Origin: Kordia antarctica
Lineage (GTDB): Bacteria > Bacteroidota > Bacteroidia > Flavobacteriales > Flavobacteriaceae
DNA: 64,000 nucleotides
Reading direction: 5' to 3'
Assembly (NCBI RefSeq): GCF_009901525.1
Contig: NZ_CP019288.1
Span: forward strand, 2,323,501-2,387,500
Below, piece by piece: positions 1 to 64,000 of this stretch. Under the pieces are notes generated by a model. It was not told where the DNA came from. It made no database searches and saw nothing but the letters and a program-made list of their open reading frames with translations. Each line of letters starts with the position of its first letter. Positions within the stretch are counted from its first letter, which is position 1. Made by a program: the position numbers and the translations under genes.

Positions 1-249
1 ATCTGGTAAATAGAGTTTAATGCTTCAATCGTCAAAAGTTACTTCATCCAAATCTAGCTGGGCATGAAGTTTTATATTATTATTTTAATGACACTATTCA
101 TTTGACAGTACGAAAGATTTAATCTGCTTTGTTTTTTTACTCAGTTCTTTGTTGTCAGTAGTTTTTGTTTTTATCTGTCTAAGTCTGTAGAAGAAATATC
201 TTTCTTACCTTACTTAATTCACTAACCAATTCAATGGAGTTGAAGATTG
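1..249. other. Left-edge segment without a recognisable gene
   Basis: No open reading frame of useful length is visible on either strand. On the minus strand a short open stretch of about 18 codons ends at about base 37, with residues HAQLDLDEVTFDD before its stop. This has the look of a protein C-terminus, but stops close it off upstream, so it could be the tail of a decayed gene. Nothing else is recognised here. Confidence 0.3.
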
Positions 250-1419
250 CTAATTTTTAAGTTTAGTTTGAACACGTATTAACTGTCTTGAAAAGTAATT
301 TGTATCAGGAGAGTTTTGTTCTTTAGATAGATTTACTGCTGTTTGATGAGCTTTCAACGCTTTTTTTATTTCATTATTTTCTTCATAAGCATCACCTAAA
401 GCTTTATGAGCAATAGCCGATTGAGGATATTTTTTTATATTTTCTTCAAATAAATTGATTGCCATATCCGTTTGACCATCATCAAGTAATACATAGGCAA
501 CACGCCTTAATGTTCTATTAGGAATCTCTTTAGAAGTTTGATACTTATCAGCTCTATGTGAATAATAGGTTTTAAGAGCATTAAGCCCACCACGGTTTTT
601 GAAATCTTCATAACTACTGTATCTAGGAGATTGATAATCGGCAAATACTTTAGATAACCCTTCATACATAGTAAGATATGGAGTGGTCATATGTACTTGA
701 TTTTCTATAAAGTTATATTTCCAATCTAATGATTTAGGAGCTTCATTTTTTAAGATTTCTACAAACTTTTTAAGCGCATTTGTTGCACGTTCACCTTCTG
801 CCGCTTCATCTGCTAATGTAAAATAAAGAGATTTATTTAGTGCCTTTTCTGTTTTAAACAATTCATTAAACTTACCATGTAATTCAGAGTCTAAAATTTG
901 AATTACAGGACTTGCCGCTATATAATTATCAAACAACGAGGATTCTGTTGCCAAATAATTTAAGACAAATGCACCAGCCATAGAGTGACCAAAAATGGTT
1001 TTATGGTTTGTAGTGCGATAGTTTTTTTCAACAAACGGTATCACTTCATCTTTAATATACTGCTTAAATTTATCCCTCTCTCTGGCTAAATCTCTATTTC
1101 TTGTTCCTTGATTATTTGGAATAGCAACAATAATACTTTCTGGCATTCTTTCATTTTCAGCTAAAAGGGTGGACGCATTCGATGTATGTTGAAAATGATT
1201 GTCGCCATCTAAAACATAGATTACGGGATATTTCTTTTCTGAGTTTTTGTAATCATTTGGTAGGTGAATCAATAAATTGCGTTCTTCATTTAGGATAGAT
1301 GATTGAATCTTATGAAGGCTACCAATTTCTACTGTAACTGGCTCACTAACTATTTCTTGTTGTGCTTGAGTAGTAGTTAAAAATAGGATTACTAATATTC
1401 CTGTAATGATTTTTTTCAT
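250..1419 (-). CDS. Secreted alpha/beta-hydrolase (putative esterase) with C-terminal TPR
   Basis: The 389-residue protein starts with a Sec signal peptide ending near TTTQAQ (residues 1-20). Residues 40-280 match the putative esterase family (esterase D / enterochelin-esterase type), with the nucleophile elbow GHSMAG at 144-149 (Ser146) and a DGD motif near 71. The last 90 residues contain TPR-like helices (pattern AHKALGDAYEENNEIKKAL). Such proteins hydrolyse ester bonds in the periplasm or outside the cell; the substrate cannot be told. It lies downstream of the HMA-AraC regulator on the same strand with about 200 bp between, so it may be a separate unit. Family assignment is firm; a role in metal resistance is not shown. 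Confidence 0.8.
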   Translation of the reverse strand: MKKIITGILVILFLTTTQAQQEIVSEPVTVEIGSLHKIQSSILNEERNLLIHLPNDYKNSEKKYPVIYVLDGDNHFQHTSNASTLLAENERMPESIIVAIPNNQGTRNRDLARERDKFKQYIKDEVIPFVEKNYRTTNHKTIFGHSMAGAFVLNYLATESSLFDNYIAASPVIQILDSELHGKFNELFKTEKALNKSLYFTLADEAAEGERATNALKKFVEILKNEAPKSLDWKYNFIENQVHMTTPYLTMYEGLSKVFADYQSPRYSSYEDFKNRGGLNALKTYYSHRADKYQTSKEIPNRTLRRVAYVLLDDGQTDMAINLFEENIKKYPQSAIAHKALGDAYEENNEIKKALKAHQTAVNLSKEQNSPDTNYFSRQLIRVQTKLKN

Positions 1420-1430
1420 TTTAATGATTG

Positions 1431-1526
1431 TTTAAATTTTAATTAAAAGTAGAATAACCTTATACAATTTAATAGAGGTATATGCTATCTCAAGTTGTTC
1501 CAAAATATTGGACACTACAAATTTCA
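1431..1526 (-). pseudogene. Decayed remnant of an HMA domain
   Basis: Read on the minus strand, this stretch encodes VSNILEQLEIAYTSIKLYKV and ends at a stop near 1431. The intact HMA-AraC gene just upstream (1623-2189) encodes VSNILEELNIPYSTVKLGEV at the equivalent place. The match covers about 20 residues of the HMA fold after the metal-binding loop, and the CxxC loop itself is lost. The simplest reading is a partial tandem duplication of the regulator's first domain that has decayed. The similarity is seen directly; the duplication is inferred. Confidence 0.6.
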
Positions 1527-1546
1527 GAACTTTTAGCGAAGAACGT

Positions 1547-1609
1547 GTTATGGAATATACCGAAAGAGTTATAGAATATGCCGAAGGAGTTATAGAGTCT
1601 TCCGTTGTA
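1547..1609. repeat. Three tandem 21-bp direct repeats
   Basis: Units at 1547-1567 and 1568-1588 differ at only 3 of 21 positions (core GTTATrGAATATrCCGAArGA); a third unit at 1589-1609 keeps only its first half. The array lies between the stop of the HMA-AraC regulator and the HMA remnant. A 21-bp period is two DNA turns, the spacing AraC-family proteins often use for direct half-sites, so it could be an operator. That is inference; it may be only a small tandem duplication. Confidence 0.55.
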
Positions 1610-1622
1610 AAACTTATCTGCT

Positions 1623-2189
1623 CTAAATTTCATCCAACGATTTACGATTTCTATCAATAGATTTCTTAAAGTGCGTTGGCGTCATTCCAGTTACTTTTTT
1701 AAATTGGTTGCTCAAATAGGCAACGCTACTATAATTCAACTTATAGGCTATTTCACTTAAAGTTAACTCGTCATAGACTATCAGTTCTTTAACGCGTTCA
1801 ATCTTCTGATTTATAATATATTCCTCAAATGTGATACTTTCAACCGATGAGAAAAGTGAGCTTAAATATTTGTAATCTAGGTTGAGTTCATTACTTATGA
1901 CGTCTGCCCATACTATATCAGTTTCTTCATTTGAATGGTGTATTCTATTTACAACCAAATTCTTCATTTGCTCAATTAACTGACTTTTACGATTATTAAT
2001 TAAACTAAAACCAGCATCTCGAAGTTTTTGGGACAATGCCTCTTTGTGCGTTTCATTAGGTTTTGAAACCAACTTTACTTCACCCAATTTAACAGTGCTA
2101 TATGGAATGTTCAATTCTTCCAAAATATTAGATACTGCAGATATGCATCTTGGGCATACCATGTTTTTTATATGGATAATCTCATTCAT
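1623..2189 (-). CDS. HMA-domain/AraC-type HTH fusion regulator (putative copper sensor)
   Basis: This 188-residue protein joins two modules. Residues 1-65 look like a heavy-metal-associated (ferredoxin-like) domain with MVCPRC, giving metal ligands Cys12 and Cys15. Residues 90-180 form an AraC-type double helix-turn-helix, with the typical LTLSEIAYKLNYSSVAYLSN recognition region followed by QFKKVTGMTP. AraC proteins normally carry a cupin or other sugar-type sensor; here a metallochaperone-like domain takes that place, so it likely senses Cu(I) or a similar soft metal. It is the last gene of the metal-efflux unit, 12 bp after a small membrane protein gene. A paralogue sits at 18447-19028. The architecture is clear; the ligand and targets are inferred. 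Confidence 0.75.
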   Translation of the reverse strand: MNEIIHIKNMVCPRCISAVSNILEELNIPYSTVKLGEVKLVSKPNETHKEALSQKLRDAGFSLINNRKSQLIEQMKNLVVNRIHHSNEETDIVWADVISNELNLDYKYLSSLFSSVESITFEEYIINQKIERVKELIVYDELTLSEIAYKLNYSSVAYLSNQFKKVTGMTPTHFKKSIDRNRKSLDEI

Positions 2190-2201
2190 ACTTTATTTGC
2201 T

Positions 2202-2381
2202 TCAAAACAATGTTAATTCAGATTTGGATAGAGAATAATAAACAGCTGCTATAGCTGCAACCACAAAAATCATTACTATTACAATTAAAGCTATGACTTT
2301 ATCTTTTCTTGTAATAGCACTTTTAGGCTGCTGTTTATTTCTCTCACTTTTCCTTCTATTTCTTCTACTTTCACTCATCAT
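2202..2381 (-). CDS. Small single-pass membrane protein, 59 residues
   Basis: This short frame begins at ATG 2381 (a second Met follows). It encodes a very basic N-terminus rich in Arg, Lys and Asn (residues 1-28), one transmembrane segment (about 29-49, IALIVIVMIFVVAAIAAVYY) and a short polar tail. The positive-inside rule puts the N-terminus in the cytoplasm. It fits neatly between the CusB-like gene (57 bp upstream) and the HMA-AraC gene (12 bp downstream), which supports co-transcription. No family is recognised, and its function is unknown. Confidence 0.55.
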   Translation of the reverse strand: MMSESRRNRRKSERNKQQPKSAITRKDKVIALIVIVMIFVVAAIAAVYYSLSKSELTLF

Positions 2382-2437
2382 CTCTACTATCTTTAATGGA
2401 TTAGAGCTTGAAGAACTTTAGTCCTGTTATAATCTAA

Positions 2438-4240
2438 TTATTCTATTGTATCTCTAACCTCACCACATTTCAACATTGCATCTCCGTAATATGGATTACG
2501 GATTTCTTTTTCTAAACTCAACCAATAAGCACCTTTGTTATTATCAGCCATTGGGCAAAACTCGCTATACACTTTTTGATTAATCCCGAAAAGCTGTATA
2601 CTACTTATCATATGAGCAGAAAGATGCTTGAAATGTCCTCTTTGTGTTGCAATTTCCGAACTGTTCTCAATAGCACTGGCAGCCGTTTTTAATTCTTTCT
2701 CAATGGTCATCCAATGATTATGTGCTTTTTCATTGGATAGTAGTTTCATATCTACTTTTGCTAAATTTTGACCTATTTTTTTCGCAGCTATTTGTGCTTC
2801 ATTATTATTATCATTGACTAGAGCATCTTTTAAAAGAATATAATCGTCAAAAACCTGTTTCAACTGATTTTGAAATTTGTTTGAAACTACTATCCTTTCT
2901 TTCATCTCTGAATGATTAGTTTTATCCGTTTTATTTCCAGAATCACCATCTTGCATACCTAGATGTCCTTCGTGTCCTGTCGTAGTTTTGCCTCCTTCAG
3001 CATTCATCATACTTTTTTTACCCTGTAACTGTGCAGCTGCATCTACTGTAAATGTGCCATTGGTTACAACTTCGTCACCATTTTCTAAACCTTCAAGAAT
3101 GGTATAAGTATCTCCATTGGCATTGCCCAATAAGACTTCTCTCATTTCAAAAACAGACTCATTTGGTTTTGTTTTAATATAAACCACAGAGCGTTCTCCT
3201 GTCCACATCACAGCAGTAGCTGGAACCGTAACAGTACTATTAGAATTTGATTGAATACCTTCAACCTTTCCTTCAACAAACATTCCTGGTTTAAACTTAT
3301 CACTTTTGTTATTAAGCACAGTTCTTATCACGATAGTTCTGGTTGCAGAATTTAATAATGGATCTATAAATGAAATTTTTGCGTCAAAAACTTCATTGCG
3401 GTAGGCGTTTGTGTTGACTTTAATAGTTTGCCCTTTTTTTAATAAAGCAATTTGATTTTCATACGCATCAAATTCTGCCCAAACCGTATTGAAATTAGCA
3501 ATTTTATATAAGGGTTGCCCTTGTTTTACATAATCACCTTCTTCAACCATTTTATTAGTTACTGTACCAGAAACCGTCGCAAATACAGGAAAATTCTCTT
3601 GTATTTTTCCAGCAGACTCAATAGCATTAATTTGCTTTTCTGAAAGTTTCCAAAGTTTAAGCTTGTTTCTTACAGCCTTATAAAGTTCAGGTTGTGATTC
3701 TTTTAGAGATGAAGCTGTTAGTAGTTCTTGCTGTGCAGCAACTAACTCTGGTGAATAAATGGTTGCCAAACGTTGACCAGCACTAACACGTTCTCCAGTA
3801 GAATTAACATATAGTTTTTCAATTCTTCCACCAAAATAGGTCACCTGAACTGCATTGGATTCTTCGTTAGTCATAATTTTACCCGATAGCTTTAAAGAAT
3901 TATCACCCACTTGTCCTTGTTCCACAACAGATGTTTGAATGTTAGCCAAAGCCATCGCATTTTCGGTCATTTTAATTTCGTTAGCATTAAGACCTTCTGC
4001 TCCAGTTTCAGCTGGTATTAAATCCATCCCACAAATAGGACAATCACCAGGTTCTTCTCTCATAATTTGAGGGTGCATAGAACAGGTCCACATTTGGTTA
4101 GAAACAATTTCTACTGAATGTTCGTGGCTATCCGTGATCTTATTTGTCGCAATATCAGCAGAACCTCCACCAAATAATAGAAAGCCGCCTAACAGGCCAA
4201 CAATCAACGCAACACCTATATAAATGATGTTTTTATTCAT
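2438..4240 (-). CDS. cusB: CusB-type RND periplasmic adaptor with HMBD and DUF3347 domains
   Basis: This is the membrane-fusion protein of a tripartite heavy-metal efflux pump, linking the CusA-like transporter to the TolC channel. The 600 residues show an N-terminal membrane anchor (5-25) and a heavy-metal-binding domain at about 50-77 (WTCSMHP...CPICGM). A barrel-sandwich/beta-barrel adaptor core spans about 110-415. A His-rich linker follows (residues 417-445), then a C-terminal DUF3347 domain (about 447-600, ending NPYYGDAMLKCGEV). Classic E. coli CusB is about 400 residues, so the extra length comes from the added metal-binding modules. It lies 14 bp downstream of a PepSY protein gene, but about 7 kb from cusA and cusC. 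Assignment is firm. Confidence 0.93.
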   Translation of the reverse strand: MNKNIIYIGVALIVGLLGGFLLFGGGSADIATNKITDSHEHSVEIVSNQMWTCSMHPQIMREEPGDCPICGMDLIPAETGAEGLNANEIKMTENAMALANIQTSVVEQGQVGDNSLKLSGKIMTNEESNAVQVTYFGGRIEKLYVNSTGERVSAGQRLATIYSPELVAAQQELLTASSLKESQPELYKAVRNKLKLWKLSEKQINAIESAGKIQENFPVFATVSGTVTNKMVEEGDYVKQGQPLYKIANFNTVWAEFDAYENQIALLKKGQTIKVNTNAYRNEVFDAKISFIDPLLNSATRTIVIRTVLNNKSDKFKPGMFVEGKVEGIQSNSNSTVTVPATAVMWTGERSVVYIKTKPNESVFEMREVLLGNANGDTYTILEGLENGDEVVTNGTFTVDAAAQLQGKKSMMNAEGGKTTTGHEGHLGMQDGDSGNKTDKTNHSEMKERIVVSNKFQNQLKQVFDDYILLKDALVNDNNNEAQIAAKKIGQNLAKVDMKLLSNEKAHNHWMTIEKELKTAASAIENSSEIATQRGHFKHLSAHMISSIQLFGINQKVYSEFCPMADNNKGAYWLSLEKEIRNPYYGDAMLKCGEVRDTIE

Positions 4241-4254
4241 AATATTTTGTTTTA

Positions 4255-4962
4255 CTATCTTTTCTTTTTATTTATTTTTCTAATCGTTGGTGATGATGTA
4301 TACCAAAGTAAAAAACCGCTTAATACTGTTATTAGACCTAGTAACGAGAATATTCTTAAAACGATGGTGTTAAAATTATCTCTGCCTTCATAGTCCATAG
4401 TATGTGTCATCCATAAAAAGTCGAACCAACGCCAACTGCGGTGTCTTACGGTTTGAAATTTCCCATCATTTACAGACACATAGGCTTTTATAGCTTCATC
4501 ATTTGCATACGATATTACATAGGCGGGTAATAGCTTTTCACGATACTCGTGTTGTTTGCCTACTTCTGTGATGCGCTCCACATTTACGATTTGCAATTCC
4601 TTTTTCATATACTGCTTTGCCACATATATTGCTTCTTCTTCGGTTATTTCTGATTTTAATTTTCCGTTTAAAGCGTTGTAAAGCTGTTTTTTATTTATCC
4701 AATAATGAGGTACATTATCTATATCTCTTATTTCTATTGCCCTGATTCCTTCTTGCACGTTAAGTTGAGAAGGGCTTAAAAGGTTTTGAAAGGCTTTTGG
4801 TTGGTATTGTAAATTCTTAAACTGGTCACCGTGGATGTCATCAATATCCGTCCAACTAAAATACAAGCCACTAATCGTCCACATCAAGAATTGAATACCG
4901 ATGAAAAGACCTAAATACCTATGTGTCTTTCTAATTTTAAGTGCTGTTTTTCTACCTACCAT
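4255..4962 (-). CDS. PepSY-domain membrane protein
   Basis: The 235-residue protein has a transmembrane helix at about 16-36, a soluble region (about 40-190) with two PepSY-like segments (one contains EEAIYVAKQYMKKEL), and a second helix near 205-227. This is the layout of PepSY-associated TM proteins, often found with metal or redox systems. HRSWRWFDFLWMTHTMDY is a typical conserved stretch before the last helix. It lies between the NTF2-like gene (6 bp away) and the CusB-type adaptor (14 bp away), pointing to a shared transcript. The biochemical role is unknown. Confidence 0.8.
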   Translation of the reverse strand: MVGRKTALKIRKTHRYLGLFIGIQFLMWTISGLYFSWTDIDDIHGDQFKNLQYQPKAFQNLLSPSQLNVQEGIRAIEIRDIDNVPHYWINKKQLYNALNGKLKSEITEEEAIYVAKQYMKKELQIVNVERITEVGKQHEYREKLLPAYVISYANDEAIKAYVSVNDGKFQTVRHRSWRWFDFLWMTHTMDYEGRDNFNTIVLRIFSLLGLITVLSGFLLWYTSSPTIRKINKKKR

Positions 4963-4968
4963 TAGTAA

Positions 4969-5448
4969 TTATTTTTTATTTCTTGATGACGAATGCGTTT
5001 TAATTATTTGCCACTTACCGTCTATCTTTTTTATAATTGAAGTAGCCACTCCTTTTTTAATAATTGTTCTACTTTTTCCTTTCTCATTGGGATTGAGAAC
5101 AATGGTATAAACATAGGTTTCTGTAGTAAACGCATAAATGCCATCTACCTCAACATCGATTTCATAATCTGAAAATGTGAAACTTTTAAAATGTCCTAAT
5201 TCTGGACCTAAATGATGCTCTATATAATGTGCATAAGAACCTTCTACACCTCCAGATTCAAAGACTTCTGAATTTTCGGAAAATAATTCGAATGTGCCTT
5301 CGGTTGTTAAGTTTTGCAGGGCATCTTTGTATGATTTCATTACTTTTAGGACAGCTTCCTTTTCAGAAGTTTCAATGTTCTGTGCATTGGTAAAGTTGAC
5401 TGTTGTAATGAAAACAGTTACTATTGTAATTAATTTAAGTACTTTCAT
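4969..5448 (-). CDS. Secreted NTF2-like (SnoaL/DUF4440-type) protein
   Basis: Start 5448 is preferred over an upstream Met at 5502, because it gives a clean signal peptide (MKVLKLITIVTVFITTVNFTNAQ region) and avoids overlapping the ion-channel gene that stops at 5468. The mature part (about 137 residues) has the cone-fold pattern of NTF2-like proteins: an N-terminal helix (EKEAVLKVMKSYKDALQ) and strands ending in a DGKWQIIKTHSS motif. Members of this superfamily bind small ligands or act as enzymes; no catalytic residues can be assigned here. It lies in the minus-strand metal unit. Confidence 0.75.
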   Translation of the reverse strand: MKVLKLITIVTVFITTVNFTNAQNIETSEKEAVLKVMKSYKDALQNLTTEGTFELFSENSEVFESGGVEGSYAHYIEHHLGPELGHFKSFTFSDYEIDVEVDGIYAFTTETYVYTIVLNPNEKGKSRTIIKKGVATSIIKKIDGKWQIIKTHSSSRNKK

Positions 5449-5467
5449 AGTTATAGTTTTAAAAGGG

Positions 5468-6025
5468 TTATTTGTCAACGTGTATTCTATTAATATTTGC
5501 AATTCCGAAGACCAAAACGAAAAAGCTTAAAAAGACTTCCAACATTACTATTATTTTTCCAGGAACAGAGATTGGTACGATGTCTCCAAAACCAACGGAA
5601 GAAAACGTGATTAAACTGAAATATAAAAATTCGAAAAATTGTCTAAAAAAGGAATCATTTTCTATGAGTGATGTTTTAAAACTATCAAAATCCGTGATAT
5701 AAAGAGCGTGATAATCAAATGAGAACGACAGCACGATTAAGAGAATTAAAACTCCAAAAAGTGTTAGTATGTGAGTAAGTTTATGGCTTTCGCCAATTAT
5801 TTTACTTAATTGTATAAAAGTTAGCCGAACAATAAATATTGTTTTGATAATGGCAAAAAGAACGATTAAAATAGGCAGAAATAAGCTATTAGAATTTCCG
5901 TTAGCCCATAGTGTATAACTTAATGATAGTACAGTGATTACACCTGCAGTAAGCAATACCTTTTTTAACAGTTGTTTATAAAAACCTGTGTTTTTAAATG
6001 TTTCCGTTGTGTTCTCTATTCCCAT
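5468..6025 (-). CDS. Two-TM potassium-channel-like protein
   Basis: The 185-residue protein has four hydrophobic segments, with the last two flanking a pore loop TFSSVGFGDIVP. This is the K+ selectivity-filter signature (TVGYGD type, here SVGFGD). It is likely a pore-forming membrane protein of the ion_trans_2 family. It starts 14 bp after the stop of a 44-residue Cys-rich membrane protein and ends about 20 bp before the NTF2-like gene. An ion channel in a copper operon is unusual; it could compensate charge during metal stress, but this is conjecture. Confidence 0.8.
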   Translation of the reverse strand: MGIENTTETFKNTGFYKQLLKKVLLTAGVITVLSLSYTLWANGNSNSLFLPILIVLFAIIKTIFIVRLTFIQLSKIIGESHKLTHILTLFGVLILLIVLSFSFDYHALYITDFDSFKTSLIENDSFFRQFFEFLYFSLITFSSVGFGDIVPISVPGKIIVMLEVFLSFFVLVFGIANINRIHVDK

Positions 6026-6039
6026 TTTAACTTATTCTT

Positions 6040-6174
6040 TTAACTGAATAATTGCAGTACCAAAGCTCCGCCAACTATTAGGGTTATAATTATATAGACG
6101 ACATAATTAATCCATTTTTTAACAACAGATTTTTCTGTTGTATGTTGACAACCATCTTTGCAACATTCTTTCAT
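6040..6174 (-). CDS. Small Cys-rich single-pass membrane protein, 44 residues
   Basis: The frame from ATG 6174 to TAA 6040 encodes MKECCKDGCQH at its N-terminus, giving three Cys and one His in eleven residues, then a transmembrane helix (about 22-42). The Cys cluster looks like a soft-metal-binding site placed just before the membrane. It is the first gene ahead of the ion channel (14 bp gap), so it probably opens this sub-operon. No named family is recognised. The short length makes this less certain than longer genes, but the residue composition is not what chance would give. Confidence 0.6.
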   Translation of the reverse strand: MKECCKDGCQHTTEKSVVKKWINYVVYIIITLIVGGALVLQLFS

Positions 6175-6580
6175 TATTTTAGTTAAATCAAATTAGTATT
6201 CTACTTAGTTATAGTTCCATCATTAAATAGCACTTGAAAATGAGAGTTAAATTCTATCCATCAATCAAAAAATATATTCTCCTCTCAAAATCAAGTACTC
6301 TTCCAATAAATTTCTCTTTTTCAAAAGTTCTTATTTTCCTGACATAGAAAGAGATATATTATTATTCTTAAGGATTTAATACTTCTCCTTTGCACAGGCT
6401 GCTATTAATCAAATCAACTTTTCTTTTTCAAATATCTTGTGCCTGACACGGGAAGAAATTAACGCTAACCATCAACATTGTTTTCCTTCCCACGACAGGA
6501 CTTAAGCACTATTCAGATATCCTAACCTTTTGTTAACTAGCAAACCAGAGCCAATTAAAAGATTTTAAGGAAAGGATTAT
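6175..6580. other. 406-bp gene-free region with repeats and a hairpin
   Basis: Two imperfect direct repeats about 104 bp apart each contain CTTTTTCAAA followed about 15 bp later by CCTGACAyrGrAAG (near 6318-6354 and 6423-6458). The second copy also pairs with an inverted copy at 6483-6499 (CTTCCCACGACAGG), forming a long imperfect stem that could terminate the transcript of the DUF3347 gene ending at 6581. The promoter for the small membrane protein/ion channel unit must lie near 6180-6250, but no convincing consensus is visible. Confidence 0.4.
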
Positions 6581-7117
6581 CTAATTAATAGTCTTTTGAA
6601 CTTTTCCACATTTAAGCATTTTGCTTCCGTAATATGGATTTCTCACATTTTTACTTGTACTTAACCACGCACTGCCTTTATCATACATTGGGCAAAACTG
6701 TTCGTAAAGTGTACTTTTTGTTCCTGTAATGGCAACCATATCTGAAACATCTTTACTTAATGTTTTAAAGTGTTCTCTTTGATGGTCTAAAGGACTTTTT
6801 ACAATATGTTCTGCGTGCTCTGTTGCATCAACAATAATGTCAGCCAATTCTTTTTGCTCTTCTGTTGTATAGCTTGACTTGTCAAATGCTTTCAACGAAG
6901 CTTCTAATTTTGATCCTGCTTGTGCTGCCTTTTTAGAATCATCTGCAACCAGCGCATCTTTTAACATAAAATAATCTGCAAGAATTGCTTCTGCCTTGGA
7001 ATCGTTCATTTTGTCCATGTTCATTTTACTGTGATCCATCTTATCTTTTTCTTGTGCATTGGTAAAAGAAACTGCTAACAATAGCATTGCTACTATACTC
7101 ATTTTTAAATTTTTCAT
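6581..7117 (-). CDS. Secreted DUF3347 protein with Met/His-rich linker
   Basis: The 178-residue protein has a signal peptide cut near VSFTNA (about 21). A short Met/His/Asp-rich stretch ([13 protein letters not shown]) follows, then a DUF3347 domain filling residues 40-178, with [15 protein letters not shown] and [14 protein letters not shown] near the end. DUF3347 occurs in periplasmic copper systems of Bacteroidota and is often fused to CusB; its likely role is periplasmic metal binding. A close paralogue lies at 7596-8177 and a third copy is fused to the adaptor at 2438-4240. The family call is firm; the metal-binding role is inferred. Confidence 0.85.
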
Positions 7118-7142
7118 TGTTTTTATATTTAATTATTGTTGT

Positions 7143-7595
7143 TTATATACTATCTTTTAATTGAGTCATCCATTGAATCATTTCCTGCTTTTCAATATCT
7201 GAAAACGCAGCATCACCATGAATAAATGTGTAAGAGTTCATAGGCATTTTGCCACTTTCAATTTGCTTAATAATAGATCTTAACTTGCTCTTTTTTCTAC
7301 GATTTGATAATGAATCCCACTCATTGAAATTCAATTCAGCTTTACCTTCTTTGATATGACCTTCTAAAAACCAAGCCACAGGCTGGACTTTATTATACCA
7401 AGGATATTTCGTGTTGTTACTGTGGCAATCATAGCAGGATACTTGCACCATTTTTTTGATATTATTTGGAACATTGTTGACCAACATAAAATCGGTTTTT
7501 GGAATACTATCGCTTTGGTTACGCTCTGTAGGTACAAATTGTATACCCACAAGAACGACCAATGCTATAATTGCTATGATTTTTATAATCTTCAT
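7143..7595 (-). CDS. Haem-binding domain protein (CxxCH)
   Basis: The 150-residue protein has an N-terminal membrane anchor/signal (residues 4-20) and a single c-type haem motif CYDCHSN at about 54-60, followed by KYPWYNKVQPV. This is the signature of the Bacteroidota haem_bd family, close to cytochrome-c-like sensors and electron carriers. It sits between two DUF3347 genes, abutting 7596, and next to a multicopper oxidase. It may carry electrons to or from that oxidase, or serve a redox step in copper detoxification. The family is clear; the partner is inferred. Confidence 0.85.
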   Translation of the reverse strand: MKIIKIIAIIALVVLVGIQFVPTERNQSDSIPKTDFMLVNNVPNNIKKMVQVSCYDCHSNNTKYPWYNKVQPVAWFLEGHIKEGKAELNFNEWDSLSNRRKKSKLRSIIKQIESGKMPMNSYTFIHGDAAFSDIEKQEMIQWMTQLKDSI

Positions 7596-8177
7596 TTAGT
7601 TGATTTCCCTTTGTACTTTACCACACTTCAACATTTGGCTACCATAATATGGGTTACGTACTTCCTCTTTCATACTTAACCAAGCAGTTCCTCCATCGTA
7701 CATTGGGCAATATTGCTCATATAATGTATTTGAAGTACCTGTAATTGCAACCATTTCTGTAATATCTTTACTTAATACTTTAAAATGTTCACGTTGGTGA
7801 TTGATATCGCTTTCAGAAATATGTTCTGCATGTTCTACAGCATCTTCTATGATATCCTTTAATTCCGTTTTTTGTGAATCCGTATATGTTGAAATATCAA
7901 GATTGCCTAAACTTTTTGCTAACGCAGCACCAAATTCCTTTGCCTTTTTATTATCATCACCTACCAAAACATCTTTTAGGTTGAAATAATCTTTTAGGAC
8001 AGCTTCTGCTTTTCCATCTTCATTGGTGTTCATTGCCATTTCTTTTTTCTCGCCTTCGTGATTCATTTCTGTATTCGATTCGCTATTCACTTGCGCTTTC
8101 TTTTTATCTTTACAAGACATTGCTGCTAGACTCGTGAAAGCCACTGCTAAAATTGTTATTGTTTTTAAGTATTTCAT
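7596..8177 (-). CDS. DUF3347 lipoprotein
   Basis: The 193-residue protein begins with a lipoprotein signal (LAAMSC, Cys22), then a charged linker rich in Lys, Glu and Asn, then a DUF3347 domain (about 55-193) very like the copy at 6581-7117 (shared [15 protein letters not shown] and [14 protein letters not shown]). Lipidation suggests it is held at the inner or outer membrane while its paralogue is soluble in the periplasm. It directly abuts the haem-binding gene and lies 40 bp after the multicopper oxidase, so all four were probably co-transcribed. Confidence 0.87.
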
Positions 8178-8217
8178 TTTTTTGTTATTTAGGTATTATT
8201 ATTAATTTTTGTTTGTG

Positions 8218-10527
8218 TTAAAATCGCACTGATAATCCACCACCTGCTCCAAAACGATTATCATAACTTGCCATTAAAGAAAAGTTTCTTGAAAGCATAT
8301 ATTCAGCTCCAGCACTCCAAGTTGTTTCAGAAGTAAAATTTTTATTTGTTGGTAGATTGTTTACCCAACCAAAATCCATTTGATATTCATAATATCCAAA
8401 TACAGATAGTTTTGGAAAGATCATAATACTTCTTCCTAGAGATATTCTTGGTCGTAGTTCATTATCAATTCGAGCATCAAGTGCAAATAAATACGGTGTT
8501 AAATAGCGAACACCAATAACTGCGATTGTTGAAAATTCATCAAGACTATCTTCCATTTCATTCTCGATATTGACACCTCCAAAAACTCGTAAGTAATCAT
8601 GTAAATAGCGTTCATACGTAAATTCTGCTTCTAAATTTTTATTCCATCCATATTCAATAGACGCATTAAATTGGTTTCTCAAATTAGAAGTTATCAAATT
8701 AATTGTAGTGTTATGTGAAGCAATATCTGCCATTCCCCATGAATACCATAAATCGGTTTCTTCAACAATTATAGAAACTGGATACTCTTTCATTCTTGGG
8801 TCTCTTGGCGTATCATACGATATTACTCTAGCCATACCACCCATCATGTGATATAAAATATGACAATGAAAAAACCAGTCGCCATTTTCGTCGCCATTAT
8901 TACCATAAAATTCTATGGTTACTTCTTGCATAGGCGGCACATTGACTGTGTGTTTGAGAGGTGAGTACTCCCCATTTTCATTGATAATCCTAAAGAAATG
9001 ACCATGTAAATGCATAGGATGGTGCATCATAGTAAGGTTGTTTAAAGTAATTCGTGTTACTTGATTGCCTTTTATCTTAATATTATCTGTTTCTGAAAGT
9101 GGTAAACCATTCATACTCCAGATATAGCGGTTCATATTTCCAGTAAGATTTAGCAATATTTCCTTTACGGGAATATTTTTGTCGTAGACCGTTTTTTCGG
9201 GTGACTTCAAATAATTATAATTATATTCTGAGAACAAACCCATTCCTTCCATTTTCTGTAAGGTGTCCGTTTTCATACCTTTCATAGAATCATCGCTATT
9301 CATCTCCATTCCTTTCATTTTGGAATGGTCCATATTTTTCATTGTATCATCTTTCTTTTCAGAATTATCCATATTCATTCCCTGCATGTTATCCATCTGC
9401 ATTCCGTACTCATCCTTCATTTTATGGCGTTCATCTTTTCCTGGTTGAAACTTTAAAGCGTGTGCTCCCATTTTCATATCCATCTTTGCCATTTTTTGCA
9501 TCATCCCAATCTTATCTGGTCTTGGAATATCCATAGCAGGTAATACTTTTCCATTTCCAATAAAAGCAGATGCAGTTCCTGAACCATCTTGCGCTGTGAT
9601 TTTGAATTCTATTTTACCATCTTCTGGTATGGTTACAATAAAATCGTAAGCTTCTGCTATACCTATAAAAGTTTTGTTCTTTTTAACAGGCACTACGTCA
9701 AGACCATCAGCCGAAACTAATAATGGCATCTCTCCACCAAAAGTCATCCAGAATGAGGTGGAAGCACCACCATCAATAATTCTCAATCGTACTTTTTCAC
9801 CAGGTTTAAATTCTGGATATTCTATACTTTGCTCTCCATTAATTAAAAAGGCAGGATAATACACATCGGCTATATCTGCTCCACCCATGCGCTGTCTCCA
9901 AAAATTGAGTTGTGCTCCAAAGGCTCCACGTACAATAACCTGATTCAATGGTGTAGCGGTTCCTTTTTTGATACTGTACCATTCATTACCTCGTTTTAAA
10001 TTGCGAAGTACATTCATTGGTTTTTCATTAGTCCAGTCTGAAAGCATCAGAACAAGTTCTTTATCATAATCCAATGTCTTTTCTTTAGGCAGAATAACAA
10101 TAGAACCATACACACCACTTTGTTCTTGCAACATCGTGTGTGAGTGATACCAATACGTTCCTGATTGTTTTATAGGGAATTCGTACTTCTGCGTATGCCC
10201 AGGTTCTATTGGTGGTGTATTTAAAAAAGGCACACCATCATAGAAATTGGGAAGTAATAGTCCGTGCCAATGCACAGAGGTTTCTACACTCATCTCGTTT
10301 TTTACATAGATAACCGCATATTCTCCTTCGGTAAATTCTAAAGTAGGACCAGGAATTGTTCCGTTGACAGTCATTCCCATAACATCTTTTCCTGCTTTAT
10401 TAACCGTTGCTTGACGTAAGGTTATGGTATGTTCTCTAACAGGTAAATTATCAACGTTACCTTCCACAGACTGTGAAAAAATTGGTTGACTAACAATTAG
10501 AATTAGTATAAATTTTAGATATTTCAT
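8218..10527 (-). CDS. Multicopper oxidase fused to a CopB-like outer-membrane beta-barrel
   Basis: The 769-residue protein has a signal peptide and cupredoxin domains with all copper ligand motifs: HWHG (86-89), WYHSH (126-130), HHPMHLHGH (502-510) and HCHILYHMMGGM (554-565). This is the CopA/PcoA class that oxidises Cu(I) in the periplasm. A Met/His-rich insert occupies about 341-430, including NMDHSKM. After residue about 590 the sequence changes to alternating beta-strands ending in GGGLSVRF, the look of a CopB/PcoB-type outer-membrane barrel. CopA and CopB are usually separate proteins; here they appear fused in one chain with no internal stop. Oxidase activity is well supported; the barrel is inferred from strand pattern and aromatic C-terminus. 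Confidence 0.9.
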   Translation of the reverse strand: MKYLKFILILIVSQPIFSQSVEGNVDNLPVREHTITLRQATVNKAGKDVMGMTVNGTIPGPTLEFTEGEYAVIYVKNEMSVETSVHWHGLLLPNFYDGVPFLNTPPIEPGHTQKYEFPIKQSGTYWYHSHTMLQEQSGVYGSIVILPKEKTLDYDKELVLMLSDWTNEKPMNVLRNLKRGNEWYSIKKGTATPLNQVIVRGAFGAQLNFWRQRMGGADIADVYYPAFLINGEQSIEYPEFKPGEKVRLRIIDGGASTSFWMTFGGEMPLLVSADGLDVVPVKKNKTFIGIAEAYDFIVTIPEDGKIEFKITAQDGSGTASAFIGNGKVLPAMDIPRPDKIGMMQKMAKMDMKMGAHALKFQPGKDERHKMKDEYGMQMDNMQGMNMDNSEKKDDTMKNMDHSKMKGMEMNSDDSMKGMKTDTLQKMEGMGLFSEYNYNYLKSPEKTVYDKNIPVKEILLNLTGNMNRYIWSMNGLPLSETDNIKIKGNQVTRITLNNLTMMHHPMHLHGHFFRIINENGEYSPLKHTVNVPPMQEVTIEFYGNNGDENGDWFFHCHILYHMMGGMARVISYDTPRDPRMKEYPVSIIVEETDLWYSWGMADIASHNTTINLITSNLRNQFNASIEYGWNKNLEAEFTYERYLHDYLRVFGGVNIENEMEDSLDEFSTIAVIGVRYLTPYLFALDARIDNELRPRISLGRSIMIFPKLSVFGYYEYQMDFGWVNNLPTNKNFTSETTWSAGAEYMLSRNFSLMASYDNRFGAGGGLSVRF

Positions 10528-10547
10528 TATATAAGTTTGTATAGATT

Positions 10548-10658
10548 TTATTTGTTTGTTAAATAGTTAATAATTGTCATCTGCGCATAAATAAGGCCTT
10601 CTACTTGACTGTGACAATCATTGAGCGTCATTCCTTGTAATTTATATATGTGCTTCAT
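10548..10658 (-). pseudogene. Truncated HMA-domain fragment with broken metal site
   Basis: The 36-codon frame encodes a typical HMA start, MKHIYKLQGMTLNDCHSQVE, where an intact domain has GMTCxxC. The first Cys is Leu, and the product stops at 36 residues instead of about 70. Its ATG overlaps the stop of the DUF457-type gene (ATGA), and it lies just upstream of the multicopper oxidase. It is most likely a decayed copper chaperone; a functional 36-residue peptide cannot be excluded. Confidence 0.6.
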
Positions 10659-11626
10659 TTTAAATCCTTTTTATGCATTCCAGTATTTAACTTATAATTG
10701 CCATTTGAATTTGGTACAACTTCAAAATAAAAAGCTGTTGGTGCTCTGTAACTTCCATACGTTCGAATGCCTTGCATATCGCATTGCATATTATATAACC
10801 GTATTTTTCCATCGTTTTCTGCTACAGTATAAAACCCTTTTGAAAACCATTTTAATGTAGAAGCCAATTCAGCATCTATATTATCCAATAAATAATCATT
10901 TATCGGAAACTCGGTAAAGGTTATTGGGTTTTGTGATAGATTATTATACTTACCAATAAATAAACTGTTTTTAGTTTTAGCAACACCATACCAACTAACA
11001 CTCCCAATTTTTACAGGAACAGTTAATAAACTTTTATACGGAATGTTTTCTGCTTTTAACTGCGCATCAAACTTTTGATTAACATAGCTTTTAATACCTA
11101 AAGTTGATACTAGATACAACGTGCTTATTACAAGCCCAATTTTACTGAATAAACCTCTATTTTTTTTGTTCCTGAAAAGTGTTAGACTTAAAATTAATCC
11201 AATCAATAATGGAACTGTATAAAAAGGATCTACAATATTAATGCTATCAAAACTTACGCGATAGTTTGAAAATGGCAGTAGTAATTGAGTTCCATAAGTT
11301 GTGAACGCATCTAACAGCATGTGCGTAATTAATGCTAACCAACTAAAGACCCAAAGTCTCCAATATAAAACATGTTTTGTCCACTTTATTTTTGATAAAA
11401 TAAAAGCAATTAAAAATGCTCCTATCAAGCTAAATAGAATGGAATGACTGAATCCTCTATGAATACTTATTCGTTCTATGTCTGAATAAAATGGTAACAA
11501 AGCAATATCAAGGTCAGGAATAGTAGCTATAACCGCGCCTAAAATTGCGCCTTTACTTCCAATTTTTTTACCGAGTATTACCTCTCCAATAACTGCTCCT
11601 AATGTTGCTTGCGTTAAACTATCCAT
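10655..11626 (-). CDS. Membrane metal-dependent hydrolase (DUF457/YdjM-like)
   Basis: The 323-residue protein matches the YdjM/DUF457 inner-membrane family. It shows MDSLTQATLGAVIGE at the start, IPDLDI near 37-42, HRGFSHSILFS near 56-66 and THMLLDAFTTYGTQLL near 102-117, with several transmembrane helices in the first 190 residues. The conserved His and Asp residues suggest metal-dependent hydrolase chemistry; the substrate is unknown. The C-terminal 130 residues are soluble. It lies between the TolC gene and the HMA fragment in the efflux unit. Confidence 0.8.
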   Translation of the reverse strand: MDSLTQATLGAVIGEVILGKKIGSKGAILGAVIATIPDLDIALLPFYSDIERISIHRGFSHSILFSLIGAFLIAFILSKIKWTKHVLYWRLWVFSWLALITHMLLDAFTTYGTQLLLPFSNYRVSFDSINIVDPFYTVPLLIGLILSLTLFRNKKNRGLFSKIGLVISTLYLVSTLGIKSYVNQKFDAQLKAENIPYKSLLTVPVKIGSVSWYGVAKTKNSLFIGKYNNLSQNPITFTEFPINDYLLDNIDAELASTLKWFSKGFYTVAENDGKIRLYNMQCDMQGIRTYGSYRAPTAFYFEVVPNSNGNYKLNTGMHKKDLK

Positions 11627-11674
11627 TTAAAAAATTAATTAGTGTTTGTGTCCGTTTTCGTTATTGTTTTCATT

Positions 11675-12892
11675 TTAATTACTTAAATAATTAATTATTG
11701 CCGCTTGAATGAAGTAACCTTTGATGGATTCAATTAGGTTGATTTGGAACTTCAATTGTAATTCCTGCACATCTAATACATCATTAAAATTAATAGTTCC
11801 AGTCTCATAGTTTTTAATCAGAATCTCTTCAGCATTGTTGGCTTGTTTTAAATTATCGGATTGAATATTGAACTTAATTTTTGTTGCCTCTCGATTATAT
11901 TGTGCATCTGCCAATAGTGTTTCAAGTTTGTTCAACCTATCCTCTTTCTGAGATTGTATTTGCAATTGCTTTAATTCATTCTGTTTTGTGACAGACTTAT
12001 ACTTATTATTAAATATTGGAATTGAAATAGAAACCATTGGCATCAAGATATCTTTTCCATTGTCGGTAAAATTCATACCTGGACGTTCCGAAACTGGAAC
12101 ATAATCCAAACCAAAACCAATATTTGGGGCACTTTCTTTTTGATTTAATAATTCAGATTGCTCAACAGACTCATACAATTTATCGTACTTTATAAGTTCT
12201 GGGTTCAGTAGAAGGTTACCTCTTGAAATCAATATATCATCATCTGGAATCGTCATTTCTTTAACTACCACCACCACTATAGTTTCATTTCGATTTAAGA
12301 GATTATTGAAGGCTACTTGTTCTGCCAGAAAATCTTGTTCCAATACTTCTTTTTGCTGTATCAGTTCATTCTGTCGTATTTGAAGACGAAGCACATCCAC
12401 CGCAGATGCCTTACCAACTTCTACAGAAGTTAACGCAAGACGCTCATAGGTATCCAAAAGCTCGATGTTTTCATCAAGAACAAATTGTTTTGCTCTAATG
12501 GCGTAAAGCTTATAATAGGATTGAGAAACTGCTAAAGCAAGTTTTCTCTTGGCTATGACAATATCTACATATTGGGTTTCTGCCATTGAGCTTGCGTAGT
12601 TTTCCCTTGCGGTAATAGTACCGAACCAAGGCAACATCTGTTTTACAGAAAAACGTGCACGCTGCGCTCCTGTACGTGTTTCAGGTTCACTCACAAAATA
12701 ACCCACGCTTACTTCTGTATTTGGAAGTGTATTTACCTCATTTACTTTTTCTTCGGCAATAGTATAGCGCAATTCAAAAGCTTGAATTTCAGGATTGTTC
12801 TTTTCGGCTTCCTGAATATAGGATGCTAACTGCTGTGCGTTTGTTTCCGCGAAAGCGAAAAAAACAAGTCCTATTAAAATTATATATCTCAT
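11675..12892 (-). CDS. cusC: TolC/CusC-type outer-membrane efflux channel
   Basis: The 405-residue protein has a signal peptide ending near ETNAQQ and two repeated TolC-family halves made of long coiled-coil helices (for example RLQIRQNELIQQKEVLEQD and the ILIKNYETGTINFNDVLDVQ motif near the C-terminus). It forms the outer-membrane duct of the RND metal pump. Its start overlaps the stop of the CusA gene by 4 bp (ATGA), showing coupling. It is somewhat shorter than E. coli CusC and lacks a lipobox. Substrate is inferred from its transporter partner. Confidence 0.9.
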   Translation of the reverse strand: MRYIILIGLVFFAFAETNAQQLASYIQEAEKNNPEIQAFELRYTIAEEKVNEVNTLPNTEVSVGYFVSEPETRTGAQRARFSVKQMLPWFGTITARENYASSMAETQYVDIVIAKRKLALAVSQSYYKLYAIRAKQFVLDENIELLDTYERLALTSVEVGKASAVDVLRLQIRQNELIQQKEVLEQDFLAEQVAFNNLLNRNETIVVVVVKEMTIPDDDILISRGNLLLNPELIKYDKLYESVEQSELLNQKESAPNIGFGLDYVPVSERPGMNFTDNGKDILMPMVSISIPIFNNKYKSVTKQNELKQLQIQSQKEDRLNKLETLLADAQYNREATKIKFNIQSDNLKQANNAEEILIKNYETGTINFNDVLDVQELQLKFQINLIESIKGYFIQAAIINYLSN

Positions 12893-15800
12893 TTTGTAGC
12901 TCTTTTTAATTGAAATTCTTGTTTCCAGCTAAATAAAACTGGTACAACAAACAATGTTATAAGTGCAATAAGCATCCCACCAAAAGATGGAATTGCCATT
13001 GGTATCATTATATCACTACCACGACCTGTTGATGTTAGTACTGGTAGTAACGCAAGGATAGTTGTCGCAGTTGTCATTAGACAAGGACGAATACGCTTTT
13101 CACCAGCTTCAACCACAGATGCTCGTATTTCTTTCTTGGTTACTGGTGTATTTCTATCAAAAGTTTGTTTTAGATAAGTTGCCATTACCACACCATCATC
13201 CGTAGCAATACCAAAGAGCGCAATAAACCCTACCCAGACCGCGACACTCAAGTTTATAGGATGCATTTGGAAAAGGTCTCGAAGGTTTTCGCCAAAGAAG
13301 TTAAAATTCAAGAACCAGTCTTGACCATAGCACCAAATCATTATAAAACCACCAGCAAATGCTACTGCGATACCTGTAAATACCATTAATGATGTACTTA
13401 CAGAACGGAACTGGAAATAAAGAATAAGAAATATAATTCCCAATGCTAATGGTACAACCACACCCAAAGTTTTTTCGGCTCGTAGTTGATTTTCATACGT
13501 ACCAGTAAATCGATAGTTAATCCCTTTTGGGACTATAAGTTCGCCACTATCTATTTTTTCTTGTATAAGTGCTTGTGCGCCTTCAACTACATCAACTTCG
13601 GCATAGCCATCCAATTTGTCGAATAGTACATAGCCTACCAAGAATGTGTCCTCACTTTTTATGACTTGTGGTCCTTTTTCATATCTAATAGTAACAAGCT
13701 CGCTCAATGGAACTGGATTTCCATTTGAAACTGGAACATGAATGTCTTTTAAATCATTTGGATTTGCCCTTAATTCTCTCGGATAGCGCACACGAATACC
13801 ATATCGTTCTCTACCTTCAACGGTTTGCGTTAGCACCATTCCTCCAACAGACACCTGAATGACTTGCTGTACTTGTTCTACGGTAATACCATATCGTGCA
13901 AGTTGCTCTCTATCAATATCCAAAAGCAGATAAGGTTTCCCGACAATACGGTCAGCAAAGACAGCTTCATCCTTAACACCATCTGCTTGTTTTAATATGC
14001 CTTCTAGTTGTACTCCAAATGCTTCAATTTCTTTTAAGTCTTGTCCTTTTACCTTTATTCCCATAGGTGCTCGCATACCAGTTTGCAACATTACCAAACG
14101 TGTTTCAATAGGCTGTAGTTTAGGTGCTGACGTAACTCCTGGAAGCTTTGTAACCTTAATAATTTCTTTCCAAATATCATCTGGTGATTCAATTTCTGGT
14201 CGCCAGTTTCTATAGTATTCTCCGTCATCATCTGGTATGAGTTGTGAACGATGAACCGAAAATGGGTCTTTGATTTTGGAAGCATCATAGTCTGCTGCTT
14301 CATCGACTTCGTTATTTGGGTTTATAACCAAGCTTCCATCTTTCAGAATAAACAGTCCGTCTTTGTCTACTTTATAACGTTGCCTAGCTCTTTTATCATT
14401 TAAAACATATTCTGATTTATATTGAATGACATTTTCATACATAGATAGCGGCGCTGGATCTAACGCCGATTCTGTTCGACCAGATTTACCAACAACCGTT
14501 TCAATTTCTGGAATACTAGCTACAGCCATATCCAGTTGTTGTAGAACGCGTTTATTCTCTTCAACACCAGCGTGCGGCATAGAAGTAGGCATTAAGAGAA
14601 AGGATCCTTCATTTAAAGAAGGCATAAACTCTTTGCCTGTATTTTTCATAATCATCACACCCATTATAATGATTGCTGTAGGTAGTGAAAGAAATAAGAT
14701 TTTATTACGTAATGCCCAGTTAAGAATGCGCACATAATACCTTCTAAATAAAGTAAAAACGCCCAACAAACCAAAACAGATAAGCCCAACGAAGATCAAG
14801 TTCCAAAAGATGCTTCTATCTACTCCTAGTGGTCTCCAATATTCTGCCAATAAAAATATAATCGCGAATGCCGATATAAATATGTTAATGGTATTTGCAC
14901 GACTTGATGTTAGTTTTTCTCTTAATCTTAAAAATCCAGTAATTGCAAACGCTAATAATATCAAGCCAAGAAAATAACCAGAAACAATAGAAATAACACC
15001 AAGAACTACGAGTGCTCCATTTAAAATATAATTGTATAATTTTTTAACACTACGCTGCTTAAAAAGGAAGGCGGCAAATGGCGGTATTAAAAACAAAGCA
15101 ACTATAAGGGATGCCGTTAGTGCCGACGTTTTTGTAAATGCCAAGGGTCTAAATAATTTTCCTTCGGCACCAATCATTGTAAATACTGGAATAAAACTTA
15201 TAATTGTGGTCATTACAGCTGTTAGTATAGCTCCAGAGACTTCAGCAGTTGCATTATAAACCACCGTATTTATCGGTAATTTCTGGTCATTTTCATCTAA
15301 ATGCCGTAGCACATTTTCTGAAAGAATAACACCTACATCCACCATCGTACCAATTGCTATAGCAATACCCGATAAGGCAACAATATTGGCATCCACATTA
15401 AACAGTTTCATTGATATAAATACCATCAAGACGGCAACCGGAAGCAGTCCAGAAATAAGTATAGAAGCCCTCAAATTAAATAACATCATAATGATGACAA
15501 AAATGGTAATGAGTATTTCTAATGAAAGTGCTTCGTCTAGGGTTTCCAGCGTTTCTTGAATCAATTCTGTCCTATCATAAAAGGGAACAATGGTAAGCTG
15601 TGACGTTCTCCCGTCACTCAATGTTTTTGAAGGTAAACCTGCACTTAATTCATTAATTTTTTCTTTTACATTATTGATGACTTCCATTGGGTTTGCACCA
15701 TAACGAGCCACAACGACACCACCGACTACTTCTGCTCCTTCTTTATCCAAGATTCCTCTCCTAGTGGCGGGACCGTGAGATACTTTTGCTATATCTTTAA

Positions 15801-16626
15801 TTCGGATTGAAGTAAAATCTTGAGAGGTAACTACAGCATTTTCTAGGTCTGAGATGGACTTAATGTACCCTAAACCTCGTATAAGATATTCCGCTTGGTT
15901 AATTTCTAAGGTCTGTGCACCGACGTCCTTATTACTTTGTTTAACTGCTTTAACTACTTCATTTAAGCCTATTTTATACTGCTTCATCAACTCTGGGTTG
16001 ACATCAACTTGGTATTCCAAAACATATCCACCAATAGAGGCTACTTCAGAAACACCACTAGCAGAAGATAATGCATACTTAACATAGAAGTCTTGAATGC
16101 TTCGCAATTCCTGTAAATCCCATCCACCAGTTACATTACCATTCTCATCACGCCCTTCGAGTGTGTACCAATATATCTGTCCAAGACCAGTCGCATCAGG
16201 ACCAAGTGCTGGATTAACTCCGTCAGGAAGCAAACCAGATGGTAATGAATTAAGTTTTTCGAGAATACGGCTTCTGCTCCAGTAAAACTCAATATCTTCT
16301 TCAAAAATGATGTAGATACTAGAGAACCCAAACATTGATGAACTACGGATGGTTTTAACTCCAGGAATACCTAGAAGAGAGGTAGTTAGTGGATAGGTGA
16401 TTTGATCTTCTATATCTTGTGGAGAACGACCATCCCATTTTGTAAAGACAATTTGTTGGTTTTCACCAATATCTGGTATTGCGTCTACTGCCACTGGATT
16501 ACGTGGAAAGGAACCTGTGTTCCATTCAAAAGGTGCATTTACAACGCCCCAAGCCACAAATAAGGTCAGTAACAAAACAGCTACTAGTTTATTTTCTATT
16601 AAAAATTTAATGCTTTTATTTAGCAT
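12889..16626 (-). CDS. cusA: CusA/CzcA-family heavy-metal RND transporter
   Basis: This is the inner-membrane proton-driven pump of the efflux complex. Start 16626 (MLNKSIKFLIENK) is chosen because the family always begins just before the first helix; an in-frame Met 23 codons upstream adds an unlikely extension. The 1245 residues show the RND layout of two six-helix bundles and two periplasmic loops. Family stretches include NAVVTSQDFTSIRIKDIA, the helix-4 GTMVDVGVILSENV segment and GIATDDGVVMATYLKQ. At about 1245 residues it is some 200 longer than E. coli CusA, with an extra segment in the second periplasmic loop. It is followed, with a 4-bp overlap, by the TolC gene. Confidence 0.95.
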   Translation of the reverse strand: MLNKSIKFLIENKLVAVLLLTLFVAWGVVNAPFEWNTGSFPRNPVAVDAIPDIGENQQIVFTKWDGRSPQDIEDQITYPLTTSLLGIPGVKTIRSSSMFGFSSIYIIFEEDIEFYWSRSRILEKLNSLPSGLLPDGVNPALGPDATGLGQIYWYTLEGRDENGNVTGGWDLQELRSIQDFYVKYALSSASGVSEVASIGGYVLEYQVDVNPELMKQYKIGLNEVVKAVKQSNKDVGAQTLEINQAEYLIRGLGYIKSISDLENAVVTSQDFTSIRIKDIAKVSHGPATRRGILDKEGAEVVGGVVVARYGANPMEVINNVKEKINELSAGLPSKTLSDGRTSQLTIVPFYDRTELIQETLETLDEALSLEILITIFVIIMMLFNLRASILISGLLPVAVLMVFISMKLFNVDANIVALSGIAIAIGTMVDVGVILSENVLRHLDENDQKLPINTVVYNATAEVSGAILTAVMTTIISFIPVFTMIGAEGKLFRPLAFTKTSALTASLIVALFLIPPFAAFLFKQRSVKKLYNYILNGALVVLGVISIVSGYFLGLILLAFAITGFLRLREKLTSSRANTINIFISAFAIIFLLAEYWRPLGVDRSIFWNLIFVGLICFGLLGVFTLFRRYYVRILNWALRNKILFLSLPTAIIIMGVMIMKNTGKEFMPSLNEGSFLLMPTSMPHAGVEENKRVLQQLDMAVASIPEIETVVGKSGRTESALDPAPLSMYENVIQYKSEYVLNDKRARQRYKVDKDGLFILKDGSLVINPNNEVDEAADYDASKIKDPFSVHRSQLIPDDDGEYYRNWRPEIESPDDIWKEIIKVTKLPGVTSAPKLQPIETRLVMLQTGMRAPMGIKVKGQDLKEIEAFGVQLEGILKQADGVKDEAVFADRIVGKPYLLLDIDREQLARYGITVEQVQQVIQVSVGGMVLTQTVEGRERYGIRVRYPRELRANPNDLKDIHVPVSNGNPVPLSELVTIRYEKGPQVIKSEDTFLVGYVLFDKLDGYAEVDVVEGAQALIQEKIDSGELIVPKGINYRFTGTYENQLRAEKTLGVVVPLALGIIFLILYFQFRSVSTSLMVFTGIAVAFAGGFIMIWCYGQDWFLNFNFFGENLRDLFQMHPINLSVAVWVGFIALFGIATDDGVVMATYLKQTFDRNTPVTKKEIRASVVEAGEKRIRPCLMTTATTILALLPVLTSTGRGSDIMIPMAIPSFGGMLIALITLFVVPVLFSWKQEFQLKRATK

Positions 16627-16730
16627 AAAAATGAGTTTTAAGTATTTATAATTTTTGTTGTAAAAAACAACAAACAAGCATTTTAGTCCATACAAATGAA
16701 TGTTGGACTACAGTACTAATTACTTAAAAA

Positions 16731-17147
16731 TCAAATAAGGAAAGTTTGGTCTAAAACTTGAATATCCCTGACCAAAGGAGGAGGAGAATAATCTCTAAAC
16801 GAAGGATTTTTAGTTTGTAACCCTTCAAATAAATTTATATAAGAATATAAAAAAGTAGTAACAAAAATTTGCTGTTCTTTTTCTAATTTATCAAAAGATG
16901 TCTTTAAATTATCTTGCCCATCAACAGTAAATTGTTCATCACTACAGCAATCTTTCTTTGTAATGCTACATTCTGACGAGGATAATTTTTGTTGAACTTC
17001 CATACCGCAAGTTTCAGCATGACCAAACAAGGAAGAATCTACTAAAACATCACCACAATAATGGCTCTCGACAGTAAAAGACAAGGTCGATAACAACACT
17101 AAAAGTGCCATAGAAAATGATGATATTTTATAAAAAGTTTTCTCCAT
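16731..17147 (-). CDS. HYC_CC_PP family secreted protein (copy 1)
   Basis: The 138-residue protein has an N-terminal signal helix (about 9-27) and the three marks that give the family its name: SHYCGD near 28-33, KKDCCSD near 64-70 and YSPPPL near 124-129. The paired Cys and His suggest metal binding in the periplasm, and the family is typically found beside copper genes in Bacteroidota. It lies 104 bp upstream of cusA and likely opens the efflux operon. A divergent paralogue lies at 17846. Function is not established. Confidence 0.85.
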   Translation of the reverse strand: MEKTFYKISSFSMALLVLLSTLSFTVESHYCGDVLVDSSLFGHAETCGMEVQQKLSSSECSITKKDCCSDEQFTVDGQDNLKTSFDKLEKEQQIFVTTFLYSYINLFEGLQTKNPSFRDYSPPPLVRDIQVLDQTFLI

Positions 17148-17265
17148 TAATTTTACAAAGTTACAAAAATTTTAGCATTATAATTTTGTTTAACATAATT
17201 TTAAATGTCTCGCTTAAGAAAATATTGGATTTAATAAATTGATTTACTGACGCTTACAATATAGT

Positions 17266-17657
17266 CTACAGGTTTTTAATCTCTAAAGGAGGATTGCCAT
17301 AATCAAAGCCAGATGATTCATATATTTATCTTTAAAAGAAATTTTTAATTGTGCATGAGCGACACCATAAAATGTTCGTTTCTCCGATGGGACTTTCAAA
17401 GAGGAAAGTTCTTTAAATTTTATTTTATTTGCTAAATCTACTAACTCCTTCCATTGTTTATTATCTACTTTCATAGAACTGTTTTTTACCCCAGTTCTAT
17501 CTTCACTAAAAACAAGTGTCTCTTTATCTATTTCAATTTTCTGATAATAACCTTTGGATATAGCCTCATATTCTAAAGAAAGATCATTCATTTTCTCTTG
17601 AGAAAATGCTGATTGTACAATCGTAATTGTTAAAATTGTTAAAAGTATTCTTTTCAT
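17266..17657 (-). pseudogene. Frameshifted secreted protein gene
   Basis: The frame from 17657 encodes a signal peptide (ends QSAFSQ) and about 90 residues of a small secreted protein, then runs to an early stop at 17283 with an unlikely tail. In the neighbouring frame the DNA from about 17325 down to 17266 reads YESSGFDYGNPPLEIKNL then a stop. This is a far more protein-like ending and follows smoothly from KDK. One lost or gained base near 17322-17328 explains it. Either the gene is broken or the sequence has an error there. No function is recognised. Confidence 0.65.
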
Positions 17658-17720
17658 AATGGATATTAATAATTGTGGCTTTACATCTTACAAATTTATT
17701 AATCTATATTTTAATACAAC

Positions 17721-17734
17721 ATGACGAAAGTCAT
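17721..17734. promoter_or_regulatory. Perfect inverted repeat, candidate operator
   Basis: The sequence ATGACGAAAGTCAT is a perfect 5-bp inverted repeat with a 4-bp spacer, placed between the divergent minus-strand and plus-strand metal genes. The half-sites and spacing resemble Crp/Fnr-type sites (TGAC-N4-GTCA). No such regulator is encoded in the window. Confidence 0.4.
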
Positions 17735-17756
17735 ATTTTTGTTCAATCTTTAAAAT

Positions 17757-17764
17757 TACATTTG
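17757..17764 (+). promoter_or_regulatory. Possible -7 element TACATTTG
   Basis: TACATTTG matches the Bacteroidota -7 consensus TAnnTTTG and lies about 80 bp before the plus-strand HYC_CC_PP gene, just after the inverted repeat at 17721. A TTTTTG lies about 16 bp upstream, closer than the usual 19-20 bp, so the match is only partial. Confidence 0.3.
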
Positions 17765-17845
17765 CTTAATTGGTTTAATGATTTAAAATGTAAATACTTA
17801 ATATTAAGTATTTTAATATCAAACAATAATACATAACTTTCTAAT

Positions 17846-18268
17846 GTGAAAACTTTTTTTACTAAAATATTATCCTTTTTTTTAGCAGCTTCTATACTGT
17901 TTACTACTACTTCATTTACAGTAGATATGCACTTTTGTTGCAATAAATTGGTAGATATGTCCATTATAGGAAAAGCAAAAGTCTGCAAAGACAAAGTTCA
18001 AAAGAAAGATACACCTACTAAACAATGTACTACTCTACAAGAGAAAGATTGCTGCAGCAATCAAACCATTGTCAAAGAAGGAGGTGATACCTTCAAAAAA
18101 TCCAATACCACATTAGAAAACGAAACGCTGGTTTTCATCAATACTTTCTTTTATACATATATCAATCTTTTTGAAAGGCTAGAGGAAAATATAGTTCCTT
18201 TTTATGATTACAGGCCACCCTTGCTATCCAAGGATATACAACTTCTTGACGAAACTTACTTAATTTGA
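17846..18268 (+). CDS. HYC_CC_PP family secreted protein (copy 2)
   Basis: The 140-residue protein probably uses a GTG start. It has a signal helix (about 8-26) and the family marks in slightly altered form: MHFCCNK instead of HYC, then KDCCSN and YRPPLL. It shares the C-terminal pattern (NTFFYTYINLFERLEE...) with copy 1 at 16731-17147, so the two are paralogues placed on either side of the divergent region. It probably binds metal in the periplasm, going by its Cys content and neighbours; this is inferred. Confidence 0.8.
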   Translation: MKTFFTKILSFFLAASILFTTTSFTVDMHFCCNKLVDMSIIGKAKVCKDKVQKKDTPTKQCTTLQEKDCCSNQTIVKEGGDTFKKSNTTLENETLVFINTFFYTYINLFERLEENIVPFYDYRPPLLSKDIQLLDETYLI

Positions 18269-18446
18269 TTTTCTACACTGCGGATTGAACACATCAGTCT
18301 GCGCATTTTATAATAGCCAAAGTACTACTTCTGGCTGAAAATTGTTGTACCCAATTCTGAACAACGGTCATTACACAATTAAATCTATAAAAACTAAACC
18401 TTTTAACCTATTGAGCGCAATGCACAATAGCAACACATAACATATC

Positions 18447-19028
18447 ATGAGTGTACCAAAAGAATTTTGGATTAAAAATATGGTCTGTAATCGCTGTTTA
18501 AAAGTGATTACACAAGAACTACATGAACATGGAGTGACCATTCTTTCATTAGAACTAGGAAGGCTTTTGGTCGAAGCAACAAACGAAGTAGATGACGCTA
18601 TAACAGATAAAGTAACTGATGTTCTCAATTCCAATGGTTTTGAAATTGTACAGAGTGAAAGTAAAATGCTTGTAGAGCGAATAAAAATTCTATTGATTGA
18701 ACAACTTGTTGAGTTGCCTTTACATATCAAAGTAAAGACTTCAGAGTTTTTAGCATCAGCAATACATCGTGACTATAAAACATTGAGCAAGTTATTTTCT
18801 GCTAATGAAAATACAACCATTGAAAAGTTCTTTATCAAATTGAAGATAGAAAAAGTTAAAGAACTCATTCAACTTAAACAACATTCTTTTTCAGATATAG
18901 GCCACTTGTTGGATTACAGCAGTGTAAATCATTTGTCCAGACAGTTTAAAGAAGTGGTGGGAATGAGTATGACAGACTATAAAAATACAGAAAACTGGAA
19001 ACGTAATTTCTATGATGAAATTATATAA
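18447..19028 (+). CDS. HMA-domain/AraC-type HTH fusion regulator (second copy)
   Basis: The 193-residue protein has the same unusual build as the one at 1623-2189. An N-terminal HMA-like domain carries NMVCNRC (Cys14, Cys17), followed by a linker and an AraC-type HTH (about 95-185, including FSDIGHLLDYSSVNHLSRQF). The two are clear paralogues but well diverged. This copy heads the plus-strand metal-handling genes, suggesting each regulator controls its own side or that they respond to different metals. Upstream, GTTGT and ACAAC near 18342-18364 form a spaced inverted repeat that might be an operator. Confidence 0.75.
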   Translation: MSVPKEFWIKNMVCNRCLKVITQELHEHGVTILSLELGRLLVEATNEVDDAITDKVTDVLNSNGFEIVQSESKMLVERIKILLIEQLVELPLHIKVKTSEFLASAIHRDYKTLSKLFSANENTTIEKFFIKLKIEKVKELIQLKQHSFSDIGHLLDYSSVNHLSRQFKEVVGMSMTDYKNTENWKRNFYDEII

Positions 19029-19098
19029 ATAAGAACGAAAGTTATGCAGATAAAAAAGCTGAATGACTGATATATTTAATAATCTAAAAACAAATATT

Positions 19099-19566
19099 AT
19101 GAGAACACTAGTAATTATTTTTTCAATAATTGGGCTTATCACATTGAACAGTTGTAAGCAAGAAACAGACGTAAAAGCGATGCTTCAAAATTCCGAGACA
19201 AGGAGTGAAGTCATCAAAACCATTGCAGAAAACCACGATTTTATGACAGAATTTATGGAGAATATGCAAGGAAACAATCACGCAATGCAAATGATGCAAG
19301 GAAATAAAAAGATGATGGGTACTATGATGCAAGGAGAAGGAATGCAAATGATGATGAAAGATAGCGCTATGATGAAGCAAATGATGGGCAACAAACAAAT
19401 GATGCACTCAATGATGAATGACGGAAAAATGATGGAGAAAATGATGAAAATGATGCACGAAAAAGGCATGATGAGTGAAGATTGTATGGAATCCTGTACA
19501 AAAATGATGGGCGAAAAAGGGATGAACATGCAAGGAATGAATAATATGGATAAGTCAAACAATTAA
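19099..19566 (+). CDS. Methionine-rich lipoprotein, putative copper-binding
   Basis: Start 19099 gives a proper lipoprotein signal (LITLNSC, Cys about 19). The 155-residue product has a short helical lead (about 30-55), then a long stretch dominated by MM and MxxM pairs alternating with Gly, Lys and Asn, and a pair of Cys (EDCMESCTKMM). Met-rich periplasmic proteins bind Cu(I) or Ag(I), so this is probably a copper store or sponge. It is 70 bp downstream of the HMA-AraC gene, in the same direction. The composition is seen directly; metal binding is inferred. Confidence 0.8.
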   Translation: MRTLVIIFSIIGLITLNSCKQETDVKAMLQNSETRSEVIKTIAENHDFMTEFMENMQGNNHAMQMMQGNKKMMGTMMQGEGMQMMMKDSAMMKQMMGNKQMMHSMMNDGKMMEKMMKMMHEKGMMSEDCMESCTKMMGEKGMNMQGMNNMDKSNN

Positions 19567-19614
19567 GACCATTCCGAACATCACTAATATTTTAATAATT
19601 AAAAACTTAAATCA

Positions 19615-19857
19615 ATGAAAAAAAATCACTGGATATGGATGATTATCGGTTGTGGCTTGCCACTGCTGTTCATCTTTTTAGCACCCTCGTTTGGCATGGG
19701 AAGTGGTTCGTCCCTCTTCACTTTTATAATTATAATGTTTGCTATTCACCTCTTTATGCCTCACGGATCACACGGACACGATGGACATAAACACGATAAC
19801 CAAAACAAATCAGCAGAGAGACCAATAGAAAAACACAAAGGGCATCAACATCACTAA
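19615..19857 (+). CDS. Small membrane protein with His-rich tail
   Basis: The 80-residue protein has two closely spaced transmembrane segments (about 4-22 and 32-50) and a C-terminal tail packed with His, Gly and Asp (HGSHGHDGHKHDN and KHKGHQHH). It resembles the short DUF2933-like proteins found in metal-resistance clusters. The tail could bind copper or zinc. It sits between the Met-rich lipoprotein and a CopZ-like protein with a 12-bp gap to the latter. Confidence 0.75.
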   Translation: MKKNHWIWMIIGCGLPLLFIFLAPSFGMGSGSSLFTFIIIMFAIHLFMPHGSHGHDGHKHDNQNKSAERPIEKHKGHQHH

Positions 19858-19869
19858 ATACTAAACACA

Positions 19870-20085
19870 ATGAAACAAAAATTTCAAATAGACGGAATCA
19901 GCTGTGGCGGATGTATTGCAAGAGTTAAGAAGGCTCTAGAAGAACATCCAAATATTGAAAAAGCAGAGATTTTTTTAGCACCAAAAGGAGCTGCAATAAT
20001 TACAATGAAGGAAAATCTTTCAACTGATGAATTACAGAAACAACTCAATACACTTGAAGGATATACAATCACAGAAATAAATTAA
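19870..20085 (+). CDS. Copper chaperone (HMA-domain, CopZ-like)
   Basis: The 71-residue protein is a single heavy-metal-associated domain with ISCGGC (Cys12, Cys15). The Met usually found at the start of the motif is Ile here. Such proteins bind Cu(I) in the cytoplasm and hand it to P1B-type ATPases or to regulators. The likely partner is the CPH-type ATPase at 36328 or the HMA-AraC regulators. It is the only intact stand-alone HMA protein in the window; two others are decayed. Confidence 0.88.
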   Translation: MKQKFQIDGISCGGCIARVKKALEEHPNIEKAEIFLAPKGAAIITMKENLSTDELQKQLNTLEGYTITEIN

Positions 20086-20107
20086 TAATAACTTAAAACT
20101 AAACATT

Positions 20108-20326
20108 ATGCATTTTTACGACGGACATTTTGGAGGCATGCACCTAATATGGTGGATTATATGGATCATTTTGCTAGCGTGGATATTCTTTATCCCAACA
20201 GATATTCCATATCAAAAAACAACGAAAGAAAGCCCACTGGATATTTTGAAAAAGCGATTTTCGAAAGGCGAAATATCAAAGGAAGAATTTGAAGAATCAA
20301 AAAAGATTTTAAACTCGGACAACTAA
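20108..20326 (+). CDS. SHOCT-domain membrane protein
   Basis: The 72-residue protein has a His-rich start (HFYDGHFGGMH), one transmembrane helix rich in Trp and Ile (about 13-30), and a C-terminal SHOCT motif (LDILKKRFSKGEISKEEFEE, about 45-64). SHOCT segments are short helical tails found on many small membrane proteins; their role is unclear. It is 22 bp after the chaperone gene. Confidence 0.85.
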   Translation: MHFYDGHFGGMHLIWWIIWIILLAWIFFIPTDIPYQKTTKESPLDILKKRFSKGEISKEEFEESKKILNSDN

Positions 20327-20343
20327 TTTAAAACAATAGAATT

Positions 20344-20628
20344 ATGTATCGATTAAACGTAAAAAAACTTGGATTTGCCTTCGGTCTTACTGGAGCCTTA
20401 ATTTATTTGGGCTGTATGATTGTAATGGCAACAGCAGGACAAGAAGGATCAATAACCTTTTTTAACAGCCTTTTACATGGCTTAGATACTACAAGTATTA
20501 TTAGAATGGATGTACCACTTTTAGAAGTTTTAATGGGAATAGTGCAAACTTTTATTCTTTGGTGGTTAATAGGCGCTTGCATTGGTGCTTTTTATAATAC
20601 TCAAATTAAAATTAAAATTAAAAAATAG
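20344..20628 (+). CDS. DUF5676 family membrane protein
   Basis: The 94-residue protein has two transmembrane helices (about 10-28 and 63-84) and the family pattern LNVKKLGFAFGLTGALIYLG at its start. Members are common beside copper and mercury resistance genes in many phyla. No mechanism is known. It ends the small-gene group; a 119-bp gap follows before the NADH dehydrogenase gene. Confidence 0.82.
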   Translation: MYRLNVKKLGFAFGLTGALIYLGCMIVMATAGQEGSITFFNSLLHGLDTTSIIRMDVPLLEVLMGIVQTFILWWLIGACIGAFYNTQIKIKIKK

Positions 20629-20747
20629 AAAAATCGTATTTAATTATGCAATACGTCTAGTTGATATGAACATTTATATTGGCGAAAACTCGTGAAAACA
20701 AAGAATATTGAATAACAATTGAATAAGGAATACAACCCTGTTAAAGA

Positions 20748-22103
20748 ATGAAAATTAACAACATAAAGCATACGAAACACCTGTCTCCTTGCAAAATATC
20801 AGATACCATTTGTCTGCCTGACTCTAATGTGCCGCGAATTGTGGTCATCGGTGGTGGATTTGCAGGTTTGGCATTGGTAGAAAAATTGAAGCACAAAGAA
20901 GTACAGGTGGTTTTGTTCGATAAAAACAACTTCCATCAATTTCAGCCTTTGTTATATCAAGTGGCCACAAGTGCTTTGGAACCAGATAGTATTGTTTTTC
21001 CTTTCAGAAAACAAATCAATGGGTATAAAAATGTGTTGTTCCGTTTAGCTGAAGTTGAAGAAATTCAACCTTCTTCAAATACAATTGTTACTAACAAAGG
21101 AATAGTTAATTACGATTACCTAGTATTAGCAACTGGTACGACCACCAATTTTTTCGGAATGGAAAGTGTAGAGGCTAACAGTTTGGGGATGAAAGATATT
21201 CGTGACTCCCTGAACATCCGCCATATGATGCTACAAAATCTGGAACAGGCTGCCATTACTTGCGACGAAGACGAACGTGATGCGCTAACCAATTTTGTGA
21301 TTGTAGGTGGTGGTCCTGCAGGCGTAGAGATGGCTGGAGCCTTAGCTGAATTCTGTAAATACATTCTTCCAAAGGATTATCCAGAGTACCCTTCTTCCAT
21401 AATGAACATTTATTTGATAGAAGCTATTGATAAGTTGTTAAGCACAATGTCTGATAAAGCATCATCTAAAACCTTAAAGTATTTGAAGGACTTAAATGTA
21501 AAAATACTATTCAATGAATCAGTAAGTGATTACGATGGCTCACAAGTCACTACAAAAAGTGGCAAGACCATTTTAGCCAAAAACTTAATCTGGACAGCAG
21601 GTGTGAAAGGACAATTCCCAAAAGGTATTGATGAAAAACACGTAGTTAAGGGCAACCGTATAAAAACCGATTCCTATCTAAAAGTAGAAGGTTACAAAAA
21701 TATTTTTGCCATAGGTGACATAGCATCTATAATTACAGATGACACACCAAGAGGACATCCACAGGTAGCACAGACAGCTATTCAACAAGGGAAATATCTT
21801 GGCGATAAATTATTGGAAATTATTAAAAATAAGCCCATAAAACCTTTCAAATATAAAGATAAAGGTTCATTGGCAACGGTAGGAAAACGAAGAGCAGTAG
21901 CTGATTTGGGTAGGTTCAAGTTTGCAGGTTATTTTGCCTGGTTGCTTTGGTCTGTTGTGCACCTTATGTCCATAAGCGGTTTCAGAAATAGATTGATGGT
22001 TGGTTTTAATTGGGCGGTTAGTTATTTCACCTATGAAAAGAGCAACCGTGTGATTATTAGGAATTTTAAACCAAAACCACCTGTCAACCATACTAAGAAA
22101 TAA
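20748..22103 (+). CDS. ndh: Type II NADH dehydrogenase-like FAD oxidoreductase
   Basis: The 451-residue protein carries an FAD-binding GGGFAGL motif (about 35-41), an NAD-binding GGGPAGVEMAGAL motif (about 187-199) and the FAD-contact IFAIGDIA (about 324-331). C-terminal hydrophobic helices (about 390-430) attach it to the membrane. This is the NDH-2 family, which passes electrons from NADH to quinone without pumping protons. It begins the long packed plus-strand run, and the next gene follows after 7 bp. An NDH-2 fits a module that must reoxidise NADH made by the GAPDH encoded downstream. Confidence 0.88.
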   Translation: MKINNIKHTKHLSPCKISDTICLPDSNVPRIVVIGGGFAGLALVEKLKHKEVQVVLFDKNNFHQFQPLLYQVATSALEPDSIVFPFRKQINGYKNVLFRLAEVEEIQPSSNTIVTNKGIVNYDYLVLATGTTTNFFGMESVEANSLGMKDIRDSLNIRHMMLQNLEQAAITCDEDERDALTNFVIVGGGPAGVEMAGALAEFCKYILPKDYPEYPSSIMNIYLIEAIDKLLSTMSDKASSKTLKYLKDLNVKILFNESVSDYDGSQVTTKSGKTILAKNLIWTAGVKGQFPKGIDEKHVVKGNRIKTDSYLKVEGYKNIFAIGDIASIITDDTPRGHPQVAQTAIQQGKYLGDKLLEIIKNKPIKPFKYKDKGSLATVGKRRAVADLGRFKFAGYFAWLLWSVVHLMSISGFRNRLMVGFNWAVSYFTYEKSNRVIIRNFKPKPPVNHTKK

Positions 22104-22110
22104 CATCACA

Positions 22111-23466
22111 ATGAAAAATAATAAAGACAAAAATAATAAGCTTTCCCTGATAGGTTCCATTTCTCTTGGCACTGGCGTAATGATTGGTGCTGGCATATTT
22201 GTCCTAATGGGACAAATAGCAGAGTTAGTAGGCGATTTATTCCCAATTGCTTTTATTGCTGGTGCCGTTGTGGTAGGTTTCAGTTCCTATTCCTATGTAA
22301 AGTTCTCAAATGCTTTTCCTTCCTCTGGAGGTGTTGTCAAATTTTTTAATAAATCCTACGGACCAGGAACAACTACAGGAGTTTTTTCCTTGTTGATGTA
22401 TGTATCAATGGTGATTTCAGAAAGTTTGGTGGCAGGCACTTTCGGCGCCTATACGCTTAGGTTGTTCCCAGAAAGCTATGCTGGTTATGCATCCATTCTC
22501 GGTATTCTACTTTTGGTAACAGCATATATCGTGAATATTTCAGGAAATAAAGTAATTGGAGCAACAGCCACCTTTACAGCAATCATTAAAGTTGTAGGCA
22601 TAGCATTGCTCGCCATTGCAGGTCTAGTAGTTTCTGGATTTGCAGATATTACTGGAAACTATATCCCAAAAAATACCGAAACGTTGCCACAGGGAATTGG
22701 CTTTGTTGCTGCCTTGGCGTTAGCGATTCTTGCCTATAAAGGGTTCACTACTATTACAAATCAAGGAGGAGATATCAAAAATCCACACAAGAACCTCGGG
22801 CGATCTATTATTTTTTCCATTCTTATCTGCACTGTCATATATGTAGCCTTGGCACTGGCCGTTGCAGGAGGTTTAAGCATCCCGGAAATAATCGAAGCAA
22901 AAGATTATGCCTTGGCAGCTGCCGCAAAACCGATTTTTGGAGAATGGGGTTCTTGGATTACTATAGCAATAGCAATTGTAGCAACCGTTTCAGGCGTTAT
23001 CGCAAGTGTATTTTCAGCGTCACGCTTACTGGCAATGTTGAGCAATATGAAGCAAGTTCCATCTTTAAAAAGAATGGGGAACTTTAAAAATCCTGCCCTT
23101 ATTTTCACGGTATTACTTGCTATTTTATTGACTGTTCTGTTCGATTTAACAAGGATAGCATCCATTGGAGCTATTTTCTACCTCATTATGGATATTGCTA
23201 TCCATTGGGGACTTTTCCGCCATCTTAAAAACGAAGTGAATTTTCAGCCTATCATCCCATTAATAGCCATCGTATTGGACATTGCAGTACTGGCAGCCTT
23301 CCTTTATATAAAGTATCTAAACGATCCTTTGGTACTAATCGTAGCGGCAATTGGGATTGTTCTAATAATTGCTGCGGAACGTCTTTTTATGATTTCGCAT
23401 ACTGATGATGAAGGTAATATGCCGATGGGAATGGAAACTACAAGTAATAAAAACAATAAAACATAA
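22111..23466 (+). CDS. APC-family amino-acid permease
   Basis: The 451-residue protein has about twelve transmembrane helices and the first-helix signature GTGVMIGAGIFVLMG (about 17-31), typical of amino acid/polyamine/organocation transporters. Helix 6 contains GFTTITNQGGDIKNPHKNLG, the conserved substrate-helix region. The substrate cannot be read from sequence. It is 7 bp after ndh and 21 bp before the GAPDH gene, so it belongs to the same transcript. Confidence 0.88.
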   Translation: MKNNKDKNNKLSLIGSISLGTGVMIGAGIFVLMGQIAELVGDLFPIAFIAGAVVVGFSSYSYVKFSNAFPSSGGVVKFFNKSYGPGTTTGVFSLLMYVSMVISESLVAGTFGAYTLRLFPESYAGYASILGILLLVTAYIVNISGNKVIGATATFTAIIKVVGIALLAIAGLVVSGFADITGNYIPKNTETLPQGIGFVAALALAILAYKGFTTITNQGGDIKNPHKNLGRSIIFSILICTVIYVALALAVAGGLSIPEIIEAKDYALAAAAKPIFGEWGSWITIAIAIVATVSGVIASVFSASRLLAMLSNMKQVPSLKRMGNFKNPALIFTVLLAILLTVLFDLTRIASIGAIFYLIMDIAIHWGLFRHLKNEVNFQPIIPLIAIVLDIAVLAAFLYIKYLNDPLVLIVAAIGIVLIIAAERLFMISHTDDEGNMPMGMETTSNKNNKT

Positions 23467-23487
23467 CTAATTTAAAAAAACAATTAT

Positions 23488-24501
23488 ATGAAAAATATAG
23501 CAGTTATAGGCTACGGAGTCATTGGGAAAAGAGTGGCCGATGCCATCAATCTACAAGACGATATGAAGCTTGCAGGAGTATGTGATATCATTAGCGATTG
23601 GCGCATTCAAAATGCCGTAAGAAAGAAGTATGATATCTATGCTGCTACCGAAGAAGCTGCTGATAAAATGAAGTCAGAAGGGATTTCAATTAAAGGAAAT
23701 ATGCAAGAGCTGTTAGAGAAATCAGATCTTGTTGTGGACTGTACACCTAAAAAAATTGCAGCTCTAAATGTGAAAATATATAAAGAGAAAGGTATCAAAT
23801 TTATTGTTCAGGGTGGCGAAAAACACGAAACCACAGGGCATTCCTTTAGTGCTGAAAATAATTATCAATCAGCTTTAAATTTGGAATCTACTAGGGTTGT
23901 TTCCTGTAATACCACCTCTATTTTAAGAACGTTGACTGCCTTAAAAAGAACTGATTTATTGGATTATGCGAGAGGAACACTTTTAAGAAGAGCAACAGAT
24001 CCTTGGGAAAGTCATTTAGGCGGTATTATGAACACAATGGTACCCGAAAAAGACATTCCGAGCCATCAAGGTCCTGACGCAAAAAGTGTTGATCCAGATT
24101 TGGACGTAATCACTTCCGCAATAAAAGTGCCCCAAACTTTAAGCCACATGCACTATTGGAATGTGAAATTGAAAAAGCAGTCCACGAAAGAAGAAGTGCT
24201 TAATGCTTTTAAAACGTCCAGCCGTATTAAACTGATTCAATATGACCAAGGTTTGGTTTCCAACAATACCATTAAGGAAATGTTCTTGGATATGGGAAGG
24301 CCTTGGGGCGATATGTATGAAGTAGCCCTTTGGGAAGATATGCTAAAAATTGTGGGAGATGAACTGTTTTACGCCTATGTGGTGGATAACCAAGCTATTG
24401 TTATTCCAGAAACTATAGATGCTATTAGAGCACTTACTGGAATAGAAACTGATGCAGCAAAATCTATTTCAAAAACCAATGAAAGTTTAGGAATACATTA
24501 A
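23488..24501 (+). CDS. Type II (archaeal-type) glyceraldehyde-3-phosphate dehydrogenase
   Basis: The 337-residue enzyme oxidises and phosphorylates glyceraldehyde 3-phosphate. It has the Rossmann motif [12 protein letters not shown] (8-19) and the catalytic stretch SCNTTS with Cys140, the same position as in archaeal GAPDH. Length and motifs fit the type II family of Archaea, not the usual bacterial GapA (catalytic SCTTNC). It is followed after 11 bp by an aldolase gene and further on by phosphofructokinase, so three glycolytic enzymes share one operon. Finding this type in a Bacteroidota suggests lateral transfer; that is inferred. Confidence 0.88.
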
Positions 24502-24512
24502 TTCTTATTAAA

Positions 24513-25574
24513 ATGAAAACAGAAAAAAATATCACAGAACTTTTAGGAAAGAAAGCATCTTTCTATTTGGATCACGTTTGCGAAAAAATCACAAAAGATG
24601 AGTTGCAAACCCCAAGCAAAAATAGTATTGACAAGGTATTTGGTAATAGCAACAGAAATCCTCAAGTACTTAGGAGTCTTTCCCAACTATACAACCACGG
24701 AAATCTAGGAGGCACAGGCTATTTAAGTATCCTTCCTGTAGACCAAGGTATTGAGCATAGTGCAGCCTTTTCATTCTATAAAAACCCAGATTATTTTGAT
24801 CCCGAAAACATTATAAAACTTGCTATTGAAGCTGGCTGCAATGGTGTTGCATCTACGTTTGGTGTATTGGGATTAAACGCCCGAAAATATGCCCATAAAA
24901 TTCCGTTCATCGTCAAGATTAATCATAATGAACTACTTACGTATCCCAATAAATATGACCAAACACTATTTGGCAAGGTAAAAGCGGCGTGGGATATGGG
25001 AGCGATTGCTGTTGGAGCTACCATTTATTTCGGTTCGGAGGAAAGTAACAGACAGCTTAAAGAAATAGCCGAGGCCTTCCAAGAGGCGCATAATTTAGGA
25101 ATGGCGACCATATTATGGTGCTACACCCGTAACGAAGCTTTTAAAACTGAAAAAGAAGATTATCACGCGGCTGCCGATATAACAGGACAGGCAAATCATT
25201 TGGGCGTTACCATTCAGGCAGATATCATCAAGCAAAAATTACCGACTAATAATTTCGGATTTAAAGAAATAGGATTTGGAAAATATGATGATGAAATGTA
25301 TAAAACACTTACCACAGAACATCCCATTGACCAATGCCGATTACAAGTTGCCAATTGCTATATGGGAAAAATAGGATTAATCAATTCAGGAGGAGGTTCC
25401 AAAGGCGAATCAGATATAACCGAAGCTGTGACAACCGCTGTCATCAATAAAAGAGCTGGCGGTTCTGGTTTGATTATGGGAAGAAAAGCGTTTCAAAAAC
25501 CGTTCGCTGAAGGTGTTCAATTATTGAGGTTAGTCCAAAGAGTTTATTTAGACAGTAACATTAGTATTGCTTAG
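24513..25574 (+). CDS. fbaB: Class I fructose-bisphosphate aldolase, FbaB/DhnA type
   Basis: The 353-residue enzyme cleaves fructose 1,6-bisphosphate. It has the DhnA-family core with [12 protein letters not shown] (72-83), SEESNRQL (175-182) and ADIIKQKLP (236-244), where Lys240 is the expected Schiff-base lysine. A Gly-rich phosphate loop [10 protein letters not shown] lies near 297. It is the E. coli FbaB type, metal-independent, and distinct from both the FbaA class II enzyme and the ALDO class I enzyme. Metal independence would suit a metal-stress island. It is 11 bp downstream of the GAPDH gene. Confidence 0.9.
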
Positions 25575-25595
25575 ATTATTAAATTTTTAAATAAA

Positions 25596-26507
25596 ATGAT
25601 TCTTTCAATTATTATAGCTTTCATAATTATTCCAGTAATCGCAATTGCTGGCTATCAGCATTACAAGATTGGTCAGCAACCAGCCTATAATGCCAACGAA
25701 ACGCTCTTGAATTATGAAATAGTAGGTTCTGGAGAAAACAAACTTGTTTTGTTACACGGGTTAACAGGATCATTAAACTATTGGAAGCGTGATATGGATA
25801 ATATCACAACCACACATAAACTTCTTTTGGTGGATCTTATAGGCTTTGGTAATTCGCCAAAACCAAAAAGTGATTATTCACTTTCTGTTCAACTGCGAGC
25901 TCTTGAGATAATTCTTAAAAAGAAAGGATTCAATGATGGAAATATCATAATAGGTGGACATTCTATGGGAGCCATAATTTCTTTGGCTCTGTTGGAGAAA
26001 CATCCTAATTGGTTCAAAGCAGGCATTTTTGTAAGTATACCTGTTTACAAAGATGCTGATGAATTTAAGCAAGTTATGTCCACACATTCTTTTGTGGATA
26101 GAATTTCAACCAGCAAGCTTTCTAAATATATCTGTATGATACATCCCATTTTTATGTCACGTGCATTTAAACCAAATAACCTAACTGATGATGTATATGA
26201 AGATGCACAAAAGCATCATTGGCAGAGTTATTATTATTCATTGAACGAAGTAATTCTTAAAACTGATGTATTCGCTTTAGTCAAAAACATAAAAGATAAA
26301 GATGTATTATTTATTCACGGAGAAAAAGACACTACTGCACCTCTCGAAAATGCCTTAAGCTTATTGAAGGTATTTACAAACGCAAAAATTGTTACTTCTA
26401 CTGAAGGAGATCATCAATTCTTTTTACAAGAAGCAGATTTCGTTTGGCAAACCATTCAGGGTTTTAGCAATTCGAAAAAAATATTTATAAATAACACTAT
26501 CAGATGA
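25596..26507 (+). CDS. Membrane-anchored alpha/beta hydrolase
   Basis: The 303-residue protein has an N-terminal transmembrane segment (2-18) and an alpha/beta-hydrolase fold. It has LLHGLTGSLNYW (52-63, oxyanion region), the nucleophile elbow GGHSMGA (about 122-128), an acid near HGEKDTTAP (about 249) and the catalytic His in EGDHQFF (about 272). The substrate is unknown. The stop overlaps the phosphofructokinase start by 4 bp (ATGA), so the two are translationally coupled. Confidence 0.85.
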   Translation: MILSIIIAFIIIPVIAIAGYQHYKIGQQPAYNANETLLNYEIVGSGENKLVLLHGLTGSLNYWKRDMDNITTTHKLLLVDLIGFGNSPKPKSDYSLSVQLRALEIILKKKGFNDGNIIIGGHSMGAIISLALLEKHPNWFKAGIFVSIPVYKDADEFKQVMSTHSFVDRISTSKLSKYICMIHPIFMSRAFKPNNLTDDVYEDAQKHHWQSYYYSLNEVILKTDVFALVKNIKDKDVLFIHGEKDTTAPLENALSLLKVFTNAKIVTSTEGDHQFFLQEADFVWQTIQGFSNSKKIFINNTIR

Positions 26508-27478
26508 GAACGAATAAAATTGAACATATAGGCGTTTTCACCTCTGGAGGCGATAGCCCTGGAATGAATGCTGCATTATACGCAATAGCAAAAGCCGCTA
26601 AAGCAAATGGTATAAAATTAACTGGAATTCGTAAAGGGTACGAAGGGTTGATAGATGGAGATTTTACAACATTGAAACCCCCCGAATTACAAAAATTGTC
26701 GCATACAGGTGGTACCATGCTAAAAACAGCAAGAAGCAAACGCTTTATGGAATTGGAAGGACGTAAAAAAGCATTACAAACCTTACACACAAATAATATA
26801 GATGCCTTGATAGCCATTGGTGGTGATGGCACTTTTAAAGGCTTATTGGCTTTTTCAGAAATATGTGACCTTCCATTTATTGGGATTCCTGGAACCATCG
26901 ACAATGATATTTCTGGTACAGATTATACACTGGGTTTTGATTCCGCAGTAAATACCGCCATTGAAAACATAGATAAAATAAGGGATACCGCTGAATCACA
27001 CAATCGGGTTTTTATAGTTGAAGTTATGGGTAGAGATTCCGGCTATATTGCCCTTCATTCTGGATTGACCACAGGTGCGGATGCCATATTAATTCCAGAG
27101 AGCGGCAAAGACTTTATTTACCTATTGGATAAGGTGAAAAATTACGATAGTGAAGATGCTTTTCTTGTCGTGGTTTCTGAAGGCGATGAAATAGGAGCCG
27201 AACTTGTTTCATCAAAAATAAAAGAATTAAATATAAATGTGGATTTACGTATAACGAAGCTTGGTCACGTGCAGCGAGGAGGAAATCCTTCTGCTATGGA
27301 TAGAATGCTAGGGATTAGAATGGGAGTTGCTGCCGTTGAACAATTATTAAATGGAAATAGTAATAAAATGGTAGGGGTTTTAAACAACCAATTGCACCTA
27401 ACACCTTTTGAAGAAGTCGTCAAACAGCATCAAGTAAATGATGAGTTAAAGGCATTGTTAAAACTTTTTAGCAAATAG
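26504..27478 (+). CDS. pfkA: ATP-dependent 6-phosphofructokinase
   Basis: The 324-residue enzyme phosphorylates fructose 6-phosphate. It shows TSGGDSPGMNAA (13-24), GGDGT (106-110, the ATP-type motif, since PPi enzymes have GGDD), TIDND with the catalytic Asp133, and MGRDSGYIA. It is the standard bacterial PfkA size. The start overlaps the preceding hydrolase gene and the next gene follows after 6 bp. Together with the aldolase and GAPDH genes it provides the committed steps of glycolysis within one operon. Confidence 0.93.
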   Translation: MRTNKIEHIGVFTSGGDSPGMNAALYAIAKAAKANGIKLTGIRKGYEGLIDGDFTTLKPPELQKLSHTGGTMLKTARSKRFMELEGRKKALQTLHTNNIDALIAIGGDGTFKGLLAFSEICDLPFIGIPGTIDNDISGTDYTLGFDSAVNTAIENIDKIRDTAESHNRVFIVEVMGRDSGYIALHSGLTTGADAILIPESGKDFIYLLDKVKNYDSEDAFLVVVSEGDEIGAELVSSKIKELNINVDLRITKLGHVQRGGNPSAMDRMLGIRMGVAAVEQLLNGNSNKMVGVLNNQLHLTPFEEVVKQHQVNDELKALLKLFSK

Positions 27479-27484
27479 ATAATT

Positions 27485-28756
27485 ATGATAGAAACCTTAA
27501 AAAATATAAACCCATTCATTCTCGGTATTCTGATTAGTTCAGGTATTGGGCTTATTCTTGGTTTGGAAAGGGAATATGACAAATTAAAAGACGAGCAAGG
27601 TTTTGCAGGAATACGCACGTTCCCGATAGTCGCGATTGTAGGATTCATTTTGGGAAATTTATCTGTATTGTACACACCTTGGTTAGTCATTATTATTGCT
27701 GCTGCATTTTTATTGTTTTTGGCTTTGAGTCATCTTTCTATCGTCCAAAAACATACTATGACAGGTATTACAACCAATTTAGCATTATTTGCTACCCTAA
27801 TCCTTGGTGTAATGGTTTCTAACCATTTACACAAAGAAGCAGTAGCCACCGCTGTAATTATAGTTACGCTATTATCACTTAAAACAACTTTTCGCTCTTT
27901 TATTCAAAATATTACTTCCGAAGAATTATTCGCATTTATTAAATTCTCAATTATTGCCCTTTTAATATTGCCATTTTTACCTAACAAAGATTATGGGTCT
28001 GAAGGTTTATTAAATCCCTTTGAAATTGGTTCAATAGTAGTTATTGTATCTTTTTTAAACTTTATTGGTTACTTTTTGGTTAAATACGTCGGTTCTAAAC
28101 GCGGTATTCTGCTAACGGCTATTTTAGGTGGTCTTATTTCCAGTACCGCAGTAGCCTGGATCTATGCATCACGAAGTAAAGAATCACCAGAACTTTCAAA
28201 ACAATATGCTGCAGGTATTGTAATTGCTTCAGCTATAATGTTCCCAAGACTTGCCGTATTGGCCTATATTTTCAACAATTCCTTATTGCAGTATTTAGCG
28301 CTACCGTTTGGTCTGCTTACCTTAATATGCCTAATAAGTGCACTTATCTTAATAAAAAAGGATTCTGATCGACCAAAAACCGATATCAAATTAGGGAACC
28401 CACTTAACATCTGGAACGCCATCGGTTTTGGAGGTATTTATGTAGTCATTCTTTTTGCTGTTTTTTATGGAAATAAATTTTTTGGTGAAAGCGGTTTGTA
28501 CTACTCGGCAATAATAGCAGGTTTAGCAGATACCGATGCAATAACCATTAATATGTCAAAATTTGCTTCCATAGATAATAAATTGATACTAGCAACAAAT
28601 GTTATTATAACAGCAACTATTAGCAATATGGTTGTCAAATTAGGAATTGCCTTTTTCAAAGGCTCAAAACTTGCTGGGAAATTAGTAATGCTTGCTTTTG
28701 GAAGTGTTATCGTAGTAGGGGTTATATATATTCTGTTCCGCTCGTGGACAAGTTAA
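27485..28756 (+). CDS. MgtC/DUF4010 family integral membrane protein
   Basis: The 423-residue protein has about eleven transmembrane helices. The N-terminal part has the MgtC/SapB-like pattern GLILGLEREYDKLKDEQGFAG (about 21-41, AGIRTFPIVAI following), and the C-terminal part is DUF4010 with GLADTDAITINMSK (about 346-359). Members have been linked to Mg2+ or general ion homeostasis, but the transport function is unproven. It lies between pfkA (6 bp) and the dehydrogenase gene (20 bp). Confidence 0.82.
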   Translation: MIETLKNINPFILGILISSGIGLILGLEREYDKLKDEQGFAGIRTFPIVAIVGFILGNLSVLYTPWLVIIIAAAFLLFLALSHLSIVQKHTMTGITTNLALFATLILGVMVSNHLHKEAVATAVIIVTLLSLKTTFRSFIQNITSEELFAFIKFSIIALLILPFLPNKDYGSEGLLNPFEIGSIVVIVSFLNFIGYFLVKYVGSKRGILLTAILGGLISSTAVAWIYASRSKESPELSKQYAAGIVIASAIMFPRLAVLAYIFNNSLLQYLALPFGLLTLICLISALILIKKDSDRPKTDIKLGNPLNIWNAIGFGGIYVVILFAVFYGNKFFGESGLYYSAIIAGLADTDAITINMSKFASIDNKLILATNVIITATISNMVVKLGIAFFKGSKLAGKLVMLAFGSVIVVGVIYILFRSWTS

Positions 28757-28776
28757 ATAGTAAAAAAATAAAATAA

Positions 28777-29772
28777 ATGAAAACAACGGTATTCAGCACC
28801 CACAAATTTGAAGAACCTTATATTATAAAGGCTAATAATGACAACCACAACTTAAAGATGCTTACATCGCGGTTATCAGAAGAAACAGCTATACTCGCTG
28901 CTGGTTCTACAGCTATTAGCATATTTACTGGAGATGATGCTTCAAGTAAAGTGCTTAAAAAACTTGCTGCTTTAGACATTAAATATATAGCACTTCGTAC
29001 AGCAGGTTACAATCATATTGATTTAAAAAAAGCGTCAGAATTAGGAATAAAAGTAGCTCGTGTTCCAGCCTATTCGCCTTATGCGATTGCAGAACATGCG
29101 CTCGCCCTGATATTAGCCTTAAACAGAAAAATAGTTAAGGCCCATAATAGGGTTCGCGAACAAAATTTTTCATTAAACGGACTTACAGGATTTGATCTTA
29201 ACGGAAAAACTGTTGGTGTTATTGGAACAGGAAAAATAGGGGCTGTATTTGTAAAAATACTTCATGGTTTTGGCTGTAAAATTATTGCTCAAGATTTAAT
29301 TGAAGATGAACATTTGATAGATAGTTACGGTGTTCGATATACTGATTGTGAAACCATCTGCGAGCAGGCTGATATTATAAGCCTACACGTGCCTTTAATG
29401 CCTTCAACAAGGCATTTGATTAATGACAAACACATTAAACTAATGAAAAAGGGTGTAATGCTAATCAACACCAGCCGTGGTGGTTTGGTAGACACCAAAG
29501 CAGTTATCAAAGGACTGAAATCAAGTAAGATTGGATATTTCGGTATGGATGTTTATGAGGAAGAGGAAGGTCTATTTTTTGAAGATCATTCCGAAGATAT
29601 ATTACAAGATGATGTCATTGCCCGCTTAATGACTTTCAATAATGTCTTAATAACGAGCCATCAAGCCTTTTTAACTGAAACGGCTTTGACAAATATTGCA
29701 GAAACGACTATATACAACTTGGACTGTTTTGAAAAACAAACACTGTCTGGAAATGAGATTACGATCGATTAA
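28777..29772 (+). CDS. D-2-hydroxyacid dehydrogenase (D-lactate dehydrogenase type)
   Basis: The 331-residue enzyme belongs to the D-lactate/D-2-hydroxyacid dehydrogenase family. It has GVIGTGKIG (147-155) for NAD binding, NTSRGGLVD (Arg about 236), a Glu in the DVYEEEEG region, and a His in ITSHQAFLT (about 297) as the acid/base. RTAGYNHID and YSPYAIAEHALA near 75-108 are typical of fermentative LdhA. Making D-lactate from pyruvate would reoxidise NADH when respiration is blocked. The exact substrate needs testing, but LdhA-like motifs favour pyruvate. Confidence 0.87.
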   Translation: MKTTVFSTHKFEEPYIIKANNDNHNLKMLTSRLSEETAILAAGSTAISIFTGDDASSKVLKKLAALDIKYIALRTAGYNHIDLKKASELGIKVARVPAYSPYAIAEHALALILALNRKIVKAHNRVREQNFSLNGLTGFDLNGKTVGVIGTGKIGAVFVKILHGFGCKIIAQDLIEDEHLIDSYGVRYTDCETICEQADIISLHVPLMPSTRHLINDKHIKLMKKGVMLINTSRGGLVDTKAVIKGLKSSKIGYFGMDVYEEEEGLFFEDHSEDILQDDVIARLMTFNNVLITSHQAFLTETALTNIAETTIYNLDCFEKQTLSGNEITID

Positions 29773-29799
29773 ATAAAATAACTTATAAAACCATATAAA

Positions 29800-30630
29800 A
29801 TGAAAAATATACTAATACCCACTAATTTCTCTAAAAATTGTGACAAAGCAGCACTACTAGGTATTGAAATGGCCAAACTATATAATTCTGAAATTCACTT
29901 TTTACACCTAATGAAAACCCCTGTAAATTGGGTCAAATTGGATAAATTAAAAGAAAAAAGGTATCCAGAGACATTAAAGCAAATAGGTATAGCCAAAGAG
30001 GCTTTGAGAGCGTTGGAAAAAATAGCTGAGCGTGAAGGTTTGAAATGCCGTACGTTTCTTCAATATGATGCAGGACACGCTGATATTTTGGAACATTCAG
30101 GCCATTTTCATCACGATTTTATCATCACCGGAAGTACTGGCACCAATGGTGTTATCAGGGAAATGACGGGAAGTAATGTAGAGAAAATTGTACGAAAGGC
30201 CAATGCACCTGTGATTGTTGTAAAAGACGAAAAAGTAACATTTCCCTTTAAGAATATCGTATTCGTTTCAGACTTCAAAGAAGATATTACCAATGCATTT
30301 AAGCAGGTAATTTCCATTGCTAATGAATGCGAAGCTCGAATCCACTTATTGCGTATTAATACCGAGACAGACTTCAATAATATTGAGCTTGGTTTAAATC
30401 CAATTAAACAATTATTGCAAAAATTTCCTGATTTAAAAAACTTCTCAATGGCAGTTTATAACGAGCCTTCCGTAGAAACGGGCATCAATACGTTTGTAAA
30501 ACAACAGCCTGTGGATTTAATAACGATGGTTACCCACGGCAAAACAGGGTTTTTAAACCTATTTTCTAAAAGCATCGCAGAAGGTGTGACCAATCATTCA
30601 ACTTTACCTGTAATGACAATTCATATTTAA
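29800..30630 (+). CDS. Tandem-domain universal stress protein
   Basis: The 276-residue protein contains two Usp domains (about 1-145 and 150-276). The first ends with the nucleotide-binding signature GSTGTNGVIREMTGS followed by APVIVVKD. The second has a weaker version (THGKTGFLNLF...STLPVMTIHI). Such proteins bind ATP/AMP-type ligands and are induced by starvation, hypoxia or toxic stress. It is 3 bp upstream of an ATP-cone nuclease gene, so two possible adenine-nucleotide sensors are adjacent. Confidence 0.88.
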   Translation: MKNILIPTNFSKNCDKAALLGIEMAKLYNSEIHFLHLMKTPVNWVKLDKLKEKRYPETLKQIGIAKEALRALEKIAEREGLKCRTFLQYDAGHADILEHSGHFHHDFIITGSTGTNGVIREMTGSNVEKIVRKANAPVIVVKDEKVTFPFKNIVFVSDFKEDITNAFKQVISIANECEARIHLLRINTETDFNNIELGLNPIKQLLQKFPDLKNFSMAVYNEPSVETGINTFVKQQPVDLITMVTHGKTGFLNLFSKSIAEGVTNHSTLPVMTIHI

Positions 30631-30633
30631 TCA

Positions 30634-31476
30634 ATGGAAAACGAAATAAACATAGTGAAATATTCGGGGGATAGTGTCCCATTTGACGTTTACAAACTCA
30701 TCAATTCCTTAAGACGTTCCCAAGCAAGTGAAGAATTGATTAAGCAAATAGTTGAACAAGTTCAAGACCAATTATATGATGGAATTACTACTAAAAAAAT
30801 CTATAAAATGGCATTTAAAATGCTTAAGGGCAAATCACGGGTGAGTGCTTCAAAATACAAACTCAAAAAAGCCTTGATGGAATTGGGACCTACTGGTTTT
30901 CCTTTTGAAAAGCTGGTGGGAAAACTATTTGCGCACGAAGGGTATACAACAGAGGTTGGCGTGATTGTACAAGGTAATTGTGTGCAGCACGAAATAGATG
31001 TGATAGCGCAAAAAGATAACAAACATTACATGATTGAATGTAAATATCATAGCGACCAAGGACGATTTTGTAATGTGAAAATTCCATTATATATCCACTC
31101 AAGATTTTTGGATGTTGAGAAACAATGGGAACGTCAAAAAGGCCACGAAGCTAAACTTCATAAAGGAGGTGTGTACACGAATACGCGATTTACAAAAGAT
31201 GCGATACAATATGGAAAATGTGTTGGAATGTTATTGACAAGTTGGGATTATCCAAAGGGAAATGGGCTTAAAGAACGAATAGATGAGTCTGGCTTACACC
31301 CACTAACCGCTTTAACAACTATGACCAAAGCCGAAAAAACAAAGCTATTAGATAAAGGCATTGTACTCTGCAAAGAGCTTCACGAAAATCCTTCGTTACT
31401 AAAGCAAATAGGAATTGATAAAAAAAGACACAAAAAGATTTTAGAAGATTCTGAAGCACTATGTAAAAGCACTTAA
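30634..31476 (+). CDS. ATP-cone domain fused to a PD-(D/E)xK nuclease
   Basis: Residues 1-85 of this 280-residue protein look like an ATP-cone, the nucleotide-sensing domain of ribonucleotide reductases and NrdR (SLRRSQASEELIKQIVEQVQ, then TTKKIYKMAFKML). Residues 90-190 form a restriction-endonuclease-like (Mrr_cat type) core with HEIDVIAQKDNKHYMIECKYH, giving the Asp and ExK catalytic triad. A DNA- or RNA-cutting activity gated by the ATP/dATP level is therefore likely, though not shown. It sits 3 bp after the universal stress gene and before the RNase-like and nucleotide-salvage genes. Confidence 0.78.
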   Translation: MENEINIVKYSGDSVPFDVYKLINSLRRSQASEELIKQIVEQVQDQLYDGITTKKIYKMAFKMLKGKSRVSASKYKLKKALMELGPTGFPFEKLVGKLFAHEGYTTEVGVIVQGNCVQHEIDVIAQKDNKHYMIECKYHSDQGRFCNVKIPLYIHSRFLDVEKQWERQKGHEAKLHKGGVYTNTRFTKDAIQYGKCVGMLLTSWDYPKGNGLKERIDESGLHPLTALTTMTKAEKTKLLDKGIVLCKELHENPSLLKQIGIDKKRHKKILEDSEALCKST

Positions 31477-31517
31477 CGATTAAAGATAAAAAGTTTAACA
31501 ATCTTAAAAAAGAACTT

Positions 31518-31772
31518 ATGAAAACGGATGCATTGCAACAACAGAACAGTATAGATTTCGAACCATTTTACGAAGCCTTGGAAGATGACACAAAATTGCT
31601 AGAAGAGACATTTGAAACAGTATTGGAGATGGTAAGTACCGACCCAAAAGCTGCCAAAAACATAGCACATCTTATTAAAAAAGATTTCCACGGTTTATAT
31701 AAGGAAGTCGTGGCTTTATCCACAACTGAAAAAGACCAAGTTAACGCCCCTTCTTGTTGTGGTAGCAACTAA
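31518..31772 (+). CDS. Small hypothetical protein with C-terminal CCGS
   Basis: This 84-residue, acidic and mostly helical protein has a regular pattern of charged and hydrophobic residues (DTKLLEETFETVLEMV) and ends with SCCGSN. No family is recognised. Its place within the run, 41 bp after the nuclease gene and 55 bp before the beta-CASP gene, supports it as a real gene. The CC tail could be a metal or redox site; this is only a guess. Confidence 0.6.
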   Translation: MKTDALQQQNSIDFEPFYEALEDDTKLLEETFETVLEMVSTDPKAAKNIAHLIKKDFHGLYKEVVALSTTEKDQVNAPSCCGSN

Positions 31773-31827
31773 CTGGTGGATGTCCTATTGGTGTAAAATA
31801 GGTATAACGACATAAAAATAATTACAA

Positions 31828-33204
31828 ATGAAAAATAATAAAATAAACATCCACTTTTTGGGCGCAGCAGGTACAGTAACCGGTTCAAAATATTTAGTGG
31901 ACACCGGAGATAGAAAAATACTAATTGACTGCGGACTTTTTCAAGGGTTAAAAGAATTACGCCTTAAAAACTGGGAATATCCGCCAGTAAAAGTTTCAGA
32001 GATTGATATAGTATTATTAACCCACGGCCATTTGGACCATACTGGATATCTGCCAAGGTTAGTAAAACAAGGATTTAACGGCCCTATTTATGCCACTAAC
32101 CCAACGTTGGACATCGCAAAAATCATACTTAATGATAGTGGTAAAATACAGGAACAGGAAGCCGAACGCGCCAATAAGGAAGGTTATTCAAAGCATAGCC
32201 CAGCAGAACCACTATACGATTTAAAAGATGTTGAAAAGACCATTCCACATTTTAAAGGCGTTCCACAAGCACAATGGATTCCATTGTTTGATGGCATCAG
32301 GGCTCGATTTCAATATAACGGACACATTCTTGGTGCTACTTACATCGAGTTGGATGTACACGGAAAACGCTTTGTCTTCTCAGGAGATATTGGAAGAACC
32401 AACGATTTACTATTGTATCCACCTTTAAAACCAAAAAAGGCAGATGTTCTTTTTATCGAATCCACTTATGGCGGAAGGTTTCATCCTGATGAAGTGGAAG
32501 CTATACCGCAGATTGAAAAATTAGTAAAAGACACCGTTAATAGAGGCGGCAGCCTATTTGTTCCAAGTTTTTCGGTAGAACGTGCTCAACTGATGATGCT
32601 TATTTTTTGGAAATTACTCAAGGAGAACAAAATACCAAAAGTACAAATGATAATGGATAGCCCTATGGGAGCTAGTGTATTGGAGCTGTTCCATCGCACG
32701 AGAGATTGGCACAGATTAGAAGACAATGAATGTGATGAAATGTGTTCGCACTTTACTGTCGTAAGCAGTTATCGTGAAACTATGGAACTACGTACTGATA
32801 ATAAACCAAAAATCGTGATTGCAGGAAGCGGAATGCTTACAGGTGGCCGAATGCTCAACTATCTTGAAACACAGGCGCAAAACCCTAATAATACATTGCT
32901 TTTTGTGGGTTATCAAGCTGAAGGAACTCGTGGCAGAAAATTGCTGGAAGGCAAAAAGGAACTAAAAGTGTACGGAAAATGGGTGCCTTTTAAAATGCAG
33001 GTAGCTGAAATTGAAGGTCTCTCGGCACACGCTGACCACAAAGAGCTTATGGATTGGATGAGTAAGATAAAAAACAAACCCGAACGGATTTTTATAGTTC
33101 ACGGCGAAAATGAAGGTGCTGAAGCACTTCAAAAAGGCATTAAAGAAACCTATGGTTGGGATGCTCAAATACCACAATTGTACACTATTGAAGAAATAGA
33201 ATAA
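31828..33204 (+). CDS. Metallo-beta-lactamase/beta-CASP RNase-like protein
   Basis: The 458-residue protein has the metal-binding motif HGHLDH (66-71), further ligands in GHILGA and SGDIGR, and the beta-CASP and RMMBL parts (SFSVERAQ; LSAHADHKEL; VHGENEGAE). This is the family of CPSF73-like RNases found in bacteria and archaea, which use two zinc ions to cut RNA. Its place beside an AMP-phosphorylase-like gene suggests RNA breakdown products feed nucleotide recycling; that link is inferred. Confidence 0.9.
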   Translation: MKNNKINIHFLGAAGTVTGSKYLVDTGDRKILIDCGLFQGLKELRLKNWEYPPVKVSEIDIVLLTHGHLDHTGYLPRLVKQGFNGPIYATNPTLDIAKIILNDSGKIQEQEAERANKEGYSKHSPAEPLYDLKDVEKTIPHFKGVPQAQWIPLFDGIRARFQYNGHILGATYIELDVHGKRFVFSGDIGRTNDLLLYPPLKPKKADVLFIESTYGGRFHPDEVEAIPQIEKLVKDTVNRGGSLFVPSFSVERAQLMMLIFWKLLKENKIPKVQMIMDSPMGASVLELFHRTRDWHRLEDNECDEMCSHFTVVSSYRETMELRTDNKPKIVIAGSGMLTGGRMLNYLETQAQNPNNTLLFVGYQAEGTRGRKLLEGKKELKVYGKWVPFKMQVAEIEGLSAHADHKELMDWMSKIKNKPERIFIVHGENEGAEALQKGIKETYGWDAQIPQLYTIEEIE

Positions 33205-33233
33205 ATCACAAAACCTTAATAATTCAGAAAGAT

Positions 33234-34736
33234 ATGGAACAACACTCAAATATATTAAAATACAAACATCTCGGAATCTATACGCAAAATGAGAATGTGG
33301 TGTATATGCGGGAAGATTGTCACGTCTGTATTTCAGAAGGTTTTGAAGCATTGACCCGAATTAGAATATCCAATACAAGCACCTCGATAGTTGCAAGTCT
33401 CAATATTTTAAATTCAGATATTCTGATGCCCAATGAAATTGGACTATCGGATGCTGCATCAAAAAAACTGAACGTTTCCGAAAATGAAACCTTATATGTT
33501 TCACACTTAGAACCTATTGAGTCTTTAAGCCACGTAAGGGCAAAAATCTATAATCAAAAACTGAATTATAACGCTTATAGCGAAATTATAACCGATATCG
33601 TTGAAGGCAATTATTCCAATATCCATCTTTCCGCATTTATAACTGCCTGCGCTGGTGACCGCATGGATATAAATGAAATATCCGACCTTACCAAAGCAAT
33701 GATCGCTTCTGGGAAGCAATTGAATTGGAACAAAGAAATTGTGGTAGATAAGCATTGTATTGGCGGATTACCTGGCAATAGAACAACGCCATTGATAGTT
33801 GCCATCGTTGCTGCTTACGGACTTACAATGCCAAAAACTTCTTCGCGAGCCATCACTTCGCCAGCAGGTACGGCAGATACTATGGAAGTAATGACCAATG
33901 TGACGCTTTCTTTGGAAGAAATAAAAGCTGTAGTCGAAAAAGAAGGTGGATGTTTTGTCTGGGGCGGTACGGCTCAATTAAGTCCCGCAGATGATGTGCT
34001 GATAAAAATTGAAAAAGCCCTTGATATTGATAGTGAAGGGCAGCTTATAGCATCGGTACTTTCAAAAAAAGCGGCGGCAGGATCCACACATGTTATTATT
34101 GATATTCCTGTGGGAGAAACCGCCAAGGTACGCAGTGCGGAAACCGCACAGCAATTGAAAGAACATATGGAAACCGTGGGCAAAGCTGTTGGTCTAAAAG
34201 TGAAAGTTGTGATTACAGATGGTACGCAACCAGTTGGAAGAGGTATTGGTCCTACATTAGAAGCCATCGATATATTAAAGGTCTTAAAAAATGAAGCTGA
34301 TGCACCCAAAGACCTATTGGAAAGAGCGTTGTTTTTGGCAGGGGAATTATTGGAACTTTCTGGAAAAGTTGAAAAAGGAAAAGGAAGAGAGACTGCACAG
34401 AAAGTAATCGAATCTGGAAAAGCTTATGAAAAATTTATCACCATTTGTAAAGCACAAGGTCGCTTTTCAAAACCTGTTTTAGCGCCCTATAAAATCGAAA
34501 TTAAAGCAGAAAAACCTGGAGTTTTAGACCGAATAGATAATAGAAAGATTGCAAAACTCGCCAAGCTTTCAGGTGCACCTCAATCTAAATCGGCAGGAAT
34601 TTCACTGAATGTCCATTTAAACGACAAAATTGAAAAAGACCAATTGCTGTACACGCTTTATGCAGAATCCAAAGGCGAACTTAATTATGCTATGGAGTAT
34701 AAAAACAACCACAACGATATTATAACCATAATTTAA
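33234..34736 (+). CDS. AMP phosphorylase-like / thymidine phosphorylase family enzyme
   Basis: At 500 residues this matches archaeal AMP phosphorylases (about 500 residues) more closely than bacterial DeoA (about 440). An N-terminal extension (about 1-100) precedes the core. The phosphorylase motif is DKHCIGGLPGN (about 164-174), not DKHSTGG, followed by TSSRAITSPAGTADTME and a Gly-rich QLSPADD segment. Archaeal enzymes turn AMP plus phosphate into adenine and ribose 1,5-bisphosphate. The same family includes pyrimidine phosphorylases, so the substrate is not certain. It is 9 bp before a PRPP synthetase gene. Confidence 0.8.
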   Translation: MEQHSNILKYKHLGIYTQNENVVYMREDCHVCISEGFEALTRIRISNTSTSIVASLNILNSDILMPNEIGLSDAASKKLNVSENETLYVSHLEPIESLSHVRAKIYNQKLNYNAYSEIITDIVEGNYSNIHLSAFITACAGDRMDINEISDLTKAMIASGKQLNWNKEIVVDKHCIGGLPGNRTTPLIVAIVAAYGLTMPKTSSRAITSPAGTADTMEVMTNVTLSLEEIKAVVEKEGGCFVWGGTAQLSPADDVLIKIEKALDIDSEGQLIASVLSKKAAAGSTHVIIDIPVGETAKVRSAETAQQLKEHMETVGKAVGLKVKVVITDGTQPVGRGIGPTLEAIDILKVLKNEADAPKDLLERALFLAGELLELSGKVEKGKGRETAQKVIESGKAYEKFITICKAQGRFSKPVLAPYKIEIKAEKPGVLDRIDNRKIAKLAKLSGAPQSKSAGISLNVHLNDKIEKDQLLYTLYAESKGELNYAMEYKNNHNDIITII

Positions 34737-34745
34737 AAACATACT

Positions 34746-35639
34746 ATGAAAACAATATTATTCAGTCTTCCTGGAAACGAAGAACTCACAGAACTTTTGG
34801 CAATGAAAATGGATGCCGAAGTCGGCAAAGCTACGTTTCGAAAATTCCCTGATGGAGAATCCTATACACGTATATTATCTGACGTAAAGGATAAATGTGT
34901 CGTATTGGTCTGCACCTTGCACGAACCAGACGAAAAATTGTTACCGCTCTACTTTTTGAGCCATACGGCAAAATCGCTCGGAGCTATGTGTACCTGTTTG
35001 GTAGCACCCTATTTGGCATATATGCGGCAGGATAAAGTTTTTAATGAAGGCGAAGGCATTACTTCTGGTTTCTTCGGAAAATTGATTTCAGGTTTCGCCG
35101 ATAGCATTACCACAGTTGACCCTCACTTGCACAGAATAAGTTCTTTGGGCGAAGTTTATCACATCCCAAACAAAGTCATTCACGCAGCCAATGCTATTTC
35201 AGAATGGATAAAGGAAAACATCGAAAACCCAGTACTTATAGGTCCCGATTCTGAAAGTGAGCAATGGGTATCGGAAGTTGCCAAAAATGCAGGAGTACCT
35301 TTTACTGTGTTGCAAAAAGTGCGTCACGGTGATCGTGATGTAGAGGTTTCGGTTCCAGATGTGGAAAAATATAAAAACGCCACACCTATTTTAGTAGATG
35401 ACATAATCTCAACTGCACGCACAATGATTGAGACTGTGAAACACCTAAAAAAAGCAGGAATGAAACCACCTATATGCGTTGGTATTCACGCAGTTTTTTC
35501 GGGTAATGCCTATCAGGATTTATTGGATTCGGGAGCGGAAAAAATAGTAACTTGTAATACCATTCCGCATCCTTCAAATGCTATTGATTTGAGCGATATT
35601 ATGGCAAAAGAAGTTAAGAAGTTAATGCACCATATATGA
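34746..35639 (+). CDS. prs: Ribose-phosphate pyrophosphokinase (PRPP synthetase)
   Basis: The 297-residue enzyme is shorter than bacterial PrsA (about 315). It shows the substrate region DPHLHR (125-130), the flexible-loop residues KVRHGDRDVEV (191-201), and the PRPP-binding loop LVDDIISTART (216-226). It makes PRPP from ribose 5-phosphate and ATP, releasing AMP. It is 9 bp after the AMP-phosphorylase-like gene and overlaps the next gene by 4 bp. Since Prs is normally housekeeping and single-copy, a second one here probably has a specialised role. Confidence 0.88.
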   Translation: MKTILFSLPGNEELTELLAMKMDAEVGKATFRKFPDGESYTRILSDVKDKCVVLVCTLHEPDEKLLPLYFLSHTAKSLGAMCTCLVAPYLAYMRQDKVFNEGEGITSGFFGKLISGFADSITTVDPHLHRISSLGEVYHIPNKVIHAANAISEWIKENIENPVLIGPDSESEQWVSEVAKNAGVPFTVLQKVRHGDRDVEVSVPDVEKYKNATPILVDDIISTARTMIETVKHLKKAGMKPPICVGIHAVFSGNAYQDLLDSGAEKIVTCNTIPHPSNAIDLSDIMAKEVKKLMHHI

Positions 35640-36286
35640 TTAAGCAAAGCTTCATACTATTTTTTATCCTATTCAACCTCACGATGAATGGACAAACTGA
35701 AATGCTCATTGGGCAGATTTCGGGTAGAATTGTAGTTCGGGAAAATTTTGATGAAGAAGGTGCTTTTTTAAACAAACAAACTTTTGAATCTGGAAAAGTT
35801 ATCGATAAAAATGGATATTATGAAATTGAGGTAATCACAGAATTGTTTGACAAAGACAAAAAAGCTACCGACAAATACACAACGACCTATCGATGTAAGC
35901 CAGATGAAGCCAGTATAATGGTAATGGCATTTCCGTTTTCCAACCCAAAATCAAAGGAAACCGAAATCAATACCACTTCTGAAAAATTTAAAGAGTTATA
36001 CGATTTGGAAAATCTAGAGGATATTGAATTGGAAATGAGTTTTGACTCGGGCTTGTTAAACTTTTTTGGTTCAAAAAGTAGTATCAAGATTTATAACCGC
36101 GAATTGGTTGTTCAACCAGATAATAACGCTATTAAATCGAAAATTAAGATCAAAGCCTATGTGTTGGGAATTAGGATTAAACAACTCAATTATACGGTGA
36201 CAGAAAAACTGAATAAAAATGCTTTATTGACCTTCCAGAAATTTACCGAAGAAGATGGTAGTTATTTTACAATGATCTATAAATAA
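35636..36286 (+). CDS. Secreted hypothetical protein
   Basis: The 216-residue protein has a signal peptide (about 1-20, ending NGQ). The rest is predicted mostly beta, with alternating charged and hydrophobic residues and no known catalytic motif. It overlaps the PRPP synthetase gene by 4 bp (ATGA), so it is coupled to it. No family is recognised. Confidence 0.65.
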   Translation: MIKQSFILFFILFNLTMNGQTEMLIGQISGRIVVRENFDEEGAFLNKQTFESGKVIDKNGYYEIEVITELFDKDKKATDKYTTTYRCKPDEASIMVMAFPFSNPKSKETEINTTSEKFKELYDLENLEDIELEMSFDSGLLNFFGSKSSIKIYNRELVVQPDNNAIKSKIKIKAYVLGIRIKQLNYTVTEKLNKNALLTFQKFTEEDGSYFTMIYK

Positions 36287-36327
36287 AGAAGATTGAAAAA
36301 TTACGATAATACTTAAACAAAACACTA

Positions 36328-38421
36328 ATGGAAAATCACGAACACCAAAATCACGAAGAAATGGACCATTCTAAAATGGATCATTCAAAGATGAAACACA
36401 AAAAAGAAGATCATTCTAAAATGGATCATTCCAATCATGACGGCAATGTACCGATGGGAATGGCTGGGCACGACCATCATAAAATGATGATTGCCGACTT
36501 TAGGAAACGGTTTTGGGTCACTCTCATCCTTACCATTCCGATATTATTCTTGTCACCAATGATTCAGGAATTTTTTGGCTACGAATTTCTTTTACCAGGT
36601 AACCCATATATACTTTTTGCACTTTCTACTGTGGTCTATTTTTATGGTGGTTGGCCATTTTTAAAAGGTTTTTGGTCAGAAATAAAAAAGGGTGCTCCTG
36701 GTATGATGACTCTTATATCTATGGCAATAAGTGTCGCTTACTTTTATAGTTCCGCCACAGTTTTTGGTTTGCCTGGTGTCGATTTTTTCTGGGAACTGGC
36801 AACGCTTATAGCGATTATGCTCGTTGGACACTGGATTGAAATGAAGAGTGTACTTGGTGCATCAAAAGCATTGCAACTTTTAGTAAGTATGATGCCCGCC
36901 GAAGCACATCGAGTAAAAGACAATACTATTGAAGATATTTCACTCGAAGATTTGTTGAAAGATGATGTGATATTGGTAAAGCCTGGAGAGAAAGTTCCAG
37001 CTGATGGTATTATTGTAGAAGGTTCTAGTTATCTAAACGAATCAATGCTCACAGGGGAATCTAAACCAGTAAAAAAAGAAGAAAAGGATAAAGTAATTGG
37101 TGGTTCGGTAAATGGTAATAGCACACTAAAAGTAAAAGTTGAACATACAGGAAAAGACAGCTACCTCAACAAAGTAATCACGATGGTTGAGGAAGCACAG
37201 AAAACAAAGTCTAAAATGCAAAACCTTTCGGATAGGGCTGCAAAATGGCTGACATACATTGCATTAGCTATTGGTTTTGGAACATTAGCGGTTTGGCTCA
37301 TGTTAGGATTTCCTTTTGTATATGCATTGGAAAGAATGGTTACCGTTATGGTCATTGCTTGTCCACACGCTTTAGGTCTTGCCATTCCACTTGTGGTTGC
37401 CATATCAACAGCAGTTTCAGCTCAAAACGGCTTATTAATTAGAAATAGGACTGCATTTGAGGAATCGCGAAAAATATCAGTCTTGTTATTCGATAAAACA
37501 GGAACCCTTACTAAAGGAGATTTTGGGGTTACACGAATTGAATCTGTAAATAAGGCTTATACATCTCAAGAAATTTTGAGGCTTTCAAGTGCATTAGAAC
37601 AAAGTTCAGAACACCCAATTGCCGTTGGAATTATTAAAAAGGTAAAGGCAGATAATTTATCTATTCCTAAACCTGAAAATTTCAACTCAATTACTGGAAA
37701 AGGTGTAGAGGCTAAAGTAGAAGGAAAACAAATTAAAGTGGTGAGTCCAGGTTATTTGAGGGATGAAAAAATAGAAATTCCAGAAGATGCCTACAGTGAT
37801 GCTGCCGAAACTGTGGTTTTTGTTTTGATTGATGGAAAATTGGCAGGATATATTGCTCTTGCCGATGAAATAAGACCAGAATCTGCTGACGCCATAAAAG
37901 TGTTCAAAAAGAACAACATCAAAGTATTTATGGCTACTGGTGACAATGAGAAAACTGCAAAAGCTGTTAGTGATAAACTTGGTTTAGATGGTTATTTTGC
38001 AGAGGTATTGCCACATCAAAAGGTGGAAATTGTAAAAGACCTTCAAAATAAAGGTGAATTTGTTGCTATGACAGGTGATGGTGTAAACGATGCGCCTGCA
38101 TTGGCGCAAGCCAACGTTGGAATTGCAGTAGGGTCTGGTTCTGATATTGCTGCTGAAACTGCCGATATTATTTTGGTAAATAGTAATCCGCAGGATATTG
38201 CCAACTTAATTTTATTTGGAAAAGCTACTTACAATAAAATGATTCAAAATCTAATATGGGCAACTGGTTATAACGTAGTTGCCATTCCATTAGCAGCTGG
38301 AGTTCTATATTCTTCAGGCTTTGTTTTAGGACCAGCATTAGGAGCTGTCTTTATGAGTTTAAGCACCATTATTGTAGCTATTAATGCGCAATTATTAAAG
38401 CGTAAAATTGGTAAAAAATAA
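36328..38421 (+). CDS. copB: CPH-type (CopB-like) P1B copper ATPase
   Basis: This 697-residue pump has the membrane motif CPH (345-347), which marks the P1B-3 subgroup (Cu2+/Ag+ type), the phosphorylation site DKTGT (Asp389), a TGES actuator motif near 242 and the hinge TGDGVNDAPAL. The N-terminus lacks an HMA domain and instead is a His/Met-rich stretch (residues 1-53) with repeated DHSKM units. It exports copper from the cytoplasm. It begins 41 bp after the secreted protein gene and overlaps the MFS gene by 1 bp. Confidence 0.93.
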   Translation: MENHEHQNHEEMDHSKMDHSKMKHKKEDHSKMDHSNHDGNVPMGMAGHDHHKMMIADFRKRFWVTLILTIPILFLSPMIQEFFGYEFLLPGNPYILFALSTVVYFYGGWPFLKGFWSEIKKGAPGMMTLISMAISVAYFYSSATVFGLPGVDFFWELATLIAIMLVGHWIEMKSVLGASKALQLLVSMMPAEAHRVKDNTIEDISLEDLLKDDVILVKPGEKVPADGIIVEGSSYLNESMLTGESKPVKKEEKDKVIGGSVNGNSTLKVKVEHTGKDSYLNKVITMVEEAQKTKSKMQNLSDRAAKWLTYIALAIGFGTLAVWLMLGFPFVYALERMVTVMVIACPHALGLAIPLVVAISTAVSAQNGLLIRNRTAFEESRKISVLLFDKTGTLTKGDFGVTRIESVNKAYTSQEILRLSSALEQSSEHPIAVGIIKKVKADNLSIPKPENFNSITGKGVEAKVEGKQIKVVSPGYLRDEKIEIPEDAYSDAAETVVFVLIDGKLAGYIALADEIRPESADAIKVFKKNNIKVFMATGDNEKTAKAVSDKLGLDGYFAEVLPHQKVEIVKDLQNKGEFVAMTGDGVNDAPALAQANVGIAVGSGSDIAAETADIILVNSNPQDIANLILFGKATYNKMIQNLIWATGYNVVAIPLAAGVLYSSGFVLGPALGAVFMSLSTIIVAINAQLLKRKIGKK

Positions 38422-39647
38422 TGGAGAGGAAAGAAAAACTCAATAGGATATTTTTAATCTTGTTGAGCTTATTTGTAGTGATGTTAGGGTATGGTATTTT
38501 ATTACCTACCCTTCCCTATTACACAGAAAGGTTGGCATTAAAAGACAATCTCGATCCTGACCTTATCAACTTCCATATTGGTTTATTGACAAGTATTTAT
38601 CCACTATTTCAATTGCTATTTGTTGTGGTATGGGGAAAACTATCGGATAAATACGGTCGTAAACCCATTATAATAGTAGGTCTTATTGGTTTTGTAATAA
38701 TGCAATTACTTACTGGTCTTGCTACATCATTGACAATGCTATATGTAGCACGCATATTTGGTGGGATATTCACGTCGTCCGTTATTCCAGTTAGTAACGC
38801 CTATTTAAGTGATATCACTTCAGAAAAACGAAGAACAAAAATTATGGCCTGGTCTGGAGTAGCCATTAGCTCAGGTCTTATTTTTGGTCCTGTAATTGGA
38901 GGTTTCTTATCGCAAACAGATTTACATTTAGAATATTCATTTGGACAACTACATCTTAACCAGTTTTCTGTTCCTTTTGTTTTTGTAGCCTTTTTGGGAT
39001 TGGTTGTATTGCTTATCATAATGAAATGGCTTCAAAATACAACCCGAGAATATAAGTCTACTACCAATAGAATAAGTTTACGACACTCTTTTAGTAAATA
39101 TTTTATAGTATTATTAATGCTTTCGTTTGTGATGCAATTTATAGTAACCTTATTTGAAACAGTATTTTCAATATACGGCAAAGACGAATTGGCGTTTAAT
39201 AGCACCCAAGTAGGAATTGGCTTTATGCTCTGCGGATCGGTTATGGCTATTTTACAGCCAGTTTTCGCTACTTACGGAGAAAAGGTCTTATCTGCAAAAA
39301 ACCAGATTGCTTTAGGATTATTAATAGTTGGTATATCCTTAATTAGCTTTCCTTTTTTTAAGAATGAATTTGTGGTGTATGGTTTGATTATAGTATTTGC
39401 AGCTGGTGGTGCTATGGTAACACCAAACTTGCTTTCAGCAGTTTCGCTAATTTCAAAGGAAAATACAGGACAAAATATATCCATACAGAGTTCCACAAAT
39501 AGCATTGGTCAGATTTTGGGTCCAGTTATTGGAACGTGGTTAATTGCAGGTGGCTTCTATTATCCATTTATAATTGCAGGAGCGATTATTTTACTAACTC
39601 TAGGGTTGATTTTACCTTCCTTAAATCTCAAAAAAATGAATAAATAA
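38421..39647 (+). CDS. MFS transporter (TetA/multidrug-type)
   Basis: The 408-residue protein has twelve predicted transmembrane helices and the MFS signature GKLSDKYGRKPI (about 74-85). The second half repeats the layout after a central loop. It begins at the last base of the ATPase stop, so the two are co-translated. It could export a drug, siderophore or metal complex; the substrate is not readable. Confidence 0.85.
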   Translation: MERKEKLNRIFLILLSLFVVMLGYGILLPTLPYYTERLALKDNLDPDLINFHIGLLTSIYPLFQLLFVVVWGKLSDKYGRKPIIIVGLIGFVIMQLLTGLATSLTMLYVARIFGGIFTSSVIPVSNAYLSDITSEKRRTKIMAWSGVAISSGLIFGPVIGGFLSQTDLHLEYSFGQLHLNQFSVPFVFVAFLGLVVLLIIMKWLQNTTREYKSTTNRISLRHSFSKYFIVLLMLSFVMQFIVTLFETVFSIYGKDELAFNSTQVGIGFMLCGSVMAILQPVFATYGEKVLSAKNQIALGLLIVGISLISFPFFKNEFVVYGLIIVFAAGGAMVTPNLLSAVSLISKENTGQNISIQSSTNSIGQILGPVIGTWLIAGGFYYPFIIAGAIILLTLGLILPSLNLKKMNK

Positions 39648-39729
39648 TGATTTTAAAAGCAAATACTATATTTTCTAGAGATGAAACATGTATTGGTAGA
39701 AGAAAACAAACATAAATAAAATTTTAAAT

Positions 39730-40866
39730 ATGCTTTTTAAGGAAGATGAAAATATAACACTGATACATTCTGGCGACGAATATTTCATTAAAATGAAAGA
39801 AATTATTAAAAATGCAAAGGAAGAGATTCATTTACAAACTTACATTTTTGAAAATGATGAAACAGGAAAGGATATAGCAAGTTGTTTAAAAGAAGCAGCA
39901 CATCGAAATGTGAAAGTTTATATACTGTTAGATGCTTACGGTAGTGCATCTCTTACTGATGATTTTATACAAGATTTGCAACAGAGCGGAATCTTTTTTC
40001 GACTTTTCTCATCGTTATTCTCTCTGAATAATTTTTATTTAGGAAGAAGAATGCATCACAAAGTAATTGTGGCTGATGCAAAAACTGCAATGATAGGGGG
40101 AATAAATATTGGAAATAAATACCATGGGGAAAAAGACAATGAGCCTTGGCTAGATTATGCTATAAAATTAGATTGCCCAGCTGCGCAAGATTTACAAAAA
40201 CTATGTCTCGATTATTTTTTTAAAGACGGAAGCTCAAAAAAAATAAAAACCGTATTACATTCTGCGGGGAAAACACTTGTTGGTATTAGACAAAATGATT
40301 GGCTTAAAAACAAAACAGAAGTATGTGACGCTTACACGAATTCTATCAATCAAGCCAATAAAGAAATAGTCATTGTTAGCTCTTATTTTTTGCCAGGAAA
40401 AAGACTAACCAATGCCATTATAGAGGCTTGTAAAAGGAAAGTGAAAGTAACGCTAATATTAGCAGGAATTAGTGATGTACCTTTAATACGTAACGCAACC
40501 TCATATTTATATTCATTATTTTTAAAACAAAATGTATTAATATATGAGTGGGATAATTCTGTAGTACATGGTAAAGCAGCTGTGGTGGATAACAAATGGT
40601 CCACAATAGGTTCATTTAACCTCAATGACCTTAGCTGTTACGGCAGTATAGAAATGAATGTTGAAATACATTCTCAAATTTTCGCAACAACTCTTCTAAA
40701 AGATTTTGAAAATGTAATAGAAAAATCCAATCAAATTACCTTTACTAATCTTAAAAAGAAAATAAGTGTTTTCAATAAGTTAAAGAATTGGTTAGCCTAT
40801 TACATTGTTAGAGCAGCAATGCGTATTTTAACTTTTCTTCCACATATAAAACTACTCGAAAATTAA
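39730..40866 (+). CDS. Phospholipase D-family protein (cardiolipin synthase-like)
   Basis: The 378-residue protein has two HxKxxxxD motifs, MHHKVIVAD (109-116 region) and VHGKAAVVD (280-287), the twin active-site pair of the phospholipase D superfamily. The length and spacing fit bacterial cardiolipin synthases without N-terminal membrane helices (ClsB type, about 400 residues). It ends the long plus-strand run; 82 bp separate it from the MFS gene. A membrane-lipid role in stress is plausible. Confidence 0.87.
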   Translation: MLFKEDENITLIHSGDEYFIKMKEIIKNAKEEIHLQTYIFENDETGKDIASCLKEAAHRNVKVYILLDAYGSASLTDDFIQDLQQSGIFFRLFSSLFSLNNFYLGRRMHHKVIVADAKTAMIGGINIGNKYHGEKDNEPWLDYAIKLDCPAAQDLQKLCLDYFFKDGSSKKIKTVLHSAGKTLVGIRQNDWLKNKTEVCDAYTNSINQANKEIVIVSSYFLPGKRLTNAIIEACKRKVKVTLILAGISDVPLIRNATSYLYSLFLKQNVLIYEWDNSVVHGKAAVVDNKWSTIGSFNLNDLSCYGSIEMNVEIHSQIFATTLLKDFENVIEKSNQITFTNLKKKISVFNKLKNWLAYYIVRAAMRILTFLPHIKLLEN

Positions 40867-41783
40867 CGTTCTGAATCATACCGTTGCAAATTTGATGTGT
40901 ATTTTATTGATCTCAAAAACAGTTAAAACTATGCACTTTAGCGCATCTCACTTAACTTACCCTTGTTCTACAGGAAAACAACAGGTAAATGGGCATGCAG
41001 TTTAGCGCTTAACTGTTCACAGAGTTGGAGTACTAAATATCGCTATTCCATATTAGAAGGCGACATTCAAAAACAAGAAAGGCTTCAACTTTCTTGAAAT
41101 CCTTATTATACTTGTAACTACTGTAGGTTCAAATCTACTACTGGATCCGAAATCAAATAGGTCTTTTAATTTCTTTTCCTTGTGACTACTCACGTAAAAA
41201 TATAAATTGAAAGAAATCCACAACTTTTCATACTTATGTTTTGTTTTTTAGCTTTTTTTAAATGATTTCATAAATTTATACAGGAAAAAAACACGAAATA
41301 GAAGTAAATATTTAAAAAATGATTTTTTTGGAACAAACTTCAACTTATTCTGAATAGTAGTAGCTTTTAAAAAAAATTATTAATTGACTTTCATGCTTAA
41401 CAGATTGTTATAATATTTAACATGCAATCAACAATTCAGAATTATTTTCTAAGTATTCCCCAAAAGATATAATATCTTTGATTGAAAACTTAGATTTCGG
41501 AATGTTGTGGGTTCGAAAATTTTTAACGCAAAATCTTTTCTATACTTCAGAAAAAGAACAAGTTCCATAAAAAATATATCATTTATGTATCAAATTATGA
41601 TAAAACTAAGTTTTTTAGTGAAGAAAATCGTCAGGAATTCACAAGCGTTGAAAAAAGCATATAAGCGTTATTTATTTGGAATTATTTTCATGTTAACTGT
41701 GATTACAGTACCTTTATTTCATCCCGAAACATTTTTTTGTTTACGGTTTATATCTTATCAAAAAAACTTAAAAATAGAACTTC
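40867..41783. other. 917-bp gene-free boundary region
   Basis: No convincing gene lies between the metal/metabolic island and the chromosomal genes to the right. The region holds two TGCAsTTTAGCGC repeats (40932 and 40996), a perfect 8-bp hairpin (41074-41096) and a T-arm-like stretch (about 41121-41138). The second half is very AT-rich with long T and A runs. A promoter for the DUF1569 gene should be near 41.7 kb, but no clear consensus is seen. Confidence 0.5.
41074..41096 (-). terminator. Hairpin with minus-strand T-run
   Basis: CAAGAAAG (41074-41081) and CTTTCTTG (41089-41096) pair perfectly around a 7-base loop. Five A lie just before it on the plus strand, which is a T-run on the minus strand. 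It therefore reads as a minus-strand intrinsic terminator, although no minus-strand gene lies close to the right. It may be a relic of a lost gene. Confidence 0.4.
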
Positions 41784-42239
41784 ATGAAATCATTATTTGA
41801 TGCTTCCGCACATTCCGAGATTGTTAGTAGAATTGAGAATTTAACTTCAACATCAACACCTTCTTGGGGAAAAATGTCTGTTGGACAAATGTGTACACAT
41901 TGCCAAATGCCGTTGGAAGTTGCATTACAAAAAAGAACGTTGAGCGGAAAAAAACCAGGTTTTATGAAACGTTTGGTTTTTAAATTGTACAAACCGGTTA
42001 TGTATAATGAGAAACCTTGGAGTAAAAATTTGCCAACAGTCCGCGATTTTGTGGTACGAGAAGATAAAGAAGTAGAAACTGAGAAAGTGAAATTATTGGA
42101 GTTGATCACTACATTTCATGGACAGAAAGAAGCAAAAGAATGGCCTGCACATCCATTGTTTGGTAAGTTTACACACGAGCAATGGGGAAAAATGCAGTAT
42201 AAGCATTTGGATCATCATTTGAATCAGTTTGGTGTTTAA
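41784..42239 (+). CDS. DUF1569 (DinB-like) protein
   Basis: The 151-residue protein matches DUF1569, a branch of the DinB/YfiT four-helix family, with WGKMSVGQMCTHCQMPLE near 28-45 and a C-terminal HLDHHLNQFG His cluster. Conserved His residues suggest a metal site. It marks the start of ordinary chromosomal content; the next gene begins 1 bp later. Confidence 0.82.
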   Translation: MKSLFDASAHSEIVSRIENLTSTSTPSWGKMSVGQMCTHCQMPLEVALQKRTLSGKKPGFMKRLVFKLYKPVMYNEKPWSKNLPTVRDFVVREDKEVETEKVKLLELITTFHGQKEAKEWPAHPLFGKFTHEQWGKMQYKHLDHHLNQFGV

Positions 42240-42240
42240 T

Positions 42241-42852
42241 ATGAACTATCCACCAAAACATCATCAGGAAACTGATTTCAAAAATATTATTGCTACGATT
42301 AAAGAATTTCCGCTAGCGACTTTAATTTCTGCGAAAGACAGCGAAATTTTCACGACACATGTTCCATTAATTTATGATGAAACTTATGGCGAATTTGGAA
42401 AATTGGTTGGTCATATCGATAAGTTTAATCCGCATGTGGAATTGTTACAGAATGGAATTCCCGCGCAAGCGATATTTCACGGACCTAATTGCTATATTTC
42501 TCCAAACGTGTATAGCACAACACAGTTTCCGACATGGAACTACGTGAAAGTGCATGTTTCGGCGAAAGCCACACGAATTCCCAATAATGACGACGTACTC
42601 GCTTCTATTGCACACATGACTTCTGTTTTGGAAACTTCAGAAAATCCGTATGTTTTAGACGAAAAAAATCCAAGAGCACAAACGCTTGCAGATTACATTA
42701 TAGGTGTTAAGTTAGAAATTACTTCTTGGGAAGGAAAATTTAAGTTATCACAAGATAAATTGTCCAAAGACACACATCTTGCCAAAGATGTATTGATACA
42801 AAAAAGCCGCAAGGATGTTACGGCTTTCATTGATGGTATTTTAAAGAAATAA
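42241..42852 (+). CDS. FMN-binding negative transcriptional regulator (PaiB-like)
   Basis: Start 42241 (MNYPPKHHQE) is chosen because PaiB-family proteins begin with this Pro/His pattern. The 203-residue protein has the split-barrel FMN fold of that family: PLATLISA near 25, THVPL near 40, and FHGPNCYISPNVY then PTWNYVKVHVSAKA. The name comes from a Bacillus regulator; direct DNA binding is unproven in most members, and an FMN-linked enzyme role is possible. It follows the DUF1569 gene immediately. Confidence 0.88.
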   Translation: MNYPPKHHQETDFKNIIATIKEFPLATLISAKDSEIFTTHVPLIYDETYGEFGKLVGHIDKFNPHVELLQNGIPAQAIFHGPNCYISPNVYSTTQFPTWNYVKVHVSAKATRIPNNDDVLASIAHMTSVLETSENPYVLDEKNPRAQTLADYIIGVKLEITSWEGKFKLSQDKLSKDTHLAKDVLIQKSRKDVTAFIDGILKK

Positions 42853-42888
42853 CGCTTCGACTCCGCTCAGCGTACTTCGAATAGCGTT
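42851..42888. repeat. REP-like hairpin after the PaiB gene
   Basis: AACGCTTCGA and TCGAATAGCGTT flank a GC-richer core (CTCCGCTCAGCG). The arms pair with a 2-base bulge, and the 3' arm ends in a T-run. The first bases overlap the PaiB stop codon. Short CTTCGACTCCGCTCAGC-type sequences are common intergenic repeats in Flavobacteriaceae. It may also act as a terminator. Confidence 0.5.
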
Positions 42889-42933
42889 TTATCAAACTCA
42901 TTGTAAATATTCAGATAATCTTAAAATACTAAT

Positions 42934-43575
42934 TTACTGAACGTTATACGATATTAAACGACGTTCCATTCTGTGTATATCTTCACTAGAAAATGATACC
43001 GTATTGAAAACTTTCCCAACACCTTCTGCAAAATGATATTTATCAAGTGCTGGAAATAATTCTAAAGTTTGAGGTTGCTTTGCATATATTTTCATGTATT
43101 CACAATCAAAATCACCAGCAGTTGTTGAGATTATTTCATTGTTTTCTCCACGTGCTGTGTATAGATTTAAAAAAGAATCTTCTCTTAACAAGAACTCTTG
43201 ATCGTCTTCTCTTGAAAATTTTACTTTTCCGTATTCATCTATAAGATATCCAATAGAATCTCTTACGTATTCAAAGCGCTCTCCATTAGGTGAACAAAAA
43301 GCGATGTTGTTTTCATTTCCAGAAGTTCTAATTCGATATTTATAAAATTCATTATCATTGATAATTTCCGTACCCACAATTTTTACAGAGTCAATAACTC
43401 CTGTATTATTAAAGATAATGGATTGTATGTTTTCTCTGCGATGATGTTCATAAACCCAGGAGTTTCCAACGGTTAAAGCATAGAAATTTTCTTCGGGTTC
43501 AGGAATTGTGTTGTCGTCTGTGGAACAGGAAATACTGGTAACTACTAGACATGCTAGCACGAGGTAATTTTTCAT
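42934..43575 (-). CDS. Hypothetical lipoprotein
   Basis: The 213-residue protein has a lipoprotein signal (VVTSISC, Cys17) followed by an acidic linker and a mostly beta region starting ALTVGNSWVYEH. GNSWVY is typical of a group of Bacteroidota outer-surface lipoproteins. No enzymatic motif is visible. It stands alone between convergent and same-strand neighbours. Confidence 0.7.
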   Translation of the reverse strand: MKNYLVLACLVVTSISCSTDDNTIPEPEENFYALTVGNSWVYEHHRRENIQSIIFNNTGVIDSVKIVGTEIINDNEFYKYRIRTSGNENNIAFCSPNGERFEYVRDSIGYLIDEYGKVKFSREDDQEFLLREDSFLNLYTARGENNEIISTTAGDFDCEYMKIYAKQPQTLELFPALDKYHFAEGVGKVFNTVSFSSEDIHRMERRLISYNVQ

Positions 43576-43671
43576 AATTATTGGTTTTAATTGTTTATAA
43601 AAAGTAATTATGAAGTATAGTCGTTGTTTTTAATTGGTTCGGTCTGTTTTCAGAACGTGTCTTTTTATAAT

Positions 43672-45027
43672 TTAGTGTATGTGCTGTTTAAATTCCTCAA
43701 AGTCGAGTCCACCATAATTCCCTGAACTCATTAATAACAAAGCAGTTTCATCTAAGTTTTGACTGAATAAATATTTTTTAAATGCTGCTGGATCTGTGTA
43801 AATAATTAAATCATCACGCTCAAAAGCTTCCGCGATTTGTGCCTCAGAAACTTCCTCCAATTGCTTTATTTGAACCGCGTGTGGCGAATAGAAAACGACA
43901 GCTTTGTCAGCCGCATCTAACGCACCTTTGTATTCTTTTAGAAATTCGGCATTTAAACTACTGTATGTGTGTAATTCTAAACATGCAAAAACAGTTCGGT
44001 CTGCGTATTGTTCTTTTACAGCATTTGTAGTTGCTTTTACTTTACTTGGCGAATGTGCAAAGTCTTTGTACACTACCGTAGAATTGTGCTCGGCAATTTT
44101 TTCCAACCGTTTGCTTGCACCTTTAAATGTTGAAATTGCTTCGTAAAAATCTTCTTCATCGACTCCAATATGTTGACAGATCCATTTTGCACCTGCCAAA
44201 TTATTTAAATTATGTTTTCCAAATATTTCAATTGGCATAAAACCATCTGGCGTTTCTAAGAGCGTTTCGCCATTTTCAATCGTATAATTTGGTGTTTTGT
44301 AGCTTAATTTACGAATTGGATTTTGAGAAGCTTCCACGACTCGAACAACTTCAGCATCTTCTTCATTGTAATTGATACTTCCGCCTTTGGTAATAGAATC
44401 TACAAAGATTTGAAACTGCTCCACATAATTCTCATACGTTGGAAATACATTGATATGATCCCACGCAATTCCGCTTAGTAGTGCAATATTTGGTTTGTAT
44501 AAGTGAAATTTTGGGCGACGATCAATTGGAGATGATAAATATTCGTCACCTTCTAAGATGATAAAATCATTTTCTTCTGTAAGATGCACCATCGTTTCAA
44601 AACCTTCTAATTGCGCACCAACCATATAATCGACTGCAATATCATGATAACTCAACACATGAAGAATCATCGAAGTTATCGTTGTTTTTCCGTGACTTCC
44701 GCCAATAACAACGCGCGTTTTGTGTTTGGATTGCTCGTATAGAAATTCTGGATACGAATAAATAGTTACACCTAATTCCTGCGCTTTTAGTAATTCCGAA
44801 TTATCAGGTTTTGCGTGCATTCCTAAGATAATCGCATCTAAATCTTTCGTGATTTTTTCTGGAAACCAGCCAAATGTTTCGGGCAATAAACCTTTTTTGT
44901 CCAATCGCCCTTTCGACGGTTCAAAAATAACGTCGTCGCTTCCTGTAATTTGATATCCTTTCGCGTGTAACGCAAGTGCTAAATTGTGCATGGCACTTCC
45001 GCCAATGGCTATAAAATGTATTCGCAT
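43672..45027 (-). CDS. mpl: UDP-MurNAc tripeptide ligase Mpl
   Basis: The 451-residue enzyme re-attaches recycled murein tripeptide to UDP-MurNAc. It begins with the Mur-ligase Rossmann motif IHFIAIGGSAMHNLA (3-17) and has the ATP loop GGSHGKTTIT (108-117) and the expected KDFAHSPSKVKAT stretch in the third domain (HSP where MurC has HHP). Length and N-terminus fit Mpl, not MurC. It is a normal chromosomal gene. Confidence 0.92.
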   Translation of the reverse strand: MRIHFIAIGGSAMHNLALALHAKGYQITGSDDVIFEPSKGRLDKKGLLPETFGWFPEKITKDLDAIILGMHAKPDNSELLKAQELGVTIYSYPEFLYEQSKHKTRVVIGGSHGKTTITSMILHVLSYHDIAVDYMVGAQLEGFETMVHLTEENDFIILEGDEYLSSPIDRRPKFHLYKPNIALLSGIAWDHINVFPTYENYVEQFQIFVDSITKGGSINYNEEDAEVVRVVEASQNPIRKLSYKTPNYTIENGETLLETPDGFMPIEIFGKHNLNNLAGAKWICQHIGVDEEDFYEAISTFKGASKRLEKIAEHNSTVVYKDFAHSPSKVKATTNAVKEQYADRTVFACLELHTYSSLNAEFLKEYKGALDAADKAVVFYSPHAVQIKQLEEVSEAQIAEAFERDDLIIYTDPAAFKKYLFSQNLDETALLLMSSGNYGGLDFEEFKQHIH

Positions 45028-45180
45028 GAGTTGTAGAATTCTAAAGTGTAAAGATAAAAGTAGTTTTGGACTTTTGAGAATTTCTTTTGGGAGATTTTGA
45101 AGAAATAAAGTTTAGTTCTGACATACTAATAGCTGTTTAAATAGAAAGTTTTTTAAAGATTGGTCATATATATAAACGAG

Positions 45181-45212
45181 AAAAGCTATTTCGAGGTGAA
45201 ATAGCTTTTTTT
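45181..45212. terminator. Bidirectional intrinsic terminator
   Basis: AAAAGCTATTTC (45181-45192) and GAAATAGCTTTT (45198-45209) pair perfectly over 12 bp around a 5-base loop, followed by further T. It lies just beyond the stop of the small basic protein gene (minus strand) and upstream of mpl, so it probably ends the former. Confidence 0.8.
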
Positions 45213-45231
45213 GAATTAATTTAAGGCACGC

Positions 45232-45396
45232 TTATTTTTTCTTAACTTTAGATTGAGATACAATAGATGGTCCTTTTTTGTTGGACTTTGTTACTACTGA
45301 ACTTGCTTTTGTAGTACGTGATGCTTTTTTCTTAGCTTTTAATTCTTCAGCTTTTTTACGTACATCATTCGCTTTATTTACTTTTGTTACTGCCAT
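45232..45396 (-). CDS. Small very basic protein
   Basis: Start 45396 (MAVTKVNKAND) gives 54 residues, about one third Lys or Arg, with Ala, Ser and Thr filling the rest. An upstream in-frame Met at 45468 is less likely. Such short Lys-rich proteins in Bacteroidota are often nucleic-acid-binding or ribosome-associated, but no domain is recognised. The terminator at 45181 follows it. Confidence 0.6.
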   Translation of the reverse strand: MAVTKVNKANDVRKKAEELKAKKKASRTTKASSVVTKSNKKGPSIVSQSKVKKK

Positions 45397-45559
45397 ATTA
45401 AAAAAATTAAATAGTGATACAAATATTTTTTTGTTTTGGTTATGACACAACATAAATTGTAAAGTCACAAAAAAAATTAAAATATTTTTTACAATTGAAA
45501 TAGTGTTGAAAAAAACTAAATCATTTCCCGAAAAACACTAGGCTTAGGACTCATTAACC

Positions 45560-45588
45560 TTGAAATTTAAAAAAATTAAACTATCTTG
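45560..45588 (+). promoter_or_regulatory. Bacteroidota-type promoter
   Basis: TTG at 45560-45562 and TATCTTG at 45582-45588 are separated by 19 bp, close to the TTTG-N19-TAnnTTTG consensus of Bacteroidota sigma-70. The start codon of the 2OG-Fe(II) oxygenase gene is 30 bp downstream. Confidence 0.45.
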
Positions 45589-45617
45589 TTTTCTCAAAGA
45601 AAAACCGTCATTCCATT

Positions 45618-46205
45618 ATGTCCATAAACTACTCTTTTGGTCTTCCACTGAAACACAACTTTGCAGAATACGTATATTATCAAGGATTATTTCTTCCGCA
45701 TGAAATAGATAGAATCCTCAACTTTTGGGATGATGATAAAACGATAAAAGCCACACTTGCAGGAGAAAACAAACATGACGATGAATTGCGAAAAAGTTCC
45801 GTGATGTTTATTGACAATACGCCAGAAAATGATTGGATTTATAAAAAATTGGCGAGTCTTGCGATTACCTGTAATAATGAACGCTATTGGTTTGATTTAT
45901 TAGGTTTTCACCAAGAATTACAACTGACACGCTATTCAGAAGGCGATTTTTTTGATTGGCATATGGATTTTGGTCCTGGAGAAATTTCAGCACGAAAACT
46001 AAGTATGACCATTCAATTATCAGATGAAAATGATTATGAAGGTGGCGATTTGCAATTTATGATTAATCATAAAATAGTAGCTGCGCCACGAAAAAAAGGC
46101 ACGATCATCATTTTTCCGTCATTTATTATGCATCGTGTGACGCCAATTACAAAAGGAATTCGTCAATCAATTGTTGGTTGGGTTTCTGGTCCGCCGTATA
46201 GATAA
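45618..46205 (+). CDS. 2OG-Fe(II) oxygenase (PKHD-type hydroxylase-like)
   Basis: The 195-residue protein has the iron-binding HxD motif in WHMDFGPGE (about 114-122), the distal His in PSFIMHRVTPI (about 169-179) and the 2-oxoglutarate-binding Arg in GIRQSIVGWVSGP near the end. This is the double-stranded beta-helix dioxygenase fold, PKHD-type. The substrate is unknown. A likely promoter lies just upstream. Confidence 0.88.
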   Translation: MSINYSFGLPLKHNFAEYVYYQGLFLPHEIDRILNFWDDDKTIKATLAGENKHDDELRKSSVMFIDNTPENDWIYKKLASLAITCNNERYWFDLLGFHQELQLTRYSEGDFFDWHMDFGPGEISARKLSMTIQLSDENDYEGGDLQFMINHKIVAAPRKKGTIIIFPSFIMHRVTPITKGIRQSIVGWVSGPPYR

Positions 46206-46215
46206 TCCGTAAGCA

Positions 46216-46608
46216 ATGAACAAAGAAATTAACACATGTAATACTTGCGGAAGCGAATTCTATACGAAGACTTCTAAGATGAAAAATATATGTCCTGAAT
46301 GTGCGCATCAGATATACAATCGTCATCGTTGTTTTCACAAATTTGAGGATGGAAGATGTATAAAGTGCTATTGGAATGGTAAAACTTCGGCATATGCTTT
46401 AAAATTGAAAAAACAGAATCGTAAAAAAATCAAAAATGCAAAATTAAATGTCGTGCTTGGAATTATTGTAATAGCTATAGGAATTATTTTTATGTTAATA
46501 GGTAAATTGTATTGGGGAATTTTTGGAGTTACAGTTGGTTCATTATTTTTAATAGAAGCAAAACGATATAATAAGCAATTATACAAGAGAAATAACTACA
46601 TTGAGTAA
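46216..46608 (+). CDS. Zinc-ribbon membrane protein
   Basis: The 130-residue protein has CxxC and related Cys pairs in its first 55 residues (CNTCGSEF, CPECAHQ, CIKCYW), which look like zinc ribbons. A basic stretch and two adjacent transmembrane helices (about 75-95 and 97-110) follow. No specific family is recognised. It lies 10 bp after the oxygenase gene. Confidence 0.65.
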   Translation: MNKEINTCNTCGSEFYTKTSKMKNICPECAHQIYNRHRCFHKFEDGRCIKCYWNGKTSAYALKLKKQNRKKIKNAKLNVVLGIIVIAIGIIFMLIGKLYWGIFGVTVGSLFLIEAKRYNKQLYKRNNYIE

Positions 46609-46618
46609 CTTTTCGCAA

Positions 46619-47968
46619 ATGGAATTTTCTATAAAAAAAATAGTATTGATATGTATTGTTATTTCAAGTTTGTCTTTGAAAGCGCAAGACTTGAATGACA
46701 TCTTTGCGAATTGCCTTATTTCAGATACGGAAAGTAATATTACACGAGAAAATCCGATTCGAATTATCGCTATTGATGAAGCAAATAATCGCATCAAAAC
46801 AAATTATACTGCACTTGAAAATTTAGTAGTAAAAGCCACGGGAAATCAATCGTGGTTTATCACGCAAAGCGAAGAAGCGTCTACGATTGTTGAAATTTTA
46901 AATGTTGATGTAACTTCTGGTTGGATTACGCTTGGCGAAACCTACTCAGGGTTTTTCAATATGGACGAAGGCGAAACGTTGGAGTTTTTTAATCCGTTTG
47001 TCAATTATGAAATCATCAATAACAAACCATTATTTGAAAGCTATCCAACACATATAAAAGACGAATACATCAATTACATTCAGTCTGGTGGAATCATTAA
47101 AAGAGCCGAAAATGACTATGTGTTATTAACGCCTGTGATTTTTGGCGCACATGAAAAAAGAACCATTTATTACGCGACAAGTGCTGATTTGGAAAATTGG
47201 ACGTTTCACGATGAAAAAATACTCGGCTCGGAACAAATTCCATTCGCAAAAAAGATAGGAAATGTATTTAGCACAGGAAATCCATTAGAATTGAAAGATG
47301 GCACTTTTTTGGTTTTACTTGGCGTAGAACAACCAAACGGAAACTACACATCCGCGTATATGATTCTGAACAAGGAATTAAAAATTGTACAAGCGCCACA
47401 AGAAATCAAAATTCCTGAATGGCAAGGCGAAACTCAAAATAGTTTTCCGTTGGCAATTACAAAACATAAAGGCGTTTTTAGAGTATTATTTCATCGAAGA
47501 AGTGCAAAGTTTATTGAATCAGAAATTCATGAAATTACTACAAAGAATATTCTAAAAGCATTTGATAAAAACAACGAAATTATTTCTTCAAACATAATTC
47601 AAAAAGCGAAAATCGAAACAGGTTATCTTCACGGGAAAGCAGATGATGCAAGTTATATAACGTTCAATTCAGAGTTGCATATATTGCTTGGAAGCGAAGA
47701 ATTACCTTCTGAATATTTAACTTCTTTTAATCGTGAATATGGTTTAATGAAACTCGAAAATAACGAATGGATTCATGACAAACGAAGTCCATTAATCGTA
47801 AATCCAATGACAATTCACAATAAATATCCTGAATACGAATGGACTTCCGATCATTTAGGCGGATTTATTTCTCCAATATTTCATGAAAACTATTTGTATT
47901 TATTTTTAACTTTCGGAACGGATAATCCTGATTATTTACTTTCGGGAGTTAAAGTTAAGTTGGACTAA
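46619..47968 (+). CDS. Secreted beta-propeller-like protein
   Basis: Start 46619 (MEFSIKKIVL) gives a signal peptide ending near SLKAQD; an upstream TTG start is less likely. The 449-residue protein then has a short N-terminal domain and repeated blades with patterns such as YATSADLENWTFH and LELKDGTFLVLLGV. These resemble the five-bladed propellers of GH43/GH32-type glycosidases. Catalytic acids cannot be assigned, so a carbohydrate role is only possible. Confidence 0.6.
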   Translation: MEFSIKKIVLICIVISSLSLKAQDLNDIFANCLISDTESNITRENPIRIIAIDEANNRIKTNYTALENLVVKATGNQSWFITQSEEASTIVEILNVDVTSGWITLGETYSGFFNMDEGETLEFFNPFVNYEIINNKPLFESYPTHIKDEYINYIQSGGIIKRAENDYVLLTPVIFGAHEKRTIYYATSADLENWTFHDEKILGSEQIPFAKKIGNVFSTGNPLELKDGTFLVLLGVEQPNGNYTSAYMILNKELKIVQAPQEIKIPEWQGETQNSFPLAITKHKGVFRVLFHRRSAKFIESEIHEITTKNILKAFDKNNEIISSNIIQKAKIETGYLHGKADDASYITFNSELHILLGSEELPSEYLTSFNREYGLMKLENNEWIHDKRSPLIVNPMTIHNKYPEYEWTSDHLGGFISPIFHENYLYLFLTFGTDNPDYLLSGVKVKLD

Positions 47969-48093
47969 ACATATTTGATTTTAAACATAAAACAACATTC
48001 AAAACTATAGCTTGGGTTTTATAAAATGTAGTATATTTCAGTATTCTAAGTAATTTTAACCAAGTGCAACACTGTACAAAAACTATTTTTATC

Positions 48094-49308
48094 ATGAAAA
48101 AGTACATCTACTTTGTATTCATACTCGTATTGAATTCTTGTGGTTCACAAGTAGTTTCAACTCCTAAAAATGAAATCACTAATACTAAAAAAACGCATAA
48201 TGAAATATTAGTTCATGGAATTGATCGTTGTCTATCCTACGGACGAAGAACTAAAGGGACGTTTGGTTTTGTGAATACTGAAGGAAAAGAATTGTTTGGG
48301 AAAACATTTCGGAATTGCTCCAATTTTTTCGGAAACTACGCAAATGTATATAAAGACTCCGCATTTGGTTATGTTGACAGAAAAGGAAACGTAAAATTAT
48401 TTCCAGCATATGATATTGTATATTGGTATACAGATAGTATTGGGTACGCTGCAAAAAATAATAAATTAGGACTCATTAACAGAGAAGGAAAGCTAAAAAC
48501 TGATATTGAATATGATGATATACAATTTTCTGACGAAAGTTATTTTACGCTAAAGAAAAATAATAAATGGTTTATTGTTGATGGCAACGGAAAAAAAATA
48601 CTACACGATTCTATTCATCTCAAAGCCTCTTTTGTCTATGATGGCAATGCAATTTATCTAGATATAATTGATGCAGATACAAAACAAGGAATCGTAAGCA
48701 TGAATGGCGAAATCATTGTCAAAGCCAAATACGATGAAGTCACTGGCTATTTTTCAAATGGATTCATGCATGTGACCAATGAAAACAAAAGCGGTTTTGT
48801 CAACAAAAAAGGGGAAGAAGTAATTCCATTGATTTACGATCAACTGAGTTATGATTTTAAAGAAAATTTAACTGCGGCAAAGAAAAATGGAAAATGGGGT
48901 TTTATCAATGCTAAAAACGAAGTCGTAATAGATTTCGAATACGATCAGATAACCCAATTTTCAGAAGGATTGGCAATGGTTACAAAAAAAGGAAAAGCAG
49001 GATATATTAATAGCGCAGGCGAAATTATTATTCCTATAAACTTAAAATCTACTTGGCGAGGTGATTTCAGTGAAAAGCTAGCAGTTTTCAAATCAAGCAA
49101 TGGCAAATATGGCTACATTGATAAAAATGGAAAAACCGTTATTGCGCCAATTTACGATTCAGCATTGGCATTTAAAAATGGATTTGCGTATGTGAAAGTA
49201 AATGGAAGTGCCGGATTTATTGATAAAAAAGGTGCATTTGCCGTTGATCCAAAGTATTACGAAGTCTGGTCGATACAAGAAGGCATTTCACGCTATTTTA
49301 TCAAATAG
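48094..49308 (+). CDS. WG-repeat lipoprotein
   Basis: Start 48094 gives a lipoprotein signal (VLNSCGS). The 404-residue protein is built from WG repeats, seen as KNGKWGFINAKNEVVIDFEYD and GKYGYIDKNGKTVIAPIYD, about eight to ten copies of roughly 40 residues. Such proteins are surface-exposed in Bacteroidota; partners are unknown. It stands alone in the plus direction. Confidence 0.85.
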   Translation: MKKYIYFVFILVLNSCGSQVVSTPKNEITNTKKTHNEILVHGIDRCLSYGRRTKGTFGFVNTEGKELFGKTFRNCSNFFGNYANVYKDSAFGYVDRKGNVKLFPAYDIVYWYTDSIGYAAKNNKLGLINREGKLKTDIEYDDIQFSDESYFTLKKNNKWFIVDGNGKKILHDSIHLKASFVYDGNAIYLDIIDADTKQGIVSMNGEIIVKAKYDEVTGYFSNGFMHVTNENKSGFVNKKGEEVIPLIYDQLSYDFKENLTAAKKNGKWGFINAKNEVVIDFEYDQITQFSEGLAMVTKKGKAGYINSAGEIIIPINLKSTWRGDFSEKLAVFKSSNGKYGYIDKNGKTVIAPIYDSALAFKNGFAYVKVNGSAGFIDKKGAFAVDPKYYEVWSIQEGISRYFIK

Positions 49309-49370
49309 CAATAGAATATAACAACTATGCTGCACGAAAACTGATTGAAACTAATAACAACATAACAATC

Positions 49371-50132
49371 ATGAAAATCATCGATTTATCCAAACCAATT
49401 CAATACAACAAAAATGATCCTTGGTTTATGAAGGTAAAAATCAAGCATAAACCACACCGAAAAGCTAAATGGTTAATTCGTGTTTTAGGATTGCCTTTCA
49501 AGCTATTTCCGAAAGGATTTACAGGTTGGGCAGATGATACGATTCAGAAAATGGGCGTGCATTCCACAACTCATATTGATGCGCCTTGGCATTATTCACC
49601 AACTGTAAACGGCGAAAAAGCAAAAACAATTGATGAAGTTCCGCTCGATTGGTGTTTTGGCGAAGGAATTGTAATCGATATGAAACACAAAGTAGATTTT
49701 GATGCGATTACAGTAAAAGATATTACTACTTTTTTAGATGAACAAAACTTAACAATTGAACCCAAAATGATTGTATTAATCAAAACGGGAAGAGACAAAT
49801 ATAACGGCACAAAAGATTTTCACAAAATAGGAACTGGTATGAGTGCCGAAGCAACGGAATGGCTTATTGATAAAGGAATTAAAGTTATGGGAATCGATTC
49901 TTGGGGCTGGGATTTACCATTGCCATACATGTTACAAAAAGCAAAAGAAACTGGAAACTCAGAATTATTTTGGGAAGCACATTTGGTCGGACAACGGAAA
50001 GAATATTGTCATATGGAACAACTCGTCAACTTAGACGCGCTTCCATATACAGGTTTTAAAATTGCCGTATTTCCGTTAAAAATTGTGGGTGCTTCTGCCG
50101 CGCCTGCGAGAGTTGTGGCGATGATGGAGTAA
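49371..50132 (+). CDS. Cyclase family protein (kynurenine-formamidase-like)
   Basis: The 253-residue protein has the metal-binding signature HSTTHIDAPWHY (about 64-75) of the cyclase/KynB family, with further conserved parts KTGRD and GIDSWGWD. Members are metal-dependent hydrolases acting on amides or cyclic compounds. The substrate is not readable; no kyn genes are near. Confidence 0.85.
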   Translation: MKIIDLSKPIQYNKNDPWFMKVKIKHKPHRKAKWLIRVLGLPFKLFPKGFTGWADDTIQKMGVHSTTHIDAPWHYSPTVNGEKAKTIDEVPLDWCFGEGIVIDMKHKVDFDAITVKDITTFLDEQNLTIEPKMIVLIKTGRDKYNGTKDFHKIGTGMSAEATEWLIDKGIKVMGIDSWGWDLPLPYMLQKAKETGNSELFWEAHLVGQRKEYCHMEQLVNLDALPYTGFKIAVFPLKIVGASAAPARVVAMME

Positions 50133-50219
50133 TAAAATCACGCTGACGTCAAATAGTATATTACTTTTAAATGTTTGGTAGAAACAATAAAAATCACGAA
50201 TTTTAATAAAAAATAGAAG

Positions 50220-50453
50220 ATGACGGCTTTGGATAAAATAAAAAATAGATTGATTGATCAAATTCTAATTACTAAAAATGAAGAATTGCTTTCTACGATA
50301 GAAAACCTGTTTAGTTCAACTGAAACAGAAGAAAAACTTGTTTTAGATTCATATCAATTAGAAATGTTAATGATGAGTGAAAAAGATATTGATGAAGGGA
50401 AACTTATTTCTGAATCTGACTTAGAAAAATTAGATGCTGAATGGATGGATTAA
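50220..50453 (+). CDS. Antitoxin of a ParE/RelE-type pair
   Basis: The 77-residue acidic protein is placed directly before, and overlaps by 13 bp, a ParE/RelE-type toxin gene. Its C-terminal part (DEGKLISESDLEKLDAEWMD) is acidic and helical, as in antitoxins that wrap the toxin. No DNA-binding fold can be named with confidence. Its role is inferred from context. Confidence 0.7.
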   Translation: MTALDKIKNRLIDQILITKNEELLSTIENLFSSTETEEKLVLDSYQLEMLMMSEKDIDEGKLISESDLEKLDAEWMD

Positions 50454-50752
50454 AAGTTTTTTGGACGCAGACAGCGAAAAGACAAAGAGATCATATTTTT
50501 GAGTATTGGAATAATAAGAATAAAAGTAAGTCCTATTCAACAAAGCTAAATCTAGCCATAAGAGAACGTATTCAGTTACTCAAAAAACAACCTGAATTTG
50601 GAAAGAAAATATATTTTAAAAATATTAGAGCAGTTTCAATGAGACATTATTCTATTATATACAAAATCAATCAACTCAATATAATCATCATAGGGTTTTG
50701 GGATAATCGTCAAGACTCCGAAAAACTCCTAAATTTTTTGCGTAACGCATAA
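50441..50752 (+). CDS. ParE/RelE-family toxin
   Basis: The 103-residue protein has the ParE/RelE fold pattern: VFWTQTAKRQRDHIFEYW at the start, KQPEFGKK in the middle, and MRHYSIIYKINQLNIIIIGFWDNRQ at the end, where Arg residues normally act. It starts within the antitoxin gene (13-bp overlap). Whether it poisons gyrase or cuts mRNA cannot be decided here. Confidence 0.85.
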   Translation: MDGLKVFWTQTAKRQRDHIFEYWNNKNKSKSYSTKLNLAIRERIQLLKKQPEFGKKIYFKNIRAVSMRHYSIIYKINQLNIIIIGFWDNRQDSEKLLNFLRNA

Positions 50753-50755
50753 AAC

Positions 50756-51709
50756 CTACATCGCCAAAATCTCCACCTTTTTCTTTTTAAAAGGTTTCAA
50801 TATATTTTCCGCCAAAGCTTTATCAATCCATTCCATTGCTTTTTGTTTATCGCCTTTATGCTGAAATATTTGTGCCAAACGGTAATATGCCCACGACACA
50901 GGAACGCCATCTTTAGAAGTATAATTAGTAATGTATAAATACAAACACTTCTCCCCTTTTTCGAGTTGAATATTATAATCGGCTGCTACTTTACCAATTT
51001 GGTAATGCATTGCGTTTCGTTGGTGTTTTTTGTGTGATTTTTCAATATTTGCAATGGCTTTCAAAGGCTGTTCTTGTTTTTCATATAAATTCGTTAGTTT
51101 ATCATAACAGGTTAATGAACCGCCAATTGCAATGGCTTTTTTGTAGAATTTCTCCGCCAATTCAGGCTCATCATCGTATTCATAAATATAGCCTTTTGCT
51201 AAATAACCATCTACTTTGGAAAGATTTTCAAGCTCGTTGGCATATTTCATAGACTTCCGAACGCTTCCGCCCAAAAGTCCTGGCAATTGCATATACAATT
51301 CTACCATTGCCCAACGTACATCAATGTGATTTGGATCGAGTTCGGCAGCACGATTAAAGGAACTTTTAATATCGCCTATCAAACTCAACGCTCTAAATTT
51401 ATTAACAATTAATGCTTTCATGCCCATTGCGCCACCATATTTATAATGATAATTAGCGTTTGCATTGTCCATTTCTACTAACTTCTCGTAGTTTTCAATG
51501 GCATTATCCCAATTTTCACGATATCCGAAAGAATCGCCCAAAAGTTCAATTAGTTGGCGATTATTTGGCGATTTTTCTAAGGCAGATTTTATAATAGTTT
51601 CCGCTTTGCTGTATTGTTTATTTTCAAATAATTGTTCAACACGTTCCGTTGTTGTTTGACTCATTAAAAACATCGGAATACACAAAAGGATTAAAAAGTA
51701 ATACTTCAT
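50756..51709 (-). CDS. Secreted TPR-repeat protein
   Basis: The 317-residue protein has a signal peptide (1-18) followed by about seven tetratricopeptide-type helix pairs (for example KYGGAMGMKAL, RWAMVELYMQLPG, AYYRLAQIFQHKGDKQKAMEWIDKAL). These form a scaffold for protein binding in the periplasm or outer membrane. Partners are unknown. It converges with the toxin gene (3-bp gap). Confidence 0.8.
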   Translation of the reverse strand: MKYYFLILLCIPMFLMSQTTTERVEQLFENKQYSKAETIIKSALEKSPNNRQLIELLGDSFGYRENWDNAIENYEKLVEMDNANANYHYKYGGAMGMKALIVNKFRALSLIGDIKSSFNRAAELDPNHIDVRWAMVELYMQLPGLLGGSVRKSMKYANELENLSKVDGYLAKGYIYEYDDEPELAEKFYKKAIAIGGSLTCYDKLTNLYEKQEQPLKAIANIEKSHKKHQRNAMHYQIGKVAADYNIQLEKGEKCLYLYITNYTSKDGVPVSWAYYRLAQIFQHKGDKQKAMEWIDKALAENILKPFKKKKVEILAM

Positions 51710-51746
51710 TCGTTTTATATTTCTTTTACACTAGCAGTTATTGTTC

Positions 51747-51754
51747 CAAAGATA
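51747..51754 (-). promoter_or_regulatory. -7 element TATCTTTG
   Basis: On the minus strand this reads TATCTTTG, a full match to the Bacteroidota -7 consensus TAnnTTTG, 38 bp before the TPR gene start. No clear TTG lies at the usual distance upstream. Confidence 0.4.
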
Positions 51755-51830
51755 CTATTTCATCTGTTTATATAAATTGTTTTTTTTTGGAAGATGATTT
51801 ATATAAAAATTCAATCTTCATTTTTCAAAT

Positions 51831-51885
51831 TCAACTTCAACTTCGATTTCGATTTCATTTTCGATTTCATTTTCATTTTCATTCC
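51831..51885. repeat. Degenerate hexanucleotide repeat tract
   Basis: TTCAAC, TTCGAT and TTTCAT/TTTCGA units follow one another with drift over about 55 bp. It looks like a decayed microsatellite; no function is evident. Confidence 0.45.
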
Positions 51886-52048
51886 CAATTTTTGGAACAC
51901 TCTTTGTTTATTCTTAAATTATAACATCACGTTAAGACATATTTACATTAAAATACTTACTTTACATACGCAAAAACGGAATTTGTAGTTTTATATAGAA
52001 ACAACGGAGAAATACGTTTTATAGTGCGACTTTAATAATGAATTAAAA

Positions 52049-52069
52049 GATTCCTGCCTGCGCAGGGAA
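52049..52069. repeat. REP-like hairpin before the A2M gene
   Basis: ATTCCTGC and GCAGGGAAT pair with one bulged base around CTGC. It ends 6 bp before the start codon of the alpha-2-macroglobulin gene, so it would lie in the mRNA leader. CCTGC-GCAGG hairpins of this type recur in flavobacterial genomes. Confidence 0.5.
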
Positions 52070-52074
52070 TTATT

Positions 52075-55000
52075 ATGAAAAACATCCTAGCTATATTTAT
52101 GATTGTATTATTTAGTCAACTCTCAAATGCACAACAAGAATATTCCAATCTTTGGAATGAAGTCACTGCTTTGGAGAAAAAAGGCTTGACTAAATCCGCT
52201 TTTGAAAAAGTTTCTGACATTCACAAAAGAGCCAAACGCGATCAAAACAATCCGCAAATTATCAAAGCATTTCTGCACAAAGCAAAGTATCAATTGATTT
52301 TGGAAGAAGATGCACAGTTGACAATTATCAACGATTTAAAAGCTGAAATAAACACGCAATCTTTCCCAACAAAAAATATTTTAGAAAGTATTTTGGGCGA
52401 TTTGTATTGGCAATATTTCTCAAACAATCGGTATCAATTTTACAATCGATCAGAAACTGCTGAAAAAGTAGACGCCAACGATTTTAGAACGTGGGATTTG
52501 AATACATTATTTAAAGAAATATTTGTTCATTTTAAAGCGTCTCTCAAGAATACAGCTCAATTGCAAAAGCTAGATTTATCAGCATATGATGCAATTTTAA
52601 CACAAGAAAAAGGTTCTAAAACATTTCGCCCAACAGTATATGATTTCTTAGCTCACAATGCGCTTGACTTTTATAAAACAAGCGAAAATAACATTACAAA
52701 ACCTTCCGATACGTTTGAAATTGACGACACAGAATATTTGTGTGATTCCAAACTATTTTCGGAAATGAATTTGATGACGAAAGATTCGCTTTCGCTAGAA
52801 TTTAAAGCACTTGAAACCTATCAAGAATTAATTCGTTTTCATTTAAAAGACAAATCGCCTGAAGCATTAATCAATGTAAATATTGAACGTTTATATTATG
52901 TTCAACAAAAAGCAACATTTGATGATACAACAGAAAAACTGATTGAAGCATTTCAAAACGAAAAAACGACATATCAATCGCATCCGTATTCGGGAATGTA
53001 CGACGCAGAATCAGCCGTTTTACATCAACGTTTAGCTGCTAATTATGCAGAAGATCGCACAGAAAAATACCAATGGGAATATAAAAAAGCATTGGAACTT
53101 TGTGAAGCTGTGATTTCAAAATTTCCGAACAGCATTCCTGGAGAAAAATGTAAAATCATTAAAGAAGGAATTTTACAACCAAGTTTAGAAATTACCACAG
53201 AAATATTTAGTCCGATCAATCAACATTCTAAAGTATTGATCAATTATAAAAATGTGGAACGCATGTATTTTACATCACGTAAAATATCGAAAGAACAACA
53301 CGAACAACTTTCTAAAATATATGATAAAAATCAACGGTATGCATATATACAAAAACTAACTATTGACCAAGCGTGGAATGCAACATTGCCAACCGAAAAC
53401 GATTATCAGTCACACACTACGGAAATCGCTGTGCCACCATTGGCAAACGGTTCTTATATAATTACCGCTTCTCCAACAGAGAAATTACTGAGAGTTTTCT
53501 TTGCATACGGAATCGTACAAGTTACCGATATTGCAGTTACCAATAAAAATGCAGGTTCTAATTACATCTTTCAACTTACCGATAGAAATAATGGAAAACC
53601 AATTCCGAATCAAGAAGTAACTATTACGTATCAATTAGGATATAGAGGCGAAAAAGTAACTAAAAAATTAACGACAGATGCTTCAGGAACTGTCGTATTG
53701 GAAGGTAATAGAGCATATAATTTCAATAACGTAGAAATTAACGTTTCTTCAGAAAATGATGTTGCCTATTTTGGTGAATTTAATTTTTATTCAAGGTATC
53801 GAGGTGAAAATACAGATGTTATAAAAACACTCTTTTTCTTTACAGATAGAAGCATTTATAGACCTTCACAAATTGTATACTTCAAAGGAATTCTTATTGA
53901 ACGAGAAGGAAAGAAATCTAAAGTCCTTGCCAACGAAAAAGTGGAAGTTGTTTTCCGTGACGCGAATCATCAAGAAGTAAAAACAACAACATTTACCACA
54001 AACGAATACGGTTCTATTAAAGGTGAATTTGTAATTCCAAATAGCGGCTTGACAGGGAATTTTTCCATCATCGCAAAAACAAGCGATAAAACTCTTGGAA
54101 CTACTAATTTTTCTGTGGAAGAATACAAACGTCCAAAATTTGAAACTAACTTTTTACCTATAACAGAAACATTTTCGGTAAACGACACCGTAATTGCCAA
54201 AGGAAATGCAAAAGCATTCGCGGGAAGCAATATTTCAGATGCAAAAGTTACGTATACGGTAAAACGTACGCCGCGCTATCCGCAATGGGTTTATTGGAGA
54301 AATCCGTATGTAAACTCAGCTTCACAACAAATTACAAGCGGAGAAACAACGACAGATGCTTCTGGAAATTTTGAAATTTCGTTTAAAGCGATTCCTGATG
54401 CAAGTGCCGATAAAAAATTATTACCTGTTTTTGATTATGAAATTAACGCAGATGTTATAGATATTAATGGTGAAACCCGAAGTACTTCAACAATTGTTCA
54501 CGTAGGTTATCACACTTTAAAAGGAAACGTTATTGTTGATAGTAAGTTAGATGCGACAAAGAAAGATCACACACTTGAAATTATTACCAAAAACTTAAAC
54601 AACGAAAAAGTTGCTGCAAAAGGAACGATAACCATTCACAAATTACAAGCACCAAATCGTGTGTTGCGAAAACGCAGATTGGGAATTCCTGATTATGTTT
54701 CCATACCTGAAACTGAATTCAAAAAATTATTTCCGCATGAAGCTTTTTCAAAAGAAGAAGTTGATTTTAAACAATGGAAAAAAGGTAAAAAGGTAGTAAC
54801 CGAATCATTTGATACTGGAACATCAACCAAACTCGAATTAGGCAATATAAAACGTTGGGAATCTGGAAAGTATGTGATTGAGTTGACAATGATTGACGCA
54901 AACGGGAATGAAATAAAAGATATTGTATTTACCGATGTTTGGAATCCGAACGATAAAACGACAGCAGACAATAAATTGTTAGAAGTTTCTCTTGACAAAG

Positions 55001-58000
55001 ATGAATATTTGCCAAATGAAGAAGTTGTATTCACGATAAATTCTGCAATAAAAAATCTTTATGTAACCGTAGATATTGAAAAAGGACAACGCATTATTGA
55101 ATCGTATGTCGTTCACATGGAAAAAGGCAAACAAACCTTTAAAATTCCTGTGGATAAAAAAGATGAAGGCGGTTTTAAAATTCATTGTTCTGCAACAGTT
55201 TTTAATAGTTTTATTGGCGAACAAGTTCATGTAATCGTTAACTATCCGCCATCGGAATTAACGATAGAAACTACTACTTTTAGAGATAAATTAAAACCTG
55301 GACAAGAAGAAACTTGGAGTTTCCGCATCAAAGGCACAAAAGGTGAAAAAGTTGCCGCAGAAGTATTATCAAGTATGTATGATGCTTCTTTGGATGAATT
55401 TAAGTCACATGCATGGCAATTTTCTCCAATGTATCAACCACAATATTACAGTTACATTAATATCAATGGCGAACGAAGTTTTGGCGTTACTAGTTTCTTA
55501 AATTATTTAGAATTTGATAAAAAATATTACAAAACACAATCGTTTGATGGTCTTAATATGTTTGGCTTGTATTTTGGAAATCCACGACGCATGAGAGGAA
55601 GAATGTTGATGAAGAGTAAAAGTGAAAATGTATCTACGCAAAGAATGATGAATGTTGTAGAAATGGATGAGGAAGTATCATATTTAAGTGGAGTAGTAAA
55701 TACTAATGTCGGTTATACAAATGGTGATGAACAAGCAGACGATGCTGAAAGTCCTCCTAATATTTTAAACGCAAAAGACCCTCAAGAAATAGACAGAAAG
55801 GATGAAACCGTTGTTCCACGAAAAAATTTACAAGAAACAGCGTTTTTCTTTCCACAATTACAAACTGACAAAGACGGAAATGTTTCGTTCAATTTTACAA
55901 CTCCAGAAGCATTAACGAAGTGGAAAGTACAATTGTTAGCACATACGAAAGAGTTGCATTCTGCAACAAAAACCTTGACAACCGTAACTCAAAAAGAACT
56001 AATGGTATTACCAAATGTTCCCCGTTTTTTACGTGAAGGCGACATGATTGTGGTTAGTAGTAAAATTTCTAACCTTTCTGAGAAAAATTTAAGCGGAGAA
56101 GCAACATTGCAACTAATCAATCCGATTACAGGAGCTGATTTAAAAAACATACTTTTTGATAGCACAAGCGGACCAAAACAATCGTTTTCGGTAAACGCCG
56201 ATGGAAATACACAAGTTTCTTGGACATTGGAAATTCCGCAAGGTTTGCAAGCAGTTCAATATACAATTATTGCCAAAGCGGGCGAATATTCTGATGGCGA
56301 ACAAAATGCATTACCAGTATTATCCAACAGAATGTTAGTGACGGAAACGTTGCCAATGTGGATTCGTTCCAACGAGACAAAAACATTTACATTAGATAAA
56401 CTCGCGACGACGAATTCAAGTACGTTGCAACATCATAAACTGAGTTTGGAAGTGACTTCAAATCCTGCTTGGTATGCAGTGCAAGCGTTGCCATATTTAA
56501 TGGAATATCCGTATGAATGTTCGGAGCAAACATTTTCACGTTATTATGCAAATGCGTTGGCGAGTCACATCGCGAATAGCAATCCTAGAATTCAGGAAGT
56601 GTTTAATCAATGGAAATCTTCGGATGCTTTGTTGAGTAATTTAGAGAAGAATGAAGAACTGAAATCCTTGATTTTGCAAGAAACACCTTGGGTTCGTGAT
56701 GCGCAATCGGAAAGTGAACAAAAGAAGCGAATTGCCTTATTATTCGATTTGAATCGAATGAAAAATGAGCAAACTAGAACTTTAGCCAAATTAGATCAAA
56801 TGCAATTGTCTTCTGGCGCATTTCCTTGGTTTTCTGGCGGACGCGACAATCGATTTATTACACAACATATTATTATTGGCTTAGGACATTTAAAAAAGCT
56901 TAATGTTGATCTGAAAAGTGATCCTAAAACTGAGCAAATTATTGAAAAAGCAATTGGATATCTCGATCAAGAGTTTGTGACTGAGTATAACAATCTACGG
57001 AAGTATAACAAAAATATTGACCTTTCTAAAGATCATTTATCGCACACGCAATTGCATTATTTATACATGCGAAGCTTCTTTCCAGAGCATAAACAAGCTG
57101 CGGAAGTTTCAAAAATTATGGACTATTACAAAGGTCAGATTGACAAATATTGGCTCAATAGAAGTTTATATTCTAAAGGATTAATGGCGTTGATTTCTCA
57201 CCGAATGGACAATCCGAAAACGGCAACCGCGATACTGCGTTCATTGAAAGAAAACAGTATTACAAGTGATGAATTAGGAATGTATTGGAAAGCAAATTCG
57301 TCTTCTTGGTATTGGTATCAGGCGCCAATTGAAACGCAAGCGTTGATGATTGAAGCATTTTCTGAGATTCAAAATGATCTCACTACTGTAGATAATTTAA
57401 AGATTTGGCTGTTGAAACATAAACAAACCAATCGTTGGTCAACTACGAAAGAAACATCGGACGCGGTGTATGCATTATTGTTGCAAGGAAGCGATTGGCT
57501 TTCGGTTACAGATATGGTGGAAGTTACGGTTGGAAGCAAAAAAATTACGCCTGCCGATTTAGAAAATGTAAAAGTGGAAGCTGGCACAGGATATTTTAAA
57601 ACTTCTTGGAGCGGAAACGAAGTGAAACCAGAAATGGCAAATGTAACGTTGACGAAAAAAGGAAAAGGAATTGCTTGGGGCGGATTATATTGGCAGTATT
57701 TTGAAGATTTAGACAAAATTACAACGGCAGAAACTTCGTTGAAATTAAACAAAAAATTATTTAAACGCACGTACGGAGATCGAGGTGAAATCATTACGGA
57801 GATTGACGAAAACAGCAAATTAGAAGTTGGCGATTTAATCCGAATTCGAATAGAATTACGAAACGACAGACCAATGGAATTTGTTCATATGAAAGATATG
57901 CGCGCGGCTGGTTTGGAGCCAATTAATGTATTGTCGCAATATAAATGGCAAGATGGTTTGGGCTATTATGAAAGCACAAAAGATGCAAGCACCAATTTCT

Positions 58001-58155
58001 TTTTTGACTATTTACCAAAAGGTGTTTTTGTATTTGAATACGATTTACGTGTAAATAATGTTGGAAAATTTTCTAACGGAATTACGACGATTCAAAGTAT
58101 GTATGCACCAGAATTTAGCAGTCATAGTAAAGGTGTACGGATTGTTGTGGAGTAG
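52075..58155 (+). CDS. Bacterial alpha-2-macroglobulin family protein
   Basis: The 2026-residue protein has a signal peptide (ends LSNAQQ) and an N-terminal helical repeat region (about 25-370). Macroglobulin MG domains span about 450-1230 (VYFKGILIEREGK marks MG2), the A2M domain is near 1260-1350, and an alpha-helical thioester domain follows. The thioester motif CSEQ is at 1482-1485 (YECSEQT), so the Cys-Gln bond can form. Such proteins trap proteases that attack the envelope. The usual partner gene pbpC is not next to it. A REP-like hairpin lies in the leader. Confidence 0.92.
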   Translation: MKNILAIFMIVLFSQLSNAQQEYSNLWNEVTALEKKGLTKSAFEKVSDIHKRAKRDQNNPQIIKAFLHKAKYQLILEEDAQLTIINDLKAEINTQSFPTKNILESILGDLYWQYFSNNRYQFYNRSETAEKVDANDFRTWDLNTLFKEIFVHFKASLKNTAQLQKLDLSAYDAILTQEKGSKTFRPTVYDFLAHNALDFYKTSENNITKPSDTFEIDDTEYLCDSKLFSEMNLMTKDSLSLEFKALETYQELIRFHLKDKSPEALINVNIERLYYVQQKATFDDTTEKLIEAFQNEKTTYQSHPYSGMYDAESAVLHQRLAANYAEDRTEKYQWEYKKALELCEAVISKFPNSIPGEKCKIIKEGILQPSLEITTEIFSPINQHSKVLINYKNVERMYFTSRKISKEQHEQLSKIYDKNQRYAYIQKLTIDQAWNATLPTENDYQSHTTEIAVPPLANGSYIITASPTEKLLRVFFAYGIVQVTDIAVTNKNAGSNYIFQLTDRNNGKPIPNQEVTITYQLGYRGEKVTKKLTTDASGTVVLEGNRAYNFNNVEINVSSENDVAYFGEFNFYSRYRGENTDVIKTLFFFTDRSIYRPSQIVYFKGILIEREGKKSKVLANEKVEVVFRDANHQEVKTTTFTTNEYGSIKGEFVIPNSGLTGNFSIIAKTSDKTLGTTNFSVEEYKRPKFETNFLPITETFSVNDTVIAKGNAKAFAGSNISDAKVTYTVKRTPRYPQWVYWRNPYVNSASQQITSGETTTDASGNFEISFKAIPDASADKKLLPVFDYEINADVIDINGETRSTSTIVHVGYHTLKGNVIVDSKLDATKKDHTLEIITKNLNNEKVAAKGTITIHKLQAPNRVLRKRRLGIPDYVSIPETEFKKLFPHEAFSKEEVDFKQWKKGKKVVTESFDTGTSTKLELGNIKRWESGKYVIELTMIDANGNEIKDIVFTDVWNPNDKTTADNKLLEVSLDKDEYLPNEEVVFTINSAIKNLYVTVDIEKGQRIIESYVVHMEKGKQTFKIPVDKKDEGGFKIHCSATVFNSFIGEQVHVIVNYPPSELTIETTTFRDKLKPGQEETWSFRIKGTKGEKVAAEVLSSMYDASLDEFKSHAWQFSPMYQPQYYSYININGERSFGVTSFLNYLEFDKKYYKTQSFDGLNMFGLYFGNPRRMRGRMLMKSKSENVSTQRMMNVVEMDEEVSYLSGVVNTNVGYTNGDEQADDAESPPNILNAKDPQEIDRKDETVVPRKNLQETAFFFPQLQTDKDGNVSFNFTTPEALTKWKVQLLAHTKELHSATKTLTTVTQKELMVLPNVPRFLREGDMIVVSSKISNLSEKNLSGEATLQLINPITGADLKNILFDSTSGPKQSFSVNADGNTQVSWTLEIPQGLQAVQYTIIAKAGEYSDGEQNALPVLSNRMLVTETLPMWIRSNETKTFTLDKLATTNSSTLQHHKLSLEVTSNPAWYAVQALPYLMEYPYECSEQTFSRYYANALASHIANSNPRIQEVFNQWKSSDALLSNLEKNEELKSLILQETPWVRDAQSESEQKKRIALLFDLNRMKNEQTRTLAKLDQMQLSSGAFPWFSGGRDNRFITQHIIIGLGHLKKLNVDLKSDPKTEQIIEKAIGYLDQEFVTEYNNLRKYNKNIDLSKDHLSHTQLHYLYMRSFFPEHKQAAEVSKIMDYYKGQIDKYWLNRSLYSKGLMALISHRMDNPKTATAILRSLKENSITSDELGMYWKANSSSWYWYQAPIETQALMIEAFSEIQNDLTTVDNLKIWLLKHKQTNRWSTTKETSDAVYALLLQGSDWLSVTDMVEVTVGSKKITPADLENVKVEAGTGYFKTSWSGNEVKPEMANVTLTKKGKGIAWGGLYWQYFEDLDKITTAETSLKLNKKLFKRTYGDRGEIITEIDENSKLEVGDLIRIRIELRNDRPMEFVHMKDMRAAGLEPINVLSQYKWQDGLGYYESTKDASTNFFFDYLPKGVFVFEYDLRVNNVGKFSNGITTIQSMYAPEFSSHSKGVRIVVE

Positions 58156-58483
58156 TTTTTTTGATTTGTTTATTTGAAGATTTGAAGATGTGTCAATTTG
58201 AAGATGTGTTACAGCACTAATTCTTCAATAGAAAAACCCGTCAGATTGAGTGAATTTGTAAAGCAAATTTGTATCGAAATCGAACTCTAATCAGAAGATT
58301 ATTACACTTGTTGTTGTGTAGTTAATGTAACAATTGTTTGATGTACTAATGTAGCAATTATTGGGTTTGAAGATTTGATAATGTGTCAATTTGTTGATTT
58401 GTTGATTTGTTTTTCACGAAATCATTAAACCATTGATAATCAATTAGTAATGATATTTAAAATTCCCTAATTAGGTTAGTAAA

Positions 58484-58525
58484 AAAACTAGCGGAGGTTT
58501 TGGATAAAACCTCCGCTAGTTTTTG
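58484..58525. terminator. Strong bidirectional intrinsic terminator
   Basis: AAAACTAGCGGAGGTTTT and AAAACCTCCGCTAGTTTT pair almost perfectly over about 18 bp around a short loop, with A and T tracts on both sides. It should end the alpha-2-macroglobulin transcript and may also act on the minus strand. Confidence 0.8.
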
Positions 58526-58551
58526 TTGTTTCCTACGGTAGTTTTTACTAA

Positions 58552-58572
58552 AACCTAAGCAGGTTTTTTTTC
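58552..58572 (+). terminator. Second intrinsic terminator
   Basis: AAAACCT and AGGTTTT pair around AAGC and are followed by more T. Its left arm also overlaps the outer arm of the larger inverted repeat that starts at 58471, so alternative folding is possible. Confidence 0.55.
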
Positions 58573-58741
58573 ACCTTAGAAACTTCGGCTAAAATCTGTG
58601 CTTCAGAATTTCCTCCTACTACAATTAGCACTTTTTTATTTCTTAAAGTTATGTCAAATAAATTTCAAAATGACCAATGAAATTCATTTCTATTTCCTTT
58701 ATATTTCGACTGCGCCTGATTATCGTTTCAGTTGTTAAAAC

Positions 58742-58774
58742 AAAAAAAAGAGGATAGTTGTAGTATCTATCCTC
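58742..58774 (-). terminator. Minus-strand intrinsic terminator
   Basis: GAGGATAG (58750-58757) pairs with CTATCCTC (58767-58774) around a 9-base loop. The A-run at 58742-58748 is a T-run on the minus strand. It lies just past the stop of the DUF6515 gene (58813) and probably ends its transcript. Confidence 0.75.
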
Positions 58775-58812
58775 CTTTTCTGCTAATAATCAACCAATCA
58801 AATCAATTTTTT

Positions 58813-59412
58813 TTATTCCATATCTATAATACCTACTACTTCATAGGCTCTTGTTCCATCTACTTGTACTTTTTCGTAAAGTACATTTGCGTATTCGTAA
58901 TACGTTTGTCCGTCTAAGGTCACTTTTTCATAATCATCAGGAAGTTCATACACTATAGTCCCTATTTCTGGTTCTACAACTTCATATTCGTTATTTACTT
59001 GAACATAGAATATGCCTTGAGAATTGTAATAATCATATGTATTATATCGTACGCGATTATAGTTGCTAGGTAAAACTTTTATTCTAAAACCAACCTTTGG
59101 TGCAATTACAATATATCGACCTCTAGACTGCGTATAATATCTGTTATTAGCATAGTAGTAATTTTGACCTTTATGATTTATTACGGTTCTATTTGGTACA
59201 TTTCTAACAGAAACTACTTTACGTGTTGGCTTTTTGTAGGTGATTTTTGTACTAGACACTCTTTTATTATTTGTTGTAGTCCTCTTAGTAGTTGTCGGCG
59301 TTTTTTCAACTTTTTTTGTTGCACTAGTTCTTTTTGTTTGCGCTGAAACTTGTGCTGTAAAAGCCACTAAAAAGACAACTGGTAATATGTATGTTTTCAC
59401 AAATGCTTTCAT
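58813..59412 (-). CDS. DUF6515 family secreted protein
   Basis: The 199-residue protein has a signal peptide (about 1-24), a Thr/Lys-rich linker (about 25-75) and repeated Tyr-rich strands such as YYYANNRYYTQSRGRY and YYEYANVLYEKVQ. These match DUF6515, a beta-rich envelope protein of Bacteroidota with unknown role. The long basic Thr/Lys stretch may contact the peptidoglycan or surface polymers. Confidence 0.75.
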   Translation of the reverse strand: MKAFVKTYILPVVFLVAFTAQVSAQTKRTSATKKVEKTPTTTKRTTTNNKRVSSTKITYKKPTRKVVSVRNVPNRTVINHKGQNYYYANNRYYTQSRGRYIVIAPKVGFRIKVLPSNYNRVRYNTYDYYNSQGIFYVQVNNEYEVVEPEIGTIVYELPDDYEKVTLDGQTYYEYANVLYEKVQVDGTRAYEVVGIIDME

Positions 59413-59704
59413 AATTTTAAGATTTTAGGTTCAACATTATTTTAATATTTTGACTTTGTTTGACTTTAATAGTTTAAAAGTATCTGAATAAAGTGTTTTA
59501 AAAAAAGCAAATAGAAGTTTAGTTATATTGTATCTATGAATAGAGTGATTTTATAGATATGAAAAAGATTAAAATTTCATGATTAAAAAAATCTTATGCT
59601 TTGATACTTAATTCTGCTACTTTCTTTTTCTTTTGATGGAAGTTTTTAAAATCAATCAAATCAAAAAATTTTAAACTAGCTCAAATTCTTATTTTCTTTA
59701 AGAT

Positions 59705-59992
59705 TTACTGTTTTTTTCTGCGCGCTGGCTTTGGTGCATTTTTAAATTCTTTTTTTGAAATAAAGCCATCTTCATCAGTATCAATCTTCGCAAAATTTTC
59801 TTTTAGTGGACCTTTCAATTCATCTTTTGAAAGCTTGCCATCTTCATTGGCATCCATCTCTTTTAAGAGTTGCTCAAAGGTTGGCGGCGCCTTTCTTTCT
59901 TGTCTATTTTGCGATTGTGCATTTACACTAACTGTGAATAAGAATGTCAACATTCCTAGTACAACTCCTGTTTTAAATTTGCCGTGTTTCAT
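59705..59992 (-). CDS. Secreted EF-hand calcium-binding protein
   Basis: The 95-residue protein has a signal peptide (about 1-25) and two EF-hand loops, DANEDGKLSKDE (about 48-59) and DTDEDGFISKKE (about 72-83), with proper Asp/Glu ligands. It should bind two calcium ions in the periplasm. The C-terminus is basic (KPARRKKQ). Its partner is unknown. Confidence 0.9.
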   Translation of the reverse strand: MKHGKFKTGVVLGMLTFLFTVSVNAQSQNRQERKAPPTFEQLLKEMDANEDGKLSKDELKGPLKENFAKIDTDEDGFISKKEFKNAPKPARRKKQ

Positions 59993-60337
59993 CTTTTTAA
60001 AGTTTAAATAATTAATACTCTTTTTCTATTATTTCTAAGTTTTATCTTAGATTTGATAGTGTAAAAATATCTGTCTTATTCGTGTAAAAAAATGAAAATA
60101 GATGGTTACAGAGGTTGTATCGACGAACTTGTCTATTTTATAGAAGTGATAATTTGAGACTTGAAAAATATAGAATTTTTGAAACTTACTATCCTCAAGA
60201 TAAAGCAACAGAGGTATTTCCTAGTTTCATTTGAATCTTTGTCAAAAATCAAAAGTTTTGTTTTTAGATTCTTGCTTTTGCTGGCATGAAAATTTCAACG
60301 GAAGCCTCAAGGCAGAGCTTAGAGGAATTCTTTTTGA
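59993..60337. other. 345-bp intergenic region
   Basis: No gene is seen. CCTCAAG (60305-60311) and CTTAGAGG (60318-60325) form a short hairpin just beyond the LytTR gene stop, probably its terminator on the minus strand. Confidence 0.45.
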
Positions 60338-61066
60338 TTAGAATGAATTTTTATTGATAAATTCCAAAAATTTTGGTTTGTAATGTTCAGAAACTGTAAT
60401 GCGTTGCTTGTTGATGATTATTTGGCTACGCTCAATAATATCTATATTATCTAATGAAACAATAAACGAACGATGCACTCGCATGAAATGAGTTTCGGGA
60501 AGTTCTTCTTCTAAAGATTTTAAACTCATTAGTGTTAGAATGGGTTTTGGATTGTCTTTTAACCATATTTTGATGTAATCTTTTAACCCTTCAAAATATA
60601 AAACATCTGCTAGTTTTATTCGCAATTGCTTGTATTCTGATTTTACAAAAAGAAATTCTTTTTCTTCGGAAATGCTATGTTGCTGTTTCCCCTTTACCAA
60701 GGCAAACCAAGTATTTGCTTTGTTGGCTGCTGCCAGAAACTCTGCATAGTCAAATGGTTTTAAAAGATAATCTAGCGCTTCTACTTTGAAACCTTCTAAC
60801 GCATATTGATCAAAAGCAGTGGTAAAGATAACGCGTGTTTCTTTGGGTAACATTTTTGAAAATTCAATTCCTGTTAAATCGGGCATTTGAATGTCTAGAA
60901 ATAGTAAATCTACGGGTTCAGATTTTATAAACTCCAACGCTTCAATTGCACTACTACACTTTTTTTTGAGTACTAAAAACGGTGTTTTCTCCACATAGCT
61001 TTCTACTAAGTTAAGTGCCATAGGTTCATCATCTACAATAACACATGTAATTTTTAGGTTGCTCAT
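60338..61066 (-). CDS. LytTR-family response regulator
   Basis: The 242-residue protein has a receiver domain (about 5-120) with VDDEP (11-15), the phospho-acceptor Asp58 in LFLDIQMPD, and Lys in LLKPF. A C-terminal LytTR DNA-binding domain (about 140-240) follows. It starts 3 bp after the sensor kinase gene, so it is its cognate regulator. Targets probably include the ABC exporter encoded in the same operon. Confidence 0.93.
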   Translation of the reverse strand: MSNLKITCVIVDDEPMALNLVESYVEKTPFLVLKKKCSSAIEALEFIKSEPVDLLFLDIQMPDLTGIEFSKMLPKETRVIFTTAFDQYALEGFKVEALDYLLKPFDYAEFLAAANKANTWFALVKGKQQHSISEEKEFLFVKSEYKQLRIKLADVLYFEGLKDYIKIWLKDNPKPILTLMSLKSLEEELPETHFMRVHRSFIVSLDNIDIIERSQIIINKQRITVSEHYKPKFLEFINKNSF

Positions 61067-61069
61067 AAT

Positions 61070-62107
61070 TTAATTGGTTTCTATTTCTAGTTGTGCTACA
61101 AAACGATCATTTTTTACAAATGTTTTAAATGCATTTTTAGTAGGATAGAGTAATTCTAAGCGTTTTTCTATGTTAGGAATTCCTATTCCAGAACCGCTTT
61201 TGTCTTCTGTTTTTTTAGGAAAATTATCGTTTTCTATGGTAAATAAAACTGTTTTTTCATGGTAAGTCATCTGAATATCAATTGTACTTGGTTTGCTTGC
61301 AGATACACCATGTTTGAAAGCATTCTCAATTAGTGAAATAAATAATAAAGGTGCTATTTTGATTCCTGTTTCTTCGGAAGGAAAGTTATAATTTACCTTT
61401 GTTTTATCTGACACACGCAATTTCATCAAATCGATATATTTTTTCATAAAATCGATTTCTTTTGATAGCGAAACTAATTCTTCATTGGTTTCATATAACA
61501 TATAGCGCATCAGTTTACTTAAACTGTGAATAGATTTTTTAGCTTCATCTGGCGAAATATCTACCATCGCATAAATGTTATTTAACGAATTAAAAAAGAA
61601 ATGCGGTTGCAATTGGTAATGTAGATGTTGCAGTTCTGATTTTAATTTTATGTTAATTGCTTCTTTACGTTCAGCTTCAGTTTTAACCCACCGTTTAGTG
61701 CTTTTTATTGCTATTGAAAATAGTAAAGGTGCCATATATGATAGTATCTGAATGTACACAAACATTTTAAAAAGAGGTCTTCCGTTGTTAGTTTCATCAG
61801 AACGTTTTTTTATTAAATCTGTAAAATAGGTGTCTTCTATGTATTCTTTTAAAAATAAGAATCCGATTATAATTACAGCATTAATAATAATAAACTGTAC
61901 CATTTTTTTAGGAAACAAAAATTTATCTATTAATATAAAATAATTGAGATAAAATATAATCGCCGAAAACACTAACGGAATCCAAAAGTGTGCTATTAAT
62001 CTGTTGATCTCTTGCGTTTGTCCATACGACAATAAATATGGCATACTGAATAGTACAAGCCATACTAGCAAGTGAGAAAAGATTGTTATTATTTTGTTTT
62101 TAGTCAT
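61070..62107 (-). CDS. LytS-type sensor histidine kinase
   Basis: The 345-residue protein has four transmembrane helices in its first 135 residues and the HisKA_7TM-less LytS-type kinase core, with LQPHFFFNSLNNI (His169 the phospho-site) and a C-terminal GHKL ATPase part (GSGIGIPNIEKRLELLY). It has no periplasmic sensor domain of note, so it may sense membrane state or work with the ABC permease. It lies 6 bp after the permease gene. Confidence 0.92.
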   Translation of the reverse strand: MTKNKIITIFSHLLVWLVLFSMPYLLSYGQTQEINRLIAHFWIPLVFSAIIFYLNYFILIDKFLFPKKMVQFIIINAVIIIGFLFLKEYIEDTYFTDLIKKRSDETNNGRPLFKMFVYIQILSYMAPLLFSIAIKSTKRWVKTEAERKEAINIKLKSELQHLHYQLQPHFFFNSLNNIYAMVDISPDEAKKSIHSLSKLMRYMLYETNEELVSLSKEIDFMKKYIDLMKLRVSDKTKVNYNFPSEETGIKIAPLLFISLIENAFKHGVSASKPSTIDIQMTYHEKTVLFTIENDNFPKKTEDKSGSGIGIPNIEKRLELLYPTKNAFKTFVKNDRFVAQLEIETN

Positions 62108-62113
62108 AACTAA

Positions 62114-63334
62114 TTATTCATAACGTAAAGCAATTATTGGATCTAAAGCTGATGCTTTTCTAGCTGGATACCATCCAAAAAAGATTCCTGTCACAGCACA
62201 TACAGCAAATGATATTACTATTGAGTATAAGGCAACGCTTGTAGGCCAATTTAAGAATTTTTCGATAAACATGGTTGATGCGAGTCCTAAAAGTACACCT
62301 AAAATTCCGCCAGTTATACTGATTAGCACGGCTTCAATTAAGAATTGCATTAAAATATCAGCTCCTTTTGCTCCAACAGCCATTCTTAAACCAATTTCTT
62401 TGGTACGTTCTTTTACAGAAACATACATGATATTCATAATTCCAATACCTCCAATTAATAACGAAATACTAGCAACTGCCACTAATAATAAAGTTAACAT
62501 CTCACTTGTAGAACTAAAAGTAGAAATAAGCTCTTCCATAGATTGTACACTAAAATCGTCTTTATTTGGATTAGATATTTGATGTTGAATTCTCATAATT
62601 TCTGAGACTTCAGTAACAGCATTTGGCGCATCGTCTTCACTTATTGCCGAAGCCATAATTTGATTGATATAATCAATAGCCAAAATACGTTTTTGTACGG
62701 TTGTATATGGTGCAATAACCACATCATCTTGGTCTTGACCAAAGGTGTTTTCTCCTTTTACTTCTAATACACCAATGACTTTAAATGGAATATTATTAAA
62801 ACGAATCATCTGTCCAATAGGATCTTGCCCATCAGGAAACACATTGTCCACGACCGTTTGCCCAATAAGTGCCACTTTAGAAGCCGTTTTTACTTCGGCA
62901 TCTGTAAACATACTGCCGCTTTGCAAATCAACTACTTTAATTTTGAGATAATCTGGATTTACGCCATATATACTTGATGGCCAGTTGTTAGAACCATTTA
63001 TAACTTGTCCTTTACCAGTAACCAATGGTGTTGCATAACTTAAAAAGGTGGCTTGATCTTTAACGGCTTCATAATCTTTAAGGGTAAGTGTTTGCATCTC
63101 ATCTGCACTTGCGCGAACACCACCACTTGAAGCAGATGCTGGTCTGATAGTAATTATATTAGAACCCATACTTGAAATGTTTTCGCGAATACTTTCTTTA
63201 GAGCCTTCACCAATAGCGAGCATTGCAATTACAGATGCCACACCTATAATGATGCCTAACATAGTTAGTAAAGTTCTCATTTTATTAAGAACGATGGCTT
63301 TAAAAGCGATTTTGAATAAATTTAATAGTCTCAT
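62114..63334 (-). CDS. MacB-type ABC transporter permease
   Basis: The 406-residue protein has an N-terminal helix (about 18-40), a large periplasmic MacB_PCD domain (about 45-250) and an FtsX-type C-terminal part with three helices ending in GWYPARKASALDPIIALRYE. It belongs to the MacB/LolC mechanotransmission class, exporting peptides, antibiotics or lipids. It follows the ATPase gene after 2 bp. Confidence 0.92.
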   Translation of the reverse strand: MRLLNLFKIAFKAIVLNKMRTLLTMLGIIIGVASVIAMLAIGEGSKESIRENISSMGSNIITIRPASASSGGVRASADEMQTLTLKDYEAVKDQATFLSYATPLVTGKGQVINGSNNWPSSIYGVNPDYLKIKVVDLQSGSMFTDAEVKTASKVALIGQTVVDNVFPDGQDPIGQMIRFNNIPFKVIGVLEVKGENTFGQDQDDVVIAPYTTVQKRILAIDYINQIMASAISEDDAPNAVTEVSEIMRIQHQISNPNKDDFSVQSMEELISTFSSTSEMLTLLLVAVASISLLIGGIGIMNIMYVSVKERTKEIGLRMAVGAKGADILMQFLIEAVLISITGGILGVLLGLASTMFIEKFLNWPTSVALYSIVISFAVCAVTGIFFGWYPARKASALDPIIALRYE

Positions 63335-63336
63335 AA

Positions 63337-64000
63337 TTAATGGTTTTCTTTCGGTAATTTTGCTAACTGTTCTTCTGCCGATTGTACTTTGTGATTTTTA
63401 TAATCCTGAATTATATTTCCATCTTTTAAAACAATGGTTCTACTGCTAAACGTTGCAATATCTTGCTCGTGTGTTACGAACGTGATGGTGATGCCCTGTT
63501 TGTTCAATTCTTGAAAGAGAGACATAATTTCGTAAGAAGTTCGTGTGTCTAAGTTTCCTGTTGCTTCATCTGCAAGAATCATTACTGGATTGTTTACCAA
63601 CGATCTTGCAATAGCAACACGTTGTTGTTGTCCTCCCGAAAGTTGCGAAGGCGTATGATCCATTCTATCTCCCAAACCAACCATTTCTAATGCTTTAATG
63701 GCTCTTTTTCTTCGTTCTTCAGTAGAAACTTTACTGTTGTATAGCAATGGTAATTCTACGTTTTCAAGAGCTGAGGTTCTTGCTAGTAAATTGTAGGATT
63801 GAAAAATGAATCCAATTTTTTCGTTTCTAATGGTTGCTAATTGATTTCGGCTTAAGTCTTTTACAGATACACCATCAATTTCATAGATTCCTGATGTTGG
63901 CTGATCTAAACATCCTAAAATATTCAACATCGTACTTTTTCCAGAACCAGATGAACCCATAATGGTTACAAACTCACCTTCTTTAATGTCAAACGAAATC
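63337..64000 (-). CDS. MacB/LolD-type ABC ATPase, 5' end beyond the window
   Basis: The gene is cut by the right edge. In-frame sequence continues past 63960 to 64000 ([13 protein letters not shown]), so the true start lies outside. It shows Walker A GSSGSGKS, the Q-loop FIFQSYNLL, the signature [15 protein letters not shown], Walker [10 protein letters not shown] and the switch His in FVTHEQD. It pairs with the MacB-type permease encoded 2 bp downstream. Confidence 0.93.

Follow-up and report, generated by a model that had tools for sequence, protein, structure and literature searches.

What do genes for sugar breakdown, NADH oxidation, and nucleotide metabolism do in the same compact run as a copper exporter? 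This question is raised by a 64,000-nucleotide stretch of the Kordia antarctica genome (hereafter, the window; Table 1). We find that the gene run is a conserved, copper-linked, horizontally acquired unit, and we weigh below what its metabolic genes may contribute.

Gene content of the run

Eighteen plus-strand genes lie between 20748 and 40866, with intergenic gaps of -4 to 82 bp according to the ORF calls. The initial annotation had given the same spacing (i.e., from overlap to 82 bp) but had counted nineteen genes, although its own list held eighteen; nearly all of its gene names are backed by family searches (i.e., profile scores compared with cut-offs). Its span for the copper-export unit (20748 to 36286) stops just short of the copper ATPase gene (36328 to 38421). 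The word "operon" denotes gene layout here, as known from genes and not from transcripts.

The co-oriented block begins upstream of the NDH-2 gene with genes for the AraC-type regulator (HTH_18) and for HMA, SHOCT, and DUF5676 proteins (18447 to 20628), and a 119-bp gap separates the end of this small-gene set from the NDH-2 gene. The N-terminus of the regulator contains a Cys-x-x-Cys stretch that appears HMA-like by eye. Farther left, the multicopper oxidase (8218 to 10527, minus strand) matched Cu-oxidase domains; the other left-arm labels (AraC-type, CusB/CusA/CusC-like, DUF3347-like, and HYC-type) are presumptive, mostly given by eye. A CusA homologue is present in the fetched stretches of 9 of the 15 relatives.

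Table 1. Features of the copper island in the window; counts refer to the 15 cluster-bearing relatives
Feature	Position	Strand	Evidence	Relatives
Left arm within the window: AraC-type regulator, CusB/CusA/CusC-like efflux, multicopper oxidase, DUF3347-like, HYC-type small protein	250..17657	-		
AraC-type regulator, candidate regulator of block	18447..19028	+	HTH_18 over cut-off	11/15
Small genes: Met-rich lipoprotein-like (19063), 80 aa (19615), HMA 71 aa (19870), SHOCT (20108), DUF5676 (20344)	19063..20628	+		
NDH-2 type NADH dehydrogenase	20748..22103	+	Pyr_redox_2 + NDH2_C	12/15
APC amino-acid permease	22111..23466	+	AA_permease_2	4/15 (same place)
Type II (archaeal-type) GAPDH	23488..24501	+	NF003251, 447.7 bits (cut-off 185)	14/15
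Class I fructose-bisphosphate aldolase, FbaB type	24513..25574	+	NF006707, 636.7 bits (cut-off 327); DeoC	13/15
Alpha/beta hydrolase	25596..26507	+	Abhydrolase_1	6/15
6-Phosphofructokinase	26504..27478	+	NF002872, 371.3 bits (cut-off 253)	11/15
MgtC/DUF4010 membrane protein	27485..28756	+	DUF4010 + MgtC	7/15
D-Lactate dehydrogenase-like 2-hydroxyacid dehydrogenase	28777..29772	+		12/15
Universal stress protein, 276 aa	29800..30630	+	Usp	15/15
ATP-cone + Mrr-type nuclease domain protein	30634..31476	+	ATP-cone + Mrr_cat	15/15
84-aa protein	31518..31772	+		12/15
Beta-CASP ribonuclease-like protein	31828..33204	+	Beta-Casp + RMMBL; nearest solved, RNase TTHA0252	15/15
PRK04350 phosphorylase, predicted nucleoside-monophosphate (AMP-type)	33234..34736	+	NF003338, 687.7 bits (cut-off 434)	15/15
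Second, divergent PRPP synthetase (PRK07199 type)	34746..35639	+	NF005537, 402 bits (cut-off 322)	15/15
216-aa protein	35636..36286	+	Signal-like N-terminus (by eye)	14/15
Copper-type P1B ATPase (CopA)	36328..38421	+	TIGR01511, 614.3 bits (cut-off 397)	15/15
MFS exporter	38421..39647	+	MFS_1	12/15
PLD/cardiolipin synthase-like, final gene of run	39730..40866	+	PLDc_2	3/15
Island right boundary (approximate)	41640..41780		Empty site in same-genus genome G179	

The D-lactate dehydrogenase (D-LDH)-like protein falls under the cut-off of every NCBIfam model that it matched (best, VanH_gen; 243.5 versus 540) and scores 335.1 bits to the solved D-lactate dehydrogenase 4cuj. The type II GAPDH carries the catalytic Cys motif SCNTT and was aligned with its nearest solved structure, 1cf2. 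The phosphorylase scored 489.5 against the AMP phosphorylase equivalog (TIGR03327, AMP_phos), missing the cut-off of 535; its nearest solved structure is 4ga5, which we take to be the AMP phosphorylase of Thermococcus. For the beta-CASP protein, the identities aCPSF1 and Cas14 were rejected on missed equivalog cut-offs (305.1 versus 580.2 and 392.9 versus 800, respectively). The membrane CPx motif of the P1B ATPase is CPH, and no CxxC was found in that protein. Family searches of the 84-aa and 216-aa proteins returned no family match.

Conservation and acquisition

The cluster occurs in 16 of the 249 sampled Flavobacteriaceae genomes, K. antarctica included, and the copper ATPase is present in all 16. 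Genes for type II GAPDH, the beta-CASP protein, the phosphorylase, Prs, and CopA are found together in 14 other family genomes, while a 15th relative has the right half of the cluster only, its contig being cut there. Cultured environmental carriers include species of Gillisia, Arenibacter, and Aequorivita. The gene order is thus not confined to one genome, a point on which the initial annotation had made its unit depend. Since the core order recurs in the loci of 15 relatives, the arrangement is not due to chance. Spacing in these loci is tight (334 gaps; median, 11 bp), and six genes (i.e., those for Usp, the ATP-cone protein, the beta-CASP protein, the phosphorylase, Prs, and CopA) are each present in every relative. 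For the APC permease, a wider count of 6/15 takes in two 51-52% homologues located elsewhere in the stretch. Divergence within the beta-CASP/phosphorylase/Prs triad is correlated (r, 0.88-0.95), and CopA divergence tracks the triad less closely (r, 0.59-0.79).

The run sits in an acquired island of ~57 kb, for which the genome G179 of the same genus has the empty site. The left boundary lies outside the window, beside radC (~G000:C1:2308430); exact att sites of the island were not found. The island carries a serine recombinase (family match) and, by eye, an IS66-like unit. With a recombinase, copper genes, and a segment that is absent from a close relative, it is a copper-resistance genomic island.

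Second copies of enzymes inhibited by Cu(I) in S. aureus

In Staphylococcus aureus, Cu(I) inhibits GAPDH (GapA) and Prs, and the level of copper tolerated depends on the dosage of prs (PMC6350627, PMC10249872). Both of these published targets have divergent second copies in the island, beside the class I aldolase and NDH-2, and the K. antarctica genome also keeps GAPDH-I, PFK, class II FBA, and Prs elsewhere. The initial annotation had seen in the run an energy-survival module; its copper-linked unit stands as conserved and acquired. With two published Cu(I) targets, GAPDH and Prs, among the duplicated enzymes, however, replacement by isoenzymes is the more pointed idea, compared with energy survival in general. 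The initial annotation had also overlooked the island with its mobility and the recurrence of such pairings beyond the family.

The SCNTT motif and the residues just after it contain one Cys in 36 of 36 bacterial type II GAPDHs (two fragments without the motif were dropped), and the motif in the genome's own GAPDH-I is SCTTNC. The idea that the island enzymes are poor in Cys was rejected, the counts for island versus housekeeping enzymes being 3 versus 3 (GAPDH), 6 versus 5 (Prs), and 5 versus 2 (aldolase). This and several other observations count against a bypass of copper-poisoned steps. The His suggested as the copper target of Prs seems to be retained in the island Prs (DPHLHR, by eye), and we know of no copper reason for a second PFK, which is not a known copper target. 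In S. aureus, overexpression of gapA did not raise copper tolerance, Fda was down to 0.9-fold in one medium, and L-lactate dehydrogenase was off under copper.

Linkage to metal genes beyond the family

In 19 of 40 genomes, the phosphorylase gene has a gene for CopA, CusA, or a multicopper oxidase at a distance of no more than 10 kb, compared with 1 of 40 for GAPDH-I (p=3e-6). After the removal of seven close relatives, the counts are 12/33 and 1/33 (p=0.0012); with CopA and multicopper oxidase as the sole markers in this reduced set, the difference is not significant (6/33 versus 1/33; p=0.10), which counts against a bypass. Control loci were 20-kb stretches, which replaced loci of 3.4-3.8 kb that were too short. 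Energy genes near the phosphorylase gene did not differ significantly from controls (16/40 versus 8/40; p=0.087), a comparison that is biased because pfkA often adjoins gapA. Metal and energy genes occur jointly at 9 of 40 phosphorylase loci and at none of 40 controls (p=0.0024).

Where the closer type II GAPDH is plasmid borne, P1B ATPases are encoded on 15 of 15 plasmids; the plasmids of two distant homologues have none and were left out of the distance tests. The two genes are within 20 kb of each other on 13 of the 15 plasmids (7.9 expected; 18 of 5000 random placements were as good). Proximity is moderate at 10 kb (9/15; 136/5000) and weak at 3 kb (5/15; 297/5000), both of which argue against a bypass. 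These tests leave out a two-piece, below-cut-off ATPase match, the inclusion of which gives 10/15 (44/5000) at 10 kb. In plasmid metal islands of Corynebacterium and Meiothermus, type II GAPDH is accompanied by aldolases of PF00274 and PF01791. The argument that class I aldolases need no metal, made in the initial annotation, gains from these two islands of other phyla, which carry class I-type aldolases, one of them from another family. Differently arranged sets of the same gene types recur next to metal genes in other phyla. Against a bypass, the same types are found without nearby copper genes in Amphritea, Sphingobium, Phenylobacterium, and Croceicoccus.

Promoter and terminator scans

The Bacteroidota promoter pattern had 2 matches in the window (7.0 expected), neither of them upstream of the operon. 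Sigma-70-like sites were near or below chance (78 versus 73.0 expected in 22500-42000; 31 versus 41.3 in 12000-22500), and terminator-like sites numbered 9 (12.7 expected) and 11 (6.9 expected; sd, 2.7) in the same two segments. We therefore assign no promoter or terminator. The run may be co-transcribed, and it may be induced by copper.

A proposed bypass of copper-poisoned steps and its alternatives

We tentatively propose, with a little less than even confidence, that the gene run forms the metabolic part of a mobile copper-resistance island, which would combine copper export with a bypass of those metabolic steps that copper poisons. CopA, the Cus proteins, and the multicopper oxidase would export or detoxify copper, while the operon would supply isoenzymes or detours. 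Type II GAPDH would replace the Cu(I)-inhibited GAPDH-I, and the second Prs would keep up the PRPP supply; both would have to tolerate copper. By removing AMP, a product of Prs, the AMP-phosphorylase-like enzyme could draw Prs forward, and the beta-CASP enzyme may convert RNA to NMPs that feed the phosphorylase, if the predicted substrates and directions hold. The class I aldolase would work metal-free, in contrast to the host's class II enzyme; NDH-2 would oxidize NADH without Fe-S clusters, and D-LDH would reoxidize NADH once respiration fails. The proposal is favored by the six genes common to all 15 relatives, the metal linkage of the phosphorylase gene (19/40 versus 1/40; 12/33 versus 1/33), the P1B ATPases on the GAPDH-II plasmids and their proximity at 20 kb, the housekeeping copies kept elsewhere in the genome, the Cu(I) inhibition of GAPDH and Prs in S. 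aureus, the Corynebacterium and Meiothermus islands, and the single Cys at SCNTT.

The main rival explanation, possible but rather doubtful in our judgment, is a general cluster for survival of low oxygen or respiratory arrest (lxa- or DosR-like), which would combine fermentative ATP with nucleotide recycling by enzymes that need not tolerate copper; since respiration is halted by copper as well, copper islands would carry such a cluster. The lxa genes tabulated in PMC6127331 include those for six Usp, a 51-kDa metallo-beta-lactamase superfamily protein, phosphate acetyltransferase, Zn-ADH, and phosphofructokinase. In Sphingobium and Phenylobacterium, plasmid clusters with AMPp-Prs or GAPDH-II also contain Usp and Zn-ADH, copper genes not being close. 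Of 80 phosphorylase loci, 14 have phosphoketolase nearby, and metal genes accompany only 7 of these 14; the second PFK, not being a known copper target, also fits this explanation. An upstream motif scan gave scattered matches only, with FNR-like palindromes preceding the AraC-type gene at 2 of 12 loci and the beta-CASP gene at 3 of 16, but most scanned loci, the window included, have no such sites. Low oxygen alone also leaves unexplained the metal linkage of 19/40 versus 1/40 and the P1B ATPases on all 15 GAPDH-II plasmids.

That the run salvages ATP from RNA when respiration is poisoned appears unlikely. The beta-CASP enzyme would turn RNA into NMPs and the phosphorylase would yield ribose-1,5-bisphosphate (R15P), the ribose being fermented by PfkA, FbaB, GAPDH-II, and D-LDH (elsewhere by phosphoketolase and acetate kinase). 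In its favor, 44 of 80 phosphorylase loci have both a beta-CASP and a Prs gene close by (at least 30% identity), the three proteins diverge in step, and phosphoketolase and acetate kinase occur as neighbors; however, a known R15P-consuming enzyme is absent from the operon's family matches, and Prs would use up ribose phosphate instead of passing it to glycolysis. Very unlikely, in our view, is the accretion of unrelated cargo by a mobile island, with metabolism and copper functionally unlinked. The recombinase and the IS66-like unit suit it, as do the looser coupling of CopA to the triad and the genes found in only some of the relatives' blocks (APC permease, 4/15; hydrolase, 6/15; DUF4010, 7/15; PLD, 3/15), but the core order preserved in 15 loci with a median gap of 11 bp, and the recurrence of these gene types beside metal genes in other phyla, argue against it.

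The recurrent pairing of copper islands with spare sugar and nucleotide enzymes suggests that copper survival may proceed partly via enzyme replacement. More broadly, it is conceivable, though we hold it to be somewhat doubtful, that acquired isoenzymes of Cu(I)-inactivated GAPDH and Prs travel on mobile copper islands in several phyla, together with metal-free or Fe-S-free stand-ins (i.e., class I aldolase and NDH-2), so that central metabolism runs with copper still inside the cell. To the usual account of copper resistance (export, oxidation, and sequestration), target replacement would add a further arm. Gene content of the islands would then reveal which enzymes copper disables in nature, copper's damaging cytosolic targets would become directly testable by enzyme assay, and type II GAPDH and the PRK04350 phosphorylase would gain a likely role in bacteria. 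Judged by titles and the openings of abstracts, a literature search returned nothing on copper islands.

Comparison with known systems

Bacterial copper resistance islands carry cop, cus, and multicopper oxidase genes. The Kordia island resembles them in its P1B ATPase, Cus-like efflux, multicopper oxidase, small HMA and DUF5676 proteins, and acquisition, and differs in adding a long conserved central-metabolism operon. The low-oxygen-activated (lxa) locus of Burkholderia cenocepacia, which has been compared with the DosR regulon, is likewise a single stress locus in which Usp and fermentation enzymes are encoded along with phosphofructokinase and a protein of the metallo-beta-lactamase superfamily, but a copper exporter is not among the 19 of about 50 lxa genes tabulated (PMC6127331). 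In Kordia, by contrast, the setting is a copper island, and the gene set includes GAPDH-II, class I aldolase, and Prs. With the archaeal AMP phosphorylase/pentose bisphosphate pathway (PMC9700705, PMC5241800), the common element is the phosphorylase, a relative of the solved archaeal-type enzyme 4ga5. It differs in scoring under the AMP_phos cut-off, and, unlike in that pathway, R15P isomerase and Rubisco are absent from the operon's family matches. In antibiotic resistance by target replacement, an acquired insensitive isoenzyme substitutes for a poisoned host enzyme. By analogy, an acquired isoenzyme would stand in for a poisoned host enzyme in Kordia as well, with the difference that a metal ion would act as the poison and that replacement would extend to several enzymes simultaneously.

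Organization and conservation of the gene block

In the window's genome (5.5 Mb, one contig; probably Flavobacteriaceae, the group of the closest named loci), ORF calls place 18 plus-strand genes from 20748 to 40866, with intergenic gaps of -4 to 82 bp, and their names are backed by curated profiles and solved relatives. The initial annotation had given the operon as 20748-36286 and counted nineteen genes from 20748 to 40866; on the basis of the ORFs, profiles, and solved relatives, its tight same-strand run is borne out with small corrections. That annotation lists eighteen genes, the copper ATPase falls beyond 36286, and the co-oriented block starts further upstream, with genes ahead of 20748 for a regulator of the AraC type and for small proteins (HMA, SHOCT, and DUF5676).

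In a genome of the same genus lacking the cluster (G179), radC is directly followed by a homologue of the window's 41784 gene; approximately 57 kb lie between the two in the window's genome. At the insert's left end are a serine recombinase gene (Resolvase and Recombinase domains) and, by eye, an IS66-like unit, and the insert's left part (locus L236) encodes a second copper-type ATPase (CPC type, with an HMA domain). Since this ~57-kb insert is absent from G179 and has a recombinase in its left end, the operon belongs to an acquired island, the exact ends of which were not found in the G179 empty-site comparison. Integrative-element-like genes (RteC-like and excisionase-like; relaxase- and TraG-like) were seen by eye after the cluster in the relatives G107, G113, and G220 and in G054 and G074.

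Positions of the features in the window, its contig, and the compared loci
Feature	Sequence	Position	Strand	Remark
Type II GAPDH gene	window	23488..24501	+	
AMP-phosphorylase-like gene	window	33234..34736	+	PRK04350 type
Copper ATPase	window	36328-38421	+	membrane motif CPH
Island	G000:C1 (window's contig)	~2308430-2365280 (window 1 to ~41700)		between radC and the 41784 gene
AMP-phosphorylase-like and Prs pair	L129	9971-12381		no recognized copper genes around; pairs also at loci L130, L139, L149, and L168
Housekeeping class II aldolase match	G220:C1 (relative)	2777536-2778553		two separate pieces, possibly a broken gene

Among 249 Flavobacteriaceae genomes, the PRK04350 phosphorylase exceeded the cut-off in 17 (the window's own counted) and type II GAPDH in 15, all of them among the 17. 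A search of other genomes for the gene order, as the initial annotation had suggested, thus gave the cluster in 16 of the 249 (i.e., the window's own and 15 relatives), namely the 15 with type II GAPDH and G114, whose contig is cut within the cluster and holds its right half only; G219 encodes the phosphorylase but lacks the cluster. All 15 relatives' loci contain Usp, ATP-cone, beta-CASP, phosphorylase, Prs, and CopA genes. The others vary (GAPDH-II, 14/15; FbaB, 13/15; NDH-2, D-LDH, and MFS, 12/15 each; PfkA, 11/15; DUF4010, 7/15; ABhyd, 6/15; PLD, 3/15), and APC is in its place in four loci, with two more homologues located elsewhere. The 334 intergenic gaps inside the block in these loci have a median of 11 bp (>100 bp in 16; >200 bp in 8).

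Individual loci differ in detail. The type II GAPDH of G241 is split in two pieces. A 97-aa gene that matched no Pfam family lies upstream of CopA in 15/15 relatives' loci and is missing in the window (36286-36328). Three relatives (G049, G074, and G118) carry, by eye, glycosidase-like (~356 aa) and glycosyltransferase-like (~773 aa) cargo between PfkA and D-LDH; at other loci, the extra genes encode a Na:dicarboxylate symporter, a lycopene cyclase, and, by eye, an NhaA-like protein.

When sampling was widened to the phylum, 3 of 395 genomes had a phosphorylase above the cut-off; therefore, the unit's distribution is patchy. A contig of the gammaproteobacterium Marinicella pacifica (L113) also bears the cluster, with beta-CASP, phosphorylase, Prs, CopA, and GAPDH-II 85 to 89% identical to the nearest Flavobacteriaceae copies (a fragment in the case of GAPDH-II). 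This similarity points to transfer between phyla, provided that the contig is no contaminant.

Metal genes near the phosphorylase and type II GAPDH

A genome scan with nine phosphorylase queries yielded at least 80 loci, and CopA, CusA, or multicopper oxidase genes lay nearby in 36 of the best 80 (>=35% identity). As a control, ordinary GAPDH (GAPDH-I) was sought in the genomes of 50 of these loci (above the cut-off in 47), and the surrounding 20 kb was taken for 40. Metal genes occurred at 19/40 phosphorylase loci versus 1/40 controls (p = 3e-6), and at 12/33 versus 1/33 once seven loci closely related to the window were set aside (p = 0.0012), in counts where the phosphorylase loci share descent and CusA-type matches may handle metals other than copper. 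The marker panel was drawn partly from plasmid loci bearing the phosphorylase, and the identical panel was applied to controls. With CopA or multicopper oxidase as sole markers, the counts were 13/40 versus 1/40 (p = 0.0007) and, without the seven relatives, 6/33 versus 1/33 (p = 0.10; not significant). From 115 plasmid records with the phosphorylase, eight neighborhoods were picked for diversity; seven contain copper or heavy-metal efflux genes, and no such gene is annotated in the stretch from the eighth (Sphingobium).

Plasmid records matching type II GAPDH numbered 36, of which we examined 17 (14 through their annotated neighborhoods; Pontibacter, Roseovarius, and Acidovorax through those of the phosphorylase). 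The 15 with closer homologues (>=54% identity; Bacteroidota, Pseudomonadota, Actinomycetota, and Deinococcota) all carry heavy-metal P1B ATPases, which are frequent on plasmids generally (at least 5,000 matches to one ATPase query among 72,556 records); the two distant homologues (31 to 33% identity) are on plasmids without one. Counting only ATPase matches above the cut-off, the distance from type II GAPDH to such an ATPase was <=3 kb on 5/15 plasmids (2.3 by random placement on the same plasmids; 297/5,000 placements as good), <=10 kb on 9/15 (5.1; 136/5,000), and <=20 kb on 13/15 (7.9; 18/5,000). The 10-kb count becomes 10/15 (44/5,000) if the Methylophaga plasmid (16.9 kb in the strict count) is credited with an ATPase match that is split in two pieces and scores below the cut-off. 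Distances also exceeded 10 kb for Acidovorax (13.1 kb), Phenylobacterium (19.7 kb), Croceicoccus (23.3 kb), Pontibacter (42.1 kb), and Mycolicibacterium (18.1 kb, yet with a multicopper oxidase close by). On the Corynebacterium plasmid, GAPDH-II and a class I aldolase (PF00274) occur with CopA, multicopper oxidase, and phosphoketolase; the Meiothermus plasmid has GAPDH-II together with PFK and an aldolase of PF01791, plus a metal ATPase accompanied by a metal-sensitive regulator.

The block is thus a genuine unit that has been conserved and acquired and that is linked to copper within its family. The energy-survival module tied to copper export that was proposed initially is partly supported, on the strength of the 16 genomes, the island, and the metal linkage; we sharpen its proposed role to enzyme bypass.

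Copper bypass and low-oxygen survival as possible roles

Our best reading, a tentative one, is that the block may work through the bypass of copper-poisoned enzymes. Class I aldolases work without a metal ion and NDH-2 without an Fe-S cluster, and Fda of Staphylococcus aureus is presumably a class I aldolase. The block holds divergent second copies of both GAPDH and Prs, and the genome retains GAPDH-I beside PFK, class II aldolase, and ordinary Prs; a class II aldolase match is present in all 16 cluster-bearing genomes. In 36/36 bacterial type II GAPDHs with the motif read, SCNTT plus the residues immediately following contains a single Cys (the window genome's own GAPDH-I has SCTTNC); for three of these (Phenylobacterium, Croceicoccus, and locus L169), the stretch read had no copper marker. 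According to one S. aureus study (PMC6350627), GAPDH is inhibited by Cu(I) in extracts and less active in copper-grown cells, Fda changes 2.2- to 2.3-fold upward under copper in one medium and 0.9-fold in another, and an L-lactate dehydrogenase goes off. In another study (PMC10249872), 2 uM Cu(I) lowers Prs activity seven-fold, and raised or lowered prs expression makes copper sensitivity lower or higher, respectively. In the open-access literature searched, no paper connected copper resistance with either type II GAPDH or this set of genes, in line with the initial annotation, which knew of no description of the combination as a unit.

Several results weigh against bypass. The total Cys content of the island enzymes is not lower, the second PFK has no copper explanation, and gapA overexpression gave no rise in S. 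aureus copper tolerance (PMC6350627). A lone pair of phosphorylase and Prs genes occurs in Amphritea, and in several similar loci only these two are labeled; their pairing suggests that the two enzymes act together. These observations, along with lxa-like (low-oxygen-activated) clusters that hold several of the block's gene types without copper genes, keep a low-oxygen survival cluster a serious alternative to copper bypass. Since copper can halt glycolysis at the same time as respiration, the bypass of copper-poisoned enzymes and an lxa-like role in low-oxygen survival may both hold.
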